A DNA stretch of 50,693 bases, taken from the NCBI GenBank assembly GCA_017621815.1, contig JAGASK010000004.1, forward strand, positions 1 through 50,693. The letters are read 5' to 3'. Of the stretch, positions 1 through 50,693 are shown piece by piece (position 1 is the stretch's first letter; each line of letters begins with the position of its first letter). A program made the translations under genes and the position numbers. The notes beneath the pieces were generated by a model. The model was not told the origin of the DNA. It saw nothing but the letters and a program-made list of their open reading frames with translations, and made no database searches. Origin of the DNA: Lachnospiraceae bacterium (GTDB lineage: Bacteria; Bacillota; Clostridia; Lachnospirales; Lachnospiraceae).

Positions 1-150
1 ATGCATGTACCCATGAGGGATGCCATACAGACGGCTTCAAGGAGAGCATTTGCAAAAGCATTATTTTGAAAAAATAAAACCGAAAAAGGCATCCTGGAAA
101 AACTGAAAGGTAAGTTGCCAATAAAGTGTTGACACAAACTTCTTAAAATT
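1..150 (+). other. Left-edge intergenic or gene-end sequence
   Basis: No gene is recognised. Two plus-strand frames enter from the left edge open and close quickly, frame 1 at the TGA at 67-69 and frame 3 at a TAA near 75. Either could be the last residues of a gene cut by the window. Nothing in these short tails identifies a family. I see no good terminator hairpin between here and the promoter at 156. Confidence 0.2.
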
Positions 151-155
151 CCATG

Positions 156-184
156 TTGAAAAACGGAAATAAGTCATATATAAT
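156..184 (+). promoter_or_regulatory. Sigma-A type promoter for the first lipoprotein
   Basis: TTGAAA at 156-161 and TATAAT at 179-184 are 17 bp apart. This is a near-consensus vegetative promoter about 48 bp upstream of the start codon at 233. Transcription may continue into glyS and alaS, because the gaps that follow are short. Confidence 0.7.
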
Positions 185-232
185 GGATTGGGTAAAAATA
201 GAGACGGAATTTTTTAAAGAGCGGGAGTCATA

Positions 233-862
233 ATGAGTATAAGCAGATTTTTTCCTCAAAAGAATAGTCTTTGCAAAGTTACGGCAATGTTCTGTGTTGC
301 AGGGGCAATGGCGCTTACAGCCTGTGCAGGCAGCGGGGCTGAAGAGGAAAGTACGGTTTCCATTACCAGGGAAGGAAAGATAAATTCTCATATTGTAGAA
401 AGCTTTGACAAGACCTATTATGATAAGGATGAATTGCAGCAGAGAATACTGCAGGAAGCAGCTTCTTATAACAGGGCTGCGGGTGAAGGCGCCGTTTCCG
501 TTGAAAAGGTTACTGTTGAAAACGGATTTGCCAATGTGGAAATGACCTATGGAAAAGCCTCGGATTACGCAGACTTCAATAACAGAGTCTTTTTTATAGG
601 AACTGCTGAGGAAGCGCAGGAGGCAGGATATGATTTAAATACAGTGCTGTCTTCCGTAAAGGATGAATATGAAACAGTGGGAAAATCCGATATACTTGCA
701 ATGGAAGATGTCCGGATTTTGATTACGGATATGAAGGAACCGGTCACTTTAAACGGTAAGGCGGCATATATCAGCGGAAACGTTGTAGCGGATAAGAAAT
801 TAAAGACAGTTTATTTTGATGAAGAATCGGAAGAACTGGCTTATATATTGTATACTGACTGA
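233..862 (+). CDS. Small secreted lipoprotein of unknown function
   Basis: This 209-residue protein has a basic N-terminus, a hydrophobic stretch and a lipobox (LTAC, Cys31), so it should be a lipid-anchored exported protein. The mature part is acidic and soluble, with no motif I recognise; it may be a small alpha/beta extracytoplasmic domain. The start is supported by GGGAG about 6 bp upstream and by the consensus promoter at 156-184. It lies 50 bp upstream of glyS in the same direction, which allows co-transcription but does not suggest a shared function. Confidence 0.7.
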
Positions 863-912
863 ACTGCCAATGTTCTATAAGTATACCAAATAAAACGAAA
901 GGTATGAGTATC

Positions 913-2301
913 ATGGAAAAAACAATGGAAAAAATCGTTGCCCTGGCAAAAGCAAGAGGATTTGTTTATCCGGGTTCTGAAATCTACGGAGGTCTTGCGA
1001 ATACCTGGGATTACGGTAATCTTGGAGTGGAACTGAAGAATAATGTAAAAAAGGCATGGTGGCAGAAATTCATTATGGAAAATCAGTACAATGTGGGAGT
1101 TGACTGTGCAATTCTGATGAATCCTCAGACCTGGGTGGCTTCCGGTCACCTTGGTGGTTTTTCAGACCCTTTAATGGATTGTAAGGAATGCCATGAACGT
1201 TTCAGGGCAGATAAAATTATTGAGGATTATGCAGCTGAACATAATATGGAACTGGACGGCTCCATTGACGGCTGGTCACAGGAAAAAATGAAGGCATTTA
1301 TTGAAGACAATAATGTGCCCTGTCCTACCTGCGGAAAACACAATTTTACAGATATCCGTCAGTTCAATCTGATGTTTAAAACCTTCCAGGGTGTTACTGA
1401 GGATGCCAAGAATACTGTATACTTAAGACCTGAAACTGCACAGGGGATTTTCGTTAATTTTAAGAATGTACAGAGAACCTCACGTAAAAAGATTCCTTTC
1501 GGCATCGGACAGATTGGCAAGTCCTTCCGTAATGAGATTACGCCCGGAAACTTTACTTTCCGTACAAGGGAATTTGAGCAGATGGAGCTGGAGTTTTTCT
1601 GTGAGCCCGATACAGATCTTGAATGGTTTGCTTATTGGAAGCAGTTCTGCATAGACTGGTTGAAATCCCTGGGTATGAAGGATGAAGAAATGCGTGTGCG
1701 TGACCATGAAAAGGAGGAATTATCTTTCTATTCCAAAGCAACCACAGATATTGAGTTTTTATTCCCCTTCGGATGGGGTGAACTCTGGGGCATTGCTGAC
1801 AGAACTGATTATGATTTGACACAGCATCAGAATACATCAGGTCAGGATTTAACCTATTTTGATGACCAGAAAAACTGGAAATATGTGCCTTATGTTATTG
1901 AACCCTCACTGGGAGCAGACCGAGTGGTACTTGCTTTCCTGTGTGCTGCTTATGATGAAGAGGAAATCGGAGAGGGAGATGTGCGCACCGTGCTTCATTT
2001 CCATCCGGCACTTGCACCTGTAAAAATCGGTGTGCTTCCTTTGTCCAAGAAGCTAAATGAAGGCGCAGAAAAGATTTTCCTTGAGCTTTCCAGGAAATAT
2101 AACTGTGAATTTGATGACAGGGGAAATATCGGTAAAAGATACCGCCGTCAGGATGAAATCGGAACTCCGTTCTGCATTACCTATGATTTTGATTCCGAAA
2201 CGGATGGCTGCGTAACTGTCAGATTCAGGGATTCCATGGAGCAGGAGCGTGTTGCCATTGACAGTCTGGACGCTTATTTTGCAGATAAGTTTACATTCTA
2301 G
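913..2301 (+). CDS. glyS: Glycyl-tRNA synthetase, single-chain dimeric type
   Basis: This class II synthetase charges tRNA-Gly with glycine and ATP in the cytoplasm. The 462-residue chain matches the eukaryote/Gram-positive alpha2 type rather than the alpha2beta2 type. Visible features are the N-terminal YPGSEIYGG segment, two Cys pairs in an insertion (CKEC and CPTC, a probable Zn knuckle), the motif 2 region with RNEI and [15 protein letters not shown], motif 3 near [10 protein letters not shown], and a C-terminal anticodon-binding domain. The ATG at 904 sits only 1 bp after AAAGG, while the ATG at 913 has proper spacing, so 913 is chosen. No T-box leader precedes it. alaS follows after 41 bp. 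Confidence 0.95.
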
Positions 2302-2342
2302 GCAGCAAGTTGCCGATGATGAAAAATGAGGAGAAAGAAGAT

Positions 2343-5000
2343 ATGAGACAATTCACTTCAGATGAACTGAGAAAGACCTGGAAACAATTTTATATAGAGC
2401 GGGGACATGTGGATGTGGGGGCAGTTTCCCTTGTATCCGATGGTTCCACCGGAGTGCTTTTTAATGTAGCCGGAATGCAGCCCCTGATGCCCTATTTATT
2501 AGGACAGAAGCATCCTTTGGGAACGAGGCTCTGCAATGTACAGGGATGTGTCCGTACCAACGATATTGATTCTGTAGGTGATAAGAGCCATGTGACTTTT
2601 TTTGAAATGATGGGAAGCTGGAGCCTTGGAGATTATTTCAAGAAGGAACGCTGTCAGTGGAGCTTTGAACTTTTGACTCAGGTGTTCGGTTTTGATGCTG
2701 ACCACCTTGCCGCAACAGTATTTGCGGGAGATGAGAATGCCCCCAGAGATGAGGAAGGCGCACAATACCGTATTGCTTCCGGTTTTAAGAAAGAAAACAT
2801 TTACTATTTACCGGCAGAAGATAACTGGTGGGGATTAGAGTACGGTCCCTGCGGACCTGACAGCGAGATGTTTTATGTAGCTGACAGGCCGGATTGCGGA
2901 CCGGATTGCGGACCGGGCTGCCATTGCGGAAAATATACGGAACTTGGAAATGATGTTTTCATGCAGTACGAAAAGCATCATGACGGAAGCCTGACTCCTT
3001 TAAAACAGAAAAATGTTGATACCGGATGGGGACTTGAGCGTATTCTGGCATTTTTAAACGGAACCAGGGATGTTTACCAAATTGACTTGTTTGCACCTGT
3101 AATCGCTTATATTGAGAAAGCTTCGGGAACAAAATATGAACAGGATGAAAAACTCACAAGGTCTATGAGAATTCTGGCAGATCATATTCGTACCAGTGTT
3201 ATGCTGATAGGGGATGAAGCCAGGCTTCTGCCCTCCAATGCAGGCGCCGGATATGTACTTCGCCGGTTAATCCGCCGTGCTGTAAGACATGGACGGGTAC
3301 TGAATATGAGCGTAGAAAATCTGTTGAAAATTGCGGAAATTTATATTGATGATATTTATGCGGAAAGCTACCCTCTTTTGAAAGAGAATAAGGAGTTTGT
3401 GCTCACAGAACTTCAGAAGGAAATCAACCGTTTTGAAAGCACTGTGGAAAACGGCATGAAGGAATTCCGCAAAATTCTTGAACAGAAGCAAAAAGCAGGC
3501 TTAAGTGAAATTGACGGTAAGTCAGCATTTTATTTATATGATACCTTTGGCTTCCCCATCGAATTGACTGTGGAAATGGCACAGGAAGAGGGGCTGAAGG
3601 TGGATGAAGCAGGTTTTGCCAGGGCTATGGAAGAGCAGAAACAGAAGGCAAGGGATAATCAGAATTTCTCGGCAAAGCTTTCTGTGGAAAATGCCGGATT
3701 ATATGAGAGCCTGGACGCTTCTGTTGTCAGTGAATTTGTGGGTTATGATACATTAACGGCAGAAAGCAGTATCGCAGCCATGAATTCCGGAAGTGAATGG
3801 AAGGATGCATTAAGTGAAGGAGAAGAGGGAACCGTAATTACTTTTAAGACACCTTTTTATGCAACAATGGGCGGACAGAAGGGGGATTTTGGAGTAATAA
3901 GCACCGATAAAGGTACCTTTGAGGTTCAGGATACAATCAAACTGCCGGGAGGCAGAATCGGACATATCGGCAAAGTTGTGTCCGGCACTATTTCTCAGGG
4001 TGATAAAGCGGAACTTTCGGTTTCCGAACTGAACCGCGGCAATACCTGTAAGAATCATACTGCAACTCATCTTTTGCAGGAGGCACTGCGTGAGGTATTG
4101 GGAGACCATGTAGAGCAGTCAGGTTCTTATCAGGATGGTGAGAGAACACGTTTTGATTTCAGCCATGGACAGGCTATGACAGCAGAGGAAATCCGAAGGG
4201 TTGAAGAGATTGTAAATGACAAGATTGCAGAGGATTTACCGGTTGAAACCAGAGTAATGAGTCTGGAAGAAGCAAAGAAAACAGGAGCTATGGCTCTCTT
4301 TGGCGAGAAGTATGGAGATGTGGTCCGTGTAGTTATGATCGGAGATTTTTCGAAAGAATTGTGCGGCGGTACCCATGTGGGACACACAGGGGAGATTGCT
4401 TCTTTTAAGATTCTTTCTGAATCCGGTGTGGCTGCCGGTATACGCCGTATTGAAGCAATTACGGGCAGAAATGTGATGGCTTATTATCAGGATATGGAAG
4501 AAAAGCTGAATGATACAGCCAGGGTTTTGAAAACTTCTCCGGCATCTCTTTTGGAACGTGCGCAGCACCTGATGGCTGAATTGAAGGCACTTCAGAGTGA
4601 AAATGAATCTTTAAAGAGCAAAGCGGCCAAGGAAGCTTTAGGCGATGTTATGAATCAGGTAGTGGAAGTAAAAGGAGTTAAACTGCTTGCTGCCAGGGTT
4701 TCCGGTGTTGATATGAATGGTCTGCGCGATTTGGGAGACCAGCTTAAAGCCAAATTAGGTGAAGGCGTCATTGTCCTGATTTCCGACCTGGACGGAAAAG
4801 TAAACATGGTGGCAATGGCAACCGAAGGAGCCATGTCAAGAGGCGCTCATGCCGGCAATCTGATTAAAGGAATTGCTGCATTAGTCGGCGGAGGCGGCGG
4901 CGGACGTCCTAATATGGCGCAGGCAGGTGGTAAGAATCCTGCGGGAATTGATGCTGCCATATCAGAATCTTCTAAAGTTTTAGAAGGCCAGCTGCAGTAA
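2343..5000 (+). CDS. alaS: Alanyl-tRNA synthetase
   Basis: This enzyme charges tRNA-Ala and edits mischarged Ser/Gly. The 885 residues hold an N-terminal class II catalytic domain (FTSDELRKTW start, with a Cys-rich CGPDCGPGCHC insertion typical of clostridial AlaRS), a tRNA-recognition region, an editing domain with the HTATH metal motif and CGGTH, a coiled-coil stretch around residues 730-760, and a C-terminal DHHA1 domain with a Gly-rich GGGGGGRPNMAQAGG motif. GAGGAGA 8 bp upstream of the ATG at 2343 sets the start; an open extension back to 2310 has no comparable ribosome-binding site. It follows glyS closely and probably shares its transcript. Confidence 0.96.
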   Translation: MRQFTSDELRKTWKQFYIERGHVDVGAVSLVSDGSTGVLFNVAGMQPLMPYLLGQKHPLGTRLCNVQGCVRTNDIDSVGDKSHVTFFEMMGSWSLGDYFKKERCQWSFELLTQVFGFDADHLAATVFAGDENAPRDEEGAQYRIASGFKKENIYYLPAEDNWWGLEYGPCGPDSEMFYVADRPDCGPDCGPGCHCGKYTELGNDVFMQYEKHHDGSLTPLKQKNVDTGWGLERILAFLNGTRDVYQIDLFAPVIAYIEKASGTKYEQDEKLTRSMRILADHIRTSVMLIGDEARLLPSNAGAGYVLRRLIRRAVRHGRVLNMSVENLLKIAEIYIDDIYAESYPLLKENKEFVLTELQKEINRFESTVENGMKEFRKILEQKQKAGLSEIDGKSAFYLYDTFGFPIELTVEMAQEEGLKVDEAGFARAMEEQKQKARDNQNFSAKLSVENAGLYESLDASVVSEFVGYDTLTAESSIAAMNSGSEWKDALSEGEEGTVITFKTPFYATMGGQKGDFGVISTDKGTFEVQDTIKLPGGRIGHIGKVVSGTISQGDKAELSVSELNRGNTCKNHTATHLLQEALREVLGDHVEQSGSYQDGERTRFDFSHGQAMTAEEIRRVEEIVNDKIAEDLPVETRVMSLEEAKKTGAMALFGEKYGDVVRVVMIGDFSKELCGGTHVGHTGEIASFKILSESGVAAGIRRIEAITGRNVMAYYQDMEEKLNDTARVLKTSPASLLERAQHLMAELKALQSENESLKSKAAKEALGDVMNQVVEVKGVKLLAARVSGVDMNGLRDLGDQLKAKLGEGVIVLISDLDGKVNMVAMATEGAMSRGAHAGNLIKGIAALVGGGGGGRPNMAQAGGKNPAGIDAAISESSKVLEGQLQ

Positions 5001-5080
5001 GATTCAAAGCCGGATGACGGATATAATGCGGGATTAAAGCAAAAAGCAAAGCAAAATAACAAGAAATAGTAAAATTTTGG

Positions 5081-5108
5081 TTGACTTGTGTTAAAATTAT
5101 GATATAAT
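5081..5108 (+). promoter_or_regulatory. Promoter of rpsU
   Basis: TTGACT at 5081-5086 and TATAAT at 5103-5108 are separated by 16 bp. It lies in an AT-rich gap after alaS and gives S21 its own transcript with a leader of about 95 nt. Confidence 0.75.
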
Positions 5109-5114
5109 CATATA

Positions 5115-5200
5115 CGTGCACAGGTAGGAAATCTGCGTCAAGGCACGAATAAAAACCCAATCAGTCGTGTTACTAGGAAGGGACTGAAGGGAGGTCAGGG
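5115..5200 (+). promoter_or_regulatory. Structured rpsU leader
   Basis: The leader between the promoter and the S21 start contains two inverted repeats that could form hairpins: CGTGC at 5115-5119 with GCACG at 5143-5147, and TCAGTC at 5161-5166 with GACTGA at 5182-5187. The second is just upstream of the GGGAGG and AGGG segments near the start codon. It could be an autoregulatory leader or simply a stable 5' UTR. I know of no named family for it. Confidence 0.35.
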
Positions 5201-5208
5201 TGTAAGAG

Positions 5209-5385
5209 ATGTCAAATGTAATCGTAAAAGAGAACGAGACTTTAGATAGCGCTTTACGTCGTTTCAAAAGAAGCTGCGCAAAAGCTGGTATCCAGCAGGA
5301 AATTCGTAAAAGAGAACATTACGAAAAGCCCAGCGTAAGACGTAAGAAGAAATCTGAAGCTGCAAGAAAACGTAAATACAACTAA
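5209..5385 (+). CDS. rpsU: 30S ribosomal protein S21
   Basis: This 58-residue, strongly basic protein begins [20 protein letters not shown] and ends in a Lys/Arg-rich tail, the usual length and layout of bacterial S21. S21 binds the 30S subunit near the platform and helps initiation. It is a single-gene unit, with a consensus promoter at 5081-5108, a structured leader, and a hairpin 14 bp after the stop. The AGGG at 5197-5200 gives the normal 8-bp spacing to this ATG; the stronger GGGAGG is further upstream. Confidence 0.97.
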
Positions 5386-5398
5386 TAATAACACATGT

Positions 5399-5432
5399 AA
5401 AGTTCCTGATAGTATTATCAGGAACTTTCTTG
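5399..5432 (+). terminator. Intrinsic terminator after rpsU
   Basis: A perfect 12-bp stem (AAAGTTCCTGAT at 5399-5410 with ATCAGGAACTTT at 5417-5428) around a 6-nt loop is followed by a short, interrupted T stretch (TTTCTT). It lies directly behind the rpsU stop. Confidence 0.75.
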
Positions 5433-5504
5433 CGTTACAGAGGAAGGCAGTTCAGAACTGCTTCGCGCTTCACAGGCGGCTTTTCTTAATATTAACTAAA
5501 ATTC

Positions 5505-5533
5505 TTGAGTTTGAAGATAATTTCTGATATGAT
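5505..5533 (+). promoter_or_regulatory. Promoter of the CmpB-like membrane protein gene
   Basis: TTGAGT at 5505-5510 and TATGAT at 5528-5533 are 17 bp apart, about 57 bp upstream of the start at 5590. The rpsU terminator upstream supports an independent unit. Confidence 0.55.
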
Positions 5534-5589
5534 ACGTTTTATGTTATATAACTGATAAATGAGCAAGAGGGAGAAAGGTTTGAGTTGCT

Positions 5590-6183
5590 ATGTGGACAAG
5601 AGAAATGTTTGGAACTGATGTATATCATCTGATTGCTGCGTTCATTATTTACAGCATGCTGGGGTGGCTGGTGGAATCCATTTATATGTCATTTTGCAAC
5701 AGAAAATTGACGAACAGAGGATTTGGAAGAGGACCTTTTTGTCCGATTTACGGGTTTGGCGGCGTTATCGGATATTTGATATTGAGTCCGTTAAGCGGAC
5801 ATTACATAAAGTTATATCTTGTGGGTGCTTTTCTGGCAACAACCTTTGAATATCTGGTGGGCCGGCTGATGCTGAAAATATTCGGCGAAGTATGGTGGGA
5901 TTATAATGAAAAACCATGTAATTTCCAGGGAATTATCTGCCTTGAAAGTACGGTAGCATGGGGATTTTATGCAATCATTATTATTATGTTCCTTCATGGC
6001 AGGATTATAAACTTTATAGACAGATATGATTTTGTATGGGGAGTGGGAGCCTGCAGGCTGGTGCTTTTTGTTGTAACGGTGGATTATGTAATTAAGCTTT
6101 ACGGTATATTCAAGGAAAATCTGATTGAATATAAAGAAAAAATAGTGGACAGGTATCAGTCCTTCAGAACCAGATGGTATTAA
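5590..6183 (+). CDS. Multipass membrane protein, putative ABC permease of the CmpB family
   Basis: This 197-residue protein has about five hydrophobic segments. Its motifs, such as YSMLGWLVESIY near the N-terminus, NRGFGRGPFCPIYGFG after the first helix and a conserved GIICLEST, match the family annotated as putative ABC transporter permease (ABC_trans_CmpB type). The family's substrate is not known to me, and no ATPase lies nearby. It appears to be monocistronic, between its own promoter and a terminator at 6204. The start at 5590 has a GGGAGAAAGG segment about 10 bp upstream. Confidence 0.75.
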   Translation: MWTREMFGTDVYHLIAAFIIYSMLGWLVESIYMSFCNRKLTNRGFGRGPFCPIYGFGGVIGYLILSPLSGHYIKLYLVGAFLATTFEYLVGRLMLKIFGEVWWDYNEKPCNFQGIICLESTVAWGFYAIIIIMFLHGRIINFIDRYDFVWGVGACRLVLFVVTVDYVIKLYGIFKENLIEYKEKIVDRYQSFRTRWY

Positions 6184-6203
6184 TTATAAAAATATGTTCT
6201 TTT

Positions 6204-6236
6204 GAGAGGGTAAAGCGAAATTTACTCTCTTTTTTA
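6204..6236 (+). terminator. Intrinsic terminator after the CmpB-like gene
   Basis: GAGAGGGTAAA (6204-6214) pairs with TTTACTCTC (6221-6229) with a small bulge and a GCGAAA loop. A run of T residues follows (6230-6235). Confidence 0.75.
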
Positions 6237-6321
6237 TTCCCCGCTTTTTTCCTGGACTTGCATTATGAAGTGTATAAAAGCATATCCATGGTAATAGAAT
6301 ACATACGGGGAGAGTTGACTG

Positions 6322-7488
6322 GTGAAAAAAATATGGAAAGTAACCCTATGCTATGTGATAAGCATAACCTTTTTGATGATGAGCTTCCTGGAGGTGAAAG
6401 CAGCACCGGAAGTAGAAGCTCCTTCTTATATTTTAATTGAAGCATCTACAGGGCAGGTTATATGCGAGGAAAATGCCACAGAAAGAAGAAGCCCGGCAAG
6501 TATTACCAAAATAATGACCCTTCTTTTAATTTTTGAGCATTTGAATACCGGACGGATTAATTTAAACAGTGAGGTAATGACAAGCGCCTATGCAAAATCA
6601 ATGGGCGGCTCTCAGGTATTTTTGGAAGAGGGAGAAATTCAGACACTGGATACCATCATTAAATGCATTGCGGTTGCTTCCGGTAATGATGCCAGTGTGG
6701 CGGCAGCGGAGTTTATTGCCGGGAGTGAAGCGGAATTTGTAAAAATGATGAATGAAAAAGCCCAGGAACTGGGAATGCATGACACTCATTTTGAAGATTG
6801 CTGCGGACTTACGGAATCGGATAATCATTATACCACTGCCAAAGATGTGGCAATCATGTCCAGGGAACTGATTACAAAGTATCCTGAAGTTTTTAACTAT
6901 ACAAAGATTTGGATGGAGGACATTACCCATGTTACACAGAAAGGGACATCCACATTCACTTTGTCCAGTACAAACAAACTGCTGAAAATGTATGAATGGA
7001 CCACAGGATTGAAAACAGGTTCTACCAGCAAGGCGCTGTATTGCCTTTCAGCTACGGCAAGTAAGGACAACATTGATTTGATTGCAGTGGTCATGGGTTC
7101 CCCCAACAATAAAGTAAGATTCCAGGATGCCATGGCACTTCTGAACTATGGATACAGTGTCAGCGCGCTTTATGAAGATACAAATGAAGATAAGCTTCCT
7201 TCCATACCGGTAAAGGGCGGCGTTCAGGATGAGGCATCCCTGATTTATCAGGGACCTTTCCGCTATCTGGATATTACCGGAAGCAATTTGAATACCATTG
7301 AGAAAACAATCAGCCTGCCTGCGGAAATTGCAGCTCCTGTAAAAAGAGGCGATGCCATAGGGGAAGCAGTTTATACACTGGACGGAAAAAGAATCGGCAG
7401 CGTATCCATCCTGTCCGACGTCACTATCGAAAAAGCAAAATATAAGGATTATGTCATAAAAGTATGGAAACTGTTTTGTAGTTTCTAA
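6322..7488 (+). CDS. D-alanyl-D-alanine carboxypeptidase (peptidase S11, PBP5/DacF type)
   Basis: This secreted or membrane-bound enzyme trims the terminal D-Ala from peptidoglycan stem peptides. All three active-site motifs are visible: SITK (Ser60 to Lys63), SGN (120-122) and KTG (231-233). The N-terminus is a signal peptide ending near VKA. After the catalytic domain there is a beta-rich PBP5 C-terminal domain and a short hydrophobic tail (VIKVWKLF), suited to peripheral membrane attachment. Translation starts at GTG 6322 with GGGGAGAG upstream; no in-frame ATG is better placed. A second S11 paralogue lies at 10705. Confidence 0.9.
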   Translation: MKKIWKVTLCYVISITFLMMSFLEVKAAPEVEAPSYILIEASTGQVICEENATERRSPASITKIMTLLLIFEHLNTGRINLNSEVMTSAYAKSMGGSQVFLEEGEIQTLDTIIKCIAVASGNDASVAAAEFIAGSEAEFVKMMNEKAQELGMHDTHFEDCCGLTESDNHYTTAKDVAIMSRELITKYPEVFNYTKIWMEDITHVTQKGTSTFTLSSTNKLLKMYEWTTGLKTGSTSKALYCLSATASKDNIDLIAVVMGSPNNKVRFQDAMALLNYGYSVSALYEDTNEDKLPSIPVKGGVQDEASLIYQGPFRYLDITGSNLNTIEKTISLPAEIAAPVKRGDAIGEAVYTLDGKRIGSVSILSDVTIEKAKYKDYVIKVWKLFCSF

Positions 7489-7505
7489 GATATTATGTTA
7501 AAATG

Positions 7506-7660
7506 TGACTTATCGGAACAAAACCAAGCGACGCGAAGCGGCATTGCGCAAACCGGAGGTTTGTGTTTTTGCCCGATAAGTCAGCGACAAAATCAGAGAG
7601 CACCGAAGGTGCGGCGGCTGCGAAGCAGCCGGATTTTGGAGCCTGAAAAGGAGCAAAACC
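7506..7660 (+). other. Highly structured RNA or palindromic repeat element
   Basis: The spacer between the carboxypeptidase and the phosphoesterase is packed with inverted repeats. TGACTTATCGG (7506-7516) pairs with CCGATAAGTCA (7573-7583). Inside is CAAACC-GGA-GGTTTG (7549-7563) and a CGC-GAA-GCG motif (7532-7540). A second arm, CAAAATC (7588-7594) with GATTTTG (7632-7638), encloses CACC-GAA-GGTG (7601-7611) and GGCTGC-GAA-GCAGCC (7616-7630). An AAAACCAAG word recurs at 7520-7528 and 7655-7663. It could be a structured leader controlling the downstream gene or a dispersed palindromic repeat. I cannot assign it to a known family. Confidence 0.6.
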
Positions 7661-7662
7661 AA

Positions 7663-8514
7663 GTGATAATATTTTTATGTGTGATAGCAGCCATAGCGCT
7701 ATTTTTTATTTTAGTGATGATAATAGACTGCAATCGTTTTGTGGTCAGAGAATATACCTGTGTTTCGGAAAAACTTCATAAGGAAGGTAAATTTATTCTT
7801 TTATCGGATTTGCACAATAAGTCCTTTGGAAAGGATAATGCAAGACTGCTTCATGCCATTGAAAAAGAAAAGCCTGATGCAATTTTAATAGCGGGAGATA
7901 TGTATACATCTGCAAAGAATAAGGACAATTTTGAGGTGGCGGAGTTTGTAAGCCGGCTTGCCGGGAAATATCCTGTTTATTACGCCAATGGTAATCATGA
8001 GCATAAGACCAGGCTGTATCCGGAGGTTTTCGGCAGCATGTACCGGGATTATATGGAGAAAATAGAGGCTGCGGGAGTTGTCGTTCTGGTCAATGATAAG
8101 GTTTTTCTGCCGAACTATAACATGGAAATATACGGATTGGAAATAGAAAGAGAGTATTATAAAAAGTTTGTAAATCAGTCCATGGAAAAAAAATATCTGA
8201 CAGAAACCCTTGGAAAACCGGACCTTTGGAAGTTTAATCTGCTGATTGCGCACAATCCTGATTATTTTGATGCTTATGCGGACTGGGGAGCCGACCTTAC
8301 GGTATCGGGACATGTACATGGGGGATTGATGCGGCTGCCTGTGCTGGGAGGAGTGATATCTCCAAAGCTTAAATTGTTTCCCCATTATGACGGAGGCAGA
8401 TTTGAAAAGGGAAGAGGCGTGATGATTTTGGGGAGAGGACTTGGAACCCACACCCTTCCAATCAGAATTTTTAATCCGGGGGAACTGGTGGTAATTCATT
8501 TCCGCAGACAATGA
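7663..8514 (+). CDS. Membrane-anchored metallophosphoesterase (YaeI/YkuE-like)
   Basis: This calcineurin-like phosphoesterase has 283 residues. One N-terminal membrane helix (residues 2-21) is followed by the metal-binding motifs in order: SDLH (Asp49, His51), GD (Asp79), GNHE (111-113), AHNPD and GHVHGG. Relatives act on lipid-linked or nucleotide phosphoesters; the substrate here is unknown. The frame stays open back to 7495, but that stretch is the palindromic element, and AAGGAG lies about 9 bp before GTG 7663, where the membrane helix begins. I therefore take 7663 as the start. Confidence 0.85.
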   Translation: MIIFLCVIAAIALFFILVMIIDCNRFVVREYTCVSEKLHKEGKFILLSDLHNKSFGKDNARLLHAIEKEKPDAILIAGDMYTSAKNKDNFEVAEFVSRLAGKYPVYYANGNHEHKTRLYPEVFGSMYRDYMEKIEAAGVVVLVNDKVFLPNYNMEIYGLEIEREYYKKFVNQSMEKKYLTETLGKPDLWKFNLLIAHNPDYFDAYADWGADLTVSGHVHGGLMRLPVLGGVISPKLKLFPHYDGGRFEKGRGVMILGRGLGTHTLPIRIFNPGELVVIHFRRQ

Positions 8515-8530
8515 GCCGGATGCGGCACCT

Positions 8531-8584
8531 GTAAACGGATGAATGCTGTAAACGAATGAGCATTGCAATAGGATGCAATAGGAT
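8531..8584 (+). repeat. Short imperfect tandem repeats
   Basis: Behind the phosphoesterase stop, GTAAACGGATGAATGC (8531-8546) is followed by the similar GTAAACGAATGAGCAT, and GCAATAGGAT occurs twice head to tail (8565-8574 and 8575-8584). These look like slippage repeats; no coding or regulatory role is evident. Confidence 0.6.
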
Positions 8585-8590
8585 GAACAG

Positions 8591-8619
8591 TTGACTGAAA
8601 AATCGTAACATGATAAAAT
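8591..8619 (+). promoter_or_regulatory. Promoter of deoC, with extended -10
   Basis: TTGACT at 8591-8596 and TAAAAT at 8614-8619 are 17 bp apart, and TG at 8611-8612 gives an extended -10. The deoC start is 35 bp downstream. This promoter could also drive scpA and scpB. Confidence 0.7.
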
Positions 8620-8653
8620 TTAAAACTGCATGAGAAAAAGGGAGGAATCTGAA

Positions 8654-9292
8654 ATGATGGATACAAAATTGTTTGACCATACTATCTTAAAAGCGGATGC
8701 AACAAAGCAGGCAGTAACGAAAATCTGTGAGGAAGCAAAGGAATACGGATTTATGTCCGTGTGTGTCAACAGCTTTTATACGGAATTTGCTGCGAAACTG
8801 CTGAAAGACAGTGATGTTAAGGTCTGTACGGTAGTGGGATTCCCTTTAGGACAGATGAGCACGAAAGCCAAGGCTGCGGAAACAGAGCTTGCGGTGGCAG
8901 ACGGTGCAGATGAAATTGACATGGTAATTAATGTTGGGGCGCTGAAGGATAAGGACTATGATATTGTTTTGAATGATATCAAAGAGGTAAAAAAAGCCTG
9001 CGGACAAGCATTGCTTAAAGTGATTATTGAAACCTGTCTTTTGACGGATGAAGAAAAAGTAAAAGCCTGTGAACTTGCAAAAGAGGCGAAAGCGGATTTC
9101 GTAAAAACATCTACCGGTTTTTCAACCCATGGCGCAACGCCGGAAGATGTTGCGCTTATGCGGAAAACAGTGGGAGACGGCATGGGAGTTAAGGCTTCCG
9201 GAGGCATCCGGGATAAAGAAACAGCAGAAGAAATGGTTAAGGCAGGTGCAAACCGTCTCGGTACCAGCGCTACCATAGCCATCTGCAAATAG
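8654..9292 (+). CDS. deoC: Deoxyribose-phosphate aldolase
   Basis: DeoC converts 2-deoxyribose-5-phosphate to glyceraldehyde-3-phosphate and acetaldehyde during deoxynucleoside catabolism. The 212-residue chain is a standard-length class I aldolase barrel. It has DEIDMVIN (Asp89), the Schiff-base lysine in [11 protein letters not shown] (Lys151) and a second lysine in VKASGGIRD (Lys180). GGAGG at 8641-8645 lies 8 bp before the ATG at 8654, which fixes the start over the in-frame ATG at 8630. It has its own promoter and is followed after 15 bp by scpA, an unrelated function. Confidence 0.95.
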
Positions 9293-9307
9293 AAAGGTAG
9301 AACAGTT

Positions 9308-10054
9308 ATGGCAATACCGGTAAAATTAGAGGTGTTTGAAGGTCCTTTAGATTTGCTTCTTCATTTGATTGAAAAAAACAAGGTGGATATTTATGATATT
9401 CCCATTGTGGAAATAACGGCCCAATACCTTGAATACATACAGCAGATGCAGACAGAAGATATGAATGTAATGAGTGAGTTTCTGGTTATGGCTGCCACTC
9501 TGCTTGACATAAAATGCAGGATGCTGCTTCCCAAAGAAGTGAATGAAGAGGGAGAAGAGGAAGACCCCAGGGCAGAACTGGTTCAGAAGCTCCTTGAGTA
9601 TAAGATGTATAAATATATGTCTTATGAATTAAAGGACAGGCAGGTGGATGCGGGACGCACTCTGTTTAAAGAAAAAACTCTTCCCAGGGAAATTGAGGAT
9701 TACAGGCCTCCGGTAGATTTTGAAGAGCTTTTGGGAGATGCGGATTTGAACAAGCTTCAGATGCTGTTTAAAACCGTGATGCGCAGACAGGAGGACAAAA
9801 TTGACCCTGTCAGAAGTACCTTTGGAAAAATAGAAAAAGATGAAATTGATGCAGATTTAAAAACTGCCTATATTGAAGAGTACATACATACCCATAAGAC
9901 CTTCAGCTTCAGACAGCTGTTGGAAAAACAGCGCAGTAAAATGGAGATTATAGTTACATTTCTTATAGTTCTTGAAATGATGAAGACAGGTAAGATTTCG
10001 ATTGTACAGGAAGATACCTTTGATGATATTATTATTACCTCACAGGTAGCGTAG
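9308..10054 (+). CDS. scpA: Segregation and condensation protein A (kleisin)
   Basis: ScpA is the kleisin that bridges SMC heads in the bacterial condensin complex. This 248-residue protein begins with the hallmark FEGPLDLLLHLIEKNKVDIYDIPI and LDIKCRMLLP segments of the N-terminal SMC-binding helices. It ends with the winged-helix region (FRQLLEKQRSKMEIIVTFL and LEMMKTG). An AAAGG lies upstream of the ATG. scpB begins 12 bp after its stop, the usual paired arrangement. No smc gene is in the window. Confidence 0.95.
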   Translation: MAIPVKLEVFEGPLDLLLHLIEKNKVDIYDIPIVEITAQYLEYIQQMQTEDMNVMSEFLVMAATLLDIKCRMLLPKEVNEEGEEEDPRAELVQKLLEYKMYKYMSYELKDRQVDAGRTLFKEKTLPREIEDYRPPVDFEELLGDADLNKLQMLFKTVMRRQEDKIDPVRSTFGKIEKDEIDADLKTAYIEEYIHTHKTFSFRQLLEKQRSKMEIIVTFLIVLEMMKTGKISIVQEDTFDDIIITSQVA

Positions 10055-10066
10055 GAGGATATTGTT

Positions 10067-10636
10067 TTGGAAAGACAAAAGGCAAAAGCAGTACTTGAGT
10101 CCATTCTTTTTACCATGGGAGAGTCAGTGGAAGTGGACAGGCTGGCATCTGTTATAGAAGAAGATAAAAAGACTACAAAAGAAATTCTTCTTGAAATGAA
10201 AGAGGATTATGAAACCAGGGAATGCGGTGTTACTTTGATGGAACTGGAAAATTCTTTTCAGATGTGCACAAAAGGCGAAATGTACGAATACCTGATTAAG
10301 ATTGCCAAAACGCCCAGAAAATATGTGCTGACGGATACGTTGCTTGAAACCCTGTCAATTATAGCTTATAAGCAGCCCATTACAAGGCTGGAAATAGAAA
10401 AGATAAGAGGGGTAAGCTGTGACCATGCAGTAAACCGGCTGGTAGAGTTCGGACTGATTATGGAAGTGGGGAGAATGGATGCTCCGGGGCGTCCCCTTTT
10501 ATTCGGAACCACGGAAGAATTTTTAAGGAGCTTTGGGGTCAAATCGCTGGAGGAGCTGCCGGAGCTTTCGCAGGTTCAGATAGAGGAGTTTAAAGAGCAG
10601 GCAGAGCAGGAAATCAGCGTATCGGTAGACGTATAA
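10067..10636 (+). CDS. scpB: Segregation and condensation protein B
   Basis: ScpB dimerises and binds the central part of ScpA in the condensin complex. The 189 residues contain two winged-helix domains, with the characteristic LETLSIIAYKQPITRLEIE segment near the middle followed by GRPLLFGTTEEFLRSFG. Translation begins at a TTG at 10067: GGAGG sits about 10 bp upstream (in TAGGAGGATATTGTTTTG), and the sequence from here aligns with the expected ScpB N-terminus. It is translationally close to scpA. Confidence 0.95.
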   Translation: MERQKAKAVLESILFTMGESVEVDRLASVIEEDKKTTKEILLEMKEDYETRECGVTLMELENSFQMCTKGEMYEYLIKIAKTPRKYVLTDTLLETLSIIAYKQPITRLEIEKIRGVSCDHAVNRLVEFGLIMEVGRMDAPGRPLLFGTTEEFLRSFGVKSLEELPELSQVQIEEFKEQAEQEISVSVDV

Positions 10637-10704
10637 AAGGATTAGGGATATTTTAAATCCGGTTGTCATATAAATGAAAGAAAAGATGAGAAGCCGGACG
10701 CAGT

Positions 10705-11979
10705 ATGATACAAAAATTTCGAAGAATAACAGCAGCCCTGGGACTTATGGCAGTCACTTTTCTGGGAACAGTGGCAAATGCACAGACAGATGATGCCAAT
10801 GGTACAAACCTGCAGTTGTACGCCCAATCGGCCGTTTTAATGGATGCCGGTTCAGGGCGTATTTTATATGAAAAAAACGGTTATGAAATGAAACCCATGG
10901 CAAGTACAACAAAGATTATGACCTGTATTCTGGCATTGGAATACGGAAACATGGAAGATTATGTGGAGGTATCTTCCTATGCGGCAAGTATGCCTAAAGT
11001 CAAGCTCAACATGCAGACGGGAGAAAGATATCTGCTTAAGGATTTGCTGTATTCCCTGATGCTTGAGTCTCACAATGATTCCGCAGTTGCCATTGCAGAA
11101 CATATTGGGGGAAGCGTAGAAGGATTTGCCGATATGATGAATCAGAAAGCCAGGGATATCGGATGTTTTGATACCATTTTTATTACGCCCAACGGACTGG
11201 ATGCTGCGGCAACAAGTGAAAATGGCGAGACAAAGGTACATTCCACTACGGCAGCGGATTTGGCAAAAATTATGTCCTACTGTATTATGGATTCGCCGAA
11301 GAAAGAGGAATTCCTGGCAATTACGGAAACTCCTTCCTATCAGTTTGGAGGATTCCGTGAAAAAGACGGAGAGATAGTATCCAATGGAAGAAGCTTTCAG
11401 TGCAGTAACCACAATGCTTTCTTAAGTATGATGGAGGGGGCGTTGTCCGGAAAAACAGGCTTTACAGGAAATGCAGGCTATTGCTATGTGGGGGCATTAA
11501 GAAGAGATGACAGAACCTATGTGGTGGCGCTTCTTGCCTGCGGATGGCCCAATAACAAAACGTATAAATGGAGTGATACTAAAAAGCTGATGAATTATGG
11601 GCTTGAAAATTATACCTATCATTCCCTTTCGGATATCAGGATTGACGAAAGCAGCTTAAAGGATATACAGGTAGAAGGCGGACAGACGGAAAGAATAGGG
11701 GAAACTGCCCATGTTTCTGTAACAATAGCCGGAAAAGAATCGGGAAAAGAGCCGGAAGGCGTTCTTCTTTCCTCAGGGGAAGAATTTGAAATAAAAAGCG
11801 AAATAAAAAAGCAGCTTAAGGCTCCGGTGGAAAAGGGAACTGAAGTGGGAAGTATCTCTTATATGGTGGGAGATGAGATTTACGGAGTGGATTATATTGT
11901 AACGGCTGGGGAGGTTGCAGCCATTGACTTTAAATGGTGCGTATGGCAGATATGGAACAGGTACTGTATCGGCGGATAA
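10705..11979 (+). CDS. D-alanyl-D-alanine carboxypeptidase (peptidase S11), second copy
   Basis: This exported penicillin-binding protein removes the terminal D-Ala from peptidoglycan pentapeptides. The 424 residues start with a signal peptide ending near ANA. The active-site motifs are STTK (Ser67 to Lys70), SHN (122-124) and KTG (250-252). A C-terminal PBP5-like domain and a Trp-rich hydrophobic tail (WCVWQIW) suggest membrane association. The ribosome-binding site is weak (GAGAAG about 12 bp upstream), but the signal peptide supports this ATG. An S11 enzyme next to scpAB is a frequent clostridial arrangement, as I recall it. Confidence 0.9.
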   Translation: MIQKFRRITAALGLMAVTFLGTVANAQTDDANGTNLQLYAQSAVLMDAGSGRILYEKNGYEMKPMASTTKIMTCILALEYGNMEDYVEVSSYAASMPKVKLNMQTGERYLLKDLLYSLMLESHNDSAVAIAEHIGGSVEGFADMMNQKARDIGCFDTIFITPNGLDAAATSENGETKVHSTTAADLAKIMSYCIMDSPKKEEFLAITETPSYQFGGFREKDGEIVSNGRSFQCSNHNAFLSMMEGALSGKTGFTGNAGYCYVGALRRDDRTYVVALLACGWPNNKTYKWSDTKKLMNYGLENYTYHSLSDIRIDESSLKDIQVEGGQTERIGETAHVSVTIAGKESGKEPEGVLLSSGEEFEIKSEIKKQLKAPVEKGTEVGSISYMVGDEIYGVDYIVTAGEVAAIDFKWCVWQIWNRYCIGG

Positions 11980-12002
11980 AAGGAAAGGACAGAAAGCATA
12001 AG

Positions 12003-13037
12003 ATGAAAAAAATATTAGTGGTTTTAACCGGAGGAACTATAGGAAGTAAAGTGGAAAACAGTGTGATTAATGTCAGCGAAAGCTCACCTTACCGCCTGAT
12101 TTCCATGTATGAGGAGCTTTATGGGAAGCAGGAGGAGTTTGAGGTGATTCAGCCGCTTAACATACTCAGTGAAAATATGACTCCGGAACAGCTTCTGGTT
12201 TTGCTGAAAGCATTAAATGAAATAGAATATGAGAAATATTCGGGGGTGATTATTACTCATGGCTCCGATACCCTGTCATATACATCAGCTTTTGCAGGAC
12301 TTTTGCTTCATCATGTTCCTGTACCGGTGGTATTGATTGCCAGCAATTATCCCCTTGGACAGGAAGGAAGCAACGGACTGAATAATTTTGCAAGGGCAGT
12401 GGAATTTGTCAGGGAAAAAGCCGTAACAGGTGTGTTTACGCTTTATCAGGATAATGCAGGCATAAATCAGGTGTATTTAGCTGCAAGAATTACAGAAGCA
12501 GAGCCTTTTAATGACCAGTTCAGGGATTTTGCGGGACTGTCTTTCGGAAGAATGGAAAAGGGAAGTTTTATTCTTAATACGGGAAAAGGCTTACCTTCCA
12601 TACAGGAGGTGGAGAAGGAAAAGCAGGCAGTGCTTGCAGTACCGGATTCCTTCCAAAATAAGATTATGGTTATCAGACCATATCCCGGAATGGATTATTC
12701 TGTTTTTCAGTTTAATGAAAAGAATAAACCGGCAGCAGTGCTTCATTACCTGTATCATTCCGCAACAGCCTGTCTTTCGGGAGAAGAAAACAACCTGCTT
12801 TCTTTTGTGGAAAGATGTAAAAGCATGGGTGTGGATGTATACACTGCTTCCTATAAAAGGGTGGAAGGAAATAAATATGCCACGGGAGATGCTTTGCTGA
12901 AGGCAGGGGTAATTCCCCTTCTTAATATATCTCTGGAGGCCGCTTACGCCAAACTGATGCTTATGTATAACGGAGAAGCTTTGGATGTGCCTGGAAAGAT
13001 AAATCAAAATGTATATTTTGAAAGTGTGGAAATCTGA
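12003..13037 (+). CDS. L-asparaginase family protein
   Basis: This amidohydrolase family deamidates asparagine (or glutamine) to aspartate and ammonia. The 344-residue protein has both nucleophile-region signatures: LTGGTIGS at residues 8-15, and THGSDTLSYTS about 90 residues in, where Ser-Asp-Thr replaces the commoner Thr-Asp-Thr. There is no signal peptide, so it should be the cytoplasmic type. It starts 23 bp after the carboxypeptidase stop. The ATG at 12003 is chosen because the family begins MKKILVVLTGGT; the frame is open upstream but overlaps the preceding gene. The fine substrate preference is uncertain. Confidence 0.85.
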   Translation: MKKILVVLTGGTIGSKVENSVINVSESSPYRLISMYEELYGKQEEFEVIQPLNILSENMTPEQLLVLLKALNEIEYEKYSGVIITHGSDTLSYTSAFAGLLLHHVPVPVVLIASNYPLGQEGSNGLNNFARAVEFVREKAVTGVFTLYQDNAGINQVYLAARITEAEPFNDQFRDFAGLSFGRMEKGSFILNTGKGLPSIQEVEKEKQAVLAVPDSFQNKIMVIRPYPGMDYSVFQFNEKNKPAAVLHYLYHSATACLSGEENNLLSFVERCKSMGVDVYTASYKRVEGNKYATGDALLKAGVIPLLNISLEAAYAKLMLMYNGEALDVPGKINQNVYFESVEI

Positions 13038-13109
13038 AAAAGCATAAAAATCAGGATATAAAAATTGTGTAAATTTTAAAAATTTCTTCTATGCGAATCA
13101 AACCTTTTG

Positions 13110-13118
13110 TGTTATACT
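13110..13118 (+). promoter_or_regulatory. Extended -10 promoter of the Na+ decarboxylase operon
   Basis: TGTTATACT (13110-13118) is an extended -10 element (TG-N-TATACT). No convincing -35 is visible 16-18 bp upstream. A small inverted repeat, TGGGG (13135-13139) with CCCCA (13148-13152), lies in the leader before the start at 13199. Confidence 0.45.
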
Positions 13119-13198
13119 GCTATAGACGCAATCATGGGGATAGTCTGCCCCAGCGAATAAAGTTATAATTTTTTTAATATAAAATGGAGGGCTGAAAA

Positions 13199-14629
13199 AT
13201 GAGTACTACTTCACAAGCGAGTCAAAGAATAGCAGCTTTACTCGATGAAAACAGTTTCGTTGAAATCGGTGCGCTGGTAACAGCTAGAAACACTGATTTT
13301 AATTTGAAACAGACAGAAACTCCTTCTGACGGTGTTGTTACCGGCTATGGAGTAATAGGCGGCAACCTTGTGTATGTTTACAGCCAGGATGCATCCGTAC
13401 TGAACGGTTCCGTTGGCGAAATGCATGCAAAAAAAATTGCAAACCTCTATGATCTGGCACTGAAAACAGGTGCACCTGTTATCGGATTAATTGATTCTGC
13501 CGGACTTAGATTACAGGAAGCAGCAGATGCATTAAACGGATTTGGAGAAATCTATTTAAAGCAGGTTAAGAGTTCAGGAGTTATTCCTCAGATTACTGCT
13601 GTTTTTGGAACCTGCGGCGGCGGTCTTGCTTTGATTCCCACTTTAACGGATTTTACATTTATGGAAGGCAGCAAGGCTAAGTTATTTGTTAATTCTCCCA
13701 ATGCATTAGACGGAAATGTAATTACCAAGTGTGATACATCTTCTGCAGACTTCCAGAGCAGGGAAGCCGGTATTGTGGATGTAGTTGCAGATGAAGCTTC
13801 TTTGCTTGCGCAGATCAGAGAACTGGTAAGCATGCTTCCTGCAAACAATGAGGATGACATGTCCTTTGAAGAATGCACAGATGATTTGAACAGAGCCTGT
13901 GCAGGTATTGAAAATTGTGTGGGAGATACATCCATTGCACTTTCACAGATAGCTGATAATGGTATTGTATTCGAAACAAAGCGTGAATATGCTAAAGATA
14001 TGGTAACCGGATTTATTAAATTAAACGGCGTTACCGTAGGTGCTGTTGCAAACCGCAGTGAAGTTTACGGTGAAGACGGCAAAGTAGCAGAAAAATATGA
14101 TGCCGTATTATCTGCAGCAGGATGTGAAAAGGCAGCAGATTTTATTAATTTCTGTGACGCATTTGAGATTCCCGTGCTGTCCCTTACCAATGTAAAGGGC
14201 TTTAAGGCAGATAAGTGCAATGAAAAGAAAATTGCAAAGGCAGCAGCTAAGCTTACATACGCTTTTGCCAACGCTACAGTTCCCAAGGTTAATGTTATTA
14301 TGGGACAGGCATTCGGAAGTGCATATGTTGCAATGAATTCCAAAGCAATCGGTGCGGATATTACTATTGCATGGCCTGATGCAGAAGTCGGAACCATGGA
14401 TGCAAAGCTTGCAGCCAAGATTATCTGTGACGGACAGGGTGCAGATGCCATTGATGCATGTGCCAAAGAATATGCAGCACTTCAGACAAGCGCTTTAAGT
14501 GCAGCAAAGAGAGGTTATGTTGATCAGATTATCGAACCCGTCGATACACGTAAGTATGTAATCGGCGCTTTTGAGATGCTGTTCACCAAGAGGGAAGACC
14601 GCCCGGCTAAAAAACACGGCACAGTTTAG
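13199..14629 (+). CDS. Acyl-CoA-type carboxyltransferase subunit (12S/MmdA-like)
   Basis: This 476-residue protein is a carboxyltransferase of the PccB/MmdA/transcarboxylase-12S family. It moves a carboxyl group between an acyl-CoA and carboxybiotin. Both crotonase-like halves are visible: the first with LIDSAGLRLQEAADAL and FGTCGGGLALIPTLTDFTFM, the second with LTNVKGF and ADITIAWPDAEVGTMDAK. It is slightly shorter than typical MmdA (about 510), and its glycine-rich loops are divergent, so the acyl-CoA substrate cannot be stated. GGAGG lies 8 bp before the ATG. It heads an operon with a biotin carrier and the OadB pump. Confidence 0.8.
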   Translation: MSTTSQASQRIAALLDENSFVEIGALVTARNTDFNLKQTETPSDGVVTGYGVIGGNLVYVYSQDASVLNGSVGEMHAKKIANLYDLALKTGAPVIGLIDSAGLRLQEAADALNGFGEIYLKQVKSSGVIPQITAVFGTCGGGLALIPTLTDFTFMEGSKAKLFVNSPNALDGNVITKCDTSSADFQSREAGIVDVVADEASLLAQIRELVSMLPANNEDDMSFEECTDDLNRACAGIENCVGDTSIALSQIADNGIVFETKREYAKDMVTGFIKLNGVTVGAVANRSEVYGEDGKVAEKYDAVLSAAGCEKAADFINFCDAFEIPVLSLTNVKGFKADKCNEKKIAKAAAKLTYAFANATVPKVNVIMGQAFGSAYVAMNSKAIGADITIAWPDAEVGTMDAKLAAKIICDGQGADAIDACAKEYAALQTSALSAAKRGYVDQIIEPVDTRKYVIGAFEMLFTKREDRPAKKHGTV

Positions 14630-14646
14630 AAAGGATGATACTTAAT

Positions 14647-15372
14647 ATGAAAAAATGGTTATTAGTATTAGGTATGATTACCTGTATGTTGGGATTGACA
14701 GCGTGCGGTCAGGAAAAGGAAGAAGAGACACCTTTGATGACAGAAGCTGATGCAGAAATGCTGGGGCAGAACATTGTCGAAACCATTAATCAGTATGTAG
14801 TCCAGAACGCACAGGATCAGGCAACCGATCCGGTTTTGATCAGTGCGATCGAAAGCTGGGAAAGCGCAGCTGAGGATATGGGTAATTATGTAGAGATTAT
14901 CAGCACCGAGTCCGAACTTGACGAAAAAGACGGTGTTATTGATGTCAGAATAAAGGGTTCCAATCGTGAAGCAATTGTAGAAATTGTAATTGATAATATG
15001 GCTGTTACAACCGTTGCTACTAATGTGGAATATACATTTGGAGAAAAGATGCAGAAGGCAGCGCTCAATACATTGCTCGGTATGGGAACCGTATTTATCG
15101 TTCTGATTTTAATCAGCGCTATTATTTCCTGCTTTAACTTCATTCCCAAGATTCAGGCTAAATTTACAAAGAAGCCTAATAAAGAAGATGTGAAGACAGC
15201 GGCAGTTGACAATACAATTGCGCAGATTATTGAAAAAGAAGAATTATCGGATGACCTTGAACTGGTTGCAGTTATTTCAGCAGCAATCGCTGCGAGTGAA
15301 GGCGCTGCATCCACAGACGGATTTGTAGTAAGAAGTATTAAGCGTGCCGGCAATAAATGGCAGAGAGCATAG
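14647..15372 (+). CDS. Enlarged OadG-like lipoprotein, decarboxylase gamma-type subunit
   Basis: In Na+-pumping decarboxylases the small gamma subunit has one membrane helix and helps assemble the alpha and beta subunits. Here a helix at about 142-164 (in LLGMGTVFIVLILISAIISC) matches the OadG pattern. However, the 241-residue protein also has an N-terminal lipobox (LTAC, Cys20) and about 120 residues predicted outside. The tail of about 75 residues should be cytosolic. The ATG at 14647 is preferred because the signal peptide begins there; the ATG at 14635 directly abuts AAGG. It lies between the carboxyltransferase and biotin carrier genes. Confidence 0.7.
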   Translation: MKKWLLVLGMITCMLGLTACGQEKEEETPLMTEADAEMLGQNIVETINQYVVQNAQDQATDPVLISAIESWESAAEDMGNYVEIISTESELDEKDGVIDVRIKGSNREAIVEIVIDNMAVTTVATNVEYTFGEKMQKAALNTLLGMGTVFIVLILISAIISCFNFIPKIQAKFTKKPNKEDVKTAAVDNTIAQIIEKEELSDDLELVAVISAAIAASEGAASTDGFVVRSIKRAGNKWQRA

Positions 15373-15398
15373 AAAAGAAATCACAGGAGGATTTAATC

Positions 15399-15770
15399 AT
15401 GAAAAATTATACAATTACCGTAAACGGAAACGTATATGATGTAGTAGTAGAAGAGGGCGCATCTACAGGCGCACCCGTAGCAGCAGCTCCCGCAGCACCC
15501 AAGGCAGCACCTAAAGCAGCTCCCGCAGCAGCACCCAAGGCAGCAGCAGGCGCAGGCAGCATTAAGGTAGAAGCCGGTGCAGCTGGTAAAGTATTTAAAG
15601 TTGAAGCAAGCGTAGGACAGGCTCTTAAGGCTGGTGATACCATAGTTATTCTGGAAGCTATGAAGATGGAAATTCCTGTTGTTGCACCTCAGGACGGTAC
15701 TGTAGCAAGCATAGATGTATCTGTAGGCGATGCTGTTGAAGCAGGCGCTTTACTTGCAACACTTAAATAA
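15399..15770 (+). CDS. Biotin carboxyl carrier protein of the decarboxylase complex
   Basis: This 123-residue carrier is biotinylated and shuttles the carboxyl group between the transferase subunits and the membrane pump. The biotinylation motif EAMKMEIP places the modified lysine at Lys89. Residues 25-50 form an Ala/Pro/Lys-rich flexible linker in front of the biotinyl domain, as in the 1.3S subunit of transcarboxylase and in GcdC/MmdC. AGGAGG about 8 bp upstream selects the ATG at 15399. A strong hairpin separates it from the downstream oadB gene. Confidence 0.92.
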   Translation: MKNYTITVNGNVYDVVVEEGASTGAPVAAAPAAPKAAPKAAPAAAPKAAAGAGSIKVEAGAAGKVFKVEASVGQALKAGDTIVILEAMKMEIPVVAPQDGTVASIDVSVGDAVEAGALLATLK

Positions 15771-15780
15771 GACGGTGCGG

Positions 15781-15810
15781 ATACATGCGTCATCATTTCT
15801 GACGATGTAT
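15781..15810 (+). other. Intercistronic hairpin before oadB
   Basis: ATACATGCGTCA (15781-15792) pairs with TGACGATGTAT (15800-15810) with one bulged G and a 7-nt loop. No T-run follows, so it is less likely a terminator than an mRNA-stability or processing element between the soluble and membrane subunits. Confidence 0.5.
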
Positions 15811-15837
15811 ACTTGAAAACAACAGGAGGTAAAAGAA

Positions 15838-16989
15838 ATGGATTATATCGTAACTACACTGTCCAATCTGATTCATCAGACAGCCTTTTTTAATCTGACC
15901 TGGGGAAATTATCTGATGATTCTTGTGGCTTGTGTATTTCTTTATCTTGCGATTGCTAAGGGCTTTGAACCATTGCTTTTAACACCTATCGCATTTGGTA
16001 TGCTGCTTGTAAATATTTATCCCGATATTATGCTGAGCATAGAGGATTCAGCAAATGGAACCGGCGGCTTACTGTATTATTTTTATCTCTTAGATGAATG
16101 GGCAATTTTACCGTCTCTGATTTTTATGGGTGTCGGTGCCATGACAGACTTCGGTCCCCTGATTGCCAATCCTAAGAGCTTCTTACTCGGTGCTGCAGCA
16201 CAGTTTGGTATTTTTGCAGCATATTTCGGAGCCATTGCTATGGGCTTTAATGACAAAGCAGCAGCAGCAATCTCCATTATCGGCGGTGCGGATGGTCCTA
16301 CTTCTATTTTCCTTGCAGGAAAACTGAGCCAGACGGCTTTACTTGGACCTATTGCAGTAGCAGCATATTCTTATATGTCACTGGTACCTATTATCCAGCC
16401 GCCTATTATGAAACTGTTAACAACTGAGAAGGAAAGAAAGATTAAAATGGGACAGCTTCGTCCGGTATCCAAACTTGAAAAGATTCTTTTCCCGATTATT
16501 GTTACTATCGTGGTTTGTATGATACTTCCCACAACAGCGCCTCTTGTTGGTATGCTGATGTTAGGTAACTTATTCAGAGAATCAGGTGTTGTAAGACAGT
16601 TAACGGATACTGCATCCAATGCACTTATGTATATCGTAGTTATTCTGCTGGGCACTTCCGTAGGCGCTACAACAAGTGCAGAAGCCTTTTTGAACTGGAG
16701 CACAATTAAGATTGTAATTCTTGGTTTGATTGCTTTTGCTTTCGGTACTGCAGCGGGTGTATTGTTCGGAAAACTGATGTGTATTGCAACCAAGGGTAAG
16801 GTTAATCCCCTTATCGGTTCTGCCGGTGTATCAGCGGTACCTATGGCAGCAAGAGTTTCCCAGAAGGTTGGTGCGGAAGCAGATCCTACCAATTTCCTGT
16901 TAATGCATGCGATGGGACCTAACGTAGCAGGTGTTATCGGTACAGCTGTTGCAGCAGGTACTTTCATGGCAGTATTTGGAGTATTTTAA
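15838..16989 (+). CDS. oadB: Na+-translocating decarboxylase beta subunit
   Basis: This integral membrane subunit decarboxylates carboxybiotin and couples it to Na+ export, building a sodium gradient. The 383 residues are almost entirely hydrophobic, with about nine to eleven helices. The conserved [12 protein letters not shown] segment carries the Na+-site aspartate known from OadB, and the C-terminal [15 protein letters not shown] carries the second conserved region. The gene name is assigned by family; the protein could equally be called MmdB or GcdB, because the beta subunits are interchangeable by sequence. AGGAGG precedes the ATG at 15838. Confidence 0.92.
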
Positions 16990-17015
16990 TAAATAAAAAC
17001 AAGGAGGATTTGAAA

Positions 17016-18443
17016 ATGGCAGAACAGGTTAAAAAACCGGTTGGAATTATGGAAACCGTTCTTCGTGATGCACATCAGTCCCTGATTGCTACAAGAATGC
17101 CTACCGAAATGATGCTTCCAATCGTAGAAAAAATGGATAAAGTTGGTTACCATGCAGTTGAGTGTTGGGGTGGTGCTACATTTGATGCTTCCCTTCGTTT
17201 CCTGAAAGAAGATCCCTGGGACAGACTCAGAAAGTTAAGAGATGGATTTAAGAATACCAAGCTGCAGATGCTTTTCAGAGGTCAGAATATTTTAGGATAC
17301 AGACCTTATGCAGATGACGTAGTAGACAGCTTTGTAGAAAAGTCTATTGCAAACGGTATTGATATTATCCGTATTTTTGACTGCTTAAATGACCTTAGAA
17401 ACTTACAGGAAGCAGTTAATGCAACAAATAAGATTAAAGTACAGGAAGGCAGAGGCCATGCACAGGTTGCACTTTCCTATACTTTAGGTGATGCTTATAC
17501 CATGGAATATTGGATGGATATGGCAAAGAAAATTGAGGAAATGGGTGCGGATTCTATCTGTATCAAGGATATGGCAGGTCTTTTAGTTCCTTACAAGGCA
17601 TCTGAAATGATTTCTGCTATGAAGTCAGCAACCAAGCTTCCCATTCAGCTTCATACACACTATACATCAGGTGTTGCAAGCATGACTTATCTTAAGGCAG
17701 TAGAAGCAGGCGTAGATGTAATTGACTGTGCAATTTCTCCTTTTGCTATGGGAACTTCACAGCCTGCAACAGAAGTTATGGTTGAGACCTTTAAGGGTAC
17801 TCCTTATGACACAGGCTATGACCAGAATCTTCTGTCAGAAATTGCTGATTATTTCAGACCCTACAGAGACGAATGCCTTGCAAACGGCCTGCTGAATCCC
17901 AAGGTTATGGGTGTTGATATTAAGACTCTGTTATATCAGGTACCCGGCGGTATGCTTTCCAACATGGTTAGCCAGCTGAAGGAACAGAACGCAGAGGATA
18001 AGTACTATGATGTATTAAAGGAAATCCCTCAGGTTAGAAAAGATTTGGGTGAACCGCCCCTTGTTACTCCTTCATCCCAGATTGTAGGTACACAGGCTGT
18101 ATTTAACGTACTTATGGGTGAAAGATATAAGATGGCAACCAAGGAAACCAAGGCTGTTCTCCGCGGTGAATATGGACAGACAGTTAAGCCCATGAATCAG
18201 GAGATTATAGATAAGGTTATTCCCGGTGAAAAGAGAATTACCTGCCGTCCCGCTGACTTGCTTGAAAATGAAATGGATAAGTTAGAGGCAGAAATGAAGG
18301 AATGGAAACAGCAGGATGAAGATGTATTGTCCTATGCGTTATTCCCTCAGGTAGCAACTGATTTCTTTAAATATCGTCAGGCACAGCAGGAAAAGGTTGA
18401 TATGGCTCAGGCTGATACAAAGAATGCGGCATATCCTGTTTAA
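17016..18443 (+). CDS. Oxaloacetate decarboxylase alpha / transcarboxylase 5S-like subunit
   Basis: This carboxyltransferase acts between oxaloacetate/pyruvate and carboxybiotin. In its 475 residues the metal-binding aspartate lies in LRDAHQSL (Asp18), the carbamylated lysine in CIKDMAG (Lys184), and the metal histidines in LHTHYTSG (His213, His215). A C-terminal conserved region follows, including RITCRPADLL. It lacks the C-terminal biotinyl domain of enterobacterial OadA, so it must use the separate carrier encoded at 15399. AGGAGG 8 bp before the ATG at 17016 fixes the start. As the last gene of the operon, it may share the pump with the acyl-CoA transferase. Confidence 0.88.
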   Translation: MAEQVKKPVGIMETVLRDAHQSLIATRMPTEMMLPIVEKMDKVGYHAVECWGGATFDASLRFLKEDPWDRLRKLRDGFKNTKLQMLFRGQNILGYRPYADDVVDSFVEKSIANGIDIIRIFDCLNDLRNLQEAVNATNKIKVQEGRGHAQVALSYTLGDAYTMEYWMDMAKKIEEMGADSICIKDMAGLLVPYKASEMISAMKSATKLPIQLHTHYTSGVASMTYLKAVEAGVDVIDCAISPFAMGTSQPATEVMVETFKGTPYDTGYDQNLLSEIADYFRPYRDECLANGLLNPKVMGVDIKTLLYQVPGGMLSNMVSQLKEQNAEDKYYDVLKEIPQVRKDLGEPPLVTPSSQIVGTQAVFNVLMGERYKMATKETKAVLRGEYGQTVKPMNQEIIDKVIPGEKRITCRPADLLENEMDKLEAEMKEWKQQDEDVLSYALFPQVATDFFKYRQAQQEKVDMAQADTKNAAYPV

Positions 18444-18492
18444 GGAAATGGTAAGGTGCTGATTATCGTCTGATGGCAGTAAACATAATTGA

Positions 18493-18527
18493 ACAATAGA
18501 AGGTATGCTCTGCAAACTTTCTATTGT
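18493..18527 (+). terminator. Hairpin behind the decarboxylase operon
   Basis: ACAATAGAA (18493-18501) pairs with TTCTATTGT (18519-18527), with extra pairing inside. There is no T-run, so its strength as a terminator is uncertain. Confidence 0.4.
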
Positions 18528-18536
18528 CATGAATCA

Positions 18537-18575
18537 GAGAAACCCCTTGTACAAATGATTTGTATGAGGGGTTCT
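18537..18575 (+). terminator. Second hairpin behind the decarboxylase operon
   Basis: ACCCCT and TACAAA on the left pair with TTTGTA and AGGGGT on the right, flanked by AGAA and TTCT. The T-run is poor. The right arm overlaps the -35 of the next promoter, so the structure may be more than a terminator. Confidence 0.4.
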
Positions 18576-18588
18576 GTTATGGTATACT
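18560..18588 (+). promoter_or_regulatory. Promoter of the NYN/LOTUS gene
   Basis: TTGTAT (18560-18565) and TATACT (18583-18588) are 17 bp apart, with TG at 18580-18581 as an extended -10. The start codon is 55 bp downstream. Confidence 0.6.
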
Positions 18589-18642
18589 TTAATGGTCGCA
18601 AAAGAATAATGTAACGGCGGAGGAAATAAAGGGAGTATTATA

Positions 18643-19569
18643 ATGGAAAATAAACGTTTTGCGCTGCTGATTGATGCGGATAATATATCTGCAAAATATA
18701 TCGGCGAAATTCTTGAGGAACTTTCAACATACGGTATTACTACTTATAAAAGGATTTATGGAGACTGGACAAGTACCCAGGCCACAAAATGGAAGGAAAA
18801 GCTGCTTGAAAACTCGGTGATTCCGGTACAGCAATTCAGCAATACGGTGGGAAAAAACGCCACGGATTCCACCTTGATTATCGATGCCATGGATATTTTG
18901 TATACCGGTAATGTGGAGGGGTTTTGTATTGTTTCCAGTGACAGTGATTTTACACGTTTAGCCAGCAGGCTCAGGGAATCCGGTATGGAAGTGATTGGAA
19001 TGGGTGAGGAAAAGACACCCCGGTCCTTCAGGGTGGCCTGTACCAGATTTGTAAATCTGGAAAATCTGGGAAATCAGGATGATAATACGGATGGCAAGGA
19101 TAAGCAGGATAATACCATCAGCAGAGAAGTGGTTTACAATGCAATCACTAATATTATTACTGAGAATGAAAATAAAGGAAAAAATGTGGAGCTGGCTTCC
19201 GTCGGAAATCGTCTCGTAAATATGTATCCTGATTTTGATGTCAGGAATTACGGTTACAGCCTGCTGTCACGATTCCTTGAAGATGCAGGATTATTTAAGC
19301 TTGAGAAAAAGCATAGTATCATTACAATTTCCTTAAAAGATAATGAGAAATCCAAAGAAGAAATAAAGGAATATATAAAGACGGTTATTACAGCATCCGG
19401 TAAAAAGGGAATTGGCTTCAGTGAACTCAGCAATCTTGTTCATGGTAAGTATAACAGTTTTAATGTAAAGGATTATGGATACAGTCAGTTTTCTAAATTT
19501 GTACAGAGTCTTGAGGGAATCGAAACCTTTGACGATGGAAATAACCGAAAGCGCGCCAGAAAGCTTTAA
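18643..19569 (+). CDS. NYN-domain RNase-like protein with two OST-HTH/LOTUS domains
   Basis: This 308-residue cytoplasmic protein combines an N-terminal PIN-like NYN domain (about 5-145) with two C-terminal winged-helix LOTUS/OST-HTH repeats (about 160-230 and 240-305). The acidic metal-site residues of the NYN fold are visible in LLIDADN (Asp11, Asp13), ATDSTLIIDAM and SSDSDF. The two LOTUS repeats share an (N/D)YGYS motif. The family is predicted to bind or cut RNA; LOTUS domains are thought to bind RNA, including G-quadruplexes. It has its own promoter and a strong terminator, so it is a single-gene unit. Confidence 0.85.
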   Translation: MENKRFALLIDADNISAKYIGEILEELSTYGITTYKRIYGDWTSTQATKWKEKLLENSVIPVQQFSNTVGKNATDSTLIIDAMDILYTGNVEGFCIVSSDSDFTRLASRLRESGMEVIGMGEEKTPRSFRVACTRFVNLENLGNQDDNTDGKDKQDNTISREVVYNAITNIITENENKGKNVELASVGNRLVNMYPDFDVRNYGYSLLSRFLEDAGLFKLEKKHSIITISLKDNEKSKEEIKEYIKTVITASGKKGIGFSELSNLVHGKYNSFNVKDYGYSQFSKFVQSLEGIETFDDGNNRKRARKL

Positions 19570-19595
19570 TAAGAAAATTTATGAAAAGTTAAAAT

Positions 19596-19642
19596 AAAAG
19601 TTAAAAATGAGTTAGACTACTCGTTTTTAACTTTTTCTTTTT
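19596..19642 (+). terminator. Intrinsic terminator after the NYN/LOTUS gene
   Basis: AAAAGTTAAAAATGA (19596-19610) pairs with TCGTTTTTAACTTTT (19621-19635), with one mismatch and a 10-nt loop, followed by more T residues. It isolates the glycan operon from upstream transcription. Confidence 0.75.
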
Positions 19643-19693
19643 AGAAAGAGTTAAAAAATAATATGCAATTTGAACAAAAATGAAGTGAACAAA

Positions 19694-19709
19694 TTGTATA
19701 GTTATACAA
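19694..19709 (+). promoter_or_regulatory. Palindromic operator candidate upstream of the glycan operon promoter
   Basis: TTGTATA-GT-TATACAA is an inverted repeat with 7-bp arms and a 2-bp centre, ending 2 bp before the -35 box. The position suits an activator or a looping repressor. The LacI-type protein encoded at 38972 is the natural candidate ligand. A similar but shorter TTGTAT-G-ATACAA occurs at 40031-40043. Confidence 0.5.
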
Positions 19710-19711
19710 AA

Positions 19712-19741
19712 TTGACAAGCAAAACAAGAATGAGATATTAA
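19712..19741 (+). promoter_or_regulatory. Promoter of the glycan utilisation operon
   Basis: A perfect TTGACA (19712-19717) is followed after 18 bp by TATTAA (19736-19741); ATATTA at 17 bp is the alternative -10. It is the only convincing promoter seen ahead of the fifteen-gene run. Confidence 0.6.
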
Positions 19742-19854
19742 ATACAATAAAAAGTGGTGTTGTAAATTAAAGTGGCTAGTATAATTTTTTATTATAAAGT
19801 TAAAAAAGAGTTACAAAAAATGTTTAGTAAAAATTAAATTACCATGGAGCGGCA

Positions 19855-21348
19855 ATGGATAAAACGGGATTAAAATTAATGACAGTATGCACAGCAGGAG
19901 TGTTGGCACTTAGCGGCTGTGTCAATTCAAAAACCACTGATGGTGAAGCAGAGGCAGTTGGTATCTATGAAGCAGAGGAAGCGCAGCTTTCCCCAAATCT
20001 GTCAGTTAAGACCGGCCTGAGCGGTTTTTCGGGTTCCGGATATGTGGAAGGCTTTGAAGCGGACGGAGATGAGTGTAAATTTCAGATTTCCGTTGAAGAA
20101 GACGGATTTTACGATTTGCAGTTTACAACAGCCAATATTGGCGGGTATAAGGAGAATTATGTTTTGCTGGACGGAGAATCTGTGGGCAGCCTGAAAAGTG
20201 AAAATGATTCTTTTACAGAAGAAGCAATGAAAAGAAATTTTCTGACAGCAGGAGAGCATGAAATAACCGTATCGAAATACTGGGGATACATTGCGCTTGA
20301 TAAATTAACAGTGCTGAAAAGCATAGATTTGCCGGAGGATTATTATCAGGTTACGGCAAAGCTCAGCAATGAAAATGCAGATGACTGTGCCAGAAGGCTT
20401 ATGAGCTATCTGGCTGATAATTATGGAAAAAATATTTTGTCCGGACAGTATTGTGATAAGGGCTTATACGGTCATGAGATGGCATGCATCTGGGCTGAAA
20501 CAGGAAAATTCCCGGCTATGGTGGGGCTTGATATGATCGAGTATTCACCGTCAAGGGCAGCCAATGGCAGCCAGGGTGAGAGCATTAAATACGCAAAGCA
20601 GGCATGGGAAGCAGGAGCAATCGTAACCATGTGCTGGCATTGGAATGCACCCGAGCCTTATCTGACAGGGCAGTGGTACAGTGGTTTTTATAAGGATTAT
20701 ACGAATATAAATCTTGATAAGATTATGGATGGCAGTGATGAAGAGGGATATGCGCTGCTTTTATCAGATATGGATGTCATTGCGGTTCAGCTGCAGGAAT
20801 TACAGAAAGCAGGCGTTCCTGTTTTATGGAGACCTCTCCATGAAGCAAGCGGAGGTTGGTTCTGGTGGGGAAATTGTGAACCCGAATCCTATATAGCATT
20901 ATACCGACTGATGTATGAAAAGTTTACAAATGAGTATGGACTCAATAATCTGATTTGGGTATGGAACGGTCAAAGCAAAGAATGGTATCCTGGGGATGAT
21001 GTGGTAGATATTGTGGGAGAAGATATTTATCCCGGTGAACAGGTATATTCTTCACAGATTAATAAGTTTATGGAAGTGCATGAATATGCGGATTCCAATA
21101 AAATGACAGTGCTGTCTGAAAACGGCTGTTTATTTGACCCGGATTTGGCGGTCAGGGACGGGGCAATGTGGGGGTATTTCGGAACCTGGGGCGGAGAGTT
21201 TGTTTCAAAGTCGACCACGTTGAATGTTTATTCGGAACAGTATACGGACAAGGAAATGTTAAGCAAGGTATATAATCATGAAAATGTCATTGTCCTGGAT
21301 GAGCTTCCTGATTTAACCTCTTATCCCATCAGGGAGGATGCAGAGTAA
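19855..21348 (+). CDS. GH26 beta-mannanase lipoprotein with CBM35-like domain
   Basis: This enzyme should hydrolyse beta-1,4-mannan outside the cell. The 497-residue protein has a lipobox (LSGC, Cys22). A CBM35-like beta-sandwich follows at about 38-155, starting YEAEEAQL and ending in YIALDKLTV, then a GH26 catalytic barrel at about 170-480. The expected GH26 acid/base is Glu330 in RPLHEASGGWFWWG and the nucleophile is Glu422 in LSENG. GGAG 5 bp before the ATG supports the start. It is the first gene of the operon. Mannan specificity is inferred from GH26 plus CBM35; some GH26 enzymes act on other beta-glycans. Confidence 0.88.
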   Translation: MDKTGLKLMTVCTAGVLALSGCVNSKTTDGEAEAVGIYEAEEAQLSPNLSVKTGLSGFSGSGYVEGFEADGDECKFQISVEEDGFYDLQFTTANIGGYKENYVLLDGESVGSLKSENDSFTEEAMKRNFLTAGEHEITVSKYWGYIALDKLTVLKSIDLPEDYYQVTAKLSNENADDCARRLMSYLADNYGKNILSGQYCDKGLYGHEMACIWAETGKFPAMVGLDMIEYSPSRAANGSQGESIKYAKQAWEAGAIVTMCWHWNAPEPYLTGQWYSGFYKDYTNINLDKIMDGSDEEGYALLLSDMDVIAVQLQELQKAGVPVLWRPLHEASGGWFWWGNCEPESYIALYRLMYEKFTNEYGLNNLIWVWNGQSKEWYPGDDVVDIVGEDIYPGEQVYSSQINKFMEVHEYADSNKMTVLSENGCLFDPDLAVRDGAMWGYFGTWGGEFVSKSTTLNVYSEQYTDKEMLSKVYNHENVIVLDELPDLTSYPIREDAE

Positions 21349-22053
21349 ATGGCATGGACAAAGAAGAACAAAGCAAATACGGAAGAGGATTTATATCAGA
21401 GCAGAAAAGACAGAAAAAAAACTTTTGGTCCTGACAGTAATTTTATGTATTTTATGACAAAAGCAGGTCAGGTCATCATTTTGAATCTGCTGTGGCTTTT
21501 GTCCTGCATACCGGTTTTTACCGCCGGGGCAGCGACTGCCTCTTTGTATTATGCGATGATGAAAAATATCCGGAGAAACCGCGGTTATCCGGTAACAGAG
21601 TATTTATCGTCTTTTAAAAGGACTTTTGTAAAGGGAAGCATTCTTACTTTTGCTGCAGGCATATGGTTTTATCTTCTTTATTACCTGCGGACGATTGCAC
21701 TTATGGGGGAAAATGATACAGGTATTTTCTTAAGCCGGATTTATACGACGCTTATGATTGTAACAGCAGCGGTTCTTATTTATCTTTTTCCGGTTCTTTC
21801 CAGGTTTACAATGAAAATGACATCTATGGTGAAGCTTGCTTTTGTTATGGCGTTCAGATATGCAGGTTATACTGTTCTGATGCTTGCCGTAACTGCAGTT
21901 TTAGTTTTTATTTGGTTTTACTGTCTGCCTGTACCGGTAATTCTTTTTTTACCGGGAGCATGGTGTTATGTATGCACCTTTATGATAGAAAAAGCGCTTC
22001 GGAAATATATGCCGGCACCTGACGGAAATGAAGATGCATGGTATTACGAATAA
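21349..22053 (+). CDS. DUF624 / YesL-like membrane protein
   Basis: This 234-residue protein has about five hydrophobic helices and the YesL-like signature LLWLLSCIPVFTAGAATASLYY near residue 45. YesL-type proteins sit in sugar-ABC operons of Firmicutes; their role is unknown, though they are suspected transporter accessories. It starts one base after the GH26 stop. A second DUF624 protein lies at 37091, so each solute-binding protein gene in this operon has a DUF624 gene beside it. Confidence 0.8.
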   Translation: MAWTKKNKANTEEDLYQSRKDRKKTFGPDSNFMYFMTKAGQVIILNLLWLLSCIPVFTAGAATASLYYAMMKNIRRNRGYPVTEYLSSFKRTFVKGSILTFAAGIWFYLLYYLRTIALMGENDTGIFLSRIYTTLMIVTAAVLIYLFPVLSRFTMKMTSMVKLAFVMAFRYAGYTVLMLAVTAVLVFIWFYCLPVPVILFLPGAWCYVCTFMIEKALRKYMPAPDGNEDAWYYE

Positions 22054-22072
22054 AGAAAGGCATGGTATTAAC

Positions 22073-25000
22073 ATGAAACTGAGGAAAAGGAATAAACAAC
22101 TGATAGCAGTGTTTCTGGCTGCGGCAGAAACCGCAATGGTGCTGCAGACCGGTACGATACCTGTAAAGGCAGAAGGCTCCATGACGCAGGAGGATGCAAA
22201 AGAAATTGTCAGCACTTATTCTACAGTGGGCTCGGTGCCGGGTTACGCTGATTATCTGGCAGAGTATGCAGATGCGGTATATCCTGAGATAACAGTGGAA
22301 ATAAACGCATCTGACTATGTTCTTTATATGGAAAATGATGTAGAAGTGGAACCTGACATCTATACCGATTATGAGGGAATGCAGGGCGACAGCGTGCTTA
22401 CTGCGGAAACCGGATACATTGAGTTTGAAGCAGAAGTGCCGGAAACAGGTTTTTATCAGCTTAAAGTTGAATATTATCCGGTAGAAGGCAAGAACTCTGA
22501 AATTCAGAGAAGTTTCTTTGTGGACGGGGAACTGCCCTATGGGGAACTGTCATTGATTGAGTTTTCACGCATATGGTCTACGGATGTGGCCCAGAAAAGC
22601 TTTGCGGAAGGAATTTATAATGTTGTCTGGAATAAGGATAATCAGGGCAATGATATGAAGCCTACTGCTGTTGAAATTCCGGAATGGGTCGTGTCTGATT
22701 TATATGATAATAACGGCTACATTACGGAACCTCTTTGCATTTATCTGACAAAAGGAAGTCATACCATTTCCATTAACGCCCAGAGGGAGCCTATGCTGAT
22801 TCGCAGGCTGATTTTAACAAATAAAAAAGAAATAAAGGACTATGCGGAAGTGAAAAAGGAATGGGATGCTGCAGGAGCGCAGAATACAACAGGCGTTGCT
22901 GTGGAAATTCAGGCTGAAAATGCAGCCAAAACTTCTTCACAGATGTTGTATCCCAAACAGGATCAGTCTTCGCCTGCGGTATATCCTGCCAGCGCAAAAG
23001 AACTTCTGAATAATACTATCGGAGGTGAAAGCTGGGGAGATGCCGGGCAATGGATTGAATGGGAGTTTGATGTACCTGAAACCGGTTATTACAATATTTC
23101 ATTATTTGATAAGCAGAGTTTTATGCGGGGAATTTATGTATCGCGTAAGATATTCATTGATGGGGAAGTGCCTTTCAGTGAACTGGAAGATTATGGATTT
23201 ACGTACGATTCCTCATGGAGAACTGATATCCTTCAGGATGAAGAAGGCAATGTTTATGATTTTTATCTGGAGGAAGGAACCCATACCATCCGTATGGAAG
23301 TGGTGCTTGGTGACTTTTCACAGGTTATTGCCAGTGTGCAGGATTGTGTATCACAGCTGAATTCGATTTACCGGAAAGTAATCCGTATAACCGGTGTCAG
23401 TCCTGATACCTACCGGGATTATCAGATTGAAGCTTCCCTTCCGGGATTAAACGGAGAGATGGTGGCAGTCAGGGACCAGCTGAATGAAGCCATTGATGAT
23501 TTGAGAACAGCGGCGGGGCGCACTTCCGATAAGGAAACAGTTCTGATTACCATGAGAGACCAGCTTGATTATCTGATAGAGGACGAAGAAAGATTTGTAA
23601 AGGTTGTATCTACTTTTAAGCAGAATGTAAGAGCCTGCGGTACGTGGATTACGCAGGTAATAGACCAGCCTCTGCAGATTGACAGATTGAATGTCTATTC
23701 GCCCGAAGAAACAATTTCGGTCAGCTCCGATTCCGCTTTGGATAAACTTGGGTATGAATTAAAGAGATTGTATTATTCCTTCATTATTGATTATAACTCC
23801 CTGGGTGCAACAGATTCGGAGGAAAAAGAAAATAAAACGATTACACTTTGGATTGGTACCGGACGTGACCAGGCAAATGTAATCAGGTCTTTGATTGATG
23901 AGTCATTTACCGGCGTGTATGGAATTAATGTAAATGTGCAGCTGGTGGATATGAACACACTGCTTCGTGCAGAACTGGCAGGAGAGGGACCTGATGTGGC
24001 GATCCAGGTGGCAAATACCAATGGTATTGCCGGCGCAGTGCTGAATACGGGTAATGATACGCCTGTTAATTACGGTCTTAGAAATGCGGTGCTTGATCTG
24101 ACACAGTTTGAAGATTTTGAAGAAGTGGCGGACAGATTTTATGACAGTGCAATGACTGCGTTTGAGTTTAACGGGGCAGTATATGCGTTGCCGGAAACTC
24201 AGACCTTCCCGGTCATGTTCTACAGAAAAGATATCCTTTCAGAGCTGGGACTTGAGGTTCCTGAAACATGGGATGAGGTGAAGGTAGCCATGTCGGTGCT
24301 TGCCAAGAACCAGATGGAATTCGGAATTCTTCCTTCGGAACAGATTTATGCAATGCTGCTGTATCAGAACGGCGGGGAATATTATAACGAGGGCGGTATT
24401 TCATCGGCGCTTGATTCCGATATTGCCATTAATACCTTTAAGGAATACTGTGAATACTACACTGATTACGGTCTTGACAGATGGGCAAGTGTGGAAGAAC
24501 GTTTCCGTACCGGAGAATGTCCCCTTATTATTGCGGATTATACAGTATACAACAATCTGGAGGTATCCGCTCCCGATATTGCGGGACTGTGGAATTTCGC
24601 AATGGTGCCCGGAACGGTGAAAGAAGACGGAACAGTTGACCATTCCGTAGGCTGTACGGGACTTGCAAGCATGATTATGGCAGATACAGAGGATCCGGAT
24701 GCCTGCTGGGAATTTTTGAAATGGTGGACCAGTGCTGATACCCAGACATTGTTTGACAGGGAAATGGAATCCCTGATGGGTTCTGCAGCAAGAGTGGCAA
24801 CAGCCAATCAGGAGGCCTTTGAAAACATTCCATGGTCGGTGGACACCTATGAAGCATTGGCAGAAGCCTTTAAATGGGTAAAGGGAATTCCCCAGGTGCC
24901 GGGCGGCTATTATTCATGGAGAAATGTTAATAATGCATTTTATACCGTTACCACGGATACAGATACGGCATCGCCCAGAGAAGAATTGATGGATAAGGTG

Positions 25001-25084
25001 CTTTACATTAATGATGAAATTACCTACAAGCGAAAAGAATTCGGATTACCTACATTGGATGATATGGATAAGGAGGGAAAGTAA
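22073..25084 (+). CDS. Giant solute-binding protein with N-terminal beta-sandwich modules
   Basis: This 1003-residue exported protein ends in a family 1 sugar solute-binding fold (about 605-1003, with ETWDEVKVAMSVLAKNQMEFG and DPDACWEFLKWWTS). Ahead of it are two related beta-sandwich modules, about 75-255 and 275-415. They share VPETGFYQL / VPETGYYNI and FFVDGELPYGEL / IFIDGEVPFSEL and resemble carbohydrate-binding folds. A helical region (416-600) links them to the SBP. The signal peptide ends near VKA33 and has no lipobox, odd for a Gram-positive SBP. The ATG at 22073 is chosen because the signal peptide begins there. Confidence 0.8.
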   Translation: MKLRKRNKQLIAVFLAAAETAMVLQTGTIPVKAEGSMTQEDAKEIVSTYSTVGSVPGYADYLAEYADAVYPEITVEINASDYVLYMENDVEVEPDIYTDYEGMQGDSVLTAETGYIEFEAEVPETGFYQLKVEYYPVEGKNSEIQRSFFVDGELPYGELSLIEFSRIWSTDVAQKSFAEGIYNVVWNKDNQGNDMKPTAVEIPEWVVSDLYDNNGYITEPLCIYLTKGSHTISINAQREPMLIRRLILTNKKEIKDYAEVKKEWDAAGAQNTTGVAVEIQAENAAKTSSQMLYPKQDQSSPAVYPASAKELLNNTIGGESWGDAGQWIEWEFDVPETGYYNISLFDKQSFMRGIYVSRKIFIDGEVPFSELEDYGFTYDSSWRTDILQDEEGNVYDFYLEEGTHTIRMEVVLGDFSQVIASVQDCVSQLNSIYRKVIRITGVSPDTYRDYQIEASLPGLNGEMVAVRDQLNEAIDDLRTAAGRTSDKETVLITMRDQLDYLIEDEERFVKVVSTFKQNVRACGTWITQVIDQPLQIDRLNVYSPEETISVSSDSALDKLGYELKRLYYSFIIDYNSLGATDSEEKENKTITLWIGTGRDQANVIRSLIDESFTGVYGINVNVQLVDMNTLLRAELAGEGPDVAIQVANTNGIAGAVLNTGNDTPVNYGLRNAVLDLTQFEDFEEVADRFYDSAMTAFEFNGAVYALPETQTFPVMFYRKDILSELGLEVPETWDEVKVAMSVLAKNQMEFGILPSEQIYAMLLYQNGGEYYNEGGISSALDSDIAINTFKEYCEYYTDYGLDRWASVEERFRTGECPLIIADYTVYNNLEVSAPDIAGLWNFAMVPGTVKEDGTVDHSVGCTGLASMIMADTEDPDACWEFLKWWTSADTQTLFDREMESLMGSAARVATANQEAFENIPWSVDTYEALAEAFKWVKGIPQVPGGYYSWRNVNNAFYTVTTDTDTASPREELMDKVLYINDEITYKRKEFGLPTLDDMDKEGK

Positions 25085-26014
25085 ATGGCATCGAATGAAG
25101 CAATGGCTGTTGCAAAGAAACAGAGCAGGCTCAGCTATCAGATTAAGAAGAATAAGGCCTGTTATATCATGCTGGCGCCTTATTTTATCCTGTTTTTTCT
25201 GTTTACGGTTTTGCCGGTATTAGCCTCTATAGCGCTGAGCTTTACTTATTTTAATATGCTGGAGATGCCTACATTTAATGGCTGGAACAATTATGTCAAG
25301 CTGTTTTTGGAGGATGACATTTTCCTGGTATCCTTAAAGAATACCCTGATTTTTGCAGTGGTAACAGGTCCTGTCAGTTATCTGCTGTGCCTTTTGTTTG
25401 CATGGATTATCAATGAATTTTCCAGTAAATTAAGAACTCTGCTTACTTTAATCTTTTATGCGCCGTCAATCTGCGGAAATGCTTATATGGTATGGAGTCT
25501 GATACTTTCCAGTGACCGATACGGGTACTTAAACGGTATTCTGCTTAAGCTTGGCGTGATTAATGAGCAGAAGCTGTGGATGCAGGATGCAAAGTATATT
25601 CTTCCCTGCCTGATAGTGGTACAGCTTTGGCTGTCACTTGGTACCGGCTTCCTTTCTTTCATAGCAGGTCTTCAGACTGTGGATAAAAGTTTGTATGAAG
25701 CGGCAGCTTTGGACGGTGTGAAAAACCGCTGGCAGGAGTTATGGTATGTAACGCTGCCGGCTATGAAGCCCCAGCTGATGTTCGGTGCGGTTATGCAGAT
25801 AACACAGTCCTTTGCCGTAGCCGATATTTCCATTCAGTTGGCGGGGAATCCTTCTGTTAACTATGCCGGTGCAACGGTCGTTACACATCTTTTGGACTAT
25901 GGTTCCACCAGATTTGATATGGGTTATGCATCTGCGATCGCGACAGTTTTATTCCTGCTTATGGTGGGCACAAATAAACTGGTTCAGAAATTATTAGGAA
26001 GGGTGGGAGAATAA
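25085..26014 (+). CDS. Sugar ABC transporter permease, MalF/UgpA type
   Basis: This 309-residue permease of the MalF family has six or so membrane helices and forms half of the transport channel. The EAA loop that contacts the ATPase begins at Glu205 (EAAALDGVKNRWQELWYVTL). AGGAGG lies 9 bp before the ATG, and the gene starts directly behind the giant SBP gene, its probable partner. Its mate follows without a gap at 26015. No ATP-binding subunit is encoded here, so a shared MsmX-like ATPase is presumed. Confidence 0.9.
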   Translation: MASNEAMAVAKKQSRLSYQIKKNKACYIMLAPYFILFFLFTVLPVLASIALSFTYFNMLEMPTFNGWNNYVKLFLEDDIFLVSLKNTLIFAVVTGPVSYLLCLLFAWIINEFSSKLRTLLTLIFYAPSICGNAYMVWSLILSSDRYGYLNGILLKLGVINEQKLWMQDAKYILPCLIVVQLWLSLGTGFLSFIAGLQTVDKSLYEAAALDGVKNRWQELWYVTLPAMKPQLMFGAVMQITQSFAVADISIQLAGNPSVNYAGATVVTHLLDYGSTRFDMGYASAIATVLFLLMVGTNKLVQKLLGRVGE

Positions 26015-26893
26015 GTGGCAAAGAAAAAATTTCGCTTTTTTAAACCCAGGGCAAAGAAGCTGAACCGTTCCGTTGCGGGAAACGGACTGTTGTTTTTTAT
26101 CATGGCGATCTGCGGATTCTTTATGGCGCTTCCCCTTGTAATGATTATAAACAACTGCTTAAAGCCTCTGGATGAAATTTATCAGTATCCGCCCAGGATA
26201 CTTGTAAGAAACCCTACCCTGGAGAATTTTACAGATTTGTTTACCATCATGAGCGACTCCTGGGTACCTTTTTCCAGGTACATATTGAATACCATTATTA
26301 TTACCGGTTTAGGAACGGTAGGCCATGTTATTTTGGCTTCCCTGGCTGCTTACCCGTTGGCAAAGCATGAATTTCCGGGAAAGAAAATCCTTTTCAATAT
26401 GGTAGTGCTGTCCATGATGTTTTCCTGGACGGTAACCCAGATTCCAAACTATATGATTATCAGCTGGCTGGGGATTAATAATACTTATCTGGCATTGATT
26501 CTTCCGGCATGCTCTTACGGTATGGGGTTGTATCTGATGAAACAGTTTATGGAGCAGCTCCCCACTTCTCTGATGGAATCGGCAAGACTGGACGGTGCTT
26601 CGGAATATCAGGTTTTCTGGAAAATTGTAATGCCCAATGTAAAGCCGGCATGGCTGACACTGGCGATTTTCCAGTTCCAGCAGATGTGGGGCAATACAGG
26701 AAGCATGTTCCTTAGAGATGAACAGTTGAAGCCCCTGCAGTTTGCGCTTCAGCAGATTTCTGCCGGCGGTACCGCCAGGGCAGGTGCTGCAGCTGCTGTT
26801 ACGTTTATTATTGCGGCAGTGCCGATCATCTTTTTCCTGGCGTGCCAGAGCAACGTACTTGAAACCATGACAACTTCCGGTATGAAGGATTGA
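26015..26893 (+). CDS. Sugar ABC transporter permease, MalG type
   Basis: This 292-residue MalG-family permease is the second half of the first channel. Its EAA loop begins at Glu188 (ESARLDGASEYQVFWKIVMP). It starts at a GTG directly after the TAA of the upstream permease, with a GGGTGGGAGA stretch as ribosome-binding site, so the two subunits are translated as a pair. Six membrane helices are expected, with the N-terminus inside. Confidence 0.9.
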   Translation: MAKKKFRFFKPRAKKLNRSVAGNGLLFFIMAICGFFMALPLVMIINNCLKPLDEIYQYPPRILVRNPTLENFTDLFTIMSDSWVPFSRYILNTIIITGLGTVGHVILASLAAYPLAKHEFPGKKILFNMVVLSMMFSWTVTQIPNYMIISWLGINNTYLALILPACSYGMGLYLMKQFMEQLPTSLMESARLDGASEYQVFWKIVMPNVKPAWLTLAIFQFQQMWGNTGSMFLRDEQLKPLQFALQQISAGGTARAGAAAAVTFIIAAVPIIFFLACQSNVLETMTTSGMKD

Positions 26894-26905
26894 TAGGAGG
26901 GCAGG

Positions 26906-28411
26906 ATGAAAAAGCATAAATTATTAAGAAAAGCAGCTGCCTTCCTGTTTGCAGCCGCAGTAAGCATTTCATTTTACGGTGAAACAGTATATGCGGAAGA
27001 GCAGCCTTATGATACCTATAATTATGATTACCGCGGAAATATTGTGCTTACCCCGGCAGCCTATGTGCCAAGCGGTTCAGTGACCGGTTTGTCTGTGGGC
27101 ACTACAAACTTTAAGGAGCCTCAGGATCTGTGTGTTGCGCCTGACGGCCTTGTTTATGTAGCGGATACCCAGAATAACCGGATTGTTGTGCTGAGCGAAG
27201 ACATGACACAGTTGGTCCGGATTATTGACAGTTTTGACAGAAACGGAGAGGCAGATGGCTTTAATCAGCCCTATGGCGTCTGTGTTTCTGAGAGCGGATA
27301 TCTGTATGTTGCGGACTCCATGAACAAAAGGGTTGTAATTCTGACCCCTGAAGGCGGTTTTGTAAATATTATTGATAATCCCCGGTCTGAAATTCTGGAA
27401 GAGGGGTTTGACTTTATTCCCATAAAGGTAACTGTAGATTATGCGGACAGGGCATATGTAATTTCAAAGAATGCATTTGAAGGAATTCTTGTTTTTGAAA
27501 GTGACGGAAGCTTTACAGGATATTTCGGAACCATTGATGTTAAGATTACGCTTTGGGAAAAGTTCTGGAGAAAGATTGCAACGAAAGAAGAGCGTTCCAA
27601 ACAGCAGCTGTATATTCCTACCGAATTTACGGGAATGGATGTGGACAGCGGCGGATTCATATATGCTACAAATATTGACTCGGACGGCGTACAGGCGGTA
27701 AGGCGTTTAAACCCTCAGGGAAAGGACGTAATCCAGAAGGGTGAAAACGAAAATGTAGGCGGAGATTTGCGTGTATATACTTACGGTAAGTACAGCGGAC
27801 CCAGTGAAATCACGGATGTTGTATACAGGGGAAAGGGAATTTATTCTCTGCTTGACAGAAAAAGGGGAAGAATTTTTACCTACGATAAAGAAGGAAATCT
27901 TCTGTATATCTTCGGCGGTCTGGGAACCCAGGAAGGAACCTTTACCACGCCGGTAGCCATTGAAGTGATAGGTGACCAGCTTATCGTGCTGGATGCTTAT
28001 TATGGGGCAATATTGAAATTCGGCGAGACAGAGTATGGCAGCCTGATAAATGAAGCTGTGGGGCTTCGGTATGATGGGGATGAAACCAAGGCAATTGAAA
28101 TATGGCAGAAGGTTTTGAAGCTGGATGAGAATAATGAGCTTGCCAATTCAGGTATCGGTAAAGCATATCTGACGGCAGGGGATAATAAAACAGCCATGAA
28201 ATATCTTGAGCTTGGAATGAACAGAAAGTATTATTCTGTGGCCTGGAAACGTTACAGAAATGAAATCCTTACAGAAAACATGAATACAATCATGACAGTG
28301 ATTTTGGTTCTGATTGCCGTGATGATTGTATACAGGAAATTTTTGAAGCGGCTGATTAAAGAAAAGAGGGCGCAGAAGAAAGGATTAAAGGAAGGGGGAC
28401 TTATAAGATGA
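26906..28411 (+). CDS. Exported NHL-repeat protein with TPR and C-terminal membrane anchor
   Basis: This 501-residue protein has a signal peptide ending near VYA, then NHL-type beta-propeller repeats (about 55-370) with motifs such as PDGLVYVADTQNNRIVV and SGYLYVADSMNKRVVI. A TPR-like helical region at about 385-435 and a single membrane helix near 455-475 follow, with a strongly basic cytoplasmic tail. The propeller and TPR thus face outward, tethered near the permeases. NHL propellers usually bind proteins or glycans; the job here is unknown. Its stop overlaps the YIP1 gene start by 4 bp, so the two are probably coupled. Confidence 0.75.
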   Translation: MKKHKLLRKAAAFLFAAAVSISFYGETVYAEEQPYDTYNYDYRGNIVLTPAAYVPSGSVTGLSVGTTNFKEPQDLCVAPDGLVYVADTQNNRIVVLSEDMTQLVRIIDSFDRNGEADGFNQPYGVCVSESGYLYVADSMNKRVVILTPEGGFVNIIDNPRSEILEEGFDFIPIKVTVDYADRAYVISKNAFEGILVFESDGSFTGYFGTIDVKITLWEKFWRKIATKEERSKQQLYIPTEFTGMDVDSGGFIYATNIDSDGVQAVRRLNPQGKDVIQKGENENVGGDLRVYTYGKYSGPSEITDVVYRGKGIYSLLDRKRGRIFTYDKEGNLLYIFGGLGTQEGTFTTPVAIEVIGDQLIVLDAYYGAILKFGETEYGSLINEAVGLRYDGDETKAIEIWQKVLKLDENNELANSGIGKAYLTAGDNKTAMKYLELGMNRKYYSVAWKRYRNEILTENMNTIMTVILVLIAVMIVYRKFLKRLIKEKRAQKKGLKEGGLIR

Positions 28412-29040
28412 ATCAGTTATTTTCCAAAAGTAAATGGAAATATGCATTTTATACCGTAAGTCATCCTGCCGACGGTTATTATGAAATCAGACACAGGGAA
28501 AGAGGAAGCGTGGCCATTGCGCTTTTGCTGGTAGTGCTTTTCTCATTCAGTTTTTCCATCAACCGGATTTCGGCAAGTTTTATTGTAAATGATGTGGATC
28601 CGCTGGATGTAGATGCGCTGACAGAGCTGGTTTCGGTACTCCTCCTTTATGGATTATTCTGTATTGGCAACTGGTCGATTACCTGCCTGATGGAGGGAGA
28701 GGGGAGACTTAAGGATATTGCCATAGCAATCGGTTATGCAATGATTCCTATAATAGTCTGCTTTAATATCGGAACTATTGTCAGTCAGTTCGTTGCACAG
28801 AATGAAGAAGCATTTTACTGGATGATTATGGGAATTGGAGTAGCTTATGGATTATTTATGATGCTGATCGGCATAATGGAAGTGCATAATTATACTCTCG
28901 GCAAGACTCTGGTTACGGTTTTTCTGACCTTTATTGCCATGTTTATAATTATTTTTGTTGTTTTGTTATTTGTGGATTTGATTAATCAGGTATACAGTTT
29001 CCTTTACAGTATTTATCAGGAACTGATATTCAGGGCGTAG
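28408..29040 (+). CDS. YIP1-family multipass membrane protein
   Basis: This 210-residue protein has about five membrane helices in the YIP1 pattern. A short soluble N-terminus (HPADGYYEIRHRERGS) precedes the first helix, and pairs of helices are separated by small loops. The prokaryotic members have no established biochemistry. It is sandwiched between the NHL protein (ATGA overlap) and the DUF5696 protein (11-bp gap), which suggests the three act together next to the sugar permeases. Confidence 0.75.
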   Translation: MNQLFSKSKWKYAFYTVSHPADGYYEIRHRERGSVAIALLLVVLFSFSFSINRISASFIVNDVDPLDVDALTELVSVLLLYGLFCIGNWSITCLMEGEGRLKDIAIAIGYAMIPIIVCFNIGTIVSQFVAQNEEAFYWMIMGIGVAYGLFMMLIGIMEVHNYTLGKTLVTVFLTFIAMFIIIFVVLLFVDLINQVYSFLYSIYQELIFRA

Positions 29041-29051
29041 GAGGGACAAAA

Positions 29052-31628
29052 ATGCGTAAAAGTAAGAAAGTTTTACTGGGTGTATCAGGTCTCATCCTGG
29101 CAGTTGTGGTTATCTGGCTCGCTAATTACCTGATTCGTTACTATTTTTATAATGGCTACAGAGAAGATCTTTCTTCTTATGATTACGAGGAAGGAAGCGA
29201 ATTTACGCCGATTGCGGAAGCAAAAAGTGACGTGGCGGATATGGAGCTTGCAGCCGAAAATGATATTTTGAAGCTGTATGTTAACACGGAAACGGGAGAG
29301 GTGGCGGTCTTTGATAAGCGAAACGGCAGGATTACCCGTTCCAACCCCACAGATGCAGATGAAGATGAAATTGCGACGGAGACCAACAGGAATTATTTAA
29401 AATCCCAGATTATCGTGGATTATTTTAATGCTTCCAGAACGGAAGGAACTCTTGATTCTTACAGCTATTGTACCTCAAGGGAGCAGCTTGAAGTGGAAGC
29501 TGTGGAAAACGGAATCCGTTTTCTGTACACTATGGGTGATTTGACAAGTGCAACAGGCATTGTTCCCCAATATATCAGCAGCGAGACATTGGATAATGTA
29601 CTTGCCAATATGTCTGAAGAAGGGGCTAAATTTTCAGCCAAGAAGTTTGTGGAAAGCAATGTGGCAGAAGGCTATATGGAGATGCTGGAATCCACTGTTA
29701 AGGGCGCTTCACAGCTTCGCAAACTGAATAAATATTTTGAGGAGGCCGGTTTTACTACAGAGGATTATATGCGTGAAATGGAAAATTCGGGTGTGGAGGA
29801 TGCTGTTCCCATCTCATTTATGATACCTCTTGAATACCGTCTGAATGAAGATGCGGTAGAGGTTTCCATTCCTATGTGTGCAGTAGAAGAGTATGGCGGC
29901 GGTTCTGTTTTCCGTATTCAGTTTTTAAGATATTTCGGAACCGCGGGAAAAGAGGAAGAGGGCTATATGCTGGTTCCCAACGGTTCCGGTTCGCTGGTGC
30001 GGTTTAATAACGGTAAGACCACGGCAGCGGTATATTCCGAATATGTATATGGAATTGACCCCCTGGCAGCCGAATATACGGTGATGGAAAATACGGAAAA
30101 TGTGAAGATGGCTTTGTTCGGCATTTTCAGAAATGACAGCAGTATTTTTGCAACTATTGAAGACGGAGCCTCTTTCAGCTATCTGACAGCAGGGGTAGCA
30201 GGAAGAATAAATGAATATAATTACGTTTATCCAACCTTTGTGCTTCGGGGAAATGATAAGCTTGCCATGTTTGGTTCGACAGGCAATGAAGCTGAGCTGC
30301 CCATTGTGGAAACCAATTTCTATGATGCCAACCTGAAGGTGCGGTATACCATGCTGACAGATGAAAACGCAGGTTATGCAGGAGCAGCAAATTATTACAG
30401 GGAAAGGCTGGTCGAAGAAGGTGTTTTAACCGCTGAAAGTGAAACAGCAGATGATATTAAATTCTATTATGATGTTCTGGGCGGAGTGACAATGACCAAG
30501 TTTTTCCTCGGCGTACAGTATGACGGTTTATATGCCATGACGACCTTTGATGAGGCGGCTGATATATCCAGGGATTTGGCGGCAAAAGGCATTACCAATC
30601 AGGTTATGAATTATCAGGGATGGATGAACGGTGGTTATTATCATGATGTTGTTGATAAAATTAAGGTGCCGGGCAAACTTGGCGGAAAATCATCTTTAGA
30701 AGATTTAAGCAATACGGTGGTATCGGGCGGAGGTTCTTTCTATGCGGATGTGGCATTCCAGAAGGTATCATTTATCAGTGACAGGTATTCTTATAACAAT
30801 GAAACTTCAAGGTATTACGGAACCGGTTATGTAGCGGATTTTGGACTTGTAAATCCGGCTAACTTAAGAAGGACCTCAGGACTTGGATACGAAGAAAATC
30901 TTTATGATTTGATTTCACCCAAGTTCCTTGTCAGGTATACTGATAAATTTGCCAAGAAGATAAACAGATATGATATACAGGGAATTTCCTTAAGGGATCT
31001 GGGAGATGAGCTGCATTCCGATAAAAAGAGAACCAACGTAATTAACAGGGAAGAAGCCCTCGATGTGGTAAAGGCGAGACTTTCAAAAATCGAAGGTACG
31101 GAAAAGAATATCATGATAAATGACGGAAACGATTATTCCTTTGCTTATGCGGATGATATGATTAACGTTCCGCTTACCGATAACGATTATTATATCGTTG
31201 ATGAACGAGTGCCTTTTTATGAAATGCTGATTCACGGCTACATAGATTATTCCGGTTCGGTCATTAATTTAAGCGATACTTATGATAAGACGGATATAGT
31301 ATTGAATCTTGTTGAAAACGGGGCGTCACCGCATTTTATTTTCTCCTGGGAAAATGCCAATGAAATTAAGAATACGGGGCTGAACAGATTCTATGCAACG
31401 ACTTATTCCAACTGGAAGGATGATGCGGTATCCATTTATACGGAAGTTAACAATGCGTTAAAATATGTAAACGGAGCAGCGATAATCAACCACGAGATTT
31501 TAAATGACGGCATTCGTGCCGTAACTTATAGTAACGGTGTAATCATTTATATTAATGAAACAAATGCGGACAAAACCGTAGACGGAATATCCGTACCGGC
31601 GAGAAGCTATGGAATAGGGGGAGTCTGA
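29052..31628 (+). CDS. Membrane-anchored DUF5696-type ectoprotein, possible glycosidase
   Basis: This 858-residue protein has one N-terminal membrane helix (about 7-27) and a large extracellular region. The N-terminal half looks beta-rich. From about 475 the sequence (KFYYDVLGG, ITNQVMNYQGW, GISLRDLGDEL, IMINDGNDYSFAYADDM) resembles a TIM-barrel hydrolase with several conserved acids. The final segment (VIIYINETNADKTV) resembles the beta-sandwich that closes many glycoside hydrolases. I place it in DUF5696 from recall and context, and no activity is known to me. AGGAGG precedes the ATG; its TGA overlaps the next permease start. Confidence 0.65.
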   Translation: MRKSKKVLLGVSGLILAVVVIWLANYLIRYYFYNGYREDLSSYDYEEGSEFTPIAEAKSDVADMELAAENDILKLYVNTETGEVAVFDKRNGRITRSNPTDADEDEIATETNRNYLKSQIIVDYFNASRTEGTLDSYSYCTSREQLEVEAVENGIRFLYTMGDLTSATGIVPQYISSETLDNVLANMSEEGAKFSAKKFVESNVAEGYMEMLESTVKGASQLRKLNKYFEEAGFTTEDYMREMENSGVEDAVPISFMIPLEYRLNEDAVEVSIPMCAVEEYGGGSVFRIQFLRYFGTAGKEEEGYMLVPNGSGSLVRFNNGKTTAAVYSEYVYGIDPLAAEYTVMENTENVKMALFGIFRNDSSIFATIEDGASFSYLTAGVAGRINEYNYVYPTFVLRGNDKLAMFGSTGNEAELPIVETNFYDANLKVRYTMLTDENAGYAGAANYYRERLVEEGVLTAESETADDIKFYYDVLGGVTMTKFFLGVQYDGLYAMTTFDEAADISRDLAAKGITNQVMNYQGWMNGGYYHDVVDKIKVPGKLGGKSSLEDLSNTVVSGGGSFYADVAFQKVSFISDRYSYNNETSRYYGTGYVADFGLVNPANLRRTSGLGYEENLYDLISPKFLVRYTDKFAKKINRYDIQGISLRDLGDELHSDKKRTNVINREEALDVVKARLSKIEGTEKNIMINDGNDYSFAYADDMINVPLTDNDYYIVDERVPFYEMLIHGYIDYSGSVINLSDTYDKTDIVLNLVENGASPHFIFSWENANEIKNTGLNRFYATTYSNWKDDAVSIYTEVNNALKYVNGAAIINHEILNDGIRAVTYSNGVIIYINETNADKTVDGISVPARSYGIGGV

Positions 31629-32551
31629 TGATGAAAAGAAATAGAAAAAGAATGTCTCTCATGACCAAAAGAAGCATAACGGGTTATTTGTTTATTCTTC
31701 CATGGCTTATCGGGTTTATCTGGTTTTATGCAAGAAGTTTGTTTATGTCCGTTCAGTTTTCTTTGTGTGAACTGACGGTAAATCCTGGAGGCGGCTATAC
31801 CCTGGACTTTACAGGATTTGATAATTATATTTATGCATTTCGTGTCCATGGTACCTTTAAACAGATTTTGACTACGTCAATAGGAAATATGCTGATAGAT
31901 GTTCCGCTTATCACTTTTTTCAGCCTGTTTATGGCAATTCTTTTAAACAGGAAATTTAAAGGCAGAACGCTGGTAAGAGCGATTTTTTTCCTGCCGGTCA
32001 TCCTGAATTCAGGGGCGATCCTGGATGCCATGGAGCTGGCAAGAACCATGATGAGCGGCGGTATTTCCAGTGCCAGTGCGGAAATGGCGGCAGCTTCTTC
32101 AGGAAACGGCGCCAGCATTCAGTATTATATTCAAATGTTCAGTGCTTTGGGACTGCCTGATTCCATTATTGAATACATTTCCGGCGCAGTAAGCAGAATC
32201 AGTGATATTATAAATGCGTCCGGTGTGCAGATTATTATTTTTATCGCAGCCCTTCAGTCCATACCCGGTTCTATGTATGAAGTTGCAAGGATCGAAGGTG
32301 CAACGGCATATGAAACCTTCTGGAAGGTGACTTTCCCAATGGTGCTGCCGCATATCATTACCAATGTGGTATATACCGTGGTTGACAGTTTTGCCGATTC
32401 GGATGTTGTGGATCTGGCATATGATACGGCATTTACCAATAATAATTACGGACTCAGTTCGGTAATGAGCCTTACGTCCACTGTTCTGACCTGTCTGATT
32501 CTGGTAATTATCTGCAGGTTTATACAAAAGCGAACGTTCTACTATAATTAA
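31628..32551 (+). CDS. Sugar ABC transporter permease, second MalF-type subunit
   Basis: This 307-residue permease has an EAA-type loop at Glu218 (EVARIEGATAYETFWKVTFP). It differs from the first MalF-type subunit by a Ser/Ala-rich loop of about 60 residues after the second or third helix (around ISSASAEMAAASSGNGAS), predicted to lie outside. The ATG overlaps the stop of the DUF5696 gene, so the two are likely translationally coupled. This pairs the second channel with the DUF5696 protein. Confidence 0.88.
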   Translation: MMKRNRKRMSLMTKRSITGYLFILPWLIGFIWFYARSLFMSVQFSLCELTVNPGGGYTLDFTGFDNYIYAFRVHGTFKQILTTSIGNMLIDVPLITFFSLFMAILLNRKFKGRTLVRAIFFLPVILNSGAILDAMELARTMMSGGISSASAEMAAASSGNGASIQYYIQMFSALGLPDSIIEYISGAVSRISDIINASGVQIIIFIAALQSIPGSMYEVARIEGATAYETFWKVTFPMVLPHIITNVVYTVVDSFADSDVVDLAYDTAFTNNNYGLSSVMSLTSTVLTCLILVIICRFIQKRTFYYN

Positions 32552-32566
32552 GAAAGGAGAGAAAAG

Positions 32567-33583
32567 ATGGAAAAGGCTGAGCAAAAACAAAAATTTTCCC
32601 TGAAAGCCATTCAGGATAAATATCAGGAAATAAAAGCGGATACACAGTTTGCCAATGACCGGAAACGCTGGGCTTCCAATATAAAGAAGTTCATTCTGGG
32701 AGTGTTCAGGCTGGTTATTATAGTGGGAATCTGCTACGTTATTCTGGGGCCGGTTATCGGTATTATCAGCAGTTCGTTTTTTTCGGATGCGGATAACTAC
32801 AACACCATGGTATATCTGATTCCTCAGGAGCCTACTTTAGAGCGCTATCAGCTGGCAATTAAGTATCTGGATTATGGCAAAACCCTGATATCATCACTGG
32901 CTTATTCTCTGTCCCTGATGCTGATACAGGTATTTATCTGTTCCATGGTAGGATACGGGTTTGCAAGATACAAATTTCCTTTGAAAAATTTATTGTTTGC
33001 CTGCGTAGTTGTTATGATTGTAATACCTACCCATACAATTATGCTGCCGTTGTATATGTCATTTGCAAAATTTGATGTTTTTGGAATTATAAAATTATTG
33101 AAAGGTTCGTCTGTCAACCTTTTGTCTACGCCGGTACCTATGTATATTATGACATTTTTCGGCTGTGGGCTTAGATCGGGACTTTATATTTACATTTTTA
33201 ACCAGTTCTTCCGGGGGCTTCCCAAGGAAATTGAGGAAGCGGCATTTGTGGATGGAGCCGGTACATGGTATACCTATTTTCGTATCATGCTTGTAAATGC
33301 AATCCCGTCTGTTATTACCGTAGCTATTTTTTCTATGGTATGGCAGTACAATGATACATTTTATGCGAAGTTATTTTTGATTAGCGACGATATTGTAATC
33401 AGTAAAAAGATTTCCACCATTCAGGCAACGATTTCCAATGTTGAGAAGATATATGATCCCAATATTCAGGAATTATATCTGGATGCAGGTGTAGTTCTGA
33501 TTATGATACCTATTATAATTATTTATGTTGCTCTTCAGAAATACTTTATAGAGGGGGTAGAGCGAAGCGGTATTGTCGGATAG
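32567..33583 (+). CDS. Sugar ABC transporter permease, second MalG-type subunit
   Basis: This 338-residue MalG-family subunit has an unusually long soluble N-terminus of about 45 Lys/Glu-rich residues before the first helix. The EAA loop is at Glu224 (EAAFVDGAGTWYTYFRIML). AAAGGAGAG precedes the ATG. With the 31628 gene it forms a second complete channel in the same operon, next to the triple-repeat lipoprotein and the second solute-binding protein. Confidence 0.88.
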   Translation: MEKAEQKQKFSLKAIQDKYQEIKADTQFANDRKRWASNIKKFILGVFRLVIIVGICYVILGPVIGIISSSFFSDADNYNTMVYLIPQEPTLERYQLAIKYLDYGKTLISSLAYSLSLMLIQVFICSMVGYGFARYKFPLKNLLFACVVVMIVIPTHTIMLPLYMSFAKFDVFGIIKLLKGSSVNLLSTPVPMYIMTFFGCGLRSGLYIYIFNQFFRGLPKEIEEAAFVDGAGTWYTYFRIMLVNAIPSVITVAIFSMVWQYNDTFYAKLFLISDDIVISKKISTIQATISNVEKIYDPNIQELYLDAGVVLIMIPIIIIYVALQKYFIEGVERSGIVG

Positions 33584-33640
33584 ACATATCAAGCTTTACT
33601 CAAAACAATTCAACTACATATAATAAGGAGGATGGAAAAG

Positions 33641-35551
33641 TTGAAGGTTAAAAAAATTATGGCATTATTCCTTACTGCAGCTATGACAGCCGGTATGCTC
33701 GGCTGCGGAGGAAGCGGTGCGACAACAGAAACCAGCAATGAAACTACTGCAGAAGCTGCAGAGGATGCTGCGGAAGAAGCAGAAGAGACAGAAACTGCCG
33801 AAGAAGAGCAGACGGAGCAGGAAGAAGGAACCGGAGAGGTAAGCCTTGATTTTGAAGACGGCTTATTCGGATTTGTAGGAAATGATAAAACTGCAAATTC
33901 CGCAGCCGATGATTCTGTATTTTCAGTGGAAGATTACAATGGTTCAAAGGCTTTAAAGGTAACACCTCAGGGGAAAATGCCTTATGTGGGCATTCAGGCA
34001 GATGCACTTCTCGGGGACAATGCTTCTTCTCTTAAGACAATTGAATTAACTGTCGGTACGGAGAATCCTGACGGTGAATTCTTTGCGACTTCAGGTAATA
34101 TTTATGCATTCTTAGGAGAAGATAACGAGAAGGTAAATGAGGGCTGGTCAGTATATCTGGAAAATGCAAATCCCAAGACTGTCAGCTATACAATTCCGGA
34201 TGACAAGTCCTTTGGGGCAGGCAACTATTTTGTAGTTTCCCTGGAAACCGACAACGGTAAGAGCAAGGGCCAGACACAGGCAAATATGTATATTGATAAT
34301 ATTGTATTTAAGGATGCTTCAGGCAACGTGCTTGCAGCTGACAGCAGCGCGGAATATGTTGCAGCCAGCACAGGTGCTGACAGGTCTAACCTGTTTGCAG
34401 TAACCGGCGCCGTTGAATTTGCGGATTTCGCATGCACAGGAGACGGCTGGGGACAGAATGGCTTTGATATGCCCGAAGAAATCATTGCTGCGTTAGTTCC
34501 CGGAAGCGTTGTAGAAATTACATACAGTTCCGAATCAGGAGATATGTGGATCGTAATGCCTGATGCAGCAGCGGGCTGGATGAGAGTAGGCCAGGGCAAT
34601 TCAGATGGAAGCGGCAGTGACGATGCATATGTTAATAATTCTAAGAATACCTGCCAGATTACTTATGAGCAGATTGCAGCTGTATGCGGAGATGATGTAT
34701 CCACATGGGGAGCAAGAATGCAGTGTGAATCCGATACAGCATGGGAAGTACAGGCTGTTAAGGTAGGACAGCAGGCTCCTTCTTATGCATTGGCAGATGC
34801 TGTTGAATTTGCAGATTTTGCATGTACAGGAGACGGCTGGGGACAGAACGGCTTTGATATGCCTGAGGAAATCATTGCGGCATTAGTTCCCGGAAGTGTT
34901 GTAGAAATTACATACAGCTCCGAATCAGGAGATATGTGGATCGTAATGCCTGACGCAGCAGCGGGCTGGATGAGAGTAGGTCAGGGTAATGCCGACGGAA
35001 GCGGAAGCGAGGATGTAGTTTCCGATGGCAGCAAGTGTTATGTAACCTATGAACAGATTGCGGCAGTATGCGGTGATGATGTATCCACATGGGGAGCAAG
35101 AATGCAGTGTGAATCCGATACAGCATGGGAAGTATACAGTGTAAAGGTTGGAACAGCAAAGGAATTCAAGGCAATTAAGAATCTTGTTGCATTCCCTGAT
35201 TTTGCTGTCAGCGGAGACGGCTGGGCACAGGCAGGCTTTACAATGCCTCAGGAAATTCTTGACGCATTGGTACCCGGCAGTGTAGTAACCATTTCTTACA
35301 GCAGTGAAAACGGAGACCTTTGGGTTGTTATGAATGAAGCGGCAGCGGGCTGGATGAGAGTAGGCCAGGGCAACGCTGATGGAAGCGGCAGTGACTGCGC
35401 AGCATTCAACGGCAGCACCTGCCAGGTAACTTATGAGCAGATTGCAGCTCTTTGCGGCGATGATGTATCTACATGGGGAAGTACCATGCAGTGTGAAGCG
35501 TCAGGCGCATGGGAGGTTTACAGCGTGGCAGTAGGCCAGTCAGCAGAATAA
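33641..35551 (+). CDS. Lipoprotein with three near-identical glycan-binding-like modules
   Basis: This 636-residue lipoprotein has Cys22 in GMLGC, then a Glu/Thr-rich linker of about 45 residues, a beta-sandwich-like domain (about 65-230), and three C-terminal modules. They begin near DNA positions 34409, 34799 and 35183, so the unit is about 128-130 residues. Each holds GDGW, SGDMWIVMPDAAAGWMRVGQG or a close variant, and CGDDVSTWG. Exposed Trp residues suggest carbohydrate binding; no catalytic motif is seen. The start is set at TTG 33641, because AAGGAGG touches the ATG at 33632 but is spaced correctly for the TTG. Confidence 0.75.
   Translation: MKVKKIMALFLTAAMTAGMLGCGGSGATTETSNETTAEAAEDAAEEAEETETAEEEQTEQEEGTGEVSLDFEDGLFGFVGNDKTANSAADDSVFSVEDYNGSKALKVTPQGKMPYVGIQADALLGDNASSLKTIELTVGTENPDGEFFATSGNIYAFLGEDNEKVNEGWSVYLENANPKTVSYTIPDDKSFGAGNYFVVSLETDNGKSKGQTQANMYIDNIVFKDASGNVLAADSSAEYVAASTGADRSNLFAVTGAVEFADFACTGDGWGQNGFDMPEEIIAALVPGSVVEITYSSESGDMWIVMPDAAAGWMRVGQGNSDGSGSDDAYVNNSKNTCQITYEQIAAVCGDDVSTWGARMQCESDTAWEVQAVKVGQQAPSYALADAVEFADFACTGDGWGQNGFDMPEEIIAALVPGSVVEITYSSESGDMWIVMPDAAAGWMRVGQGNADGSGSEDVVSDGSKCYVTYEQIAAVCGDDVSTWGARMQCESDTAWEVYSVKVGTAKEFKAIKNLVAFPDFAVSGDGWAQAGFTMPQEILDALVPGSVVTISYSSENGDLWVVMNEAAAGWMRVGQGNADGSGSDCAAFNGSTCQVTYEQIAALCGDDVSTWGSTMQCEASGAWEVYSVAVGQSAE
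34409..35551 (+). repeat. Three in-frame coding repeats of about 390 bp
   Basis: Repeat units start near 34409, 34799 and 35183. Units 1 and 2 encode identical residues over long stretches (for example from VEFADFACTGDGW through AGWMRVGQGN), yet differ at many third codon positions. Near the unit ends they are identical even at DNA level (GATGTATCCACATGGGGAGC). Unit 3 is clearly diverged. Confidence 0.9.
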
Positions 35552-35582
35552 TAAGCACAAAATAATCAGGAGGAAAGAAATA

Positions 35583-37019
35583 ATGAAAATGTATAAGAAA
35601 TTGCTTGCACTGGGTTTAAGCCTTTCTATGATCGTTGGCTTAACCGCATGCGGTGGCGGATCAGCAGAAACAAGTAACAATGCAGCTGAAACAACCGAAA
35701 GCGCTTCTAATGAAGCGGCAGAGACAACAGAGGATAGTTCTGAAAGCAGCGCTGCATCCACAAACAGCGGGGAAAAGAGAGTCATTAAGATTGGTACATG
35801 GTATGACCATTATTATGACAGCACTCATGCTGACATACATGACGACCCCAGCGTGGCAGATGAAGAACTGGCCCAGGCACATTTTGATATTGTAAAAGAA
35901 GTGGAAGAGAAGTATAATGTTGAAATCGAGTTCGTAAATCTGACTTATACAGGTATTCAGGAGTCTATCAACACTTCCATTCTTGCAGGACAGCCCGACT
36001 GCGATATTTATGAAGTTGATTTAAGCTTTGGTATCGGTGCGGCTTTAAACGGATATGCAACAAATCTGGAAGAAATTCTTCCTGAGGATTCAGATATCCG
36101 CAATGACCAGATGGTATTTTCACAGGTAGATATCGGATTGGATGAAGGTATTTATCTGTTCCAGTCCAACAGCGCCGAAATGCTTCTTGCAAATACATAT
36201 ATGCTTGCTTTTAATAAGCAGATGCTGGATGAAGCAGGTCTTGAAGATCCCAATGCGCTCTATGAAAGAGGGGAGTGGACATGGGATAAGTGGAGAGAAT
36301 ATCTGCTGGCGCTTACCCAGGATACAGATGGAGACGGCGTAACTGATGTTTATGGCTACGGTTCACGTTGGGATTTCCTTGTTTATAACCTGTTAATGAG
36401 CAACGGAACAGCTATTGCGGCAGGTGAAACAGAAAGCTTATCATCTCCTGAAGTAACAGAAGTACTTGATTTCATTTATAATGTGTACAATGTTGACCAT
36501 GTGGCAAATCCCTGGAATTCTGATGACTTTGACTACAATCAGAACTGCTATATGGATGGAAGAGTTGCGTTCTGGATTGATGCAGCATGGATTTCCTCCG
36601 CAAATGAAGATGCAAATCTTGAATTCGATGTTGTTTGGTGTCCTTGGCCCATCGGACCTTCCGGTGATGAAGCTACCAACAAGTTTAAAAACGTATCTTC
36701 AGGTAATGCATGGATGATTCCTGCAGGCGTTGAAGACCCTGAATTCGTATACAATGTATTCTATGACTGGCAGAACTGGTATCATGGAGATACCGACCTG
36801 CGTGACGGTGATTTGACATGGTGGGAAGATTGTGCAATTACAGAAGAAAACTATGCAGTTATGGAGTATATGGGAGCAAGAGGCGCATTTGACCTTTGGA
36901 ATTCCCTTGGACTTGAATGGGATTGGTCACAGCTGTTAAACGGTGAAATGACTGCTGCACAGTTCCAGGAAACATATAAACAGAATGTGCAGGATGCACT
37001 TGATGTATTCTATAAATAA
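35583..37019 (+). CDS. Sugar-binding lipoprotein (family 1 extracellular solute-binding protein)
   Basis: This 478-residue protein has a lipobox (LTAC, Cys23), a Ser/Thr/Glu-rich linker and a two-domain solute-binding fold typical of oligosaccharide importers. A DTDGDGVTDVYG loop near residues 246-257 looks like a calcium site, which is common in this family. Many exposed Trp residues (WTWDKWREY, WCPWPIG, WDWSQLL) fit sugar stacking. GGAGG lies upstream of the ATG at 35583. It is the likely receptor for the second permease pair; a hairpin terminator follows immediately. Confidence 0.88.
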   Translation: MKMYKKLLALGLSLSMIVGLTACGGGSAETSNNAAETTESASNEAAETTEDSSESSAASTNSGEKRVIKIGTWYDHYYDSTHADIHDDPSVADEELAQAHFDIVKEVEEKYNVEIEFVNLTYTGIQESINTSILAGQPDCDIYEVDLSFGIGAALNGYATNLEEILPEDSDIRNDQMVFSQVDIGLDEGIYLFQSNSAEMLLANTYMLAFNKQMLDEAGLEDPNALYERGEWTWDKWREYLLALTQDTDGDGVTDVYGYGSRWDFLVYNLLMSNGTAIAAGETESLSSPEVTEVLDFIYNVYNVDHVANPWNSDDFDYNQNCYMDGRVAFWIDAAWISSANEDANLEFDVVWCPWPIGPSGDEATNKFKNVSSGNAWMIPAGVEDPEFVYNVFYDWQNWYHGDTDLRDGDLTWWEDCAITEENYAVMEYMGARGAFDLWNSLGLEWDWSQLLNGEMTAAQFQETYKQNVQDALDVFYK

Positions 37020-37028
37020 TGATTTATT

Positions 37029-37063
37029 GCGCCCGTATCCCATGGGTACGGGCGCAGATTTTT
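37029..37063 (+). terminator. Strong hairpin terminator or attenuator inside the operon
   Basis: GCGCCCGTA (37029-37037) pairs with TACGGGCGC (37047-37055), extended by CCC and GGG around a tiny loop, and is followed by a T-rich stretch (GATTTTTG). It sits right behind the solute-binding protein stop, where it would reduce transcription of the downstream DUF624, GH5 and LacI genes and protect the upstream mRNA. Confidence 0.75.
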
Positions 37064-37090
37064 GATAATAGAAAGTTTGCAGGGGTTTTC

Positions 37091-37726
37091 ATGTTTCGCA
37101 GTGATAATTTATTCAGCCGCTTTATGAATGTACTGTTTGATGTTATATGCATCGGGGTGCTGTGGGTAGTCTGTTCTGTTCCGGTTATAACAGCAGGTGC
37201 GGCAGCTACGGCCGCATACTATGCAATGAGTAAAACTGTCAGGCATAAAACCGGTTATGCCGCAAAAGAATTTTTTCATTCTTTTCGGTTTAATTTCAGA
37301 CAATCCATTCCACTGACAATTGCATTCTGGATTATTTTAATTGTGCTTGGAGTGGATATCTGGTATGTGTGGATGAATGACAGCAGGATGAACAGTGCTG
37401 TTTTTATGGTTCTTGTTTTTGTGCTGTTTCTGACAGCGGGAATTACGATATATGCCTGCCCGATTTTATCCAGGTTTGATAAGGGTAATTTGGAACTGAT
37501 AAAAACCGCGGGATTTGTTATGTTCAAATACCTGCCGGTCACAATTCCTTTACTTTTTATCTTTGGAGCGGCATGTATTTTAATCTATCTGATGCCATGG
37601 GCTATTTTGATTATTCCGGGGGCGTATATGTTTGGATTGACCTTTCCCATGGAAGCAATTTTAAAAAAGATGATGCCGGAAGCCGATGAGGGAAGTGAAG
37701 AAGCGGAAAAGTGGTATTATCAATAA
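37091..37726 (+). CDS. DUF624 / YesL-like membrane protein, second copy
   Basis: This 211-residue protein has about five helices and the family signature LWVVCSVPVITAGAAATAAYYAM, closely matching the paralogue at 21349. The start at ATG 37091 has AGGGG about 6 bp upstream. An earlier in-frame start would place the terminator hairpin inside the gene. It follows the second solute-binding protein and precedes the GH5 gene, probably as an accessory to the second transporter. Confidence 0.8.
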   Translation: MFRSDNLFSRFMNVLFDVICIGVLWVVCSVPVITAGAAATAAYYAMSKTVRHKTGYAAKEFFHSFRFNFRQSIPLTIAFWIILIVLGVDIWYVWMNDSRMNSAVFMVLVFVLFLTAGITIYACPILSRFDKGNLELIKTAGFVMFKYLPVTIPLLFIFGAACILIYLMPWAILIIPGAYMFGLTFPMEAILKKMMPEADEGSEEAEKWYYQ

Positions 37727-37778
37727 AGGGGATTTATAAGCAGATAAATAAGCAGTTTAGACGCTGGATAGGAGAATT

Positions 37779-38963
37779 ATGAAAAGACCGGGAAAAGTAT
37801 CATTGGCAATTACAGCAATCATATTATTACTTACAGGATGTGGGAAAAACGGAAATGTTACTGCAGTTGAAGGCGCGTCTGCTGATGCAGAAGCTTCTTT
37901 GCAGGAAGAAGGGATTAGTATGGAAGAGATTACGGCAAAGGAACTTGTCAGCAATATGAAAATAGGATGGAATCTTGGAAATACTATGGACAGTCTTAAT
38001 TCTTCGGCATTAAAGACTATGCCTGCAGTGAACTGGGAAACCGCATGGGGTAATCCTGTTACCAGTAAAGAGCTTATAGATGCCGTTATTGACAGAGGAT
38101 TCAATGTCATCAGAATACCGGTGAGCTGGAATGACCATATTCTTGTGTCCGAAAATTGGAAAATTGAAGAAAGCTGGATGGACAGAGTTCAGGAAATTGT
38201 AGATTATGCTTATGACAGGGGAGCATATGTTATTTTAAATACTCATCATGAAAGCTGGTATGGAACTTATTATGATAAAGAAGAACGGTCGGCGGAAATA
38301 CTGCAGGCTGTATGGAGCCAGATAGCGGAGCGGTTTCAGGATTATGATGAGCATTTGATTTTTGAAGGGCTGAATGAGCCGAGAAAAATCGGAACAGATG
38401 TGGAGTGGACCGGCGGTGACGAAGAAGGCTGGGATGTTGTAAATAATCTGAATGCCGTGTTTATCAAAACCATCAGGGAAAGCAGCGGAAACAATCCTTA
38501 CAGGATTCTGATGATTCCGGGATATGCGGCAAACTGCTGGGAGGGAATAAAGCATATTGCAATTCCGGATGACAATAAAATTATTATTTCCGTACATGCT
38601 TATGAGCCTTATGATTTTGCGCTGAATGTACAGGGAAGAGGTACCTGGGATCAGGATACCTCTAATATAGATATGATTATGAAATCCTTAGATGAGCTTT
38701 TTATTTCCAAAGGAGTTCCTGTAATCATAGGAGAATTCGGCGCTATGTATAAAGATGCGGAAAACAATGAACAGGAGCGCGCCGACTGGGCAAAATACTA
38801 TGTCAGCGCAGCCGCAAAAATAGGAGTTCCATGTATCTGGTGGGATAATGGCGCTTTTGCAGGAAATGGAGAATTATTCGGATTAATAGACAGAAAGACT
38901 TGTGAATGGAAGTATCCTTTAGTCGTAGAGGGGCTGATGAAGGGTATTTCACAGACAGATTGA
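37779..38963 (+). CDS. GH5 endo-beta-glycanase lipoprotein
   Basis: This is a secreted lipid-anchored endoglycanase of 394 residues with lipobox LTGC (Cys21) and a short linker. A single GH5 barrel begins at about 60 (IGWNLGNTMDSL). The acid/base is Glu200 in FEGLNEPR and the nucleophile is Glu319 in IIGEFG; NTHHESW also fits the family. The NLGNT and ETAWGNP motifs recall the GH5_4 group (endoglucanase or xyloglucanase), but mannanase or glucomannanase activity is also possible given the GH26 partner. AGGAG precedes the ATG. Confidence 0.85.
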   Translation: MKRPGKVSLAITAIILLLTGCGKNGNVTAVEGASADAEASLQEEGISMEEITAKELVSNMKIGWNLGNTMDSLNSSALKTMPAVNWETAWGNPVTSKELIDAVIDRGFNVIRIPVSWNDHILVSENWKIEESWMDRVQEIVDYAYDRGAYVILNTHHESWYGTYYDKEERSAEILQAVWSQIAERFQDYDEHLIFEGLNEPRKIGTDVEWTGGDEEGWDVVNNLNAVFIKTIRESSGNNPYRILMIPGYAANCWEGIKHIAIPDDNKIIISVHAYEPYDFALNVQGRGTWDQDTSNIDMIMKSLDELFISKGVPVIIGEFGAMYKDAENNEQERADWAKYYVSAAAKIGVPCIWWDNGAFAGNGELFGLIDRKTCEWKYPLVVEGLMKGISQTD

Positions 38964-38971
38964 GGTGCTAA

Positions 38972-39994
38972 ATGGCAAAAGCAGTAAAAATGAAGGATAT
39001 TGCAGAGCGATTGAACATCAGTACAATGACAGTTTCAAAGGCTTTGTCCGGAAAACCGGGGGTCAGTGAACCTATGCGGGAAAGGATAAAGATGCTTGCT
39101 CTTGAAATGGGATATATTTCTTCCGGGGAAGCCAGAGAGGAAACCAAAAAAAGCTACAATATAGGTGTTATCCTGGCTAATTATTATACAGAAAAATGTG
39201 CCACATTTTATTGGAAATTATATCAGGAAATCAATACAAGGGCGGTAAAGCAGGATTGCTTTGTGCTGCTTGAAATTTTAAGCGTAGAGGCAGAACAGAA
39301 CAAAGAAATGCCGAAAATGGTGCGTGAAAATAAAGTAGACGGTCTTCTGGTGCTGGGATGCATGGAAAGCGGATATTTGAAATCTCTTCTGGAAACTGTC
39401 CGTGTTCCCGTGGTTTACATGGATTTTTATGATGACAGTATTTATGAAGACAGCGTCATCTCCAACAGCTTTTACGGCACTTACCAGATTACCAATTATC
39501 TTTTCGGCAAAGGGCACAGGGAAATTGCTTTTGTAGGCACGTTGTTCAGCACAAAGAGTATTACGGACCGTTTCCTCGGATATGAAAAGGCCATGATAGA
39601 GCATGGTGAAACTATAAGGGAAGAGTGGATTATTCCTGACAGAGACGGGGAAAGAGATTGTTATGAGACGGTCAGCCTGCCGGAGAAAATGCCTACGGCG
39701 TTTGTATGTAATTGCGATTTGACGGCAAGCAGGCTGATTAAACAGCTGCAGGAAAAAGGATACCGGGTGCCGGAGGATTTTTCGGTCGTGGGGTATGATG
39801 ATTACCTTTATCCGGGATTATGCAATGTGGAAATCACTTCTTACGGTGTGGATATGGAACAGATGGCTGCTACGGGAATTGAGATTATGCTGAATAAAAT
39901 AGAAGGTTTGGATTATCAAAAAGGACTTCATGTAGTTGAGGGTTACCTGGTAGAAAGAAAAAGCGTTACAGGCAGAAATCCGGAAGGAAATTAA
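38972..39994 (+). CDS. LacI-family transcriptional regulator
   Basis: This 340-residue regulator has an N-terminal helix-turn-helix (MKDIAERLNISTMTVSKALS, about residues 7-26), the hinge, and a periplasmic-binding-protein-like sensor domain (YNIGVILANYYTEKCATFYW onward, SVVGYDDYLYPGL). It is the last gene of the glycan operon, 8 bp behind the GH5 gene, and is therefore the obvious local regulator, with an oligosaccharide as likely effector. Possible binding sites are the palindromes at 19694 and 40031. The ribosome-binding site is weak (AGGTG). Confidence 0.9.
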   Translation: MAKAVKMKDIAERLNISTMTVSKALSGKPGVSEPMRERIKMLALEMGYISSGEAREETKKSYNIGVILANYYTEKCATFYWKLYQEINTRAVKQDCFVLLEILSVEAEQNKEMPKMVRENKVDGLLVLGCMESGYLKSLLETVRVPVVYMDFYDDSIYEDSVISNSFYGTYQITNYLFGKGHREIAFVGTLFSTKSITDRFLGYEKAMIEHGETIREEWIIPDRDGERDCYETVSLPEKMPTAFVCNCDLTASRLIKQLQEKGYRVPEDFSVVGYDDYLYPGLCNVEITSYGVDMEQMAATGIEIMLNKIEGLDYQKGLHVVEGYLVERKSVTGRNPEGN

Positions 39995-40030
39995 GAAAAT
40001 CTTCAGTTTACATTAAGTTTATTTGTAAGC

Positions 40031-40043
40031 TTGTATGATACAA
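40031..40043 (+). promoter_or_regulatory. Short palindrome TTGTAT-G-ATACAA
   Basis: This is an inverted repeat with 6-bp arms and a 1-bp centre, 46 bp before the amidase gene. The half-sites resemble the palindrome before the glycan operon, but the spacing is 3 bp shorter, so a common regulator is only a possibility. Confidence 0.3.
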
Positions 40044-40088
40044 TTATGCAGAATATGATGATTTTATTGTACAAGGGATGAGACCGTA

Positions 40089-40883
40089 GTGGAATTGGAG
40101 ATTATAGATATTTCTGACAATAATAGACCGTCAGGAAACAGGAAGACTGTCCAGCAGCAGAAAAGAGAAAGAGCGAGAAGAATTCAGCAGAGGAAAAGGC
40201 GGCGCCGTAAAATACTGATGATAAAGCTGGCAATTCTTTTTTGCATGATGCTTTTGATTATACTGTTTTGTGTAATATTGTATCAGCTGCTGACAAAGCT
40301 GGGAAACGGCAGGGAAGAAAAAGCAGCAGAAAGGGATTTTGAAAGGCTGGAGGAAGTAATAGAGATAAATGACGTGGTTCGGCCTGCAATCCGGGAGGAT
40401 TTTCTGACAGAAAATCCTTATTCAAGGCCCGGAGAGAAGCTTGGTACGGTTAATAATATTTTCGTTCACTATACGGCAAATCCGGGAACAAGCGCAGCCC
40501 AGAACCGGAGTTACTTTGAAAACCTGGGGCTGACAGGAGAAACTTCTGCAAGCGCTCATTTTGTTATAGGCTATGACGGAGAGATTATTCAATGTATTCC
40601 TCTTGATGAAATAGCTTATGCCGTGCAGAAGAGAAATTACGATTCAATCTCCATAGAGTGCTGTTATCTTGAGAAAGACGGGAAATTTACAGATGCGACC
40701 TATAATTCACTGATTCAGCTGAGCGCATGGCTTTTGAAGGAATATAATCTTTCTGTTTCGGATATGAGGCGCCACTATGATGAAGGCGGTAAGAAATGCC
40801 CGCTTTATTATGTAGAGCATGAGGATGCATGGGAGCAGTTCCTTGCAGATTTGAAACAATATATTGCAGACAGCCAGGTTTAA
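40089..40883 (+). CDS. N-acetylmuramoyl-L-alanine amidase (Amidase_2), membrane-anchored
   Basis: This Zn amidase cleaves the bond between muramic acid and the stem peptide of peptidoglycan. The 264-residue protein has a very basic cytoplasmic N-terminus (about 40 residues) and one membrane helix (about 45-68). The amidase domain has the metal and catalytic motifs FVHYTAN, ASAHFVIG, SIECCY and RRHYDEGGKKCP. Translation starts at GTG 40089 with AAGGGATGAG upstream. It is followed by a strong terminator. It is not obviously linked to the glycan operon, despite the same strand. Confidence 0.88.
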   Translation: MELEIIDISDNNRPSGNRKTVQQQKRERARRIQQRKRRRRKILMIKLAILFCMMLLIILFCVILYQLLTKLGNGREEKAAERDFERLEEVIEINDVVRPAIREDFLTENPYSRPGEKLGTVNNIFVHYTANPGTSAAQNRSYFENLGLTGETSASAHFVIGYDGEIIQCIPLDEIAYAVQKRNYDSISIECCYLEKDGKFTDATYNSLIQLSAWLLKEYNLSVSDMRRHYDEGGKKCPLYYVEHEDAWEQFLADLKQYIADSQV

Positions 40884-40888
40884 GAAAG

Positions 40889-40918
40889 AAAAGACGTAAG
40901 CGATTTACGTCTTTTTTG
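40889..40918 (+). terminator. Intrinsic terminator after the amidase gene
   Basis: AAAAGACGTAA (40889-40899) pairs with TTACGTCTTTT (40905-40915) around a short loop, and the T-run continues to 40917. Confidence 0.85.
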
Positions 40919-40934
40919 CGTTCTTTGTTAATTG

Positions 40935-40978
40935 TTGACATAATAATAAAAGCATTATAAAATAATAACATATGTTAT
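40935..40978 (+). promoter_or_regulatory. TetR-gene promoter with overlapping palindromic operator
   Basis: TTGACA (40935-40940) and TAAAAT (40958-40963) are 17 bp apart. Immediately downstream, covering the expected start of transcription, is a perfect 14-bp palindrome, ATAACATATGTTAT (40965-40978). This is a classic place for autorepression by a TetR-family protein. Confidence 0.6.
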
Positions 40979-41000
40979 ACAACAAAGGGGGTGTGGCGGT

Positions 41001-41546
41001 ATGGCAAGAAAAGAATCAATTACAAAGGAAGCTTTGTTAACTGCGGCGTTTATGATACTGCAGGAAGAAGGCGTTGAACAGGTAACGGCCAGAAAACTGG
41101 CGGCTAAGGCAGGGTGTTCTACTCAGCCTATTTTCCGGATTTATAAAAATATGGAAGAACTGACAGAAGAATTGTTTATAAAAGCGTGTGACTTCTTTCA
41201 GGAATATTATGAACAAATTCCAAGGCAGACAGTTACGCCTTTTGTGCATCTTGGAAATGTGTATATCAAATTTGCCGGTGAGCATAAAAAGCTGTTTTCT
41301 TTTATATTTTTGTCTGAAAACAGATTTGGCAGAAGTATGTATGACCTCGTAAACGGCAGTGGGGGATATGTCAGCAGAGAGATTCAGACGGCGTCTGCCC
41401 AGGGGTGTTCCAATGCCGGAGAGCTTTTTATGAAGATGTGGATTTTTATCCATGGAGCGGCATGTATGTCACTTACAGGAGATTATGATTTATCGGAAGA
41501 AGAGACTATAAGGATGCTGAAGGATTCCTATCAGGCTTTCAGATAA
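41001..41546 (+). CDS. TetR/AcrR-family transcriptional regulator
   Basis: This 181-residue regulator has an N-terminal helix-turn-helix (ITKEALLTAAFMILQEEG followed by VTARKLAAKAGCSTQPIFRIY) and a helical ligand-binding domain. It probably represses itself through the palindrome at 40965-40978. The RpiR-type regulator and a flavoprotein follow in the same direction with small gaps, so these three may form one unit. The ligand is unknown. Confidence 0.85.
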   Translation: MARKESITKEALLTAAFMILQEEGVEQVTARKLAAKAGCSTQPIFRIYKNMEELTEELFIKACDFFQEYYEQIPRQTVTPFVHLGNVYIKFAGEHKKLFSFIFLSENRFGRSMYDLVNGSGGYVSREIQTASAQGCSNAGELFMKMWIFIHGAACMSLTGDYDLSEEETIRMLKDSYQAFR

Positions 41547-41585
41547 TAAGAAATACGGAAATAACTTCTATGGAAGGATTGGGAA

Positions 41586-42527
41586 ATGGAACAACAGGAA
41601 TTTGATATTATTACCCGGATGAATGATAAATATATGAAAATGAGTAAGGGGCATAAGGCCATTGCTGCCTATATTTCTGACCATTATGAGCAGGCTGTAT
41701 TTATGACTGCGGCTAAGCTTGGGGAAACCGTAGGCGTCAGTGAGTCCACGGTAGTCAGATTCGCCATGGGGCTTGGCTATGAAGGATATCCTGAATTTCA
41801 GAAGGCCCTGGAGAACTGGGTTAAGAATAAACTGAATTCTGTGCAGAAGATGGGAGCGAAGTATGGAAAGAGCACTCAATCGGAAATTTTAAATTCCGTG
41901 CTTCAGGCAGATATTGAAAAAATACAGGATACGATTGTGAATCTTGATGCGGCAGCTTTTGAAGCAGCAGTGGATATTATTCTGGAAGCGGAAACTATTT
42001 ATCTGGTAGGGGTAAGAAGCTGTGAGCCTTTGGCAGACTTTCTTCATTTCTATTTGAATATGATTCGGGGCAGCATTGTGCTCATTAAAACTACAAGCGT
42101 TACGGAAATGTTTGAGCAAATGATACGAATCGGTGAAAAGGATGCGATTATAGGCATCAGCTTTCCGAGATATTCCATGCGTACCTTAAAAGCCATGGAA
42201 TTTGCCAATGACAGGAATGCAAAGGTTATCACGATTACGGACAGTATCCATTCCCCTATGAATCTGTATTCCTCCTGCAATCTGCTGGCAAGAAGTGACA
42301 TGGTTTCCATTGTGGATTCTCTGGTGGCACCTTTAAGCGTGATTAATGCATTGGTGGTGGCGCTTTGCTTAAAGCAGCCGGAAGCTGTTAAGAAGAATCT
42401 TGAAACACTGGAAGAAGTGTGGAATAATTATCAGGTTTATCTGAATGATGAAATTAATTTTATAGACGAAGAACCTATGCTGAACTATCCTTTAATGCGG
42501 AAGGAAGAGGAGTTTTCAGAAGAATGA
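41586..42527 (+). CDS. MurR/RpiR-family regulator with SIS domain
   Basis: This 313-residue regulator has an N-terminal HTH_6 domain (GKLGETVGVSESTVVRFA-like segment in residues 35-60) and a C-terminal SIS domain for sugar phosphates (IYLVGVRSCEPLADFL, IIGISFPRYSMRT, VITITDS). The family often senses amino-sugar phosphates or similar. No sugar-phosphate gene is adjacent, so the target is unclear. GGAAGG precedes the ATG. Its stop overlaps the flavoprotein start (ATGA). Confidence 0.87.
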   Translation: MEQQEFDIITRMNDKYMKMSKGHKAIAAYISDHYEQAVFMTAAKLGETVGVSESTVVRFAMGLGYEGYPEFQKALENWVKNKLNSVQKMGAKYGKSTQSEILNSVLQADIEKIQDTIVNLDAAAFEAAVDIILEAETIYLVGVRSCEPLADFLHFYLNMIRGSIVLIKTTSVTEMFEQMIRIGEKDAIIGISFPRYSMRTLKAMEFANDRNAKVITITDSIHSPMNLYSSCNLLARSDMVSIVDSLVAPLSVINALVVALCLKQPEAVKKNLETLEEVWNNYQVYLNDEINFIDEEPMLNYPLMRKEEEFSEE

Positions 42528-43819
42528 GCGGAAAGCATATTGTTGTAATCGGCGGCGGCGCAGCCGGTATGATGGCAGCCCTGGCAGCTGCGAAGCAGGG
42601 GGCAGAAGTAACACTGCTTGAAAAAAATGAAAAAACCGGTAAAAAAATTTATATTACGGGAAAAGGCAGATGCAATCTGACCAATGCCTGCGATAAAGAA
42701 GATTTCTTCAAACAGATAGTCAGTAATGAAAAATTTCTCTACAGCGCTTTTAATCAGATGGATAATCAAATGATAATGCAGTTTTTTGAGGAAGCAGGCT
42801 GTAAACTGAAGGAGGAAAGGGGAGCAAGAATTTTTCCGGTATCCGATCATTCTTCGGATGTGATTGGGGCTTTAAACAGGCAGATGGCAAAAGAGAAGGT
42901 GAAAGTATGCCTTCATACCTGTGTGACGGAAATCCTGAGGTCAGAAGAAGGATTGGAAGAAAGCGGAAATCAGGAAAAAGGATTGCCATGTGCAGCGTAT
43001 GTGACGGGTGTAAAGCTTTCTGACGGGAAAATATTGAAAGCGGATGCAGTTATTATTGCCACAGGAGGAAAATCCTATGAATCCACCGGTTCCACAGGAG
43101 ATGGTTATAGTTTTGCGGGAAAGCTGGGTCATACCATAAAGGAGGTAAAGCCTGCGCTTGTGCCCCTTACCGTAGAAGAAGGCTGGTGCATGGAGATGCA
43201 GGGGCTTTCCCTTAAGAATGTTTCTGTCCTGCTCAAAAACGGAAAGAAAAAGATTTATGAAGGCTTTGGAGAAATGCTGTTTACTCATTTCGGAGTCAGT
43301 GGACCTTTGATTTTAAGCGCCAGCAGTCATTATGTTAAGAAGTATATGAATATGCCGGTAAGCCTTTCGATTGATTTAAAACCTGCACTGTCCAGGGAGC
43401 AGCTTGATAAACGGCTGCTGCGTGATTTTGATGAGAATAAGAATAAACATTTTAAGAACATTCTTGACGGGCTGCTTCCGTCGAAAATGATACCTGTTAT
43501 GATAAAACTGACAGGCATTGCCCCTGAAAAACAGATAAATGAAATCACAAGGCAGGAAAGAGAAAAACTGATAGAATGCATTAAGAATCTTACCATGACT
43601 GTTACGGGAACAAGAGGATTTAATGAAGCCATTATTACACAGGGCGGTGTTAATGTGAAGGAAGTAAATCCATCCACCATGGAATCAAAGCTTGTTAAGA
43701 ATCTTTACTTTGCAGGAGAAGTATTGGATTTGGATGCACTTACGGGCGGATTTAATCTTCAGATTGCATGGTCTACCGGATATTTGGCAGGAAAAACTGC
43801 CGGTGCAAAAGGAGTGTAA
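42524..43819 (+). CDS. BaiN/HI0933-family FAD-dependent oxidoreductase
   Basis: This 431-residue flavoprotein binds FAD through VIGGGAAGMMAAL at its N-terminus. It has the family signature GKKIYITGKGRCNLTN, the middle motif IIATGGKSYESTGSTGDGY, and a C-terminal FAGEVLDLDALTGGFNLQIAWSTG. Members are widespread with unclear physiological substrates; BaiN was linked to bile acid reduction, but that is not diagnostic here. In related clostridia, as I recall, this gene often directly precedes cmk. Here a sigma/anti-sigma pair separates them. Confidence 0.85.
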   Translation: MSGKHIVVIGGGAAGMMAALAAAKQGAEVTLLEKNEKTGKKIYITGKGRCNLTNACDKEDFFKQIVSNEKFLYSAFNQMDNQMIMQFFEEAGCKLKEERGARIFPVSDHSSDVIGALNRQMAKEKVKVCLHTCVTEILRSEEGLEESGNQEKGLPCAAYVTGVKLSDGKILKADAVIIATGGKSYESTGSTGDGYSFAGKLGHTIKEVKPALVPLTVEEGWCMEMQGLSLKNVSVLLKNGKKKIYEGFGEMLFTHFGVSGPLILSASSHYVKKYMNMPVSLSIDLKPALSREQLDKRLLRDFDENKNKHFKNILDGLLPSKMIPVMIKLTGIAPEKQINEITRQEREKLIECIKNLTMTVTGTRGFNEAIITQGGVNVKEVNPSTMESKLVKNLYFAGEVLDLDALTGGFNLQIAWSTGYLAGKTAGAKGV

Positions 43820-43844
43820 ATCAATCCTCTGCACCGGCAGTTTT
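43793..43844. terminator. Bidirectional terminator between convergent genes
   Basis: AAAACTGCCGGTGCA (43793-43807) pairs perfectly over 15 bp with TGCACCGGCAGTTTT (43830-43844), giving an A-run and T-run in both directions. The left arm overlaps the last codons of the flavoprotein gene; the right arm ends 9 bp before the stop of the minus-strand gene. Confidence 0.85.
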
Positions 43845-43852
43845 GTTCATGG

Positions 43853-45064
43853 CTATGGTTCCATCGGAAGAATAATATTATCAGGCAATGCTCCATAACT
43901 GCCGTTTGTATCAATTAAATACAGACGGGGATAAATGTCGTCTTCCATATTATATCCAATGGAATAGATATAACCGTTTGACAGAGTAAAAATATAATAG
44001 ATATATCCGTTTTCAACATATCCGCTGTCGTCAGTACGATATTCACAGATGCTTTCCACAATAGAAATATCCGGGTCAAGAAGACCGGTAAGTATAGCTT
44101 TTGCAGTTTCATAATGAGAGTAAAAAAGCTGTTCATCCGCAGGTGCTGACGTCCCCTGATATGCAGCATAATTTTTCCCGTTCAGGATAAAAGTAACACA
44201 AGTCAGTATTCCAGTTTCCCGGCTGATGCTGACCAGGTAGGATTCCGCATCGCCTGCTTTGAAGGTAATAAGATATTCACCATACCCTTCGCCGGAAGTG
44301 CCGTTGCCGAACCAGAATTCAATGGACTTTTCCATAGAGCTGCAGTCCTTATTCAGTATTTTTTCCAGATAAGAAGAAGCGGCTGCAATAGCTGTTTCCT
44401 CAGAAAGATCATTTTCATCCGGGTGTGGGTTTGCTTCATATTCTTTTTGGTTATTCAGAATTTCCTGTGCTTCCGCAGTCTGGCTGGTAGCATAATCGAG
44501 TTTATGCACAAAGTCAATCATTTGAAGTAATTCTTCATCGGTTAAGGTTCTTTCAGGAAGATAGCATTTGTAGCTGCTGGTCTCGTATAAAGGATATTCA
44601 GTTGTTGTGGAATCCTGTATTTTTTCAACAACAGGCAGGTCATGCTCGGGAAAAAGTCCTTCATTTTCATATTTCTCAAATAAATCATTATACCGTATAA
44701 GCTCTTCCTCCGATAATTCCCTTGAATATGTCAGGGCTTCTACATTGTGTGCGGCAGTCATATTATTCTGGTCGGAAGCTTCCATGTAGCTTTCAAGTTC
44801 TTCATTGCTCATTTGCAGCATCCGTTCCTTTACATAGCTGCCAAGCTTTGCACAGACCGGCATGGAAATCATTATGATTGCAGCAAGGGAGCAGACGGCT
44901 GCACATGCCCTGAATAAGGAAAAAGGAGTTTGCCCTTTGGTAACCCCAACAGGTTTGTCCTTTAAATTTTTAAGCAGGCTGTCAATGCGTTCATAATATT
45001 CTATACTGACAGGACATTTTGACTTTTTTGCCAGTTTTATAATTTCCTTATCGAATTTATTCAT
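43853..45064 (-). CDS. Membrane anti-sigma-like protein with large extracellular domain
   Basis: This 403-residue protein starts with a short basic cytoplasmic part (about 45 residues), one membrane helix (about 47-70) and an acidic extracellular region of about 330 residues with no enzyme motif. It is encoded directly behind an ECF sigma gene, in the position and topology of a cognate anti-sigma factor, though no classical zinc anti-sigma motif is visible. GGAAAGG lies 9 bp before the ATG at 45064. The ATG at 45073 overlapping the sigma stop is an alternative that would add three residues. Confidence 0.65.
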   Translation of the reverse strand: MNKFDKEIIKLAKKSKCPVSIEYYERIDSLLKNLKDKPVGVTKGQTPFSLFRACAAVCSLAAIIMISMPVCAKLGSYVKERMLQMSNEELESYMEASDQNNMTAAHNVEALTYSRELSEEELIRYNDLFEKYENEGLFPEHDLPVVEKIQDSTTTEYPLYETSSYKCYLPERTLTDEELLQMIDFVHKLDYATSQTAEAQEILNNQKEYEANPHPDENDLSEETAIAAASSYLEKILNKDCSSMEKSIEFWFGNGTSGEGYGEYLITFKAGDAESYLVSISRETGILTCVTFILNGKNYAAYQGTSAPADEQLFYSHYETAKAILTGLLDPDISIVESICEYRTDDSGYVENGYIYYIFTLSNGYIYSIGYNMEDDIYPRLYLIDTNGSYGALPDNIILPMEP

Positions 45065-45069
45065 AATCT

Positions 45070-45576
45070 TCATCCTTTCCAATGATTTTCTTCCAGAAAC
45101 TTTTTTAATTCCGCCCGGGCTCTGAACAGCCTTGATTTTACTGTCCCTTCTGACAGATTAAGTATTTTTGCAATTTCCCTTATGTGGAACTGTTCAAAAT
45201 AGTAGAGAATGATTATTTCTTTATAGATGTCCTCCAATTGATATATATATTCTAATAAATCGGAGGAAGTACCGTTATCTGATTCTGATACACGATTTTC
45301 AAATTTTGAAAAATCATCCACTAATTCGATTCGTTTTCTCTTTCTTAAGCAGGTTTTGCTTTCATTGACAAGAATTTGAAACAGCCAGGCTTTCATTTTT
45401 TTTGTATTTCTCAATTCATATAGATGGCTGTATGCTTTCAATATGCTTTCACTGACCACATCCTCGGCATCTTCCTTATTTAAAACAATGGAATATGCCA
45501 GCCGGAACATGGCGGTTTTATTTACATCTACAGTTTCAATGAAGATGCTGTTAAGGCTTTGTTTTTTACGGTTCAT
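45070..45576 (-). CDS. ECF sigma-70 family RNA polymerase sigma factor
   Basis: This 168-residue sigma factor contains region 2 (MFRLAYSIVLNKEDAEDVVSES and the WLFQILVNES segment) and region 4 (IIILYYFEQFHIREIAKIL then LSEGTVKSRLFRARAELKKF). It lacks regions 1 and 3, as ECF sigmas do. GGGAGG lies upstream of the ATG at 45576. The minus-strand promoter at 45620-45646 has the ECF layout, suggesting it transcribes its own operon. The stop lies 5 bp from the anti-sigma-like gene start. Confidence 0.92.
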   Translation of the reverse strand: MNRKKQSLNSIFIETVDVNKTAMFRLAYSIVLNKEDAEDVVSESILKAYSHLYELRNTKKMKAWLFQILVNESKTCLRKRKRIELVDDFSKFENRVSESDNGTSSDLLEYIYQLEDIYKEIIILYYFEQFHIREIAKILNLSEGTVKSRLFRARAELKKFLEENHWKG

Positions 45577-45619
45577 GATTCCTCCCTCGCTTATTCTTAT
45601 TAAGTCGACTCATAAATAA

Positions 45620-45646
45620 GACGGTTGAAAAAGGTGAATGGTTCCC
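45620..45646 (-). promoter_or_regulatory. ECF-type promoter of the sigma/anti-sigma operon
   Basis: On the minus strand, GGGAACC (45646-45640) is followed after exactly 16 bp by CGTC (45623-45620). This matches the general ECF promoter layout (GGAAC-type -35, CGTC-type -10). The sigma start codon is about 44 bp downstream, which fits autoregulation. Confidence 0.65.
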
Positions 45647-45669
45647 GTCAGCTAAAATTTATGGAAGGC

Positions 45670-45699
45670 TTGGCATAAAGGACAGATTCATGTTATTAT
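45670..45699 (+). promoter_or_regulatory. Promoter candidate for cmk-ispH-S1
   Basis: TTGGCA (45670-45675) and TATTAT (45694-45699) are 18 bp apart; TATAAT at 45697-45702 overlaps but is badly spaced from that -35. It lies about 34 bp before the cmk start. Confidence 0.45.
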
Positions 45700-45732
45700 A
45701 ATACAAATGCGAAAGTAAAGGATGGAAATCAT

Positions 45733-46389
45733 ATGAGTTATCAGATTGCAATAGACGGTCCTGCAGGAGCGGGAAAAAGCACCATAGCAAAAAAGGTGGC
45801 TGAAACAAAAAAATTTATTTACGTGGATACGGGGGCAATGTATCGGGCAATGGCTTACTTTATGCTTATAAATAAGGTAAATCCTGCAGATGCTTCCACT
45901 ATTGAAGCAAAATGCACACAGGCTGATATTACCATCAGTTACGAAAACGGAGAACAGGTGGTATTGCTGAACGGGGAAAACGTGAATGCGCATCTTCGTA
46001 CGGAAGAAGTGGGAAACATGGCTTCCGTTACCAGTAAAAATCCCAGAGTGAGGGAAAGGCTTACCGTACTTCAAAAAGAACTGGCAGAAAAAAATGATGT
46101 TGTTATGGATGGAAGGGATATCGGCACCTGTGTTTTGCCAAATGCCGATGTAAAGGTATACCTGACAGCCAGTGCCGGAGTGCGTGCAAAGCGCAGATAT
46201 GATGAGCTGGCAGCGAAAGGAGAAAATTGCGATATTGCTAAAATAGAAGAGGATATTGTAAAGCGTGATGAGCAGGACATGAACAGGGAGATAGCACCGC
46301 TGAAACAGACAGAAGATGCAGTTCTTATTGATTCCTCCTGCATGACGGTTGAAGAAGTGGTGCAGGCAATTCTGGAGCTTTGCAAATAG
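45733..46389 (+). CDS. cmk: Cytidylate kinase
   Basis: Cmk phosphorylates CMP and dCMP with ATP. The 218-residue protein has the P-loop GPAGAGKST at residues 9-17, the CMP-binding VDTGAMYRAM and MDGRDIGTCVLP motifs, and the LID region with KRRYDEL. The length is standard. GGATGG precedes the ATG. ispH and an S1-domain gene follow on the same strand, a frequent arrangement in clostridia. Confidence 0.96.
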   Translation: MSYQIAIDGPAGAGKSTIAKKVAETKKFIYVDTGAMYRAMAYFMLINKVNPADASTIEAKCTQADITISYENGEQVVLLNGENVNAHLRTEEVGNMASVTSKNPRVRERLTVLQKELAEKNDVVMDGRDIGTCVLPNADVKVYLTASAGVRAKRRYDELAAKGENCDIAKIEEDIVKRDEQDMNREIAPLKQTEDAVLIDSSCMTVEEVVQAILELCK

Positions 46390-46426
46390 TTTTGACAAGT
46401 ATGAAAGAAAAAGGCGGAAGGATATA

Positions 46427-47275
46427 ATGGAGGTTATTCTTGCAACGAGCGCGGGTTTTTGCTTTGGCGTAAAGCGTGCGGTGGAAAAGGTTTATGAGCA
46501 GACAGGCTCCGGTAAAAAAATTTATACTTACGGTCCTATTATTCATAATGAAGAAGTGGTAAAGGATCTTTCGGAAAAAGGCGTTGCAGTGCTTGAGACA
46601 GAGGCGGAACTGCAAGCTTTGAAGGAAGGAACGGTTGTGATACGCTCTCACGGTGTTCCCAGAAGAATTTATGATTTAATAGAAGAAAAGGGACTGGAAT
46701 GCGTGGATGCTACCTGTCCTTTTGTAAAGCGTATTCATAATATTGTGGCAAAAGAAAGTGAAAACGGAAAAAAAATTATTATCATAGGAAATTCGGGGCA
46801 TCCGGAAGTGGAAGGCATTATGGGTTGGTCAGGGACGCCTGCGGTGGTAGTGGAATCGGTACAGGAAGCAGAAGAATTTGTATGTGATAAGGGTGAATCT
46901 TTGTGTATTGTTTCCCAAACGACATTTAACTACAACAAATTTAAAGAATTAGTTGAAATTTTTCAGAAAAAAGGTTACAATGTTACTGTTGTTAATACTA
47001 TCTGTAATGCAACGGAAGAAAGACAGACCCAGGCACGTGAGATAGCGGCCAGGGTTGATGCGATGATAGTAATAGGTGGAAAGCATAGTTCCAATACGCG
47101 GAAGCTATATGAAATCTGTAAGGAGAAATGTGCAGCCACATATTTTATACAGACACTGGATGACTTGCATTTAGAACTGCCTAAAACTGCTGCTCTGGTG
47201 GGTATTACTGCGGGGGCTTCCACCCCCAACAATATAATCGAGGAGGTTCAAAATTATGTCAGAATTAACTTTTGA
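46427..47275 (+). CDS. ispH: 4-hydroxy-3-methylbut-2-enyl diphosphate reductase
   Basis: IspH makes IPP and DMAPP in the last step of the MEP isoprenoid pathway, using a [4Fe-4S] cluster. The cluster cysteines are visible at Cys12 (AGFCFGV), Cys97 (DATCPFV) and Cys193 (NTICNATEERQ). The 282-residue length is normal. GGAAGG about 6 bp upstream supports the ATG at 46427; the frame is open further upstream but would overlap cmk. The 3' end overlaps the S1 gene by 20 bp. In some Firmicutes IspH and the S1 protein are fused; here they are separate, overlapping genes. Confidence 0.95.
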   Translation: MEVILATSAGFCFGVKRAVEKVYEQTGSGKKIYTYGPIIHNEEVVKDLSEKGVAVLETEAELQALKEGTVVIRSHGVPRRIYDLIEEKGLECVDATCPFVKRIHNIVAKESENGKKIIIIGNSGHPEVEGIMGWSGTPAVVVESVQEAEEFVCDKGESLCIVSQTTFNYNKFKELVEIFQKKGYNVTVVNTICNATEERQTQAREIAARVDAMIVIGGKHSSNTRKLYEICKEKCAATYFIQTLDDLHLELPKTAALVGITAGASTPNNIIEEVQNYVRINF

Positions 47276-48404
47276 ACAAATGTTGGAAGAATCATTAAAG
47301 ACAATACATACAGGAGAGGTAGTTGAAGGTACAGTCATTGATGTTAAGCCTGAAGAAATCATTCTTAACATCGGCTACAAGTCAGATGGTATATTGACAA
47401 GAAATGAATATACCAATGAACCTAATGTAGACTTAACCACTGTAGCGAAGCCGGGCGATACCATGGAAGTAAAAGTCCTGAAGGTAAACGACGGTGAAGG
47501 ACAGGTTCTCTTAACTTACAAGAGACTGGCTGCAGACAGAGGCAACAAGAGAATTGAAGAAGCTTTCAATAACAAAGAAGTCTTAACGGCAAAAGTATCA
47601 CAGGTACTTGACGGTGGCTTAAGTGTAGTAGTAGATGAAGTAAGAATCTTTATTCCTGCAAGTCTTGTATCAGATGTATATGAAAAAGATCTTACCAAGT
47701 ATGCAGGACAGGAAATTCAATTTGTAATCAGTGAATATAATCCTAAGAGAAGAAGATATATTGGTGACCGCAGACAGCTTCTTGCTGCTGAAAAGGCAGA
47801 AAAGCAGAAAAAGCTTCTTGAGAGCATTCAGGTTGGTGATGTGGTAGAAGGAACTGTTAAGAATGTAACAGACTTCGGCGCATTTATCGATATCGGAGGC
47901 GCTGACGGATTACTGCATATTTCCGAAATGTCATGGGGACGTGTGGAAAATCCCAGGAAAGTATTTAAAGTCGGCGATAAGGTAAAAACATTTATCAAAG
48001 AAATCAGCGGAATCAAGATTGCACTCAGCCTTAAATTTGAAGATGCAAATCCCTGGAAGGATGCAGCAGAGAAATATGCTGTCGGAAATGAAGTGACAGG
48101 AAAGGTTGCAAGAATGACAGACTTCGGCGCATTTATAGAGTTAGAGCCCGGCGTTGATGCACTTCTTCATGTATCACAGATTTCCAAGGAACATATTGAA
48201 AAGCCTGCTGATGTACTTAAGGTTGGTGAAGAAGTTACTGCTAAGGTAGTTGACTTCAATGAAGCAGATAAGAAAATAAGCTTAAGCATCAAAGCATTAT
48301 TAGCTCCTGAACCTGTAGAAGAAGTTGAGGAAGAAGCAGCTGTAGAAGATGCAGATGTTGTTCCTGTTGATATTGATGCTGTAATTGCCAGTGAAGAAGA
48401 GTAA
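47256..48404 (+). CDS. S1 RNA-binding domain protein, ribosomal protein S1 homologue
   Basis: This 382-residue protein has four S1 domains at about 17-92, 106-172, 190-260 and 275-345. The third and fourth carry the strong signature TDFGAFIDIGGADGLLHISEMSWG or TDFGAFIELEPGVDALLHVSQ. The acidic tail (EEVEEEAAVEDAD) is typical. Low-GC S1 homologues are shorter than the six-domain E. coli protein and their ribosome role is less clear. The start lies inside ispH, with GAGGAGG upstream, so the two are probably translationally coupled. Confidence 0.9.
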   Translation: MSELTFEQMLEESLKTIHTGEVVEGTVIDVKPEEIILNIGYKSDGILTRNEYTNEPNVDLTTVAKPGDTMEVKVLKVNDGEGQVLLTYKRLAADRGNKRIEEAFNNKEVLTAKVSQVLDGGLSVVVDEVRIFIPASLVSDVYEKDLTKYAGQEIQFVISEYNPKRRRYIGDRRQLLAAEKAEKQKKLLESIQVGDVVEGTVKNVTDFGAFIDIGGADGLLHISEMSWGRVENPRKVFKVGDKVKTFIKEISGIKIALSLKFEDANPWKDAAEKYAVGNEVTGKVARMTDFGAFIELEPGVDALLHVSQISKEHIEKPADVLKVGEEVTAKVVDFNEADKKISLSIKALLAPEPVEEVEEEAAVEDADVVPVDIDAVIASEEE

Positions 48405-48480
48405 TCGGATAAAAAATTAAATAATTAAGGACATTGTTATAGAAAGCACATGCTGCGGATTCTCTAATGTCATGTATTTT

Positions 48481-48512
48481 AACAGGAAGTGCGAAAACGT
48501 ACTTCCTGTTGT
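48481..48512 (+). terminator. Hairpin behind the S1 gene
   Basis: AACAGGAAGTGCG (48481-48493) pairs with CGTACTTCCTGTT (48498-48510) with one G-T wobble and an AAAA loop. The T-run behind it is weak (GTTAT). It lies in the gap between the S1 and CheR genes and may terminate or attenuate. Confidence 0.55.
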
Positions 48513-48546
48513 TATAAATAAGAAAATAATCAGGAAGGTGATTCTC

Positions 48547-49329
48547 ATGGCTTACGATTATGAAAAGTTTAAAAGCGTAGTGTTTCAGCTTACTAAAATA
48601 GATTTAAATGCGTATAAAGAACGCCAGATGAAAAGAAGAATCGATTCTCTTATTGCCAAACATGGATATAAGGGATATGAAGATTATGTGGGTGCCCTTA
48701 AAACTGACAAAGCAAGATTTGAAGAATTCGTTACTTATCTGACGATTAATGTTTCTGAATTTTACAGAAATCCGGATCAATGGGCATTGATGGACAAGGA
48801 GATTATTCCGGAACTGATTAATAAGTTCGGCAAGAATCTTAAGATATGGAGTGCAGCCTGTTCAACGGGGGATGAGCCATATTCTCTGGTTATGGCATTA
48901 TCAAAGCATATTCCTCTTAATATGATACATATTACTGCCACCGATCTGGATAAGCAGGTAATTGCAAAGGCTAAGGTAGGTCTTTATAATGAAAAGAGTA
49001 TTGCGAGCGTTCCGGATGATCTTAAAAAGAAATACTTTACCAAAGTAGGCCCTTCCTACCAAATTTCTGATGAGATTAAGTCCAGGGTGGAATTTAAGGA
49101 ACACAATCTTCTGGATAATAATTATGCGACAGGTTTTCATATGATTGTATGCAGAAATGTGCTGATTTACTTTACAGAAGAGGCGAAGGATGATGTGTTC
49201 AGGAAGTTTTATTCCTCTCTTGCACCGGGCGGCATTCTTTTTATTGGAAGCACGGAGCAGATTATTAATCACAGAGAGATGGGATATGAAAGAAAGAACT
49301 CCTTTTACTATGAGAAGCCTAAAAAATAA
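48547..49329 (+). CDS. cheR: CheR-type chemotaxis protein methyltransferase
   Basis: CheR methylates glutamates on chemoreceptors using S-adenosylmethionine. The 260-residue protein has the N-terminal helical CheR domain (KERQMKRRIDSLIAKHGYKGYEDY) and the methyltransferase fold, with FYRNPDQW, WSAACSTGDEPYSL (SAM binding), ITATDLD and MIVCRNVLIYF. AGGAAGG before the ATG at 48547 sets the start. It is isolated here, without other chemotaxis genes, so receptor methylation is inferred from family only. Confidence 0.9.
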   Translation: MAYDYEKFKSVVFQLTKIDLNAYKERQMKRRIDSLIAKHGYKGYEDYVGALKTDKARFEEFVTYLTINVSEFYRNPDQWALMDKEIIPELINKFGKNLKIWSAACSTGDEPYSLVMALSKHIPLNMIHITATDLDKQVIAKAKVGLYNEKSIASVPDDLKKKYFTKVGPSYQISDEIKSRVEFKEHNLLDNNYATGFHMIVCRNVLIYFTEEAKDDVFRKFYSSLAPGGILFIGSTEQIINHREMGYERKNSFYYEKPKK

Positions 49330-49351
49330 AGAATAGTAATTCAGTGAAAAC

Positions 49352-49369
49352 GTGCGCCGCTGGGCGCAC
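49352..49369. other. GC-rich hairpin after cheR
   Basis: GTGCGCC (49352-49358) pairs perfectly with GGCGCAC (49363-49369) around a 4-nt loop. It has no T-run and lies just ahead of the bidirectional terminator. Confidence 0.6.
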
Positions 49370-49373
49370 ATGG

Positions 49374-49407
49374 AAAACGGGCCGTGAAAATTCATGACCC
49401 GTTTTAA
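49374..49407. terminator. Bidirectional terminator between cheR and the exonuclease gene
   Basis: AAAACGGG (49374-49381) pairs with CCCGTTTT (49398-49405), with further pairing of GTGAA and TTCAT inside. A and T runs on both sides allow termination of both convergent genes. Confidence 0.75.
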
Positions 49408-49426
49408 TATATTATCGATATAAGTT

Positions 49427-50530
49427 TTATGGCTGCATAGCCATGACATTCAGCACATGGCTGGCATAATCGGAAAATAACTGCCGGTCTTTTTTGATGT
49501 CATCCGTCAGTTCAAAAAACAGTTCATTGCTCTTATATTCCCGTTTAAAGAAAGGCTCAACCATAATTTTCCACTGCGGCAGATAGCTTGAAAATTTTCT
49601 GGTATAGCAGGTAGAGGCAATGGCCTGTTCCCGATATTCCTTATCCACGAAAGAAGCAATCGATTTATGTATGGCAGTATCCTCTGTGGGAAGATAGTAA
49701 TAGTCCTTGAAGTTGGCATAAAAATATTTCAATTCTTCCTCATAAATAGGAATGATTAAGGTGCCTTCATGCCCTTCTCCCTTAAAGTGACAGCCCTTTG
49801 CCATGGCAGTAACAGCAACCGGCAAAGAGGAAGAGAAGACCAGCTTCATCAGCAGTTCCTTACGGGGGATGCCGTGGATGTCATTATAATAATTAGCCTG
49901 TACCTTGCGGGCTTTCAGGCTGTTGTTAAACATGTCGTAATAGGACAGGATAGGCAGGACTTCAAGCATACCCTTCATATCATCTGCATTATGTAAAAGA
50001 AGGATATGATATAAATTATAATCGTGGGAAGTAAGATAATCCTTATAAACGTTAATCAATTCACCGCCTGTATAGGTATCCTCCCTTTCAATGCCGAGAA
50101 AATATTCTATGGTTTTCAGCTTACAGTTAGGAAGCTTCAAAAAGTTTTTGTAGGGTGCAATCCGCTTATAAATATCAATTCCCTCAAAACCGTTAAAGTT
50201 GTAGGGAAAGTTGTATAAGGCCGCTTTTTGCTTCAAATAAGGAAGGTCAAAAGTATTTCCGTTATAATGAAGTAAATATGAGAAATTCTTTGAAAAGGTA
50301 AAAAATGCCTTCAGCAGTTCGGGTTCTTCTTCCGAGGATTGTGCAAACCACTGCTTAATATGCCAGTTTCCTTCACTGTAAAAGGCGCACCCGATTAAAT
50401 ATAGCTGGGACTTTGCGGCAGAAAAGCCGGTAGTTTCTATATCCAGGAATAGAACCTGTTCCAGGGGAGCCAACCGCTCTATCGGGTATTTTAAAGTAAA
50501 GTTATTTAAAATAATTTCTTCTATCTTCAT
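49427..50530 (-). CDS. YprB-like ribonuclease H-like exonuclease
   Basis: This 367-residue protein has a DEDD-type exonuclease fold of the YprB/RNase_H_2 family. Catalytic acids lie in FLDIETTGF (Asp30, Glu32), and LLHYNGNTFDLPYL and HNADDM carry the later motifs. The C-terminal 150 residues are family-specific. No enzymatic role is established for YprB that I know of; processing of nucleic-acid 3' ends is inferred. GGAGG about 6 bp before the ATG at 50530 gives the start. It converges on cheR. Confidence 0.82.
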   Translation of the reverse strand: MKIEEIILNNFTLKYPIERLAPLEQVLFLDIETTGFSAAKSQLYLIGCAFYSEGNWHIKQWFAQSSEEEPELLKAFFTFSKNFSYLLHYNGNTFDLPYLKQKAALYNFPYNFNGFEGIDIYKRIAPYKNFLKLPNCKLKTIEYFLGIEREDTYTGGELINVYKDYLTSHDYNLYHILLLHNADDMKGMLEVLPILSYYDMFNNSLKARKVQANYYNDIHGIPRKELLMKLVFSSSLPVAVTAMAKGCHFKGEGHEGTLIIPIYEEELKYFYANFKDYYYLPTEDTAIHKSIASFVDKEYREQAIASTCYTRKFSSYLPQWKIMVEPFFKREYKSNELFFELTDDIKKDRQLFSDYASHVLNVMAMQP

Positions 50531-50637
50531 AGGAGCCTCCTTTACTTAATCTAGTGTAGCATACTTTTTAAAATTACTGTAGTATTTTCGACAAAAAAGT
50601 CGTTACATTTCTGTATGGCTGAATTGTAAAAGTCAGG

Positions 50638-50666
50638 TTGTAAATCTGACAAAAAAATAGTATATT
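50638..50666 (+). promoter_or_regulatory. Plus-strand promoter at the right edge
   Basis: TTGTAA (50638-50643) and TATATT (50661-50666) are exactly 17 bp apart, pointing out of the window. A GTCAG...CTGAC inverted repeat (50632-50650) overlaps the -35 and may be an operator. The gene served lies beyond 50693. Confidence 0.5.
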
Positions 50667-50693
50667 TATAAGAATAAGAGAGTATTTTTATCA

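What the first reader, a model, noticed from the sequence alone, without database searches (positions are those of the whole stretch)
19855..39994. Fifteen-gene glycan operon with two complete sugar channels and no ATPase
All genes run on one strand with gaps below about 110 bp, and several stops overlap the next start. Two MalF/MalG pairs, two solute-binding proteins, two DUF624 proteins and two lipid-anchored endoglycanases (GH26, GH5) are interleaved with proteins of unknown role. The doubled set could import two product sizes from one polymer, or one of the two permease pairs could have another job. The absence of an ATP-binding subunit means energy must come from a shared ATPase (MsmX type), which is known for Firmicutes. 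The polymer (mannan, glucomannan or beta-glucan) is inferred from GH26, CBM35 and GH5.
Basis: partly seen in the sequence, partly recalled or inferred. Interest (0 to 1): 0.72.

Follow-up and report, generated by a model that had tools for sequence, protein, structure and literature searches.

The report
Conserved double-channel sugar import gene cluster
A gut-type bacterium carries genes that digest and import plant-fibre sugars, and at their heart lies an eight-gene set with two import channels plus several unexplained proteins that many related bacteria keep together in the same order.

Summary
The fifteen genes are real, on one strand, with no ATPase gene among them. The doubling is not a local oddity: the core SBP1–MalF1–MalG1–NHL–Yip1–DUF5696–MalF2–MalG2 has this order in 84 of 94 loci with enough flank. 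Of 250 family-level genomes, the same 51 hold full-length DUF5696, this Yip1 and the SBP1 N-terminal half; of 398 phylum-level genomes, all 41 with full-length DUF5696 also hold SBP1. Neighbouring enzymes vary by locus. The second binding protein varies strongly; the first is far more constant. All four permeases keep the ATPase-contact loop, and the genome has an orphan MsmX/UgpC-type ATPase. DUF5696 resembles GH129/GH101 glycosidases in fold, but no catalytic carboxylate pair is conserved family-wide, so it may be a non-catalytic partner. I read the locus as one compound uptake machine, here adapted to beta-mannan or beta-glucan, rather than two importers for two product sizes. Physical contact between the channels is inference. 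A hairpin after SBP2 suggests that the fifteen genes are not one even transcript.

The parts
19694..19709 (.). Perfect 7+7 palindrome TTGTATA-GT-TATACAA directly upstream of a TTGACA -35-like hexamer: candidate operator (unproven)
   Evidence: Exact pattern occurs at one place in the whole 3.5 Mb genome; 0 of 178 fetched loci hold it; upstream palindromes in relatives share no consensus by eye
19855..21348 (+). Lipid-anchored CBM35-GH26, likely endo-beta-1,4-mannanase
   Evidence: Pfam GH26 E 7e-66, CBM_35 E 1e-19; best PDB match 3zm8 GH26 mannanase, 1.2e-91
21349..22053 (+). DUF624 membrane protein
   Evidence: Pfam PF04854
22073..25084 (+). SBP1: N-terminal half with CBM35/CBM6-like beta-sandwiches plus helical part, C-terminal solute-binding domain; no lipobox (core)
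   Evidence: Pfam SBP; start 22073; N-terminal half has no Pfam match; low-confidence model (mean pLDDT 51.8) matches CBM35/CBM6 chains among others
25085..26014 (+). MalF1 permease (core)
   Evidence: Pfam BPD_transp_1; EAA-loop Glu and Gly in 85 of 85 aligned
26015..26893 (+). MalG1 permease (core)
   Evidence: Pfam BPD_transp_1; EAA-loop Glu and Gly in 82 of 82
26906..28411 (+). NHL-repeat protein with weak TPR-like part and C-terminal membrane anchor (core)
   Evidence: Pfam NHL; TPR_11 below its cut-off; membrane-like segment 462-480; fused to Yip1 in 21 of 84 canonical loci
28408..29040 (+). Yip1-family multi-pass membrane protein (core)
   Evidence: Pfam PF04893 E 7e-15; five membrane-like segments
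29052..31628 (+). DUF5696, N-terminal membrane anchor, GH129/GH101-like ectodomain, probably non-catalytic (core)
31628..32551 (+). MalF2 permease (core)
   Evidence: Pfam BPD_transp_1; EAA-loop Glu 92 of 92, Gly 91 of 92
32567..33583 (+). MalG2 permease (core)
   Evidence: Pfam BPD_transp_1; EAA-loop Glu 84 plus Asp 4 of 88, Gly 88 of 88
33632..35551 (+). Lipid-anchored glycan-binding protein with three CBM65 repeats
   Evidence: Pfam CBM65_1, 3 stretches; repeats 67-82% identical
35583..37019 (+). SBP2, lipid-anchored solute-binding protein
   Evidence: Pfam SBP_bac_1; only PDB match an arabino-oligosaccharide-binding protein, 5e-11
37027..37057 (+). Strong hairpin directly after SBP2: terminator, attenuator or 3'-end protector
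   Evidence: 14-bp stem, 9 GC pairs, T-run; stem of 10 bp or more after SBP2 in 44 of 82 loci versus 0.8 expected from shuffles; similar letters in L003-L005
37091..37726 (+). Second DUF624 membrane protein (ORF opens at 37019; 37091 is the likelier start)
   Evidence: Pfam PF04854; the hairpin lies inside the longer ORF
37779..38963 (+). Lipid-anchored GH5 endoglucanase
   Evidence: Pfam Cellulase E 3e-69; best PDB matches 3ayr endoglucanase and CelD
38972..39994 (+). LacI-family regulator
   Evidence: Pfam LacI + Peripla_BP_3

Best explanation
The locus is a Gram-positive utilisation locus for beta-mannan or mixed beta-glucan built round a conserved eight-gene uptake machine. Steps shown: the core genes are kept as one ordered unit across Bacillota; all four permeases keep ATPase-coupling loops; of the loci examined only one carries a MalK-type ATPase gene at the module; the host genome has an orphan MsmX/UgpC-type ATPase. 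Steps inferred: GH26 and GH5 on the cell surface cut the polymer. The three-CBM65 lipoprotein and SBP2 hold the fragments and feed MalF2/MalG2, the substrate-adapted channel. SBP1-MalF1-MalG1 does a job that hardly changes with the polymer: either importing a product common to many fibres or driving/docking the assembly. NHL-Yip1 (one protein in many species) and the DUF5696 ectodomain form the membrane-anchored bridge between the two channels and hold SBP1, which has no lipid anchor. MsmX energises both pairs.
For: Exact order in 84 of 94 loci, NHL plus Yip1 in 94 of 94. Same 51 of 250 genomes for full-length DUF5696, Yip1 and SBP1 N-terminal half; 86 of 86 full-length DUF5696 hits have Yip1 within 4.5 kb; 41 of 41 DUF5696 genomes at phylum level also have SBP1. 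NHL and Yip1 fused in 21 of 84 canonical loci. EAA loops kept in all four permeases. Lipobox found in 2 of 85 SBP1, 49 of 66 SBP2. SBP1 binding domain conserved, SBP2 variable. Neighbouring enzymes differ between loci. Orphan UgpC-type ATPase. One ugpC gene heads the module on a P. cellulosilyticus plasmid, a single MalK-type ATPase for both pairs. GH26, GH5 and CBM65 point to mannan/glucan.
Against: No physical contact between the channels is shown; co-inheritance can come from shared regulation alone. The two blocks can swap order (L128, L132, L136, L143), and in L121 and L126 the NHL-Yip1-DUF5696-MalF2-MalG2 block has no SBP1-MalF1-MalG1 within range. Two phylum genomes (G347, G388) have SBP1 without detected DUF5696, the SBP1 hit being about 1.9 kb from the low contig end; four genomes of another family (G256, G299, G336, G365) have weaker relatives of the SBP1 N-terminal half (E 2e-40 to 3e-47, frames of 456-561 aa) without full-length DUF5696, two of them with DUF5696 matches of E about 1e-5 only. 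No species-tree control was run for the distance correlations. SBP1's constancy could reflect partner contacts rather than a constant ligand. The P. cellulosilyticus locus has flavin oxidoreductases and no annotated glycosidase in the stretch shown, so the machine may not be limited to polysaccharides.
Confidence: 0.6

Rival explanations
1. Two independent ABC importers sharing one operon for regulation, one for short and one for long oligosaccharides of the same polymer. NHL, Yip1 and DUF5696 are accessories of one of them.
For: Both pairs keep EAA loops and each has a binding protein; block order can swap and block B can stand without block A nearby.
Against: All-or-none co-occurrence in the 250 family-level genomes. 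If both bound products of the local polymer, SBP1 should vary like SBP2; it does not. The same two pairs sit beside xylan, pectin, arabinan and other enzymes.
Confidence: 0.25
2. The SBP1-MalF1-MalG1 block is not mainly an importer but a sensor or ATP-driven mechanical element that works the extracellular assembly.
For: MalF1/MalG1 are the most conserved parts (mean p-distance 0.39 and 0.42) and SBP1 is constant and mostly without lipobox.
Against: SBP1 has a standard solute-binding domain and MalF1/MalG1 match ordinary sugar permease models, all below their cut-offs. Nothing measured.
Confidence: 0.15
3. DUF5696 is an active glycosidase that trims captured oligosaccharides at the membrane, so that the two channels take the two products.
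For: GH129/GH101-like fold; Asp649, a plausible nucleophile, is kept in 60 of 96 members and in all 17 close relatives aligned; 61 of 96 members have some acid within residues 688-696, 23 of them a Glu.
Against: No single column in the expected acid/base region keeps an acid: Asn693 in 80 of 96, Glu at most 16 of 96 (column 690) and Asp at most 27 of 96 (column 694). The model is weak in that half (pLDDT under 50 for residues 566-736).
Confidence: 0.25

Closest known systems
CUT1 oligosaccharide ABC importers with a shared MsmX/MsmK/UgpC ATPase (B. subtilis, S. pneumoniae, C. bescii)
   Same: MalF/MalG-type permeases with EAA loops, solute-binding proteins, no local ATPase, orphan UgpC-type ATPase elsewhere in the genome
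   Different: Two permease pairs and two binding proteins in one conserved unit with NHL, Yip1 and DUF5696; SBP1 carries CBM-like domains and no lipobox
C. bescii xylan degradation locus with two CUT1 transporters AxoFGE and XloEFG (PMC8579813, section 10 read in full)
   Same: Two CUT1 transporters plus secreted and cytoplasmic glycosidases in one regulated locus
Gram-positive polysaccharide utilisation loci (gpPULs) of Roseburia/E. rectale (PMC5320581, passages read)
   Same: Glycosidases, ABC transporter parts and a regulator in one locus
   Different: The passages read show neither a two-pair module nor NHL/Yip1/DUF5696
GH129 and GH101 glycosidases (NagBb, ZgGH129, EngBF; family names partly recalled) as fold relatives of DUF5696
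   Different: 13-16% identity to them, no conserved carboxylate pair, membrane anchor, beside ABC permeases in the loci examined
SLC3 heavy chains (4F2hc, rBAT) of amino-acid transporters (recalled, no call)
   Same: Analogy only: a single-span membrane anchor with an inactive glycosidase-like ectodomain that accompanies a transporter
   Different: GH13-like rather than GH129-like, eukaryotic, partner is not an ABC importer

Membership tests
CUT1 ABC importer using a shared MsmX-type ATPase | MalF/MalG-type permeases with EAA loop | tested here: met
   Pfam BPD_transp_1 for all four; loops conserved
CUT1 ABC importer using a shared MsmX-type ATPase | No ATPase gene in the locus and a MalK/MsmX-type ATPase elsewhere | tested here: met
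   None among the fifteen. In 97 loci a search with the host's MsmX-like protein lists five ABC-ATPase ORFs; none has an OB_MalK domain, though two of them, in L137, lie directly upstream of SBP1. Orphan ATPase at G000:C44 193666-194775, UgpC model 508 bits over a cut-off of 432
CUT1 ABC importer using a shared MsmX-type ATPase | The orphan ATPase actually energises these permeases | not testable with these tools
   Needs a deletion or reconstitution
CUT1 ABC importer using a shared MsmX-type ATPase | One permease pair per system | tested here: not met
   Two pairs in one conserved unit
Gram-positive polysaccharide utilisation locus (definition recalled) | Degradative enzyme, carbohydrate transporter and regulator in one locus | tested here: met
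   GH26, GH5, two permease pairs, LacI
Gram-positive polysaccharide utilisation locus (definition recalled) | Induction by the cognate polysaccharide | not testable with these tools
   No expression data
GH129 / GH101 (for DUF5696) | Fold: mutarotase-like domain, TIM barrel, C-terminal sandwich | tested here: met
GH129 / GH101 (for DUF5696) | Sequence match to the family model | tested here: not met
   Only PF18952 DUF5696 at E up to 0.001; profile against PDB sequences gives NagBb only at E 1.5
GH129 / GH101 (for DUF5696) | Conserved catalytic nucleophile and acid/base | tested here: inconclusive
   Asp649 in 60 of 96, Asn693 in 80 of 96, no conserved acid column nearby, but 61 of 96 have some acid within 688-696; that half of the model is weak
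Yip1 family (PF04893) | Yip1 domain, multi-pass membrane protein | tested here: met
   E 7e-15, five membrane-like segments

The most novel reading that the evidence does not exclude
A so far undescribed class of compound ABC importer in Bacillota: two different permease pairs driven by one shared ATPase, physically bridged by an NHL-Yip1 membrane protein and by DUF5696, an inactive GH129-like ectodomain that acts as a transporter 'heavy chain'. A constant first channel (SBP1-MalF1-MalG1) serves every polymer, while a variable second channel (SBP2-MalF2-MalG2) is matched to the local polysaccharide.
Probability: 0.35. Interest if true: 0.85.

Novelty: new variant of a known kind. Interest (0 to 1): 0.68.

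Why it matters
About a fifth of the sampled family-level genomes (51 of 250) carry this module, some several times, yet no paper in the held library names DUF5696, and searches joining NHL, Yip1 and sugar permeases or binding proteins gave nothing relevant. If the two channels are one machine, many Bacillota loci annotated as two separate ABC transporters are misread, and substrate predictions made from SBP1 or MalF1/MalG1 would mislead, because the substrate signal sits in SBP2. It also gives three proteins without a named role (DUF5696, this NHL protein, this Yip1) a testable function in fibre uptake by gut and soil bacteria.

Tried and rejected
Recent duplication of one transporter: rejected, 22% (F1/F2) and 23% (G1/G2) identity. 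A dead second permease pair: rejected, EAA loops kept. A module specific for mannan or glucan: rejected. I scanned 19 representatives of 65 neighbour clusters (clusters, scans): GH3, GH130, GH10, GH43 (twice), alpha-L-arabinofuranosidase, GH106-like (below its cut-off), GDSL esterase, a solute-binding protein, GH31, GH36, GH35, apiosidase, GH28, a pectate-lyase-like protein; also two that say nothing about sugars (an rRNA methyltransferase in L122, a weak Peptidase_S55 match in L134) and two without any match (L110:12917, L111:2822). A LacI operator shared with relatives: not found, so the palindrome stays a candidate. Rfam: no family at gathering score in the window. DUF5696 as a GH13 protein: a single-sequence profile comparison gave 90% probability to a GH13-like ORF of the same genome over 119 columns, but the fold search ranks GH129/GH101 chains above the GH13 ones; single sequences of GH5, GH10, GH26, GH31, GH35, GH36, GH3, GH43 and apiosidase gave nothing. 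The SBP1 model is poor (mean pLDDT 51.8), so its pocket was not interpreted; among its Foldseek rows are weak, low-TM matches to unrelated large proteins, insecticidal ones included, which I did not pursue. Literature: 8 of 10 searches used; most subscription journals are not in the library. PMC10318527 (passages) shows a single-transporter glucan locus.

Rows dropped before counts: only hits with E of 3.5e-105 or better were counted as full-length DUF5696 (86 hits, 51 genomes); 88 of 250 genomes had any match at E up to 0.001, the rest being partial or weak. In one search, 41 genomes were counted of 52 with any match. In one search, 43 genomes were counted of 49 (G346 with a fragment at a contig start); the other six (G256, G299, G336, G365, G570, G587) had partial or weaker hits. 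G000 and G173 are in both samples. Candidates scored per genome were capped (4, 3, 5), so per-genome copy numbers are lower bounds. The cap explains 16 Yip1 hits without a listed DUF5696; 14 of the 16 loci fetched do hold DUF5696 and two (L174, L178) end at contig ends. The 94 loci include the window itself, and L016 and L090 are one locus held twice (identical over the stretch tested), so 94 is really 93 and the 50 really 49. One search corrected, where standalone Yip1 had been labelled as fused. The hairpin comparison has a bias: most core genes are followed directly by coding sequence, SBP2 often is not.
Full report
Observation. The fifteen ORFs lie on the + strand between 19855 and 39994 with no gap over 52 bp as listed. 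Pfam gives, in order: CBM35-GH26, DUF624, SBP1 (1018 aa as listed), MalF1, MalG1, NHL, Yip1, DUF5696, MalF2, MalG2, a three-CBM65 lipoprotein, SBP2, DUF624, GH5, LacI. Two start codons need moving: SBP1 to 22073 and the second DUF624 to 37091. The host is a 3.5 Mb, 52-contig genome in which the window is the whole of contig 13; most of the 17 near relatives by DUF5696 are Lachnospiraceae MAGs by their titles.

Is the doubling special to this locus? No. I used DUF5696 as the anchor. DUF5696 was found in 114 of these 116. Of 94 loci with at least 7.6 kb upstream and 2.6 kb downstream of DUF5696 (window included, one locus counted twice), 63 read SBP1-F1-G1-NHL-Yip1-DUF5696-F2-G2 and 21 the same with NHL and Yip1 fused into one protein: 84 of 94. 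Six have the NHL-Yip1-DUF5696-F2-G2 block without SBP1-F1-G1 in front: in four SBP1 follows it, in two (L121, L126) SBP1 is not within range. Four more are other variants. Junctions inside the core are tight; for example DUF5696 to F2 has a median gap of -1 in 94 loci.

All-or-none occurrence. Among 250 family-level genomes, full-length DUF5696 occurs in 51, the matching Yip1 in 51 and the SBP1 N-terminal half in 51. The DUF5696 and Yip1 genome sets were compared by script; the SBP1 set is identical on reading the two listings. All 86 full-length DUF5696 hits have the Yip1 within 4.5 kb. At phylum level 41 of 41 DUF5696 genomes also have SBP1, and two genomes have strong SBP1 matches without detected DUF5696; four more have weaker relatives of the SBP1 N-terminal half without full-length DUF5696. 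G307 and G286, the genomes of L121 and L126, hold SBP1 on other contigs, so both blocks stay in the genome when not adjacent. Pairwise distances of the seven core genes tested correlate at 0.91-0.97 over 50 loci, and with SBP2 at 0.88-0.93; no species-tree control was made, so part of this is common descent. Among Paenibacillus-like loci with several copies per genome, the trio L117/L118/L147 and the pair L119/L145 (each from different genomes) are nearest neighbours for all seven core genes, while L144, L146 and L131 vary.

What changes and what does not. Genes beside the core differ: GH26 with CBM65, GH130, GH10, GH3, GH43, arabinofuranosidase, GH106-like, GH31, GH36, GH35, GH28 and apiosidase families among others. 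On a Paenibacillus cellulosilyticus plasmid the neighbours are flavin-dependent and other oxidoreductases. Over 50 loci the SBP1 binding domain has mean p-distance 0.49 with 73 columns at 90% identity, SBP2 0.70 with 9 columns; MalF1/MalG1 0.39/0.42, MalF2/MalG2 0.54/0.56. SBP2 thus seems to follow the substrate while SBP1 and its pair stay constant. No lipobox was found in 83 of 85 SBP1s, while SBP2 has one in 49 of 66, some truncated ORFs included. In a Gram-positive cell an SBP without lipid anchor must be held in some other way; some SBP1s have a membrane-like N-terminus instead (by eye).

Energy. EAA-loop Glu: MalF1 85 of 85, MalG1 82 of 82, MalF2 92 of 92, MalG2 84 plus 4 Asp of 88. All four should therefore contact an ATPase. 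A search of 97 loci with the host's MsmX-like protein lists five ABC-ATPase ORFs; none has the MalK OB domain. Two of the five lie directly upstream of SBP1 in L137, but they look like another ABC type. The host genome has 60 permease-domain matches, 59 over the cut-off, but only two ATPases with the MalK OB domain were found. One sits beside its own permease and binding protein. The other, at C44 193666-194775, sits between a PucR-type regulator and a GGDEF gene and passes the UgpC model at 508 bits. The P. cellulosilyticus plasmid carries a single ugpC gene at the head of the module, with the OB domain. In C. bescii deletion of the shared ATPase MsmK severely impairs growth on di-, oligo- and polysaccharides (PMC8579813, passages read).

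Substrate here. GH26 is closest to the GH26 beta-1,4-mannanase 3zm8, aligned over CBM35 and catalytic domain (1.2e-91); GH5 to endoglucanase 3ayr, CelD and beta-1,3-1,4-glucanases; the lipoprotein has three CBM65 repeats, a family known to bind beta-glucans and xyloglucan (recalled). A GH130 mannoside phosphorylase stands beside a related locus, L010, and six further loci hold a relative of it. Beta-mannan, glucomannan or mixed beta-glucan is the best guess.

Transcript shape. A 14-bp hairpin with T-run follows SBP2 at 37027-37057. Its pattern occurs once in the genome, and hairpins with nearly the same letters follow SBP2 in L003, L004 and L005, with a related one in L092; L006, L019 and L085 show none as strong. 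Stems of at least 10 bp follow SBP2 in 44 of 82 loci (0.8 expected from shuffles), but 0 to 5 of 76-114 for the core genes SBP1, F1, G1, NHL, Yip1, DUF5696 and F2, 20 of 108 after G2 and 6 of 30 after CBM65; the core genes are mostly followed by coding sequence, which biases the comparison. DUF624-GH5-LacI may therefore be expressed at a different level from the core. A palindrome upstream of GH26 that is unique in the genome (19694-19709) is a candidate operator only.

Literature. DUF5696 appears in no paper of the held library. Combined searches for NHL, Yip1 and sugar permeases or SBPs gave nothing relevant. C. bescii's xylan locus is described as having two CUT1 transporters (PMC8579813 section 10, read in full) and may or may not be this module; PMC12285236 (passages) and PMC5865380 (passages) do not settle it. 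The passages read of PMC13278490, PMC10318527 and PMC5320581 show no such module.

Verdict. What looks like one operon with two importers is a local version of a widespread, strongly conserved two-channel module with three proteins of unknown role. Most likely it is one compound uptake machine with a constant and a variable half; physical coupling is inferred and untested.

Noticed in passing
L162 (NZ_CP054609.1, Paenibacillus cellulosilyticus plasmid), 7564-29187: The same core with its own single ugpC ATPase, but surrounded by several LLM flavin-dependent oxidoreductases and other oxidoreductases instead of glycosidases: perhaps a quite different substrate such as a modified sugar or sulfonate.
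   Followed up: partly
L161 (NZ_CP146964.1, Butyrivibrio fibrisolvens plasmid pNP243), 3967-23937: The complete module with GH43 upstream, and a divergent histidine kinase/response regulator pair beside it, sits on a plasmid.
   Followed up: partly
window 37027-37057: Strong hairpin after SBP2; hairpins follow SBP2 in 44 of 82 loci, far above shuffled sequence.
   Followed up: partly
window 33632-35551: The first two CBM65 repeats are 82% identical in protein, the third 67-69% to either: a recent internal duplication.
   Followed up: no
window 18643-19569: NYN nuclease with LOTUS (OST-HTH) domains just upstream of the operon.
   Followed up: no
window 13199-18443: Sodium-pump decarboxylase cluster: carboxyl transferase, gamma and beta subunits, and a pyruvate carboxylase-type subunit.
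   Followed up: no
window 43853-45576 (-): ECF-type sigma factor followed by a 409-aa ORF without Pfam match, perhaps its anti-sigma factor.
   Followed up: no
window 46349-48404: IspH (LytB) followed with overlap by a protein with four S1 domains.
   Followed up: no
G347:C43 and G388:C7: SBP1 N-terminal half present, but no DUF5696 detected in these genomes; the SBP1 hit lies about 1.9 kb from the low contig end.
   Followed up: no
G256:C18, G336:C10, G299:C44, G365:C65: Weaker relatives of the SBP1 N-terminal half in open frames of 456-561 aa, so without the solute-binding half, in genomes without full-length DUF5696.
   Followed up: no
L137:2-1190: Two ABC-ATPase ORFs without MalK OB domain lie directly upstream of SBP1 on the same strand.
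   Followed up: partly
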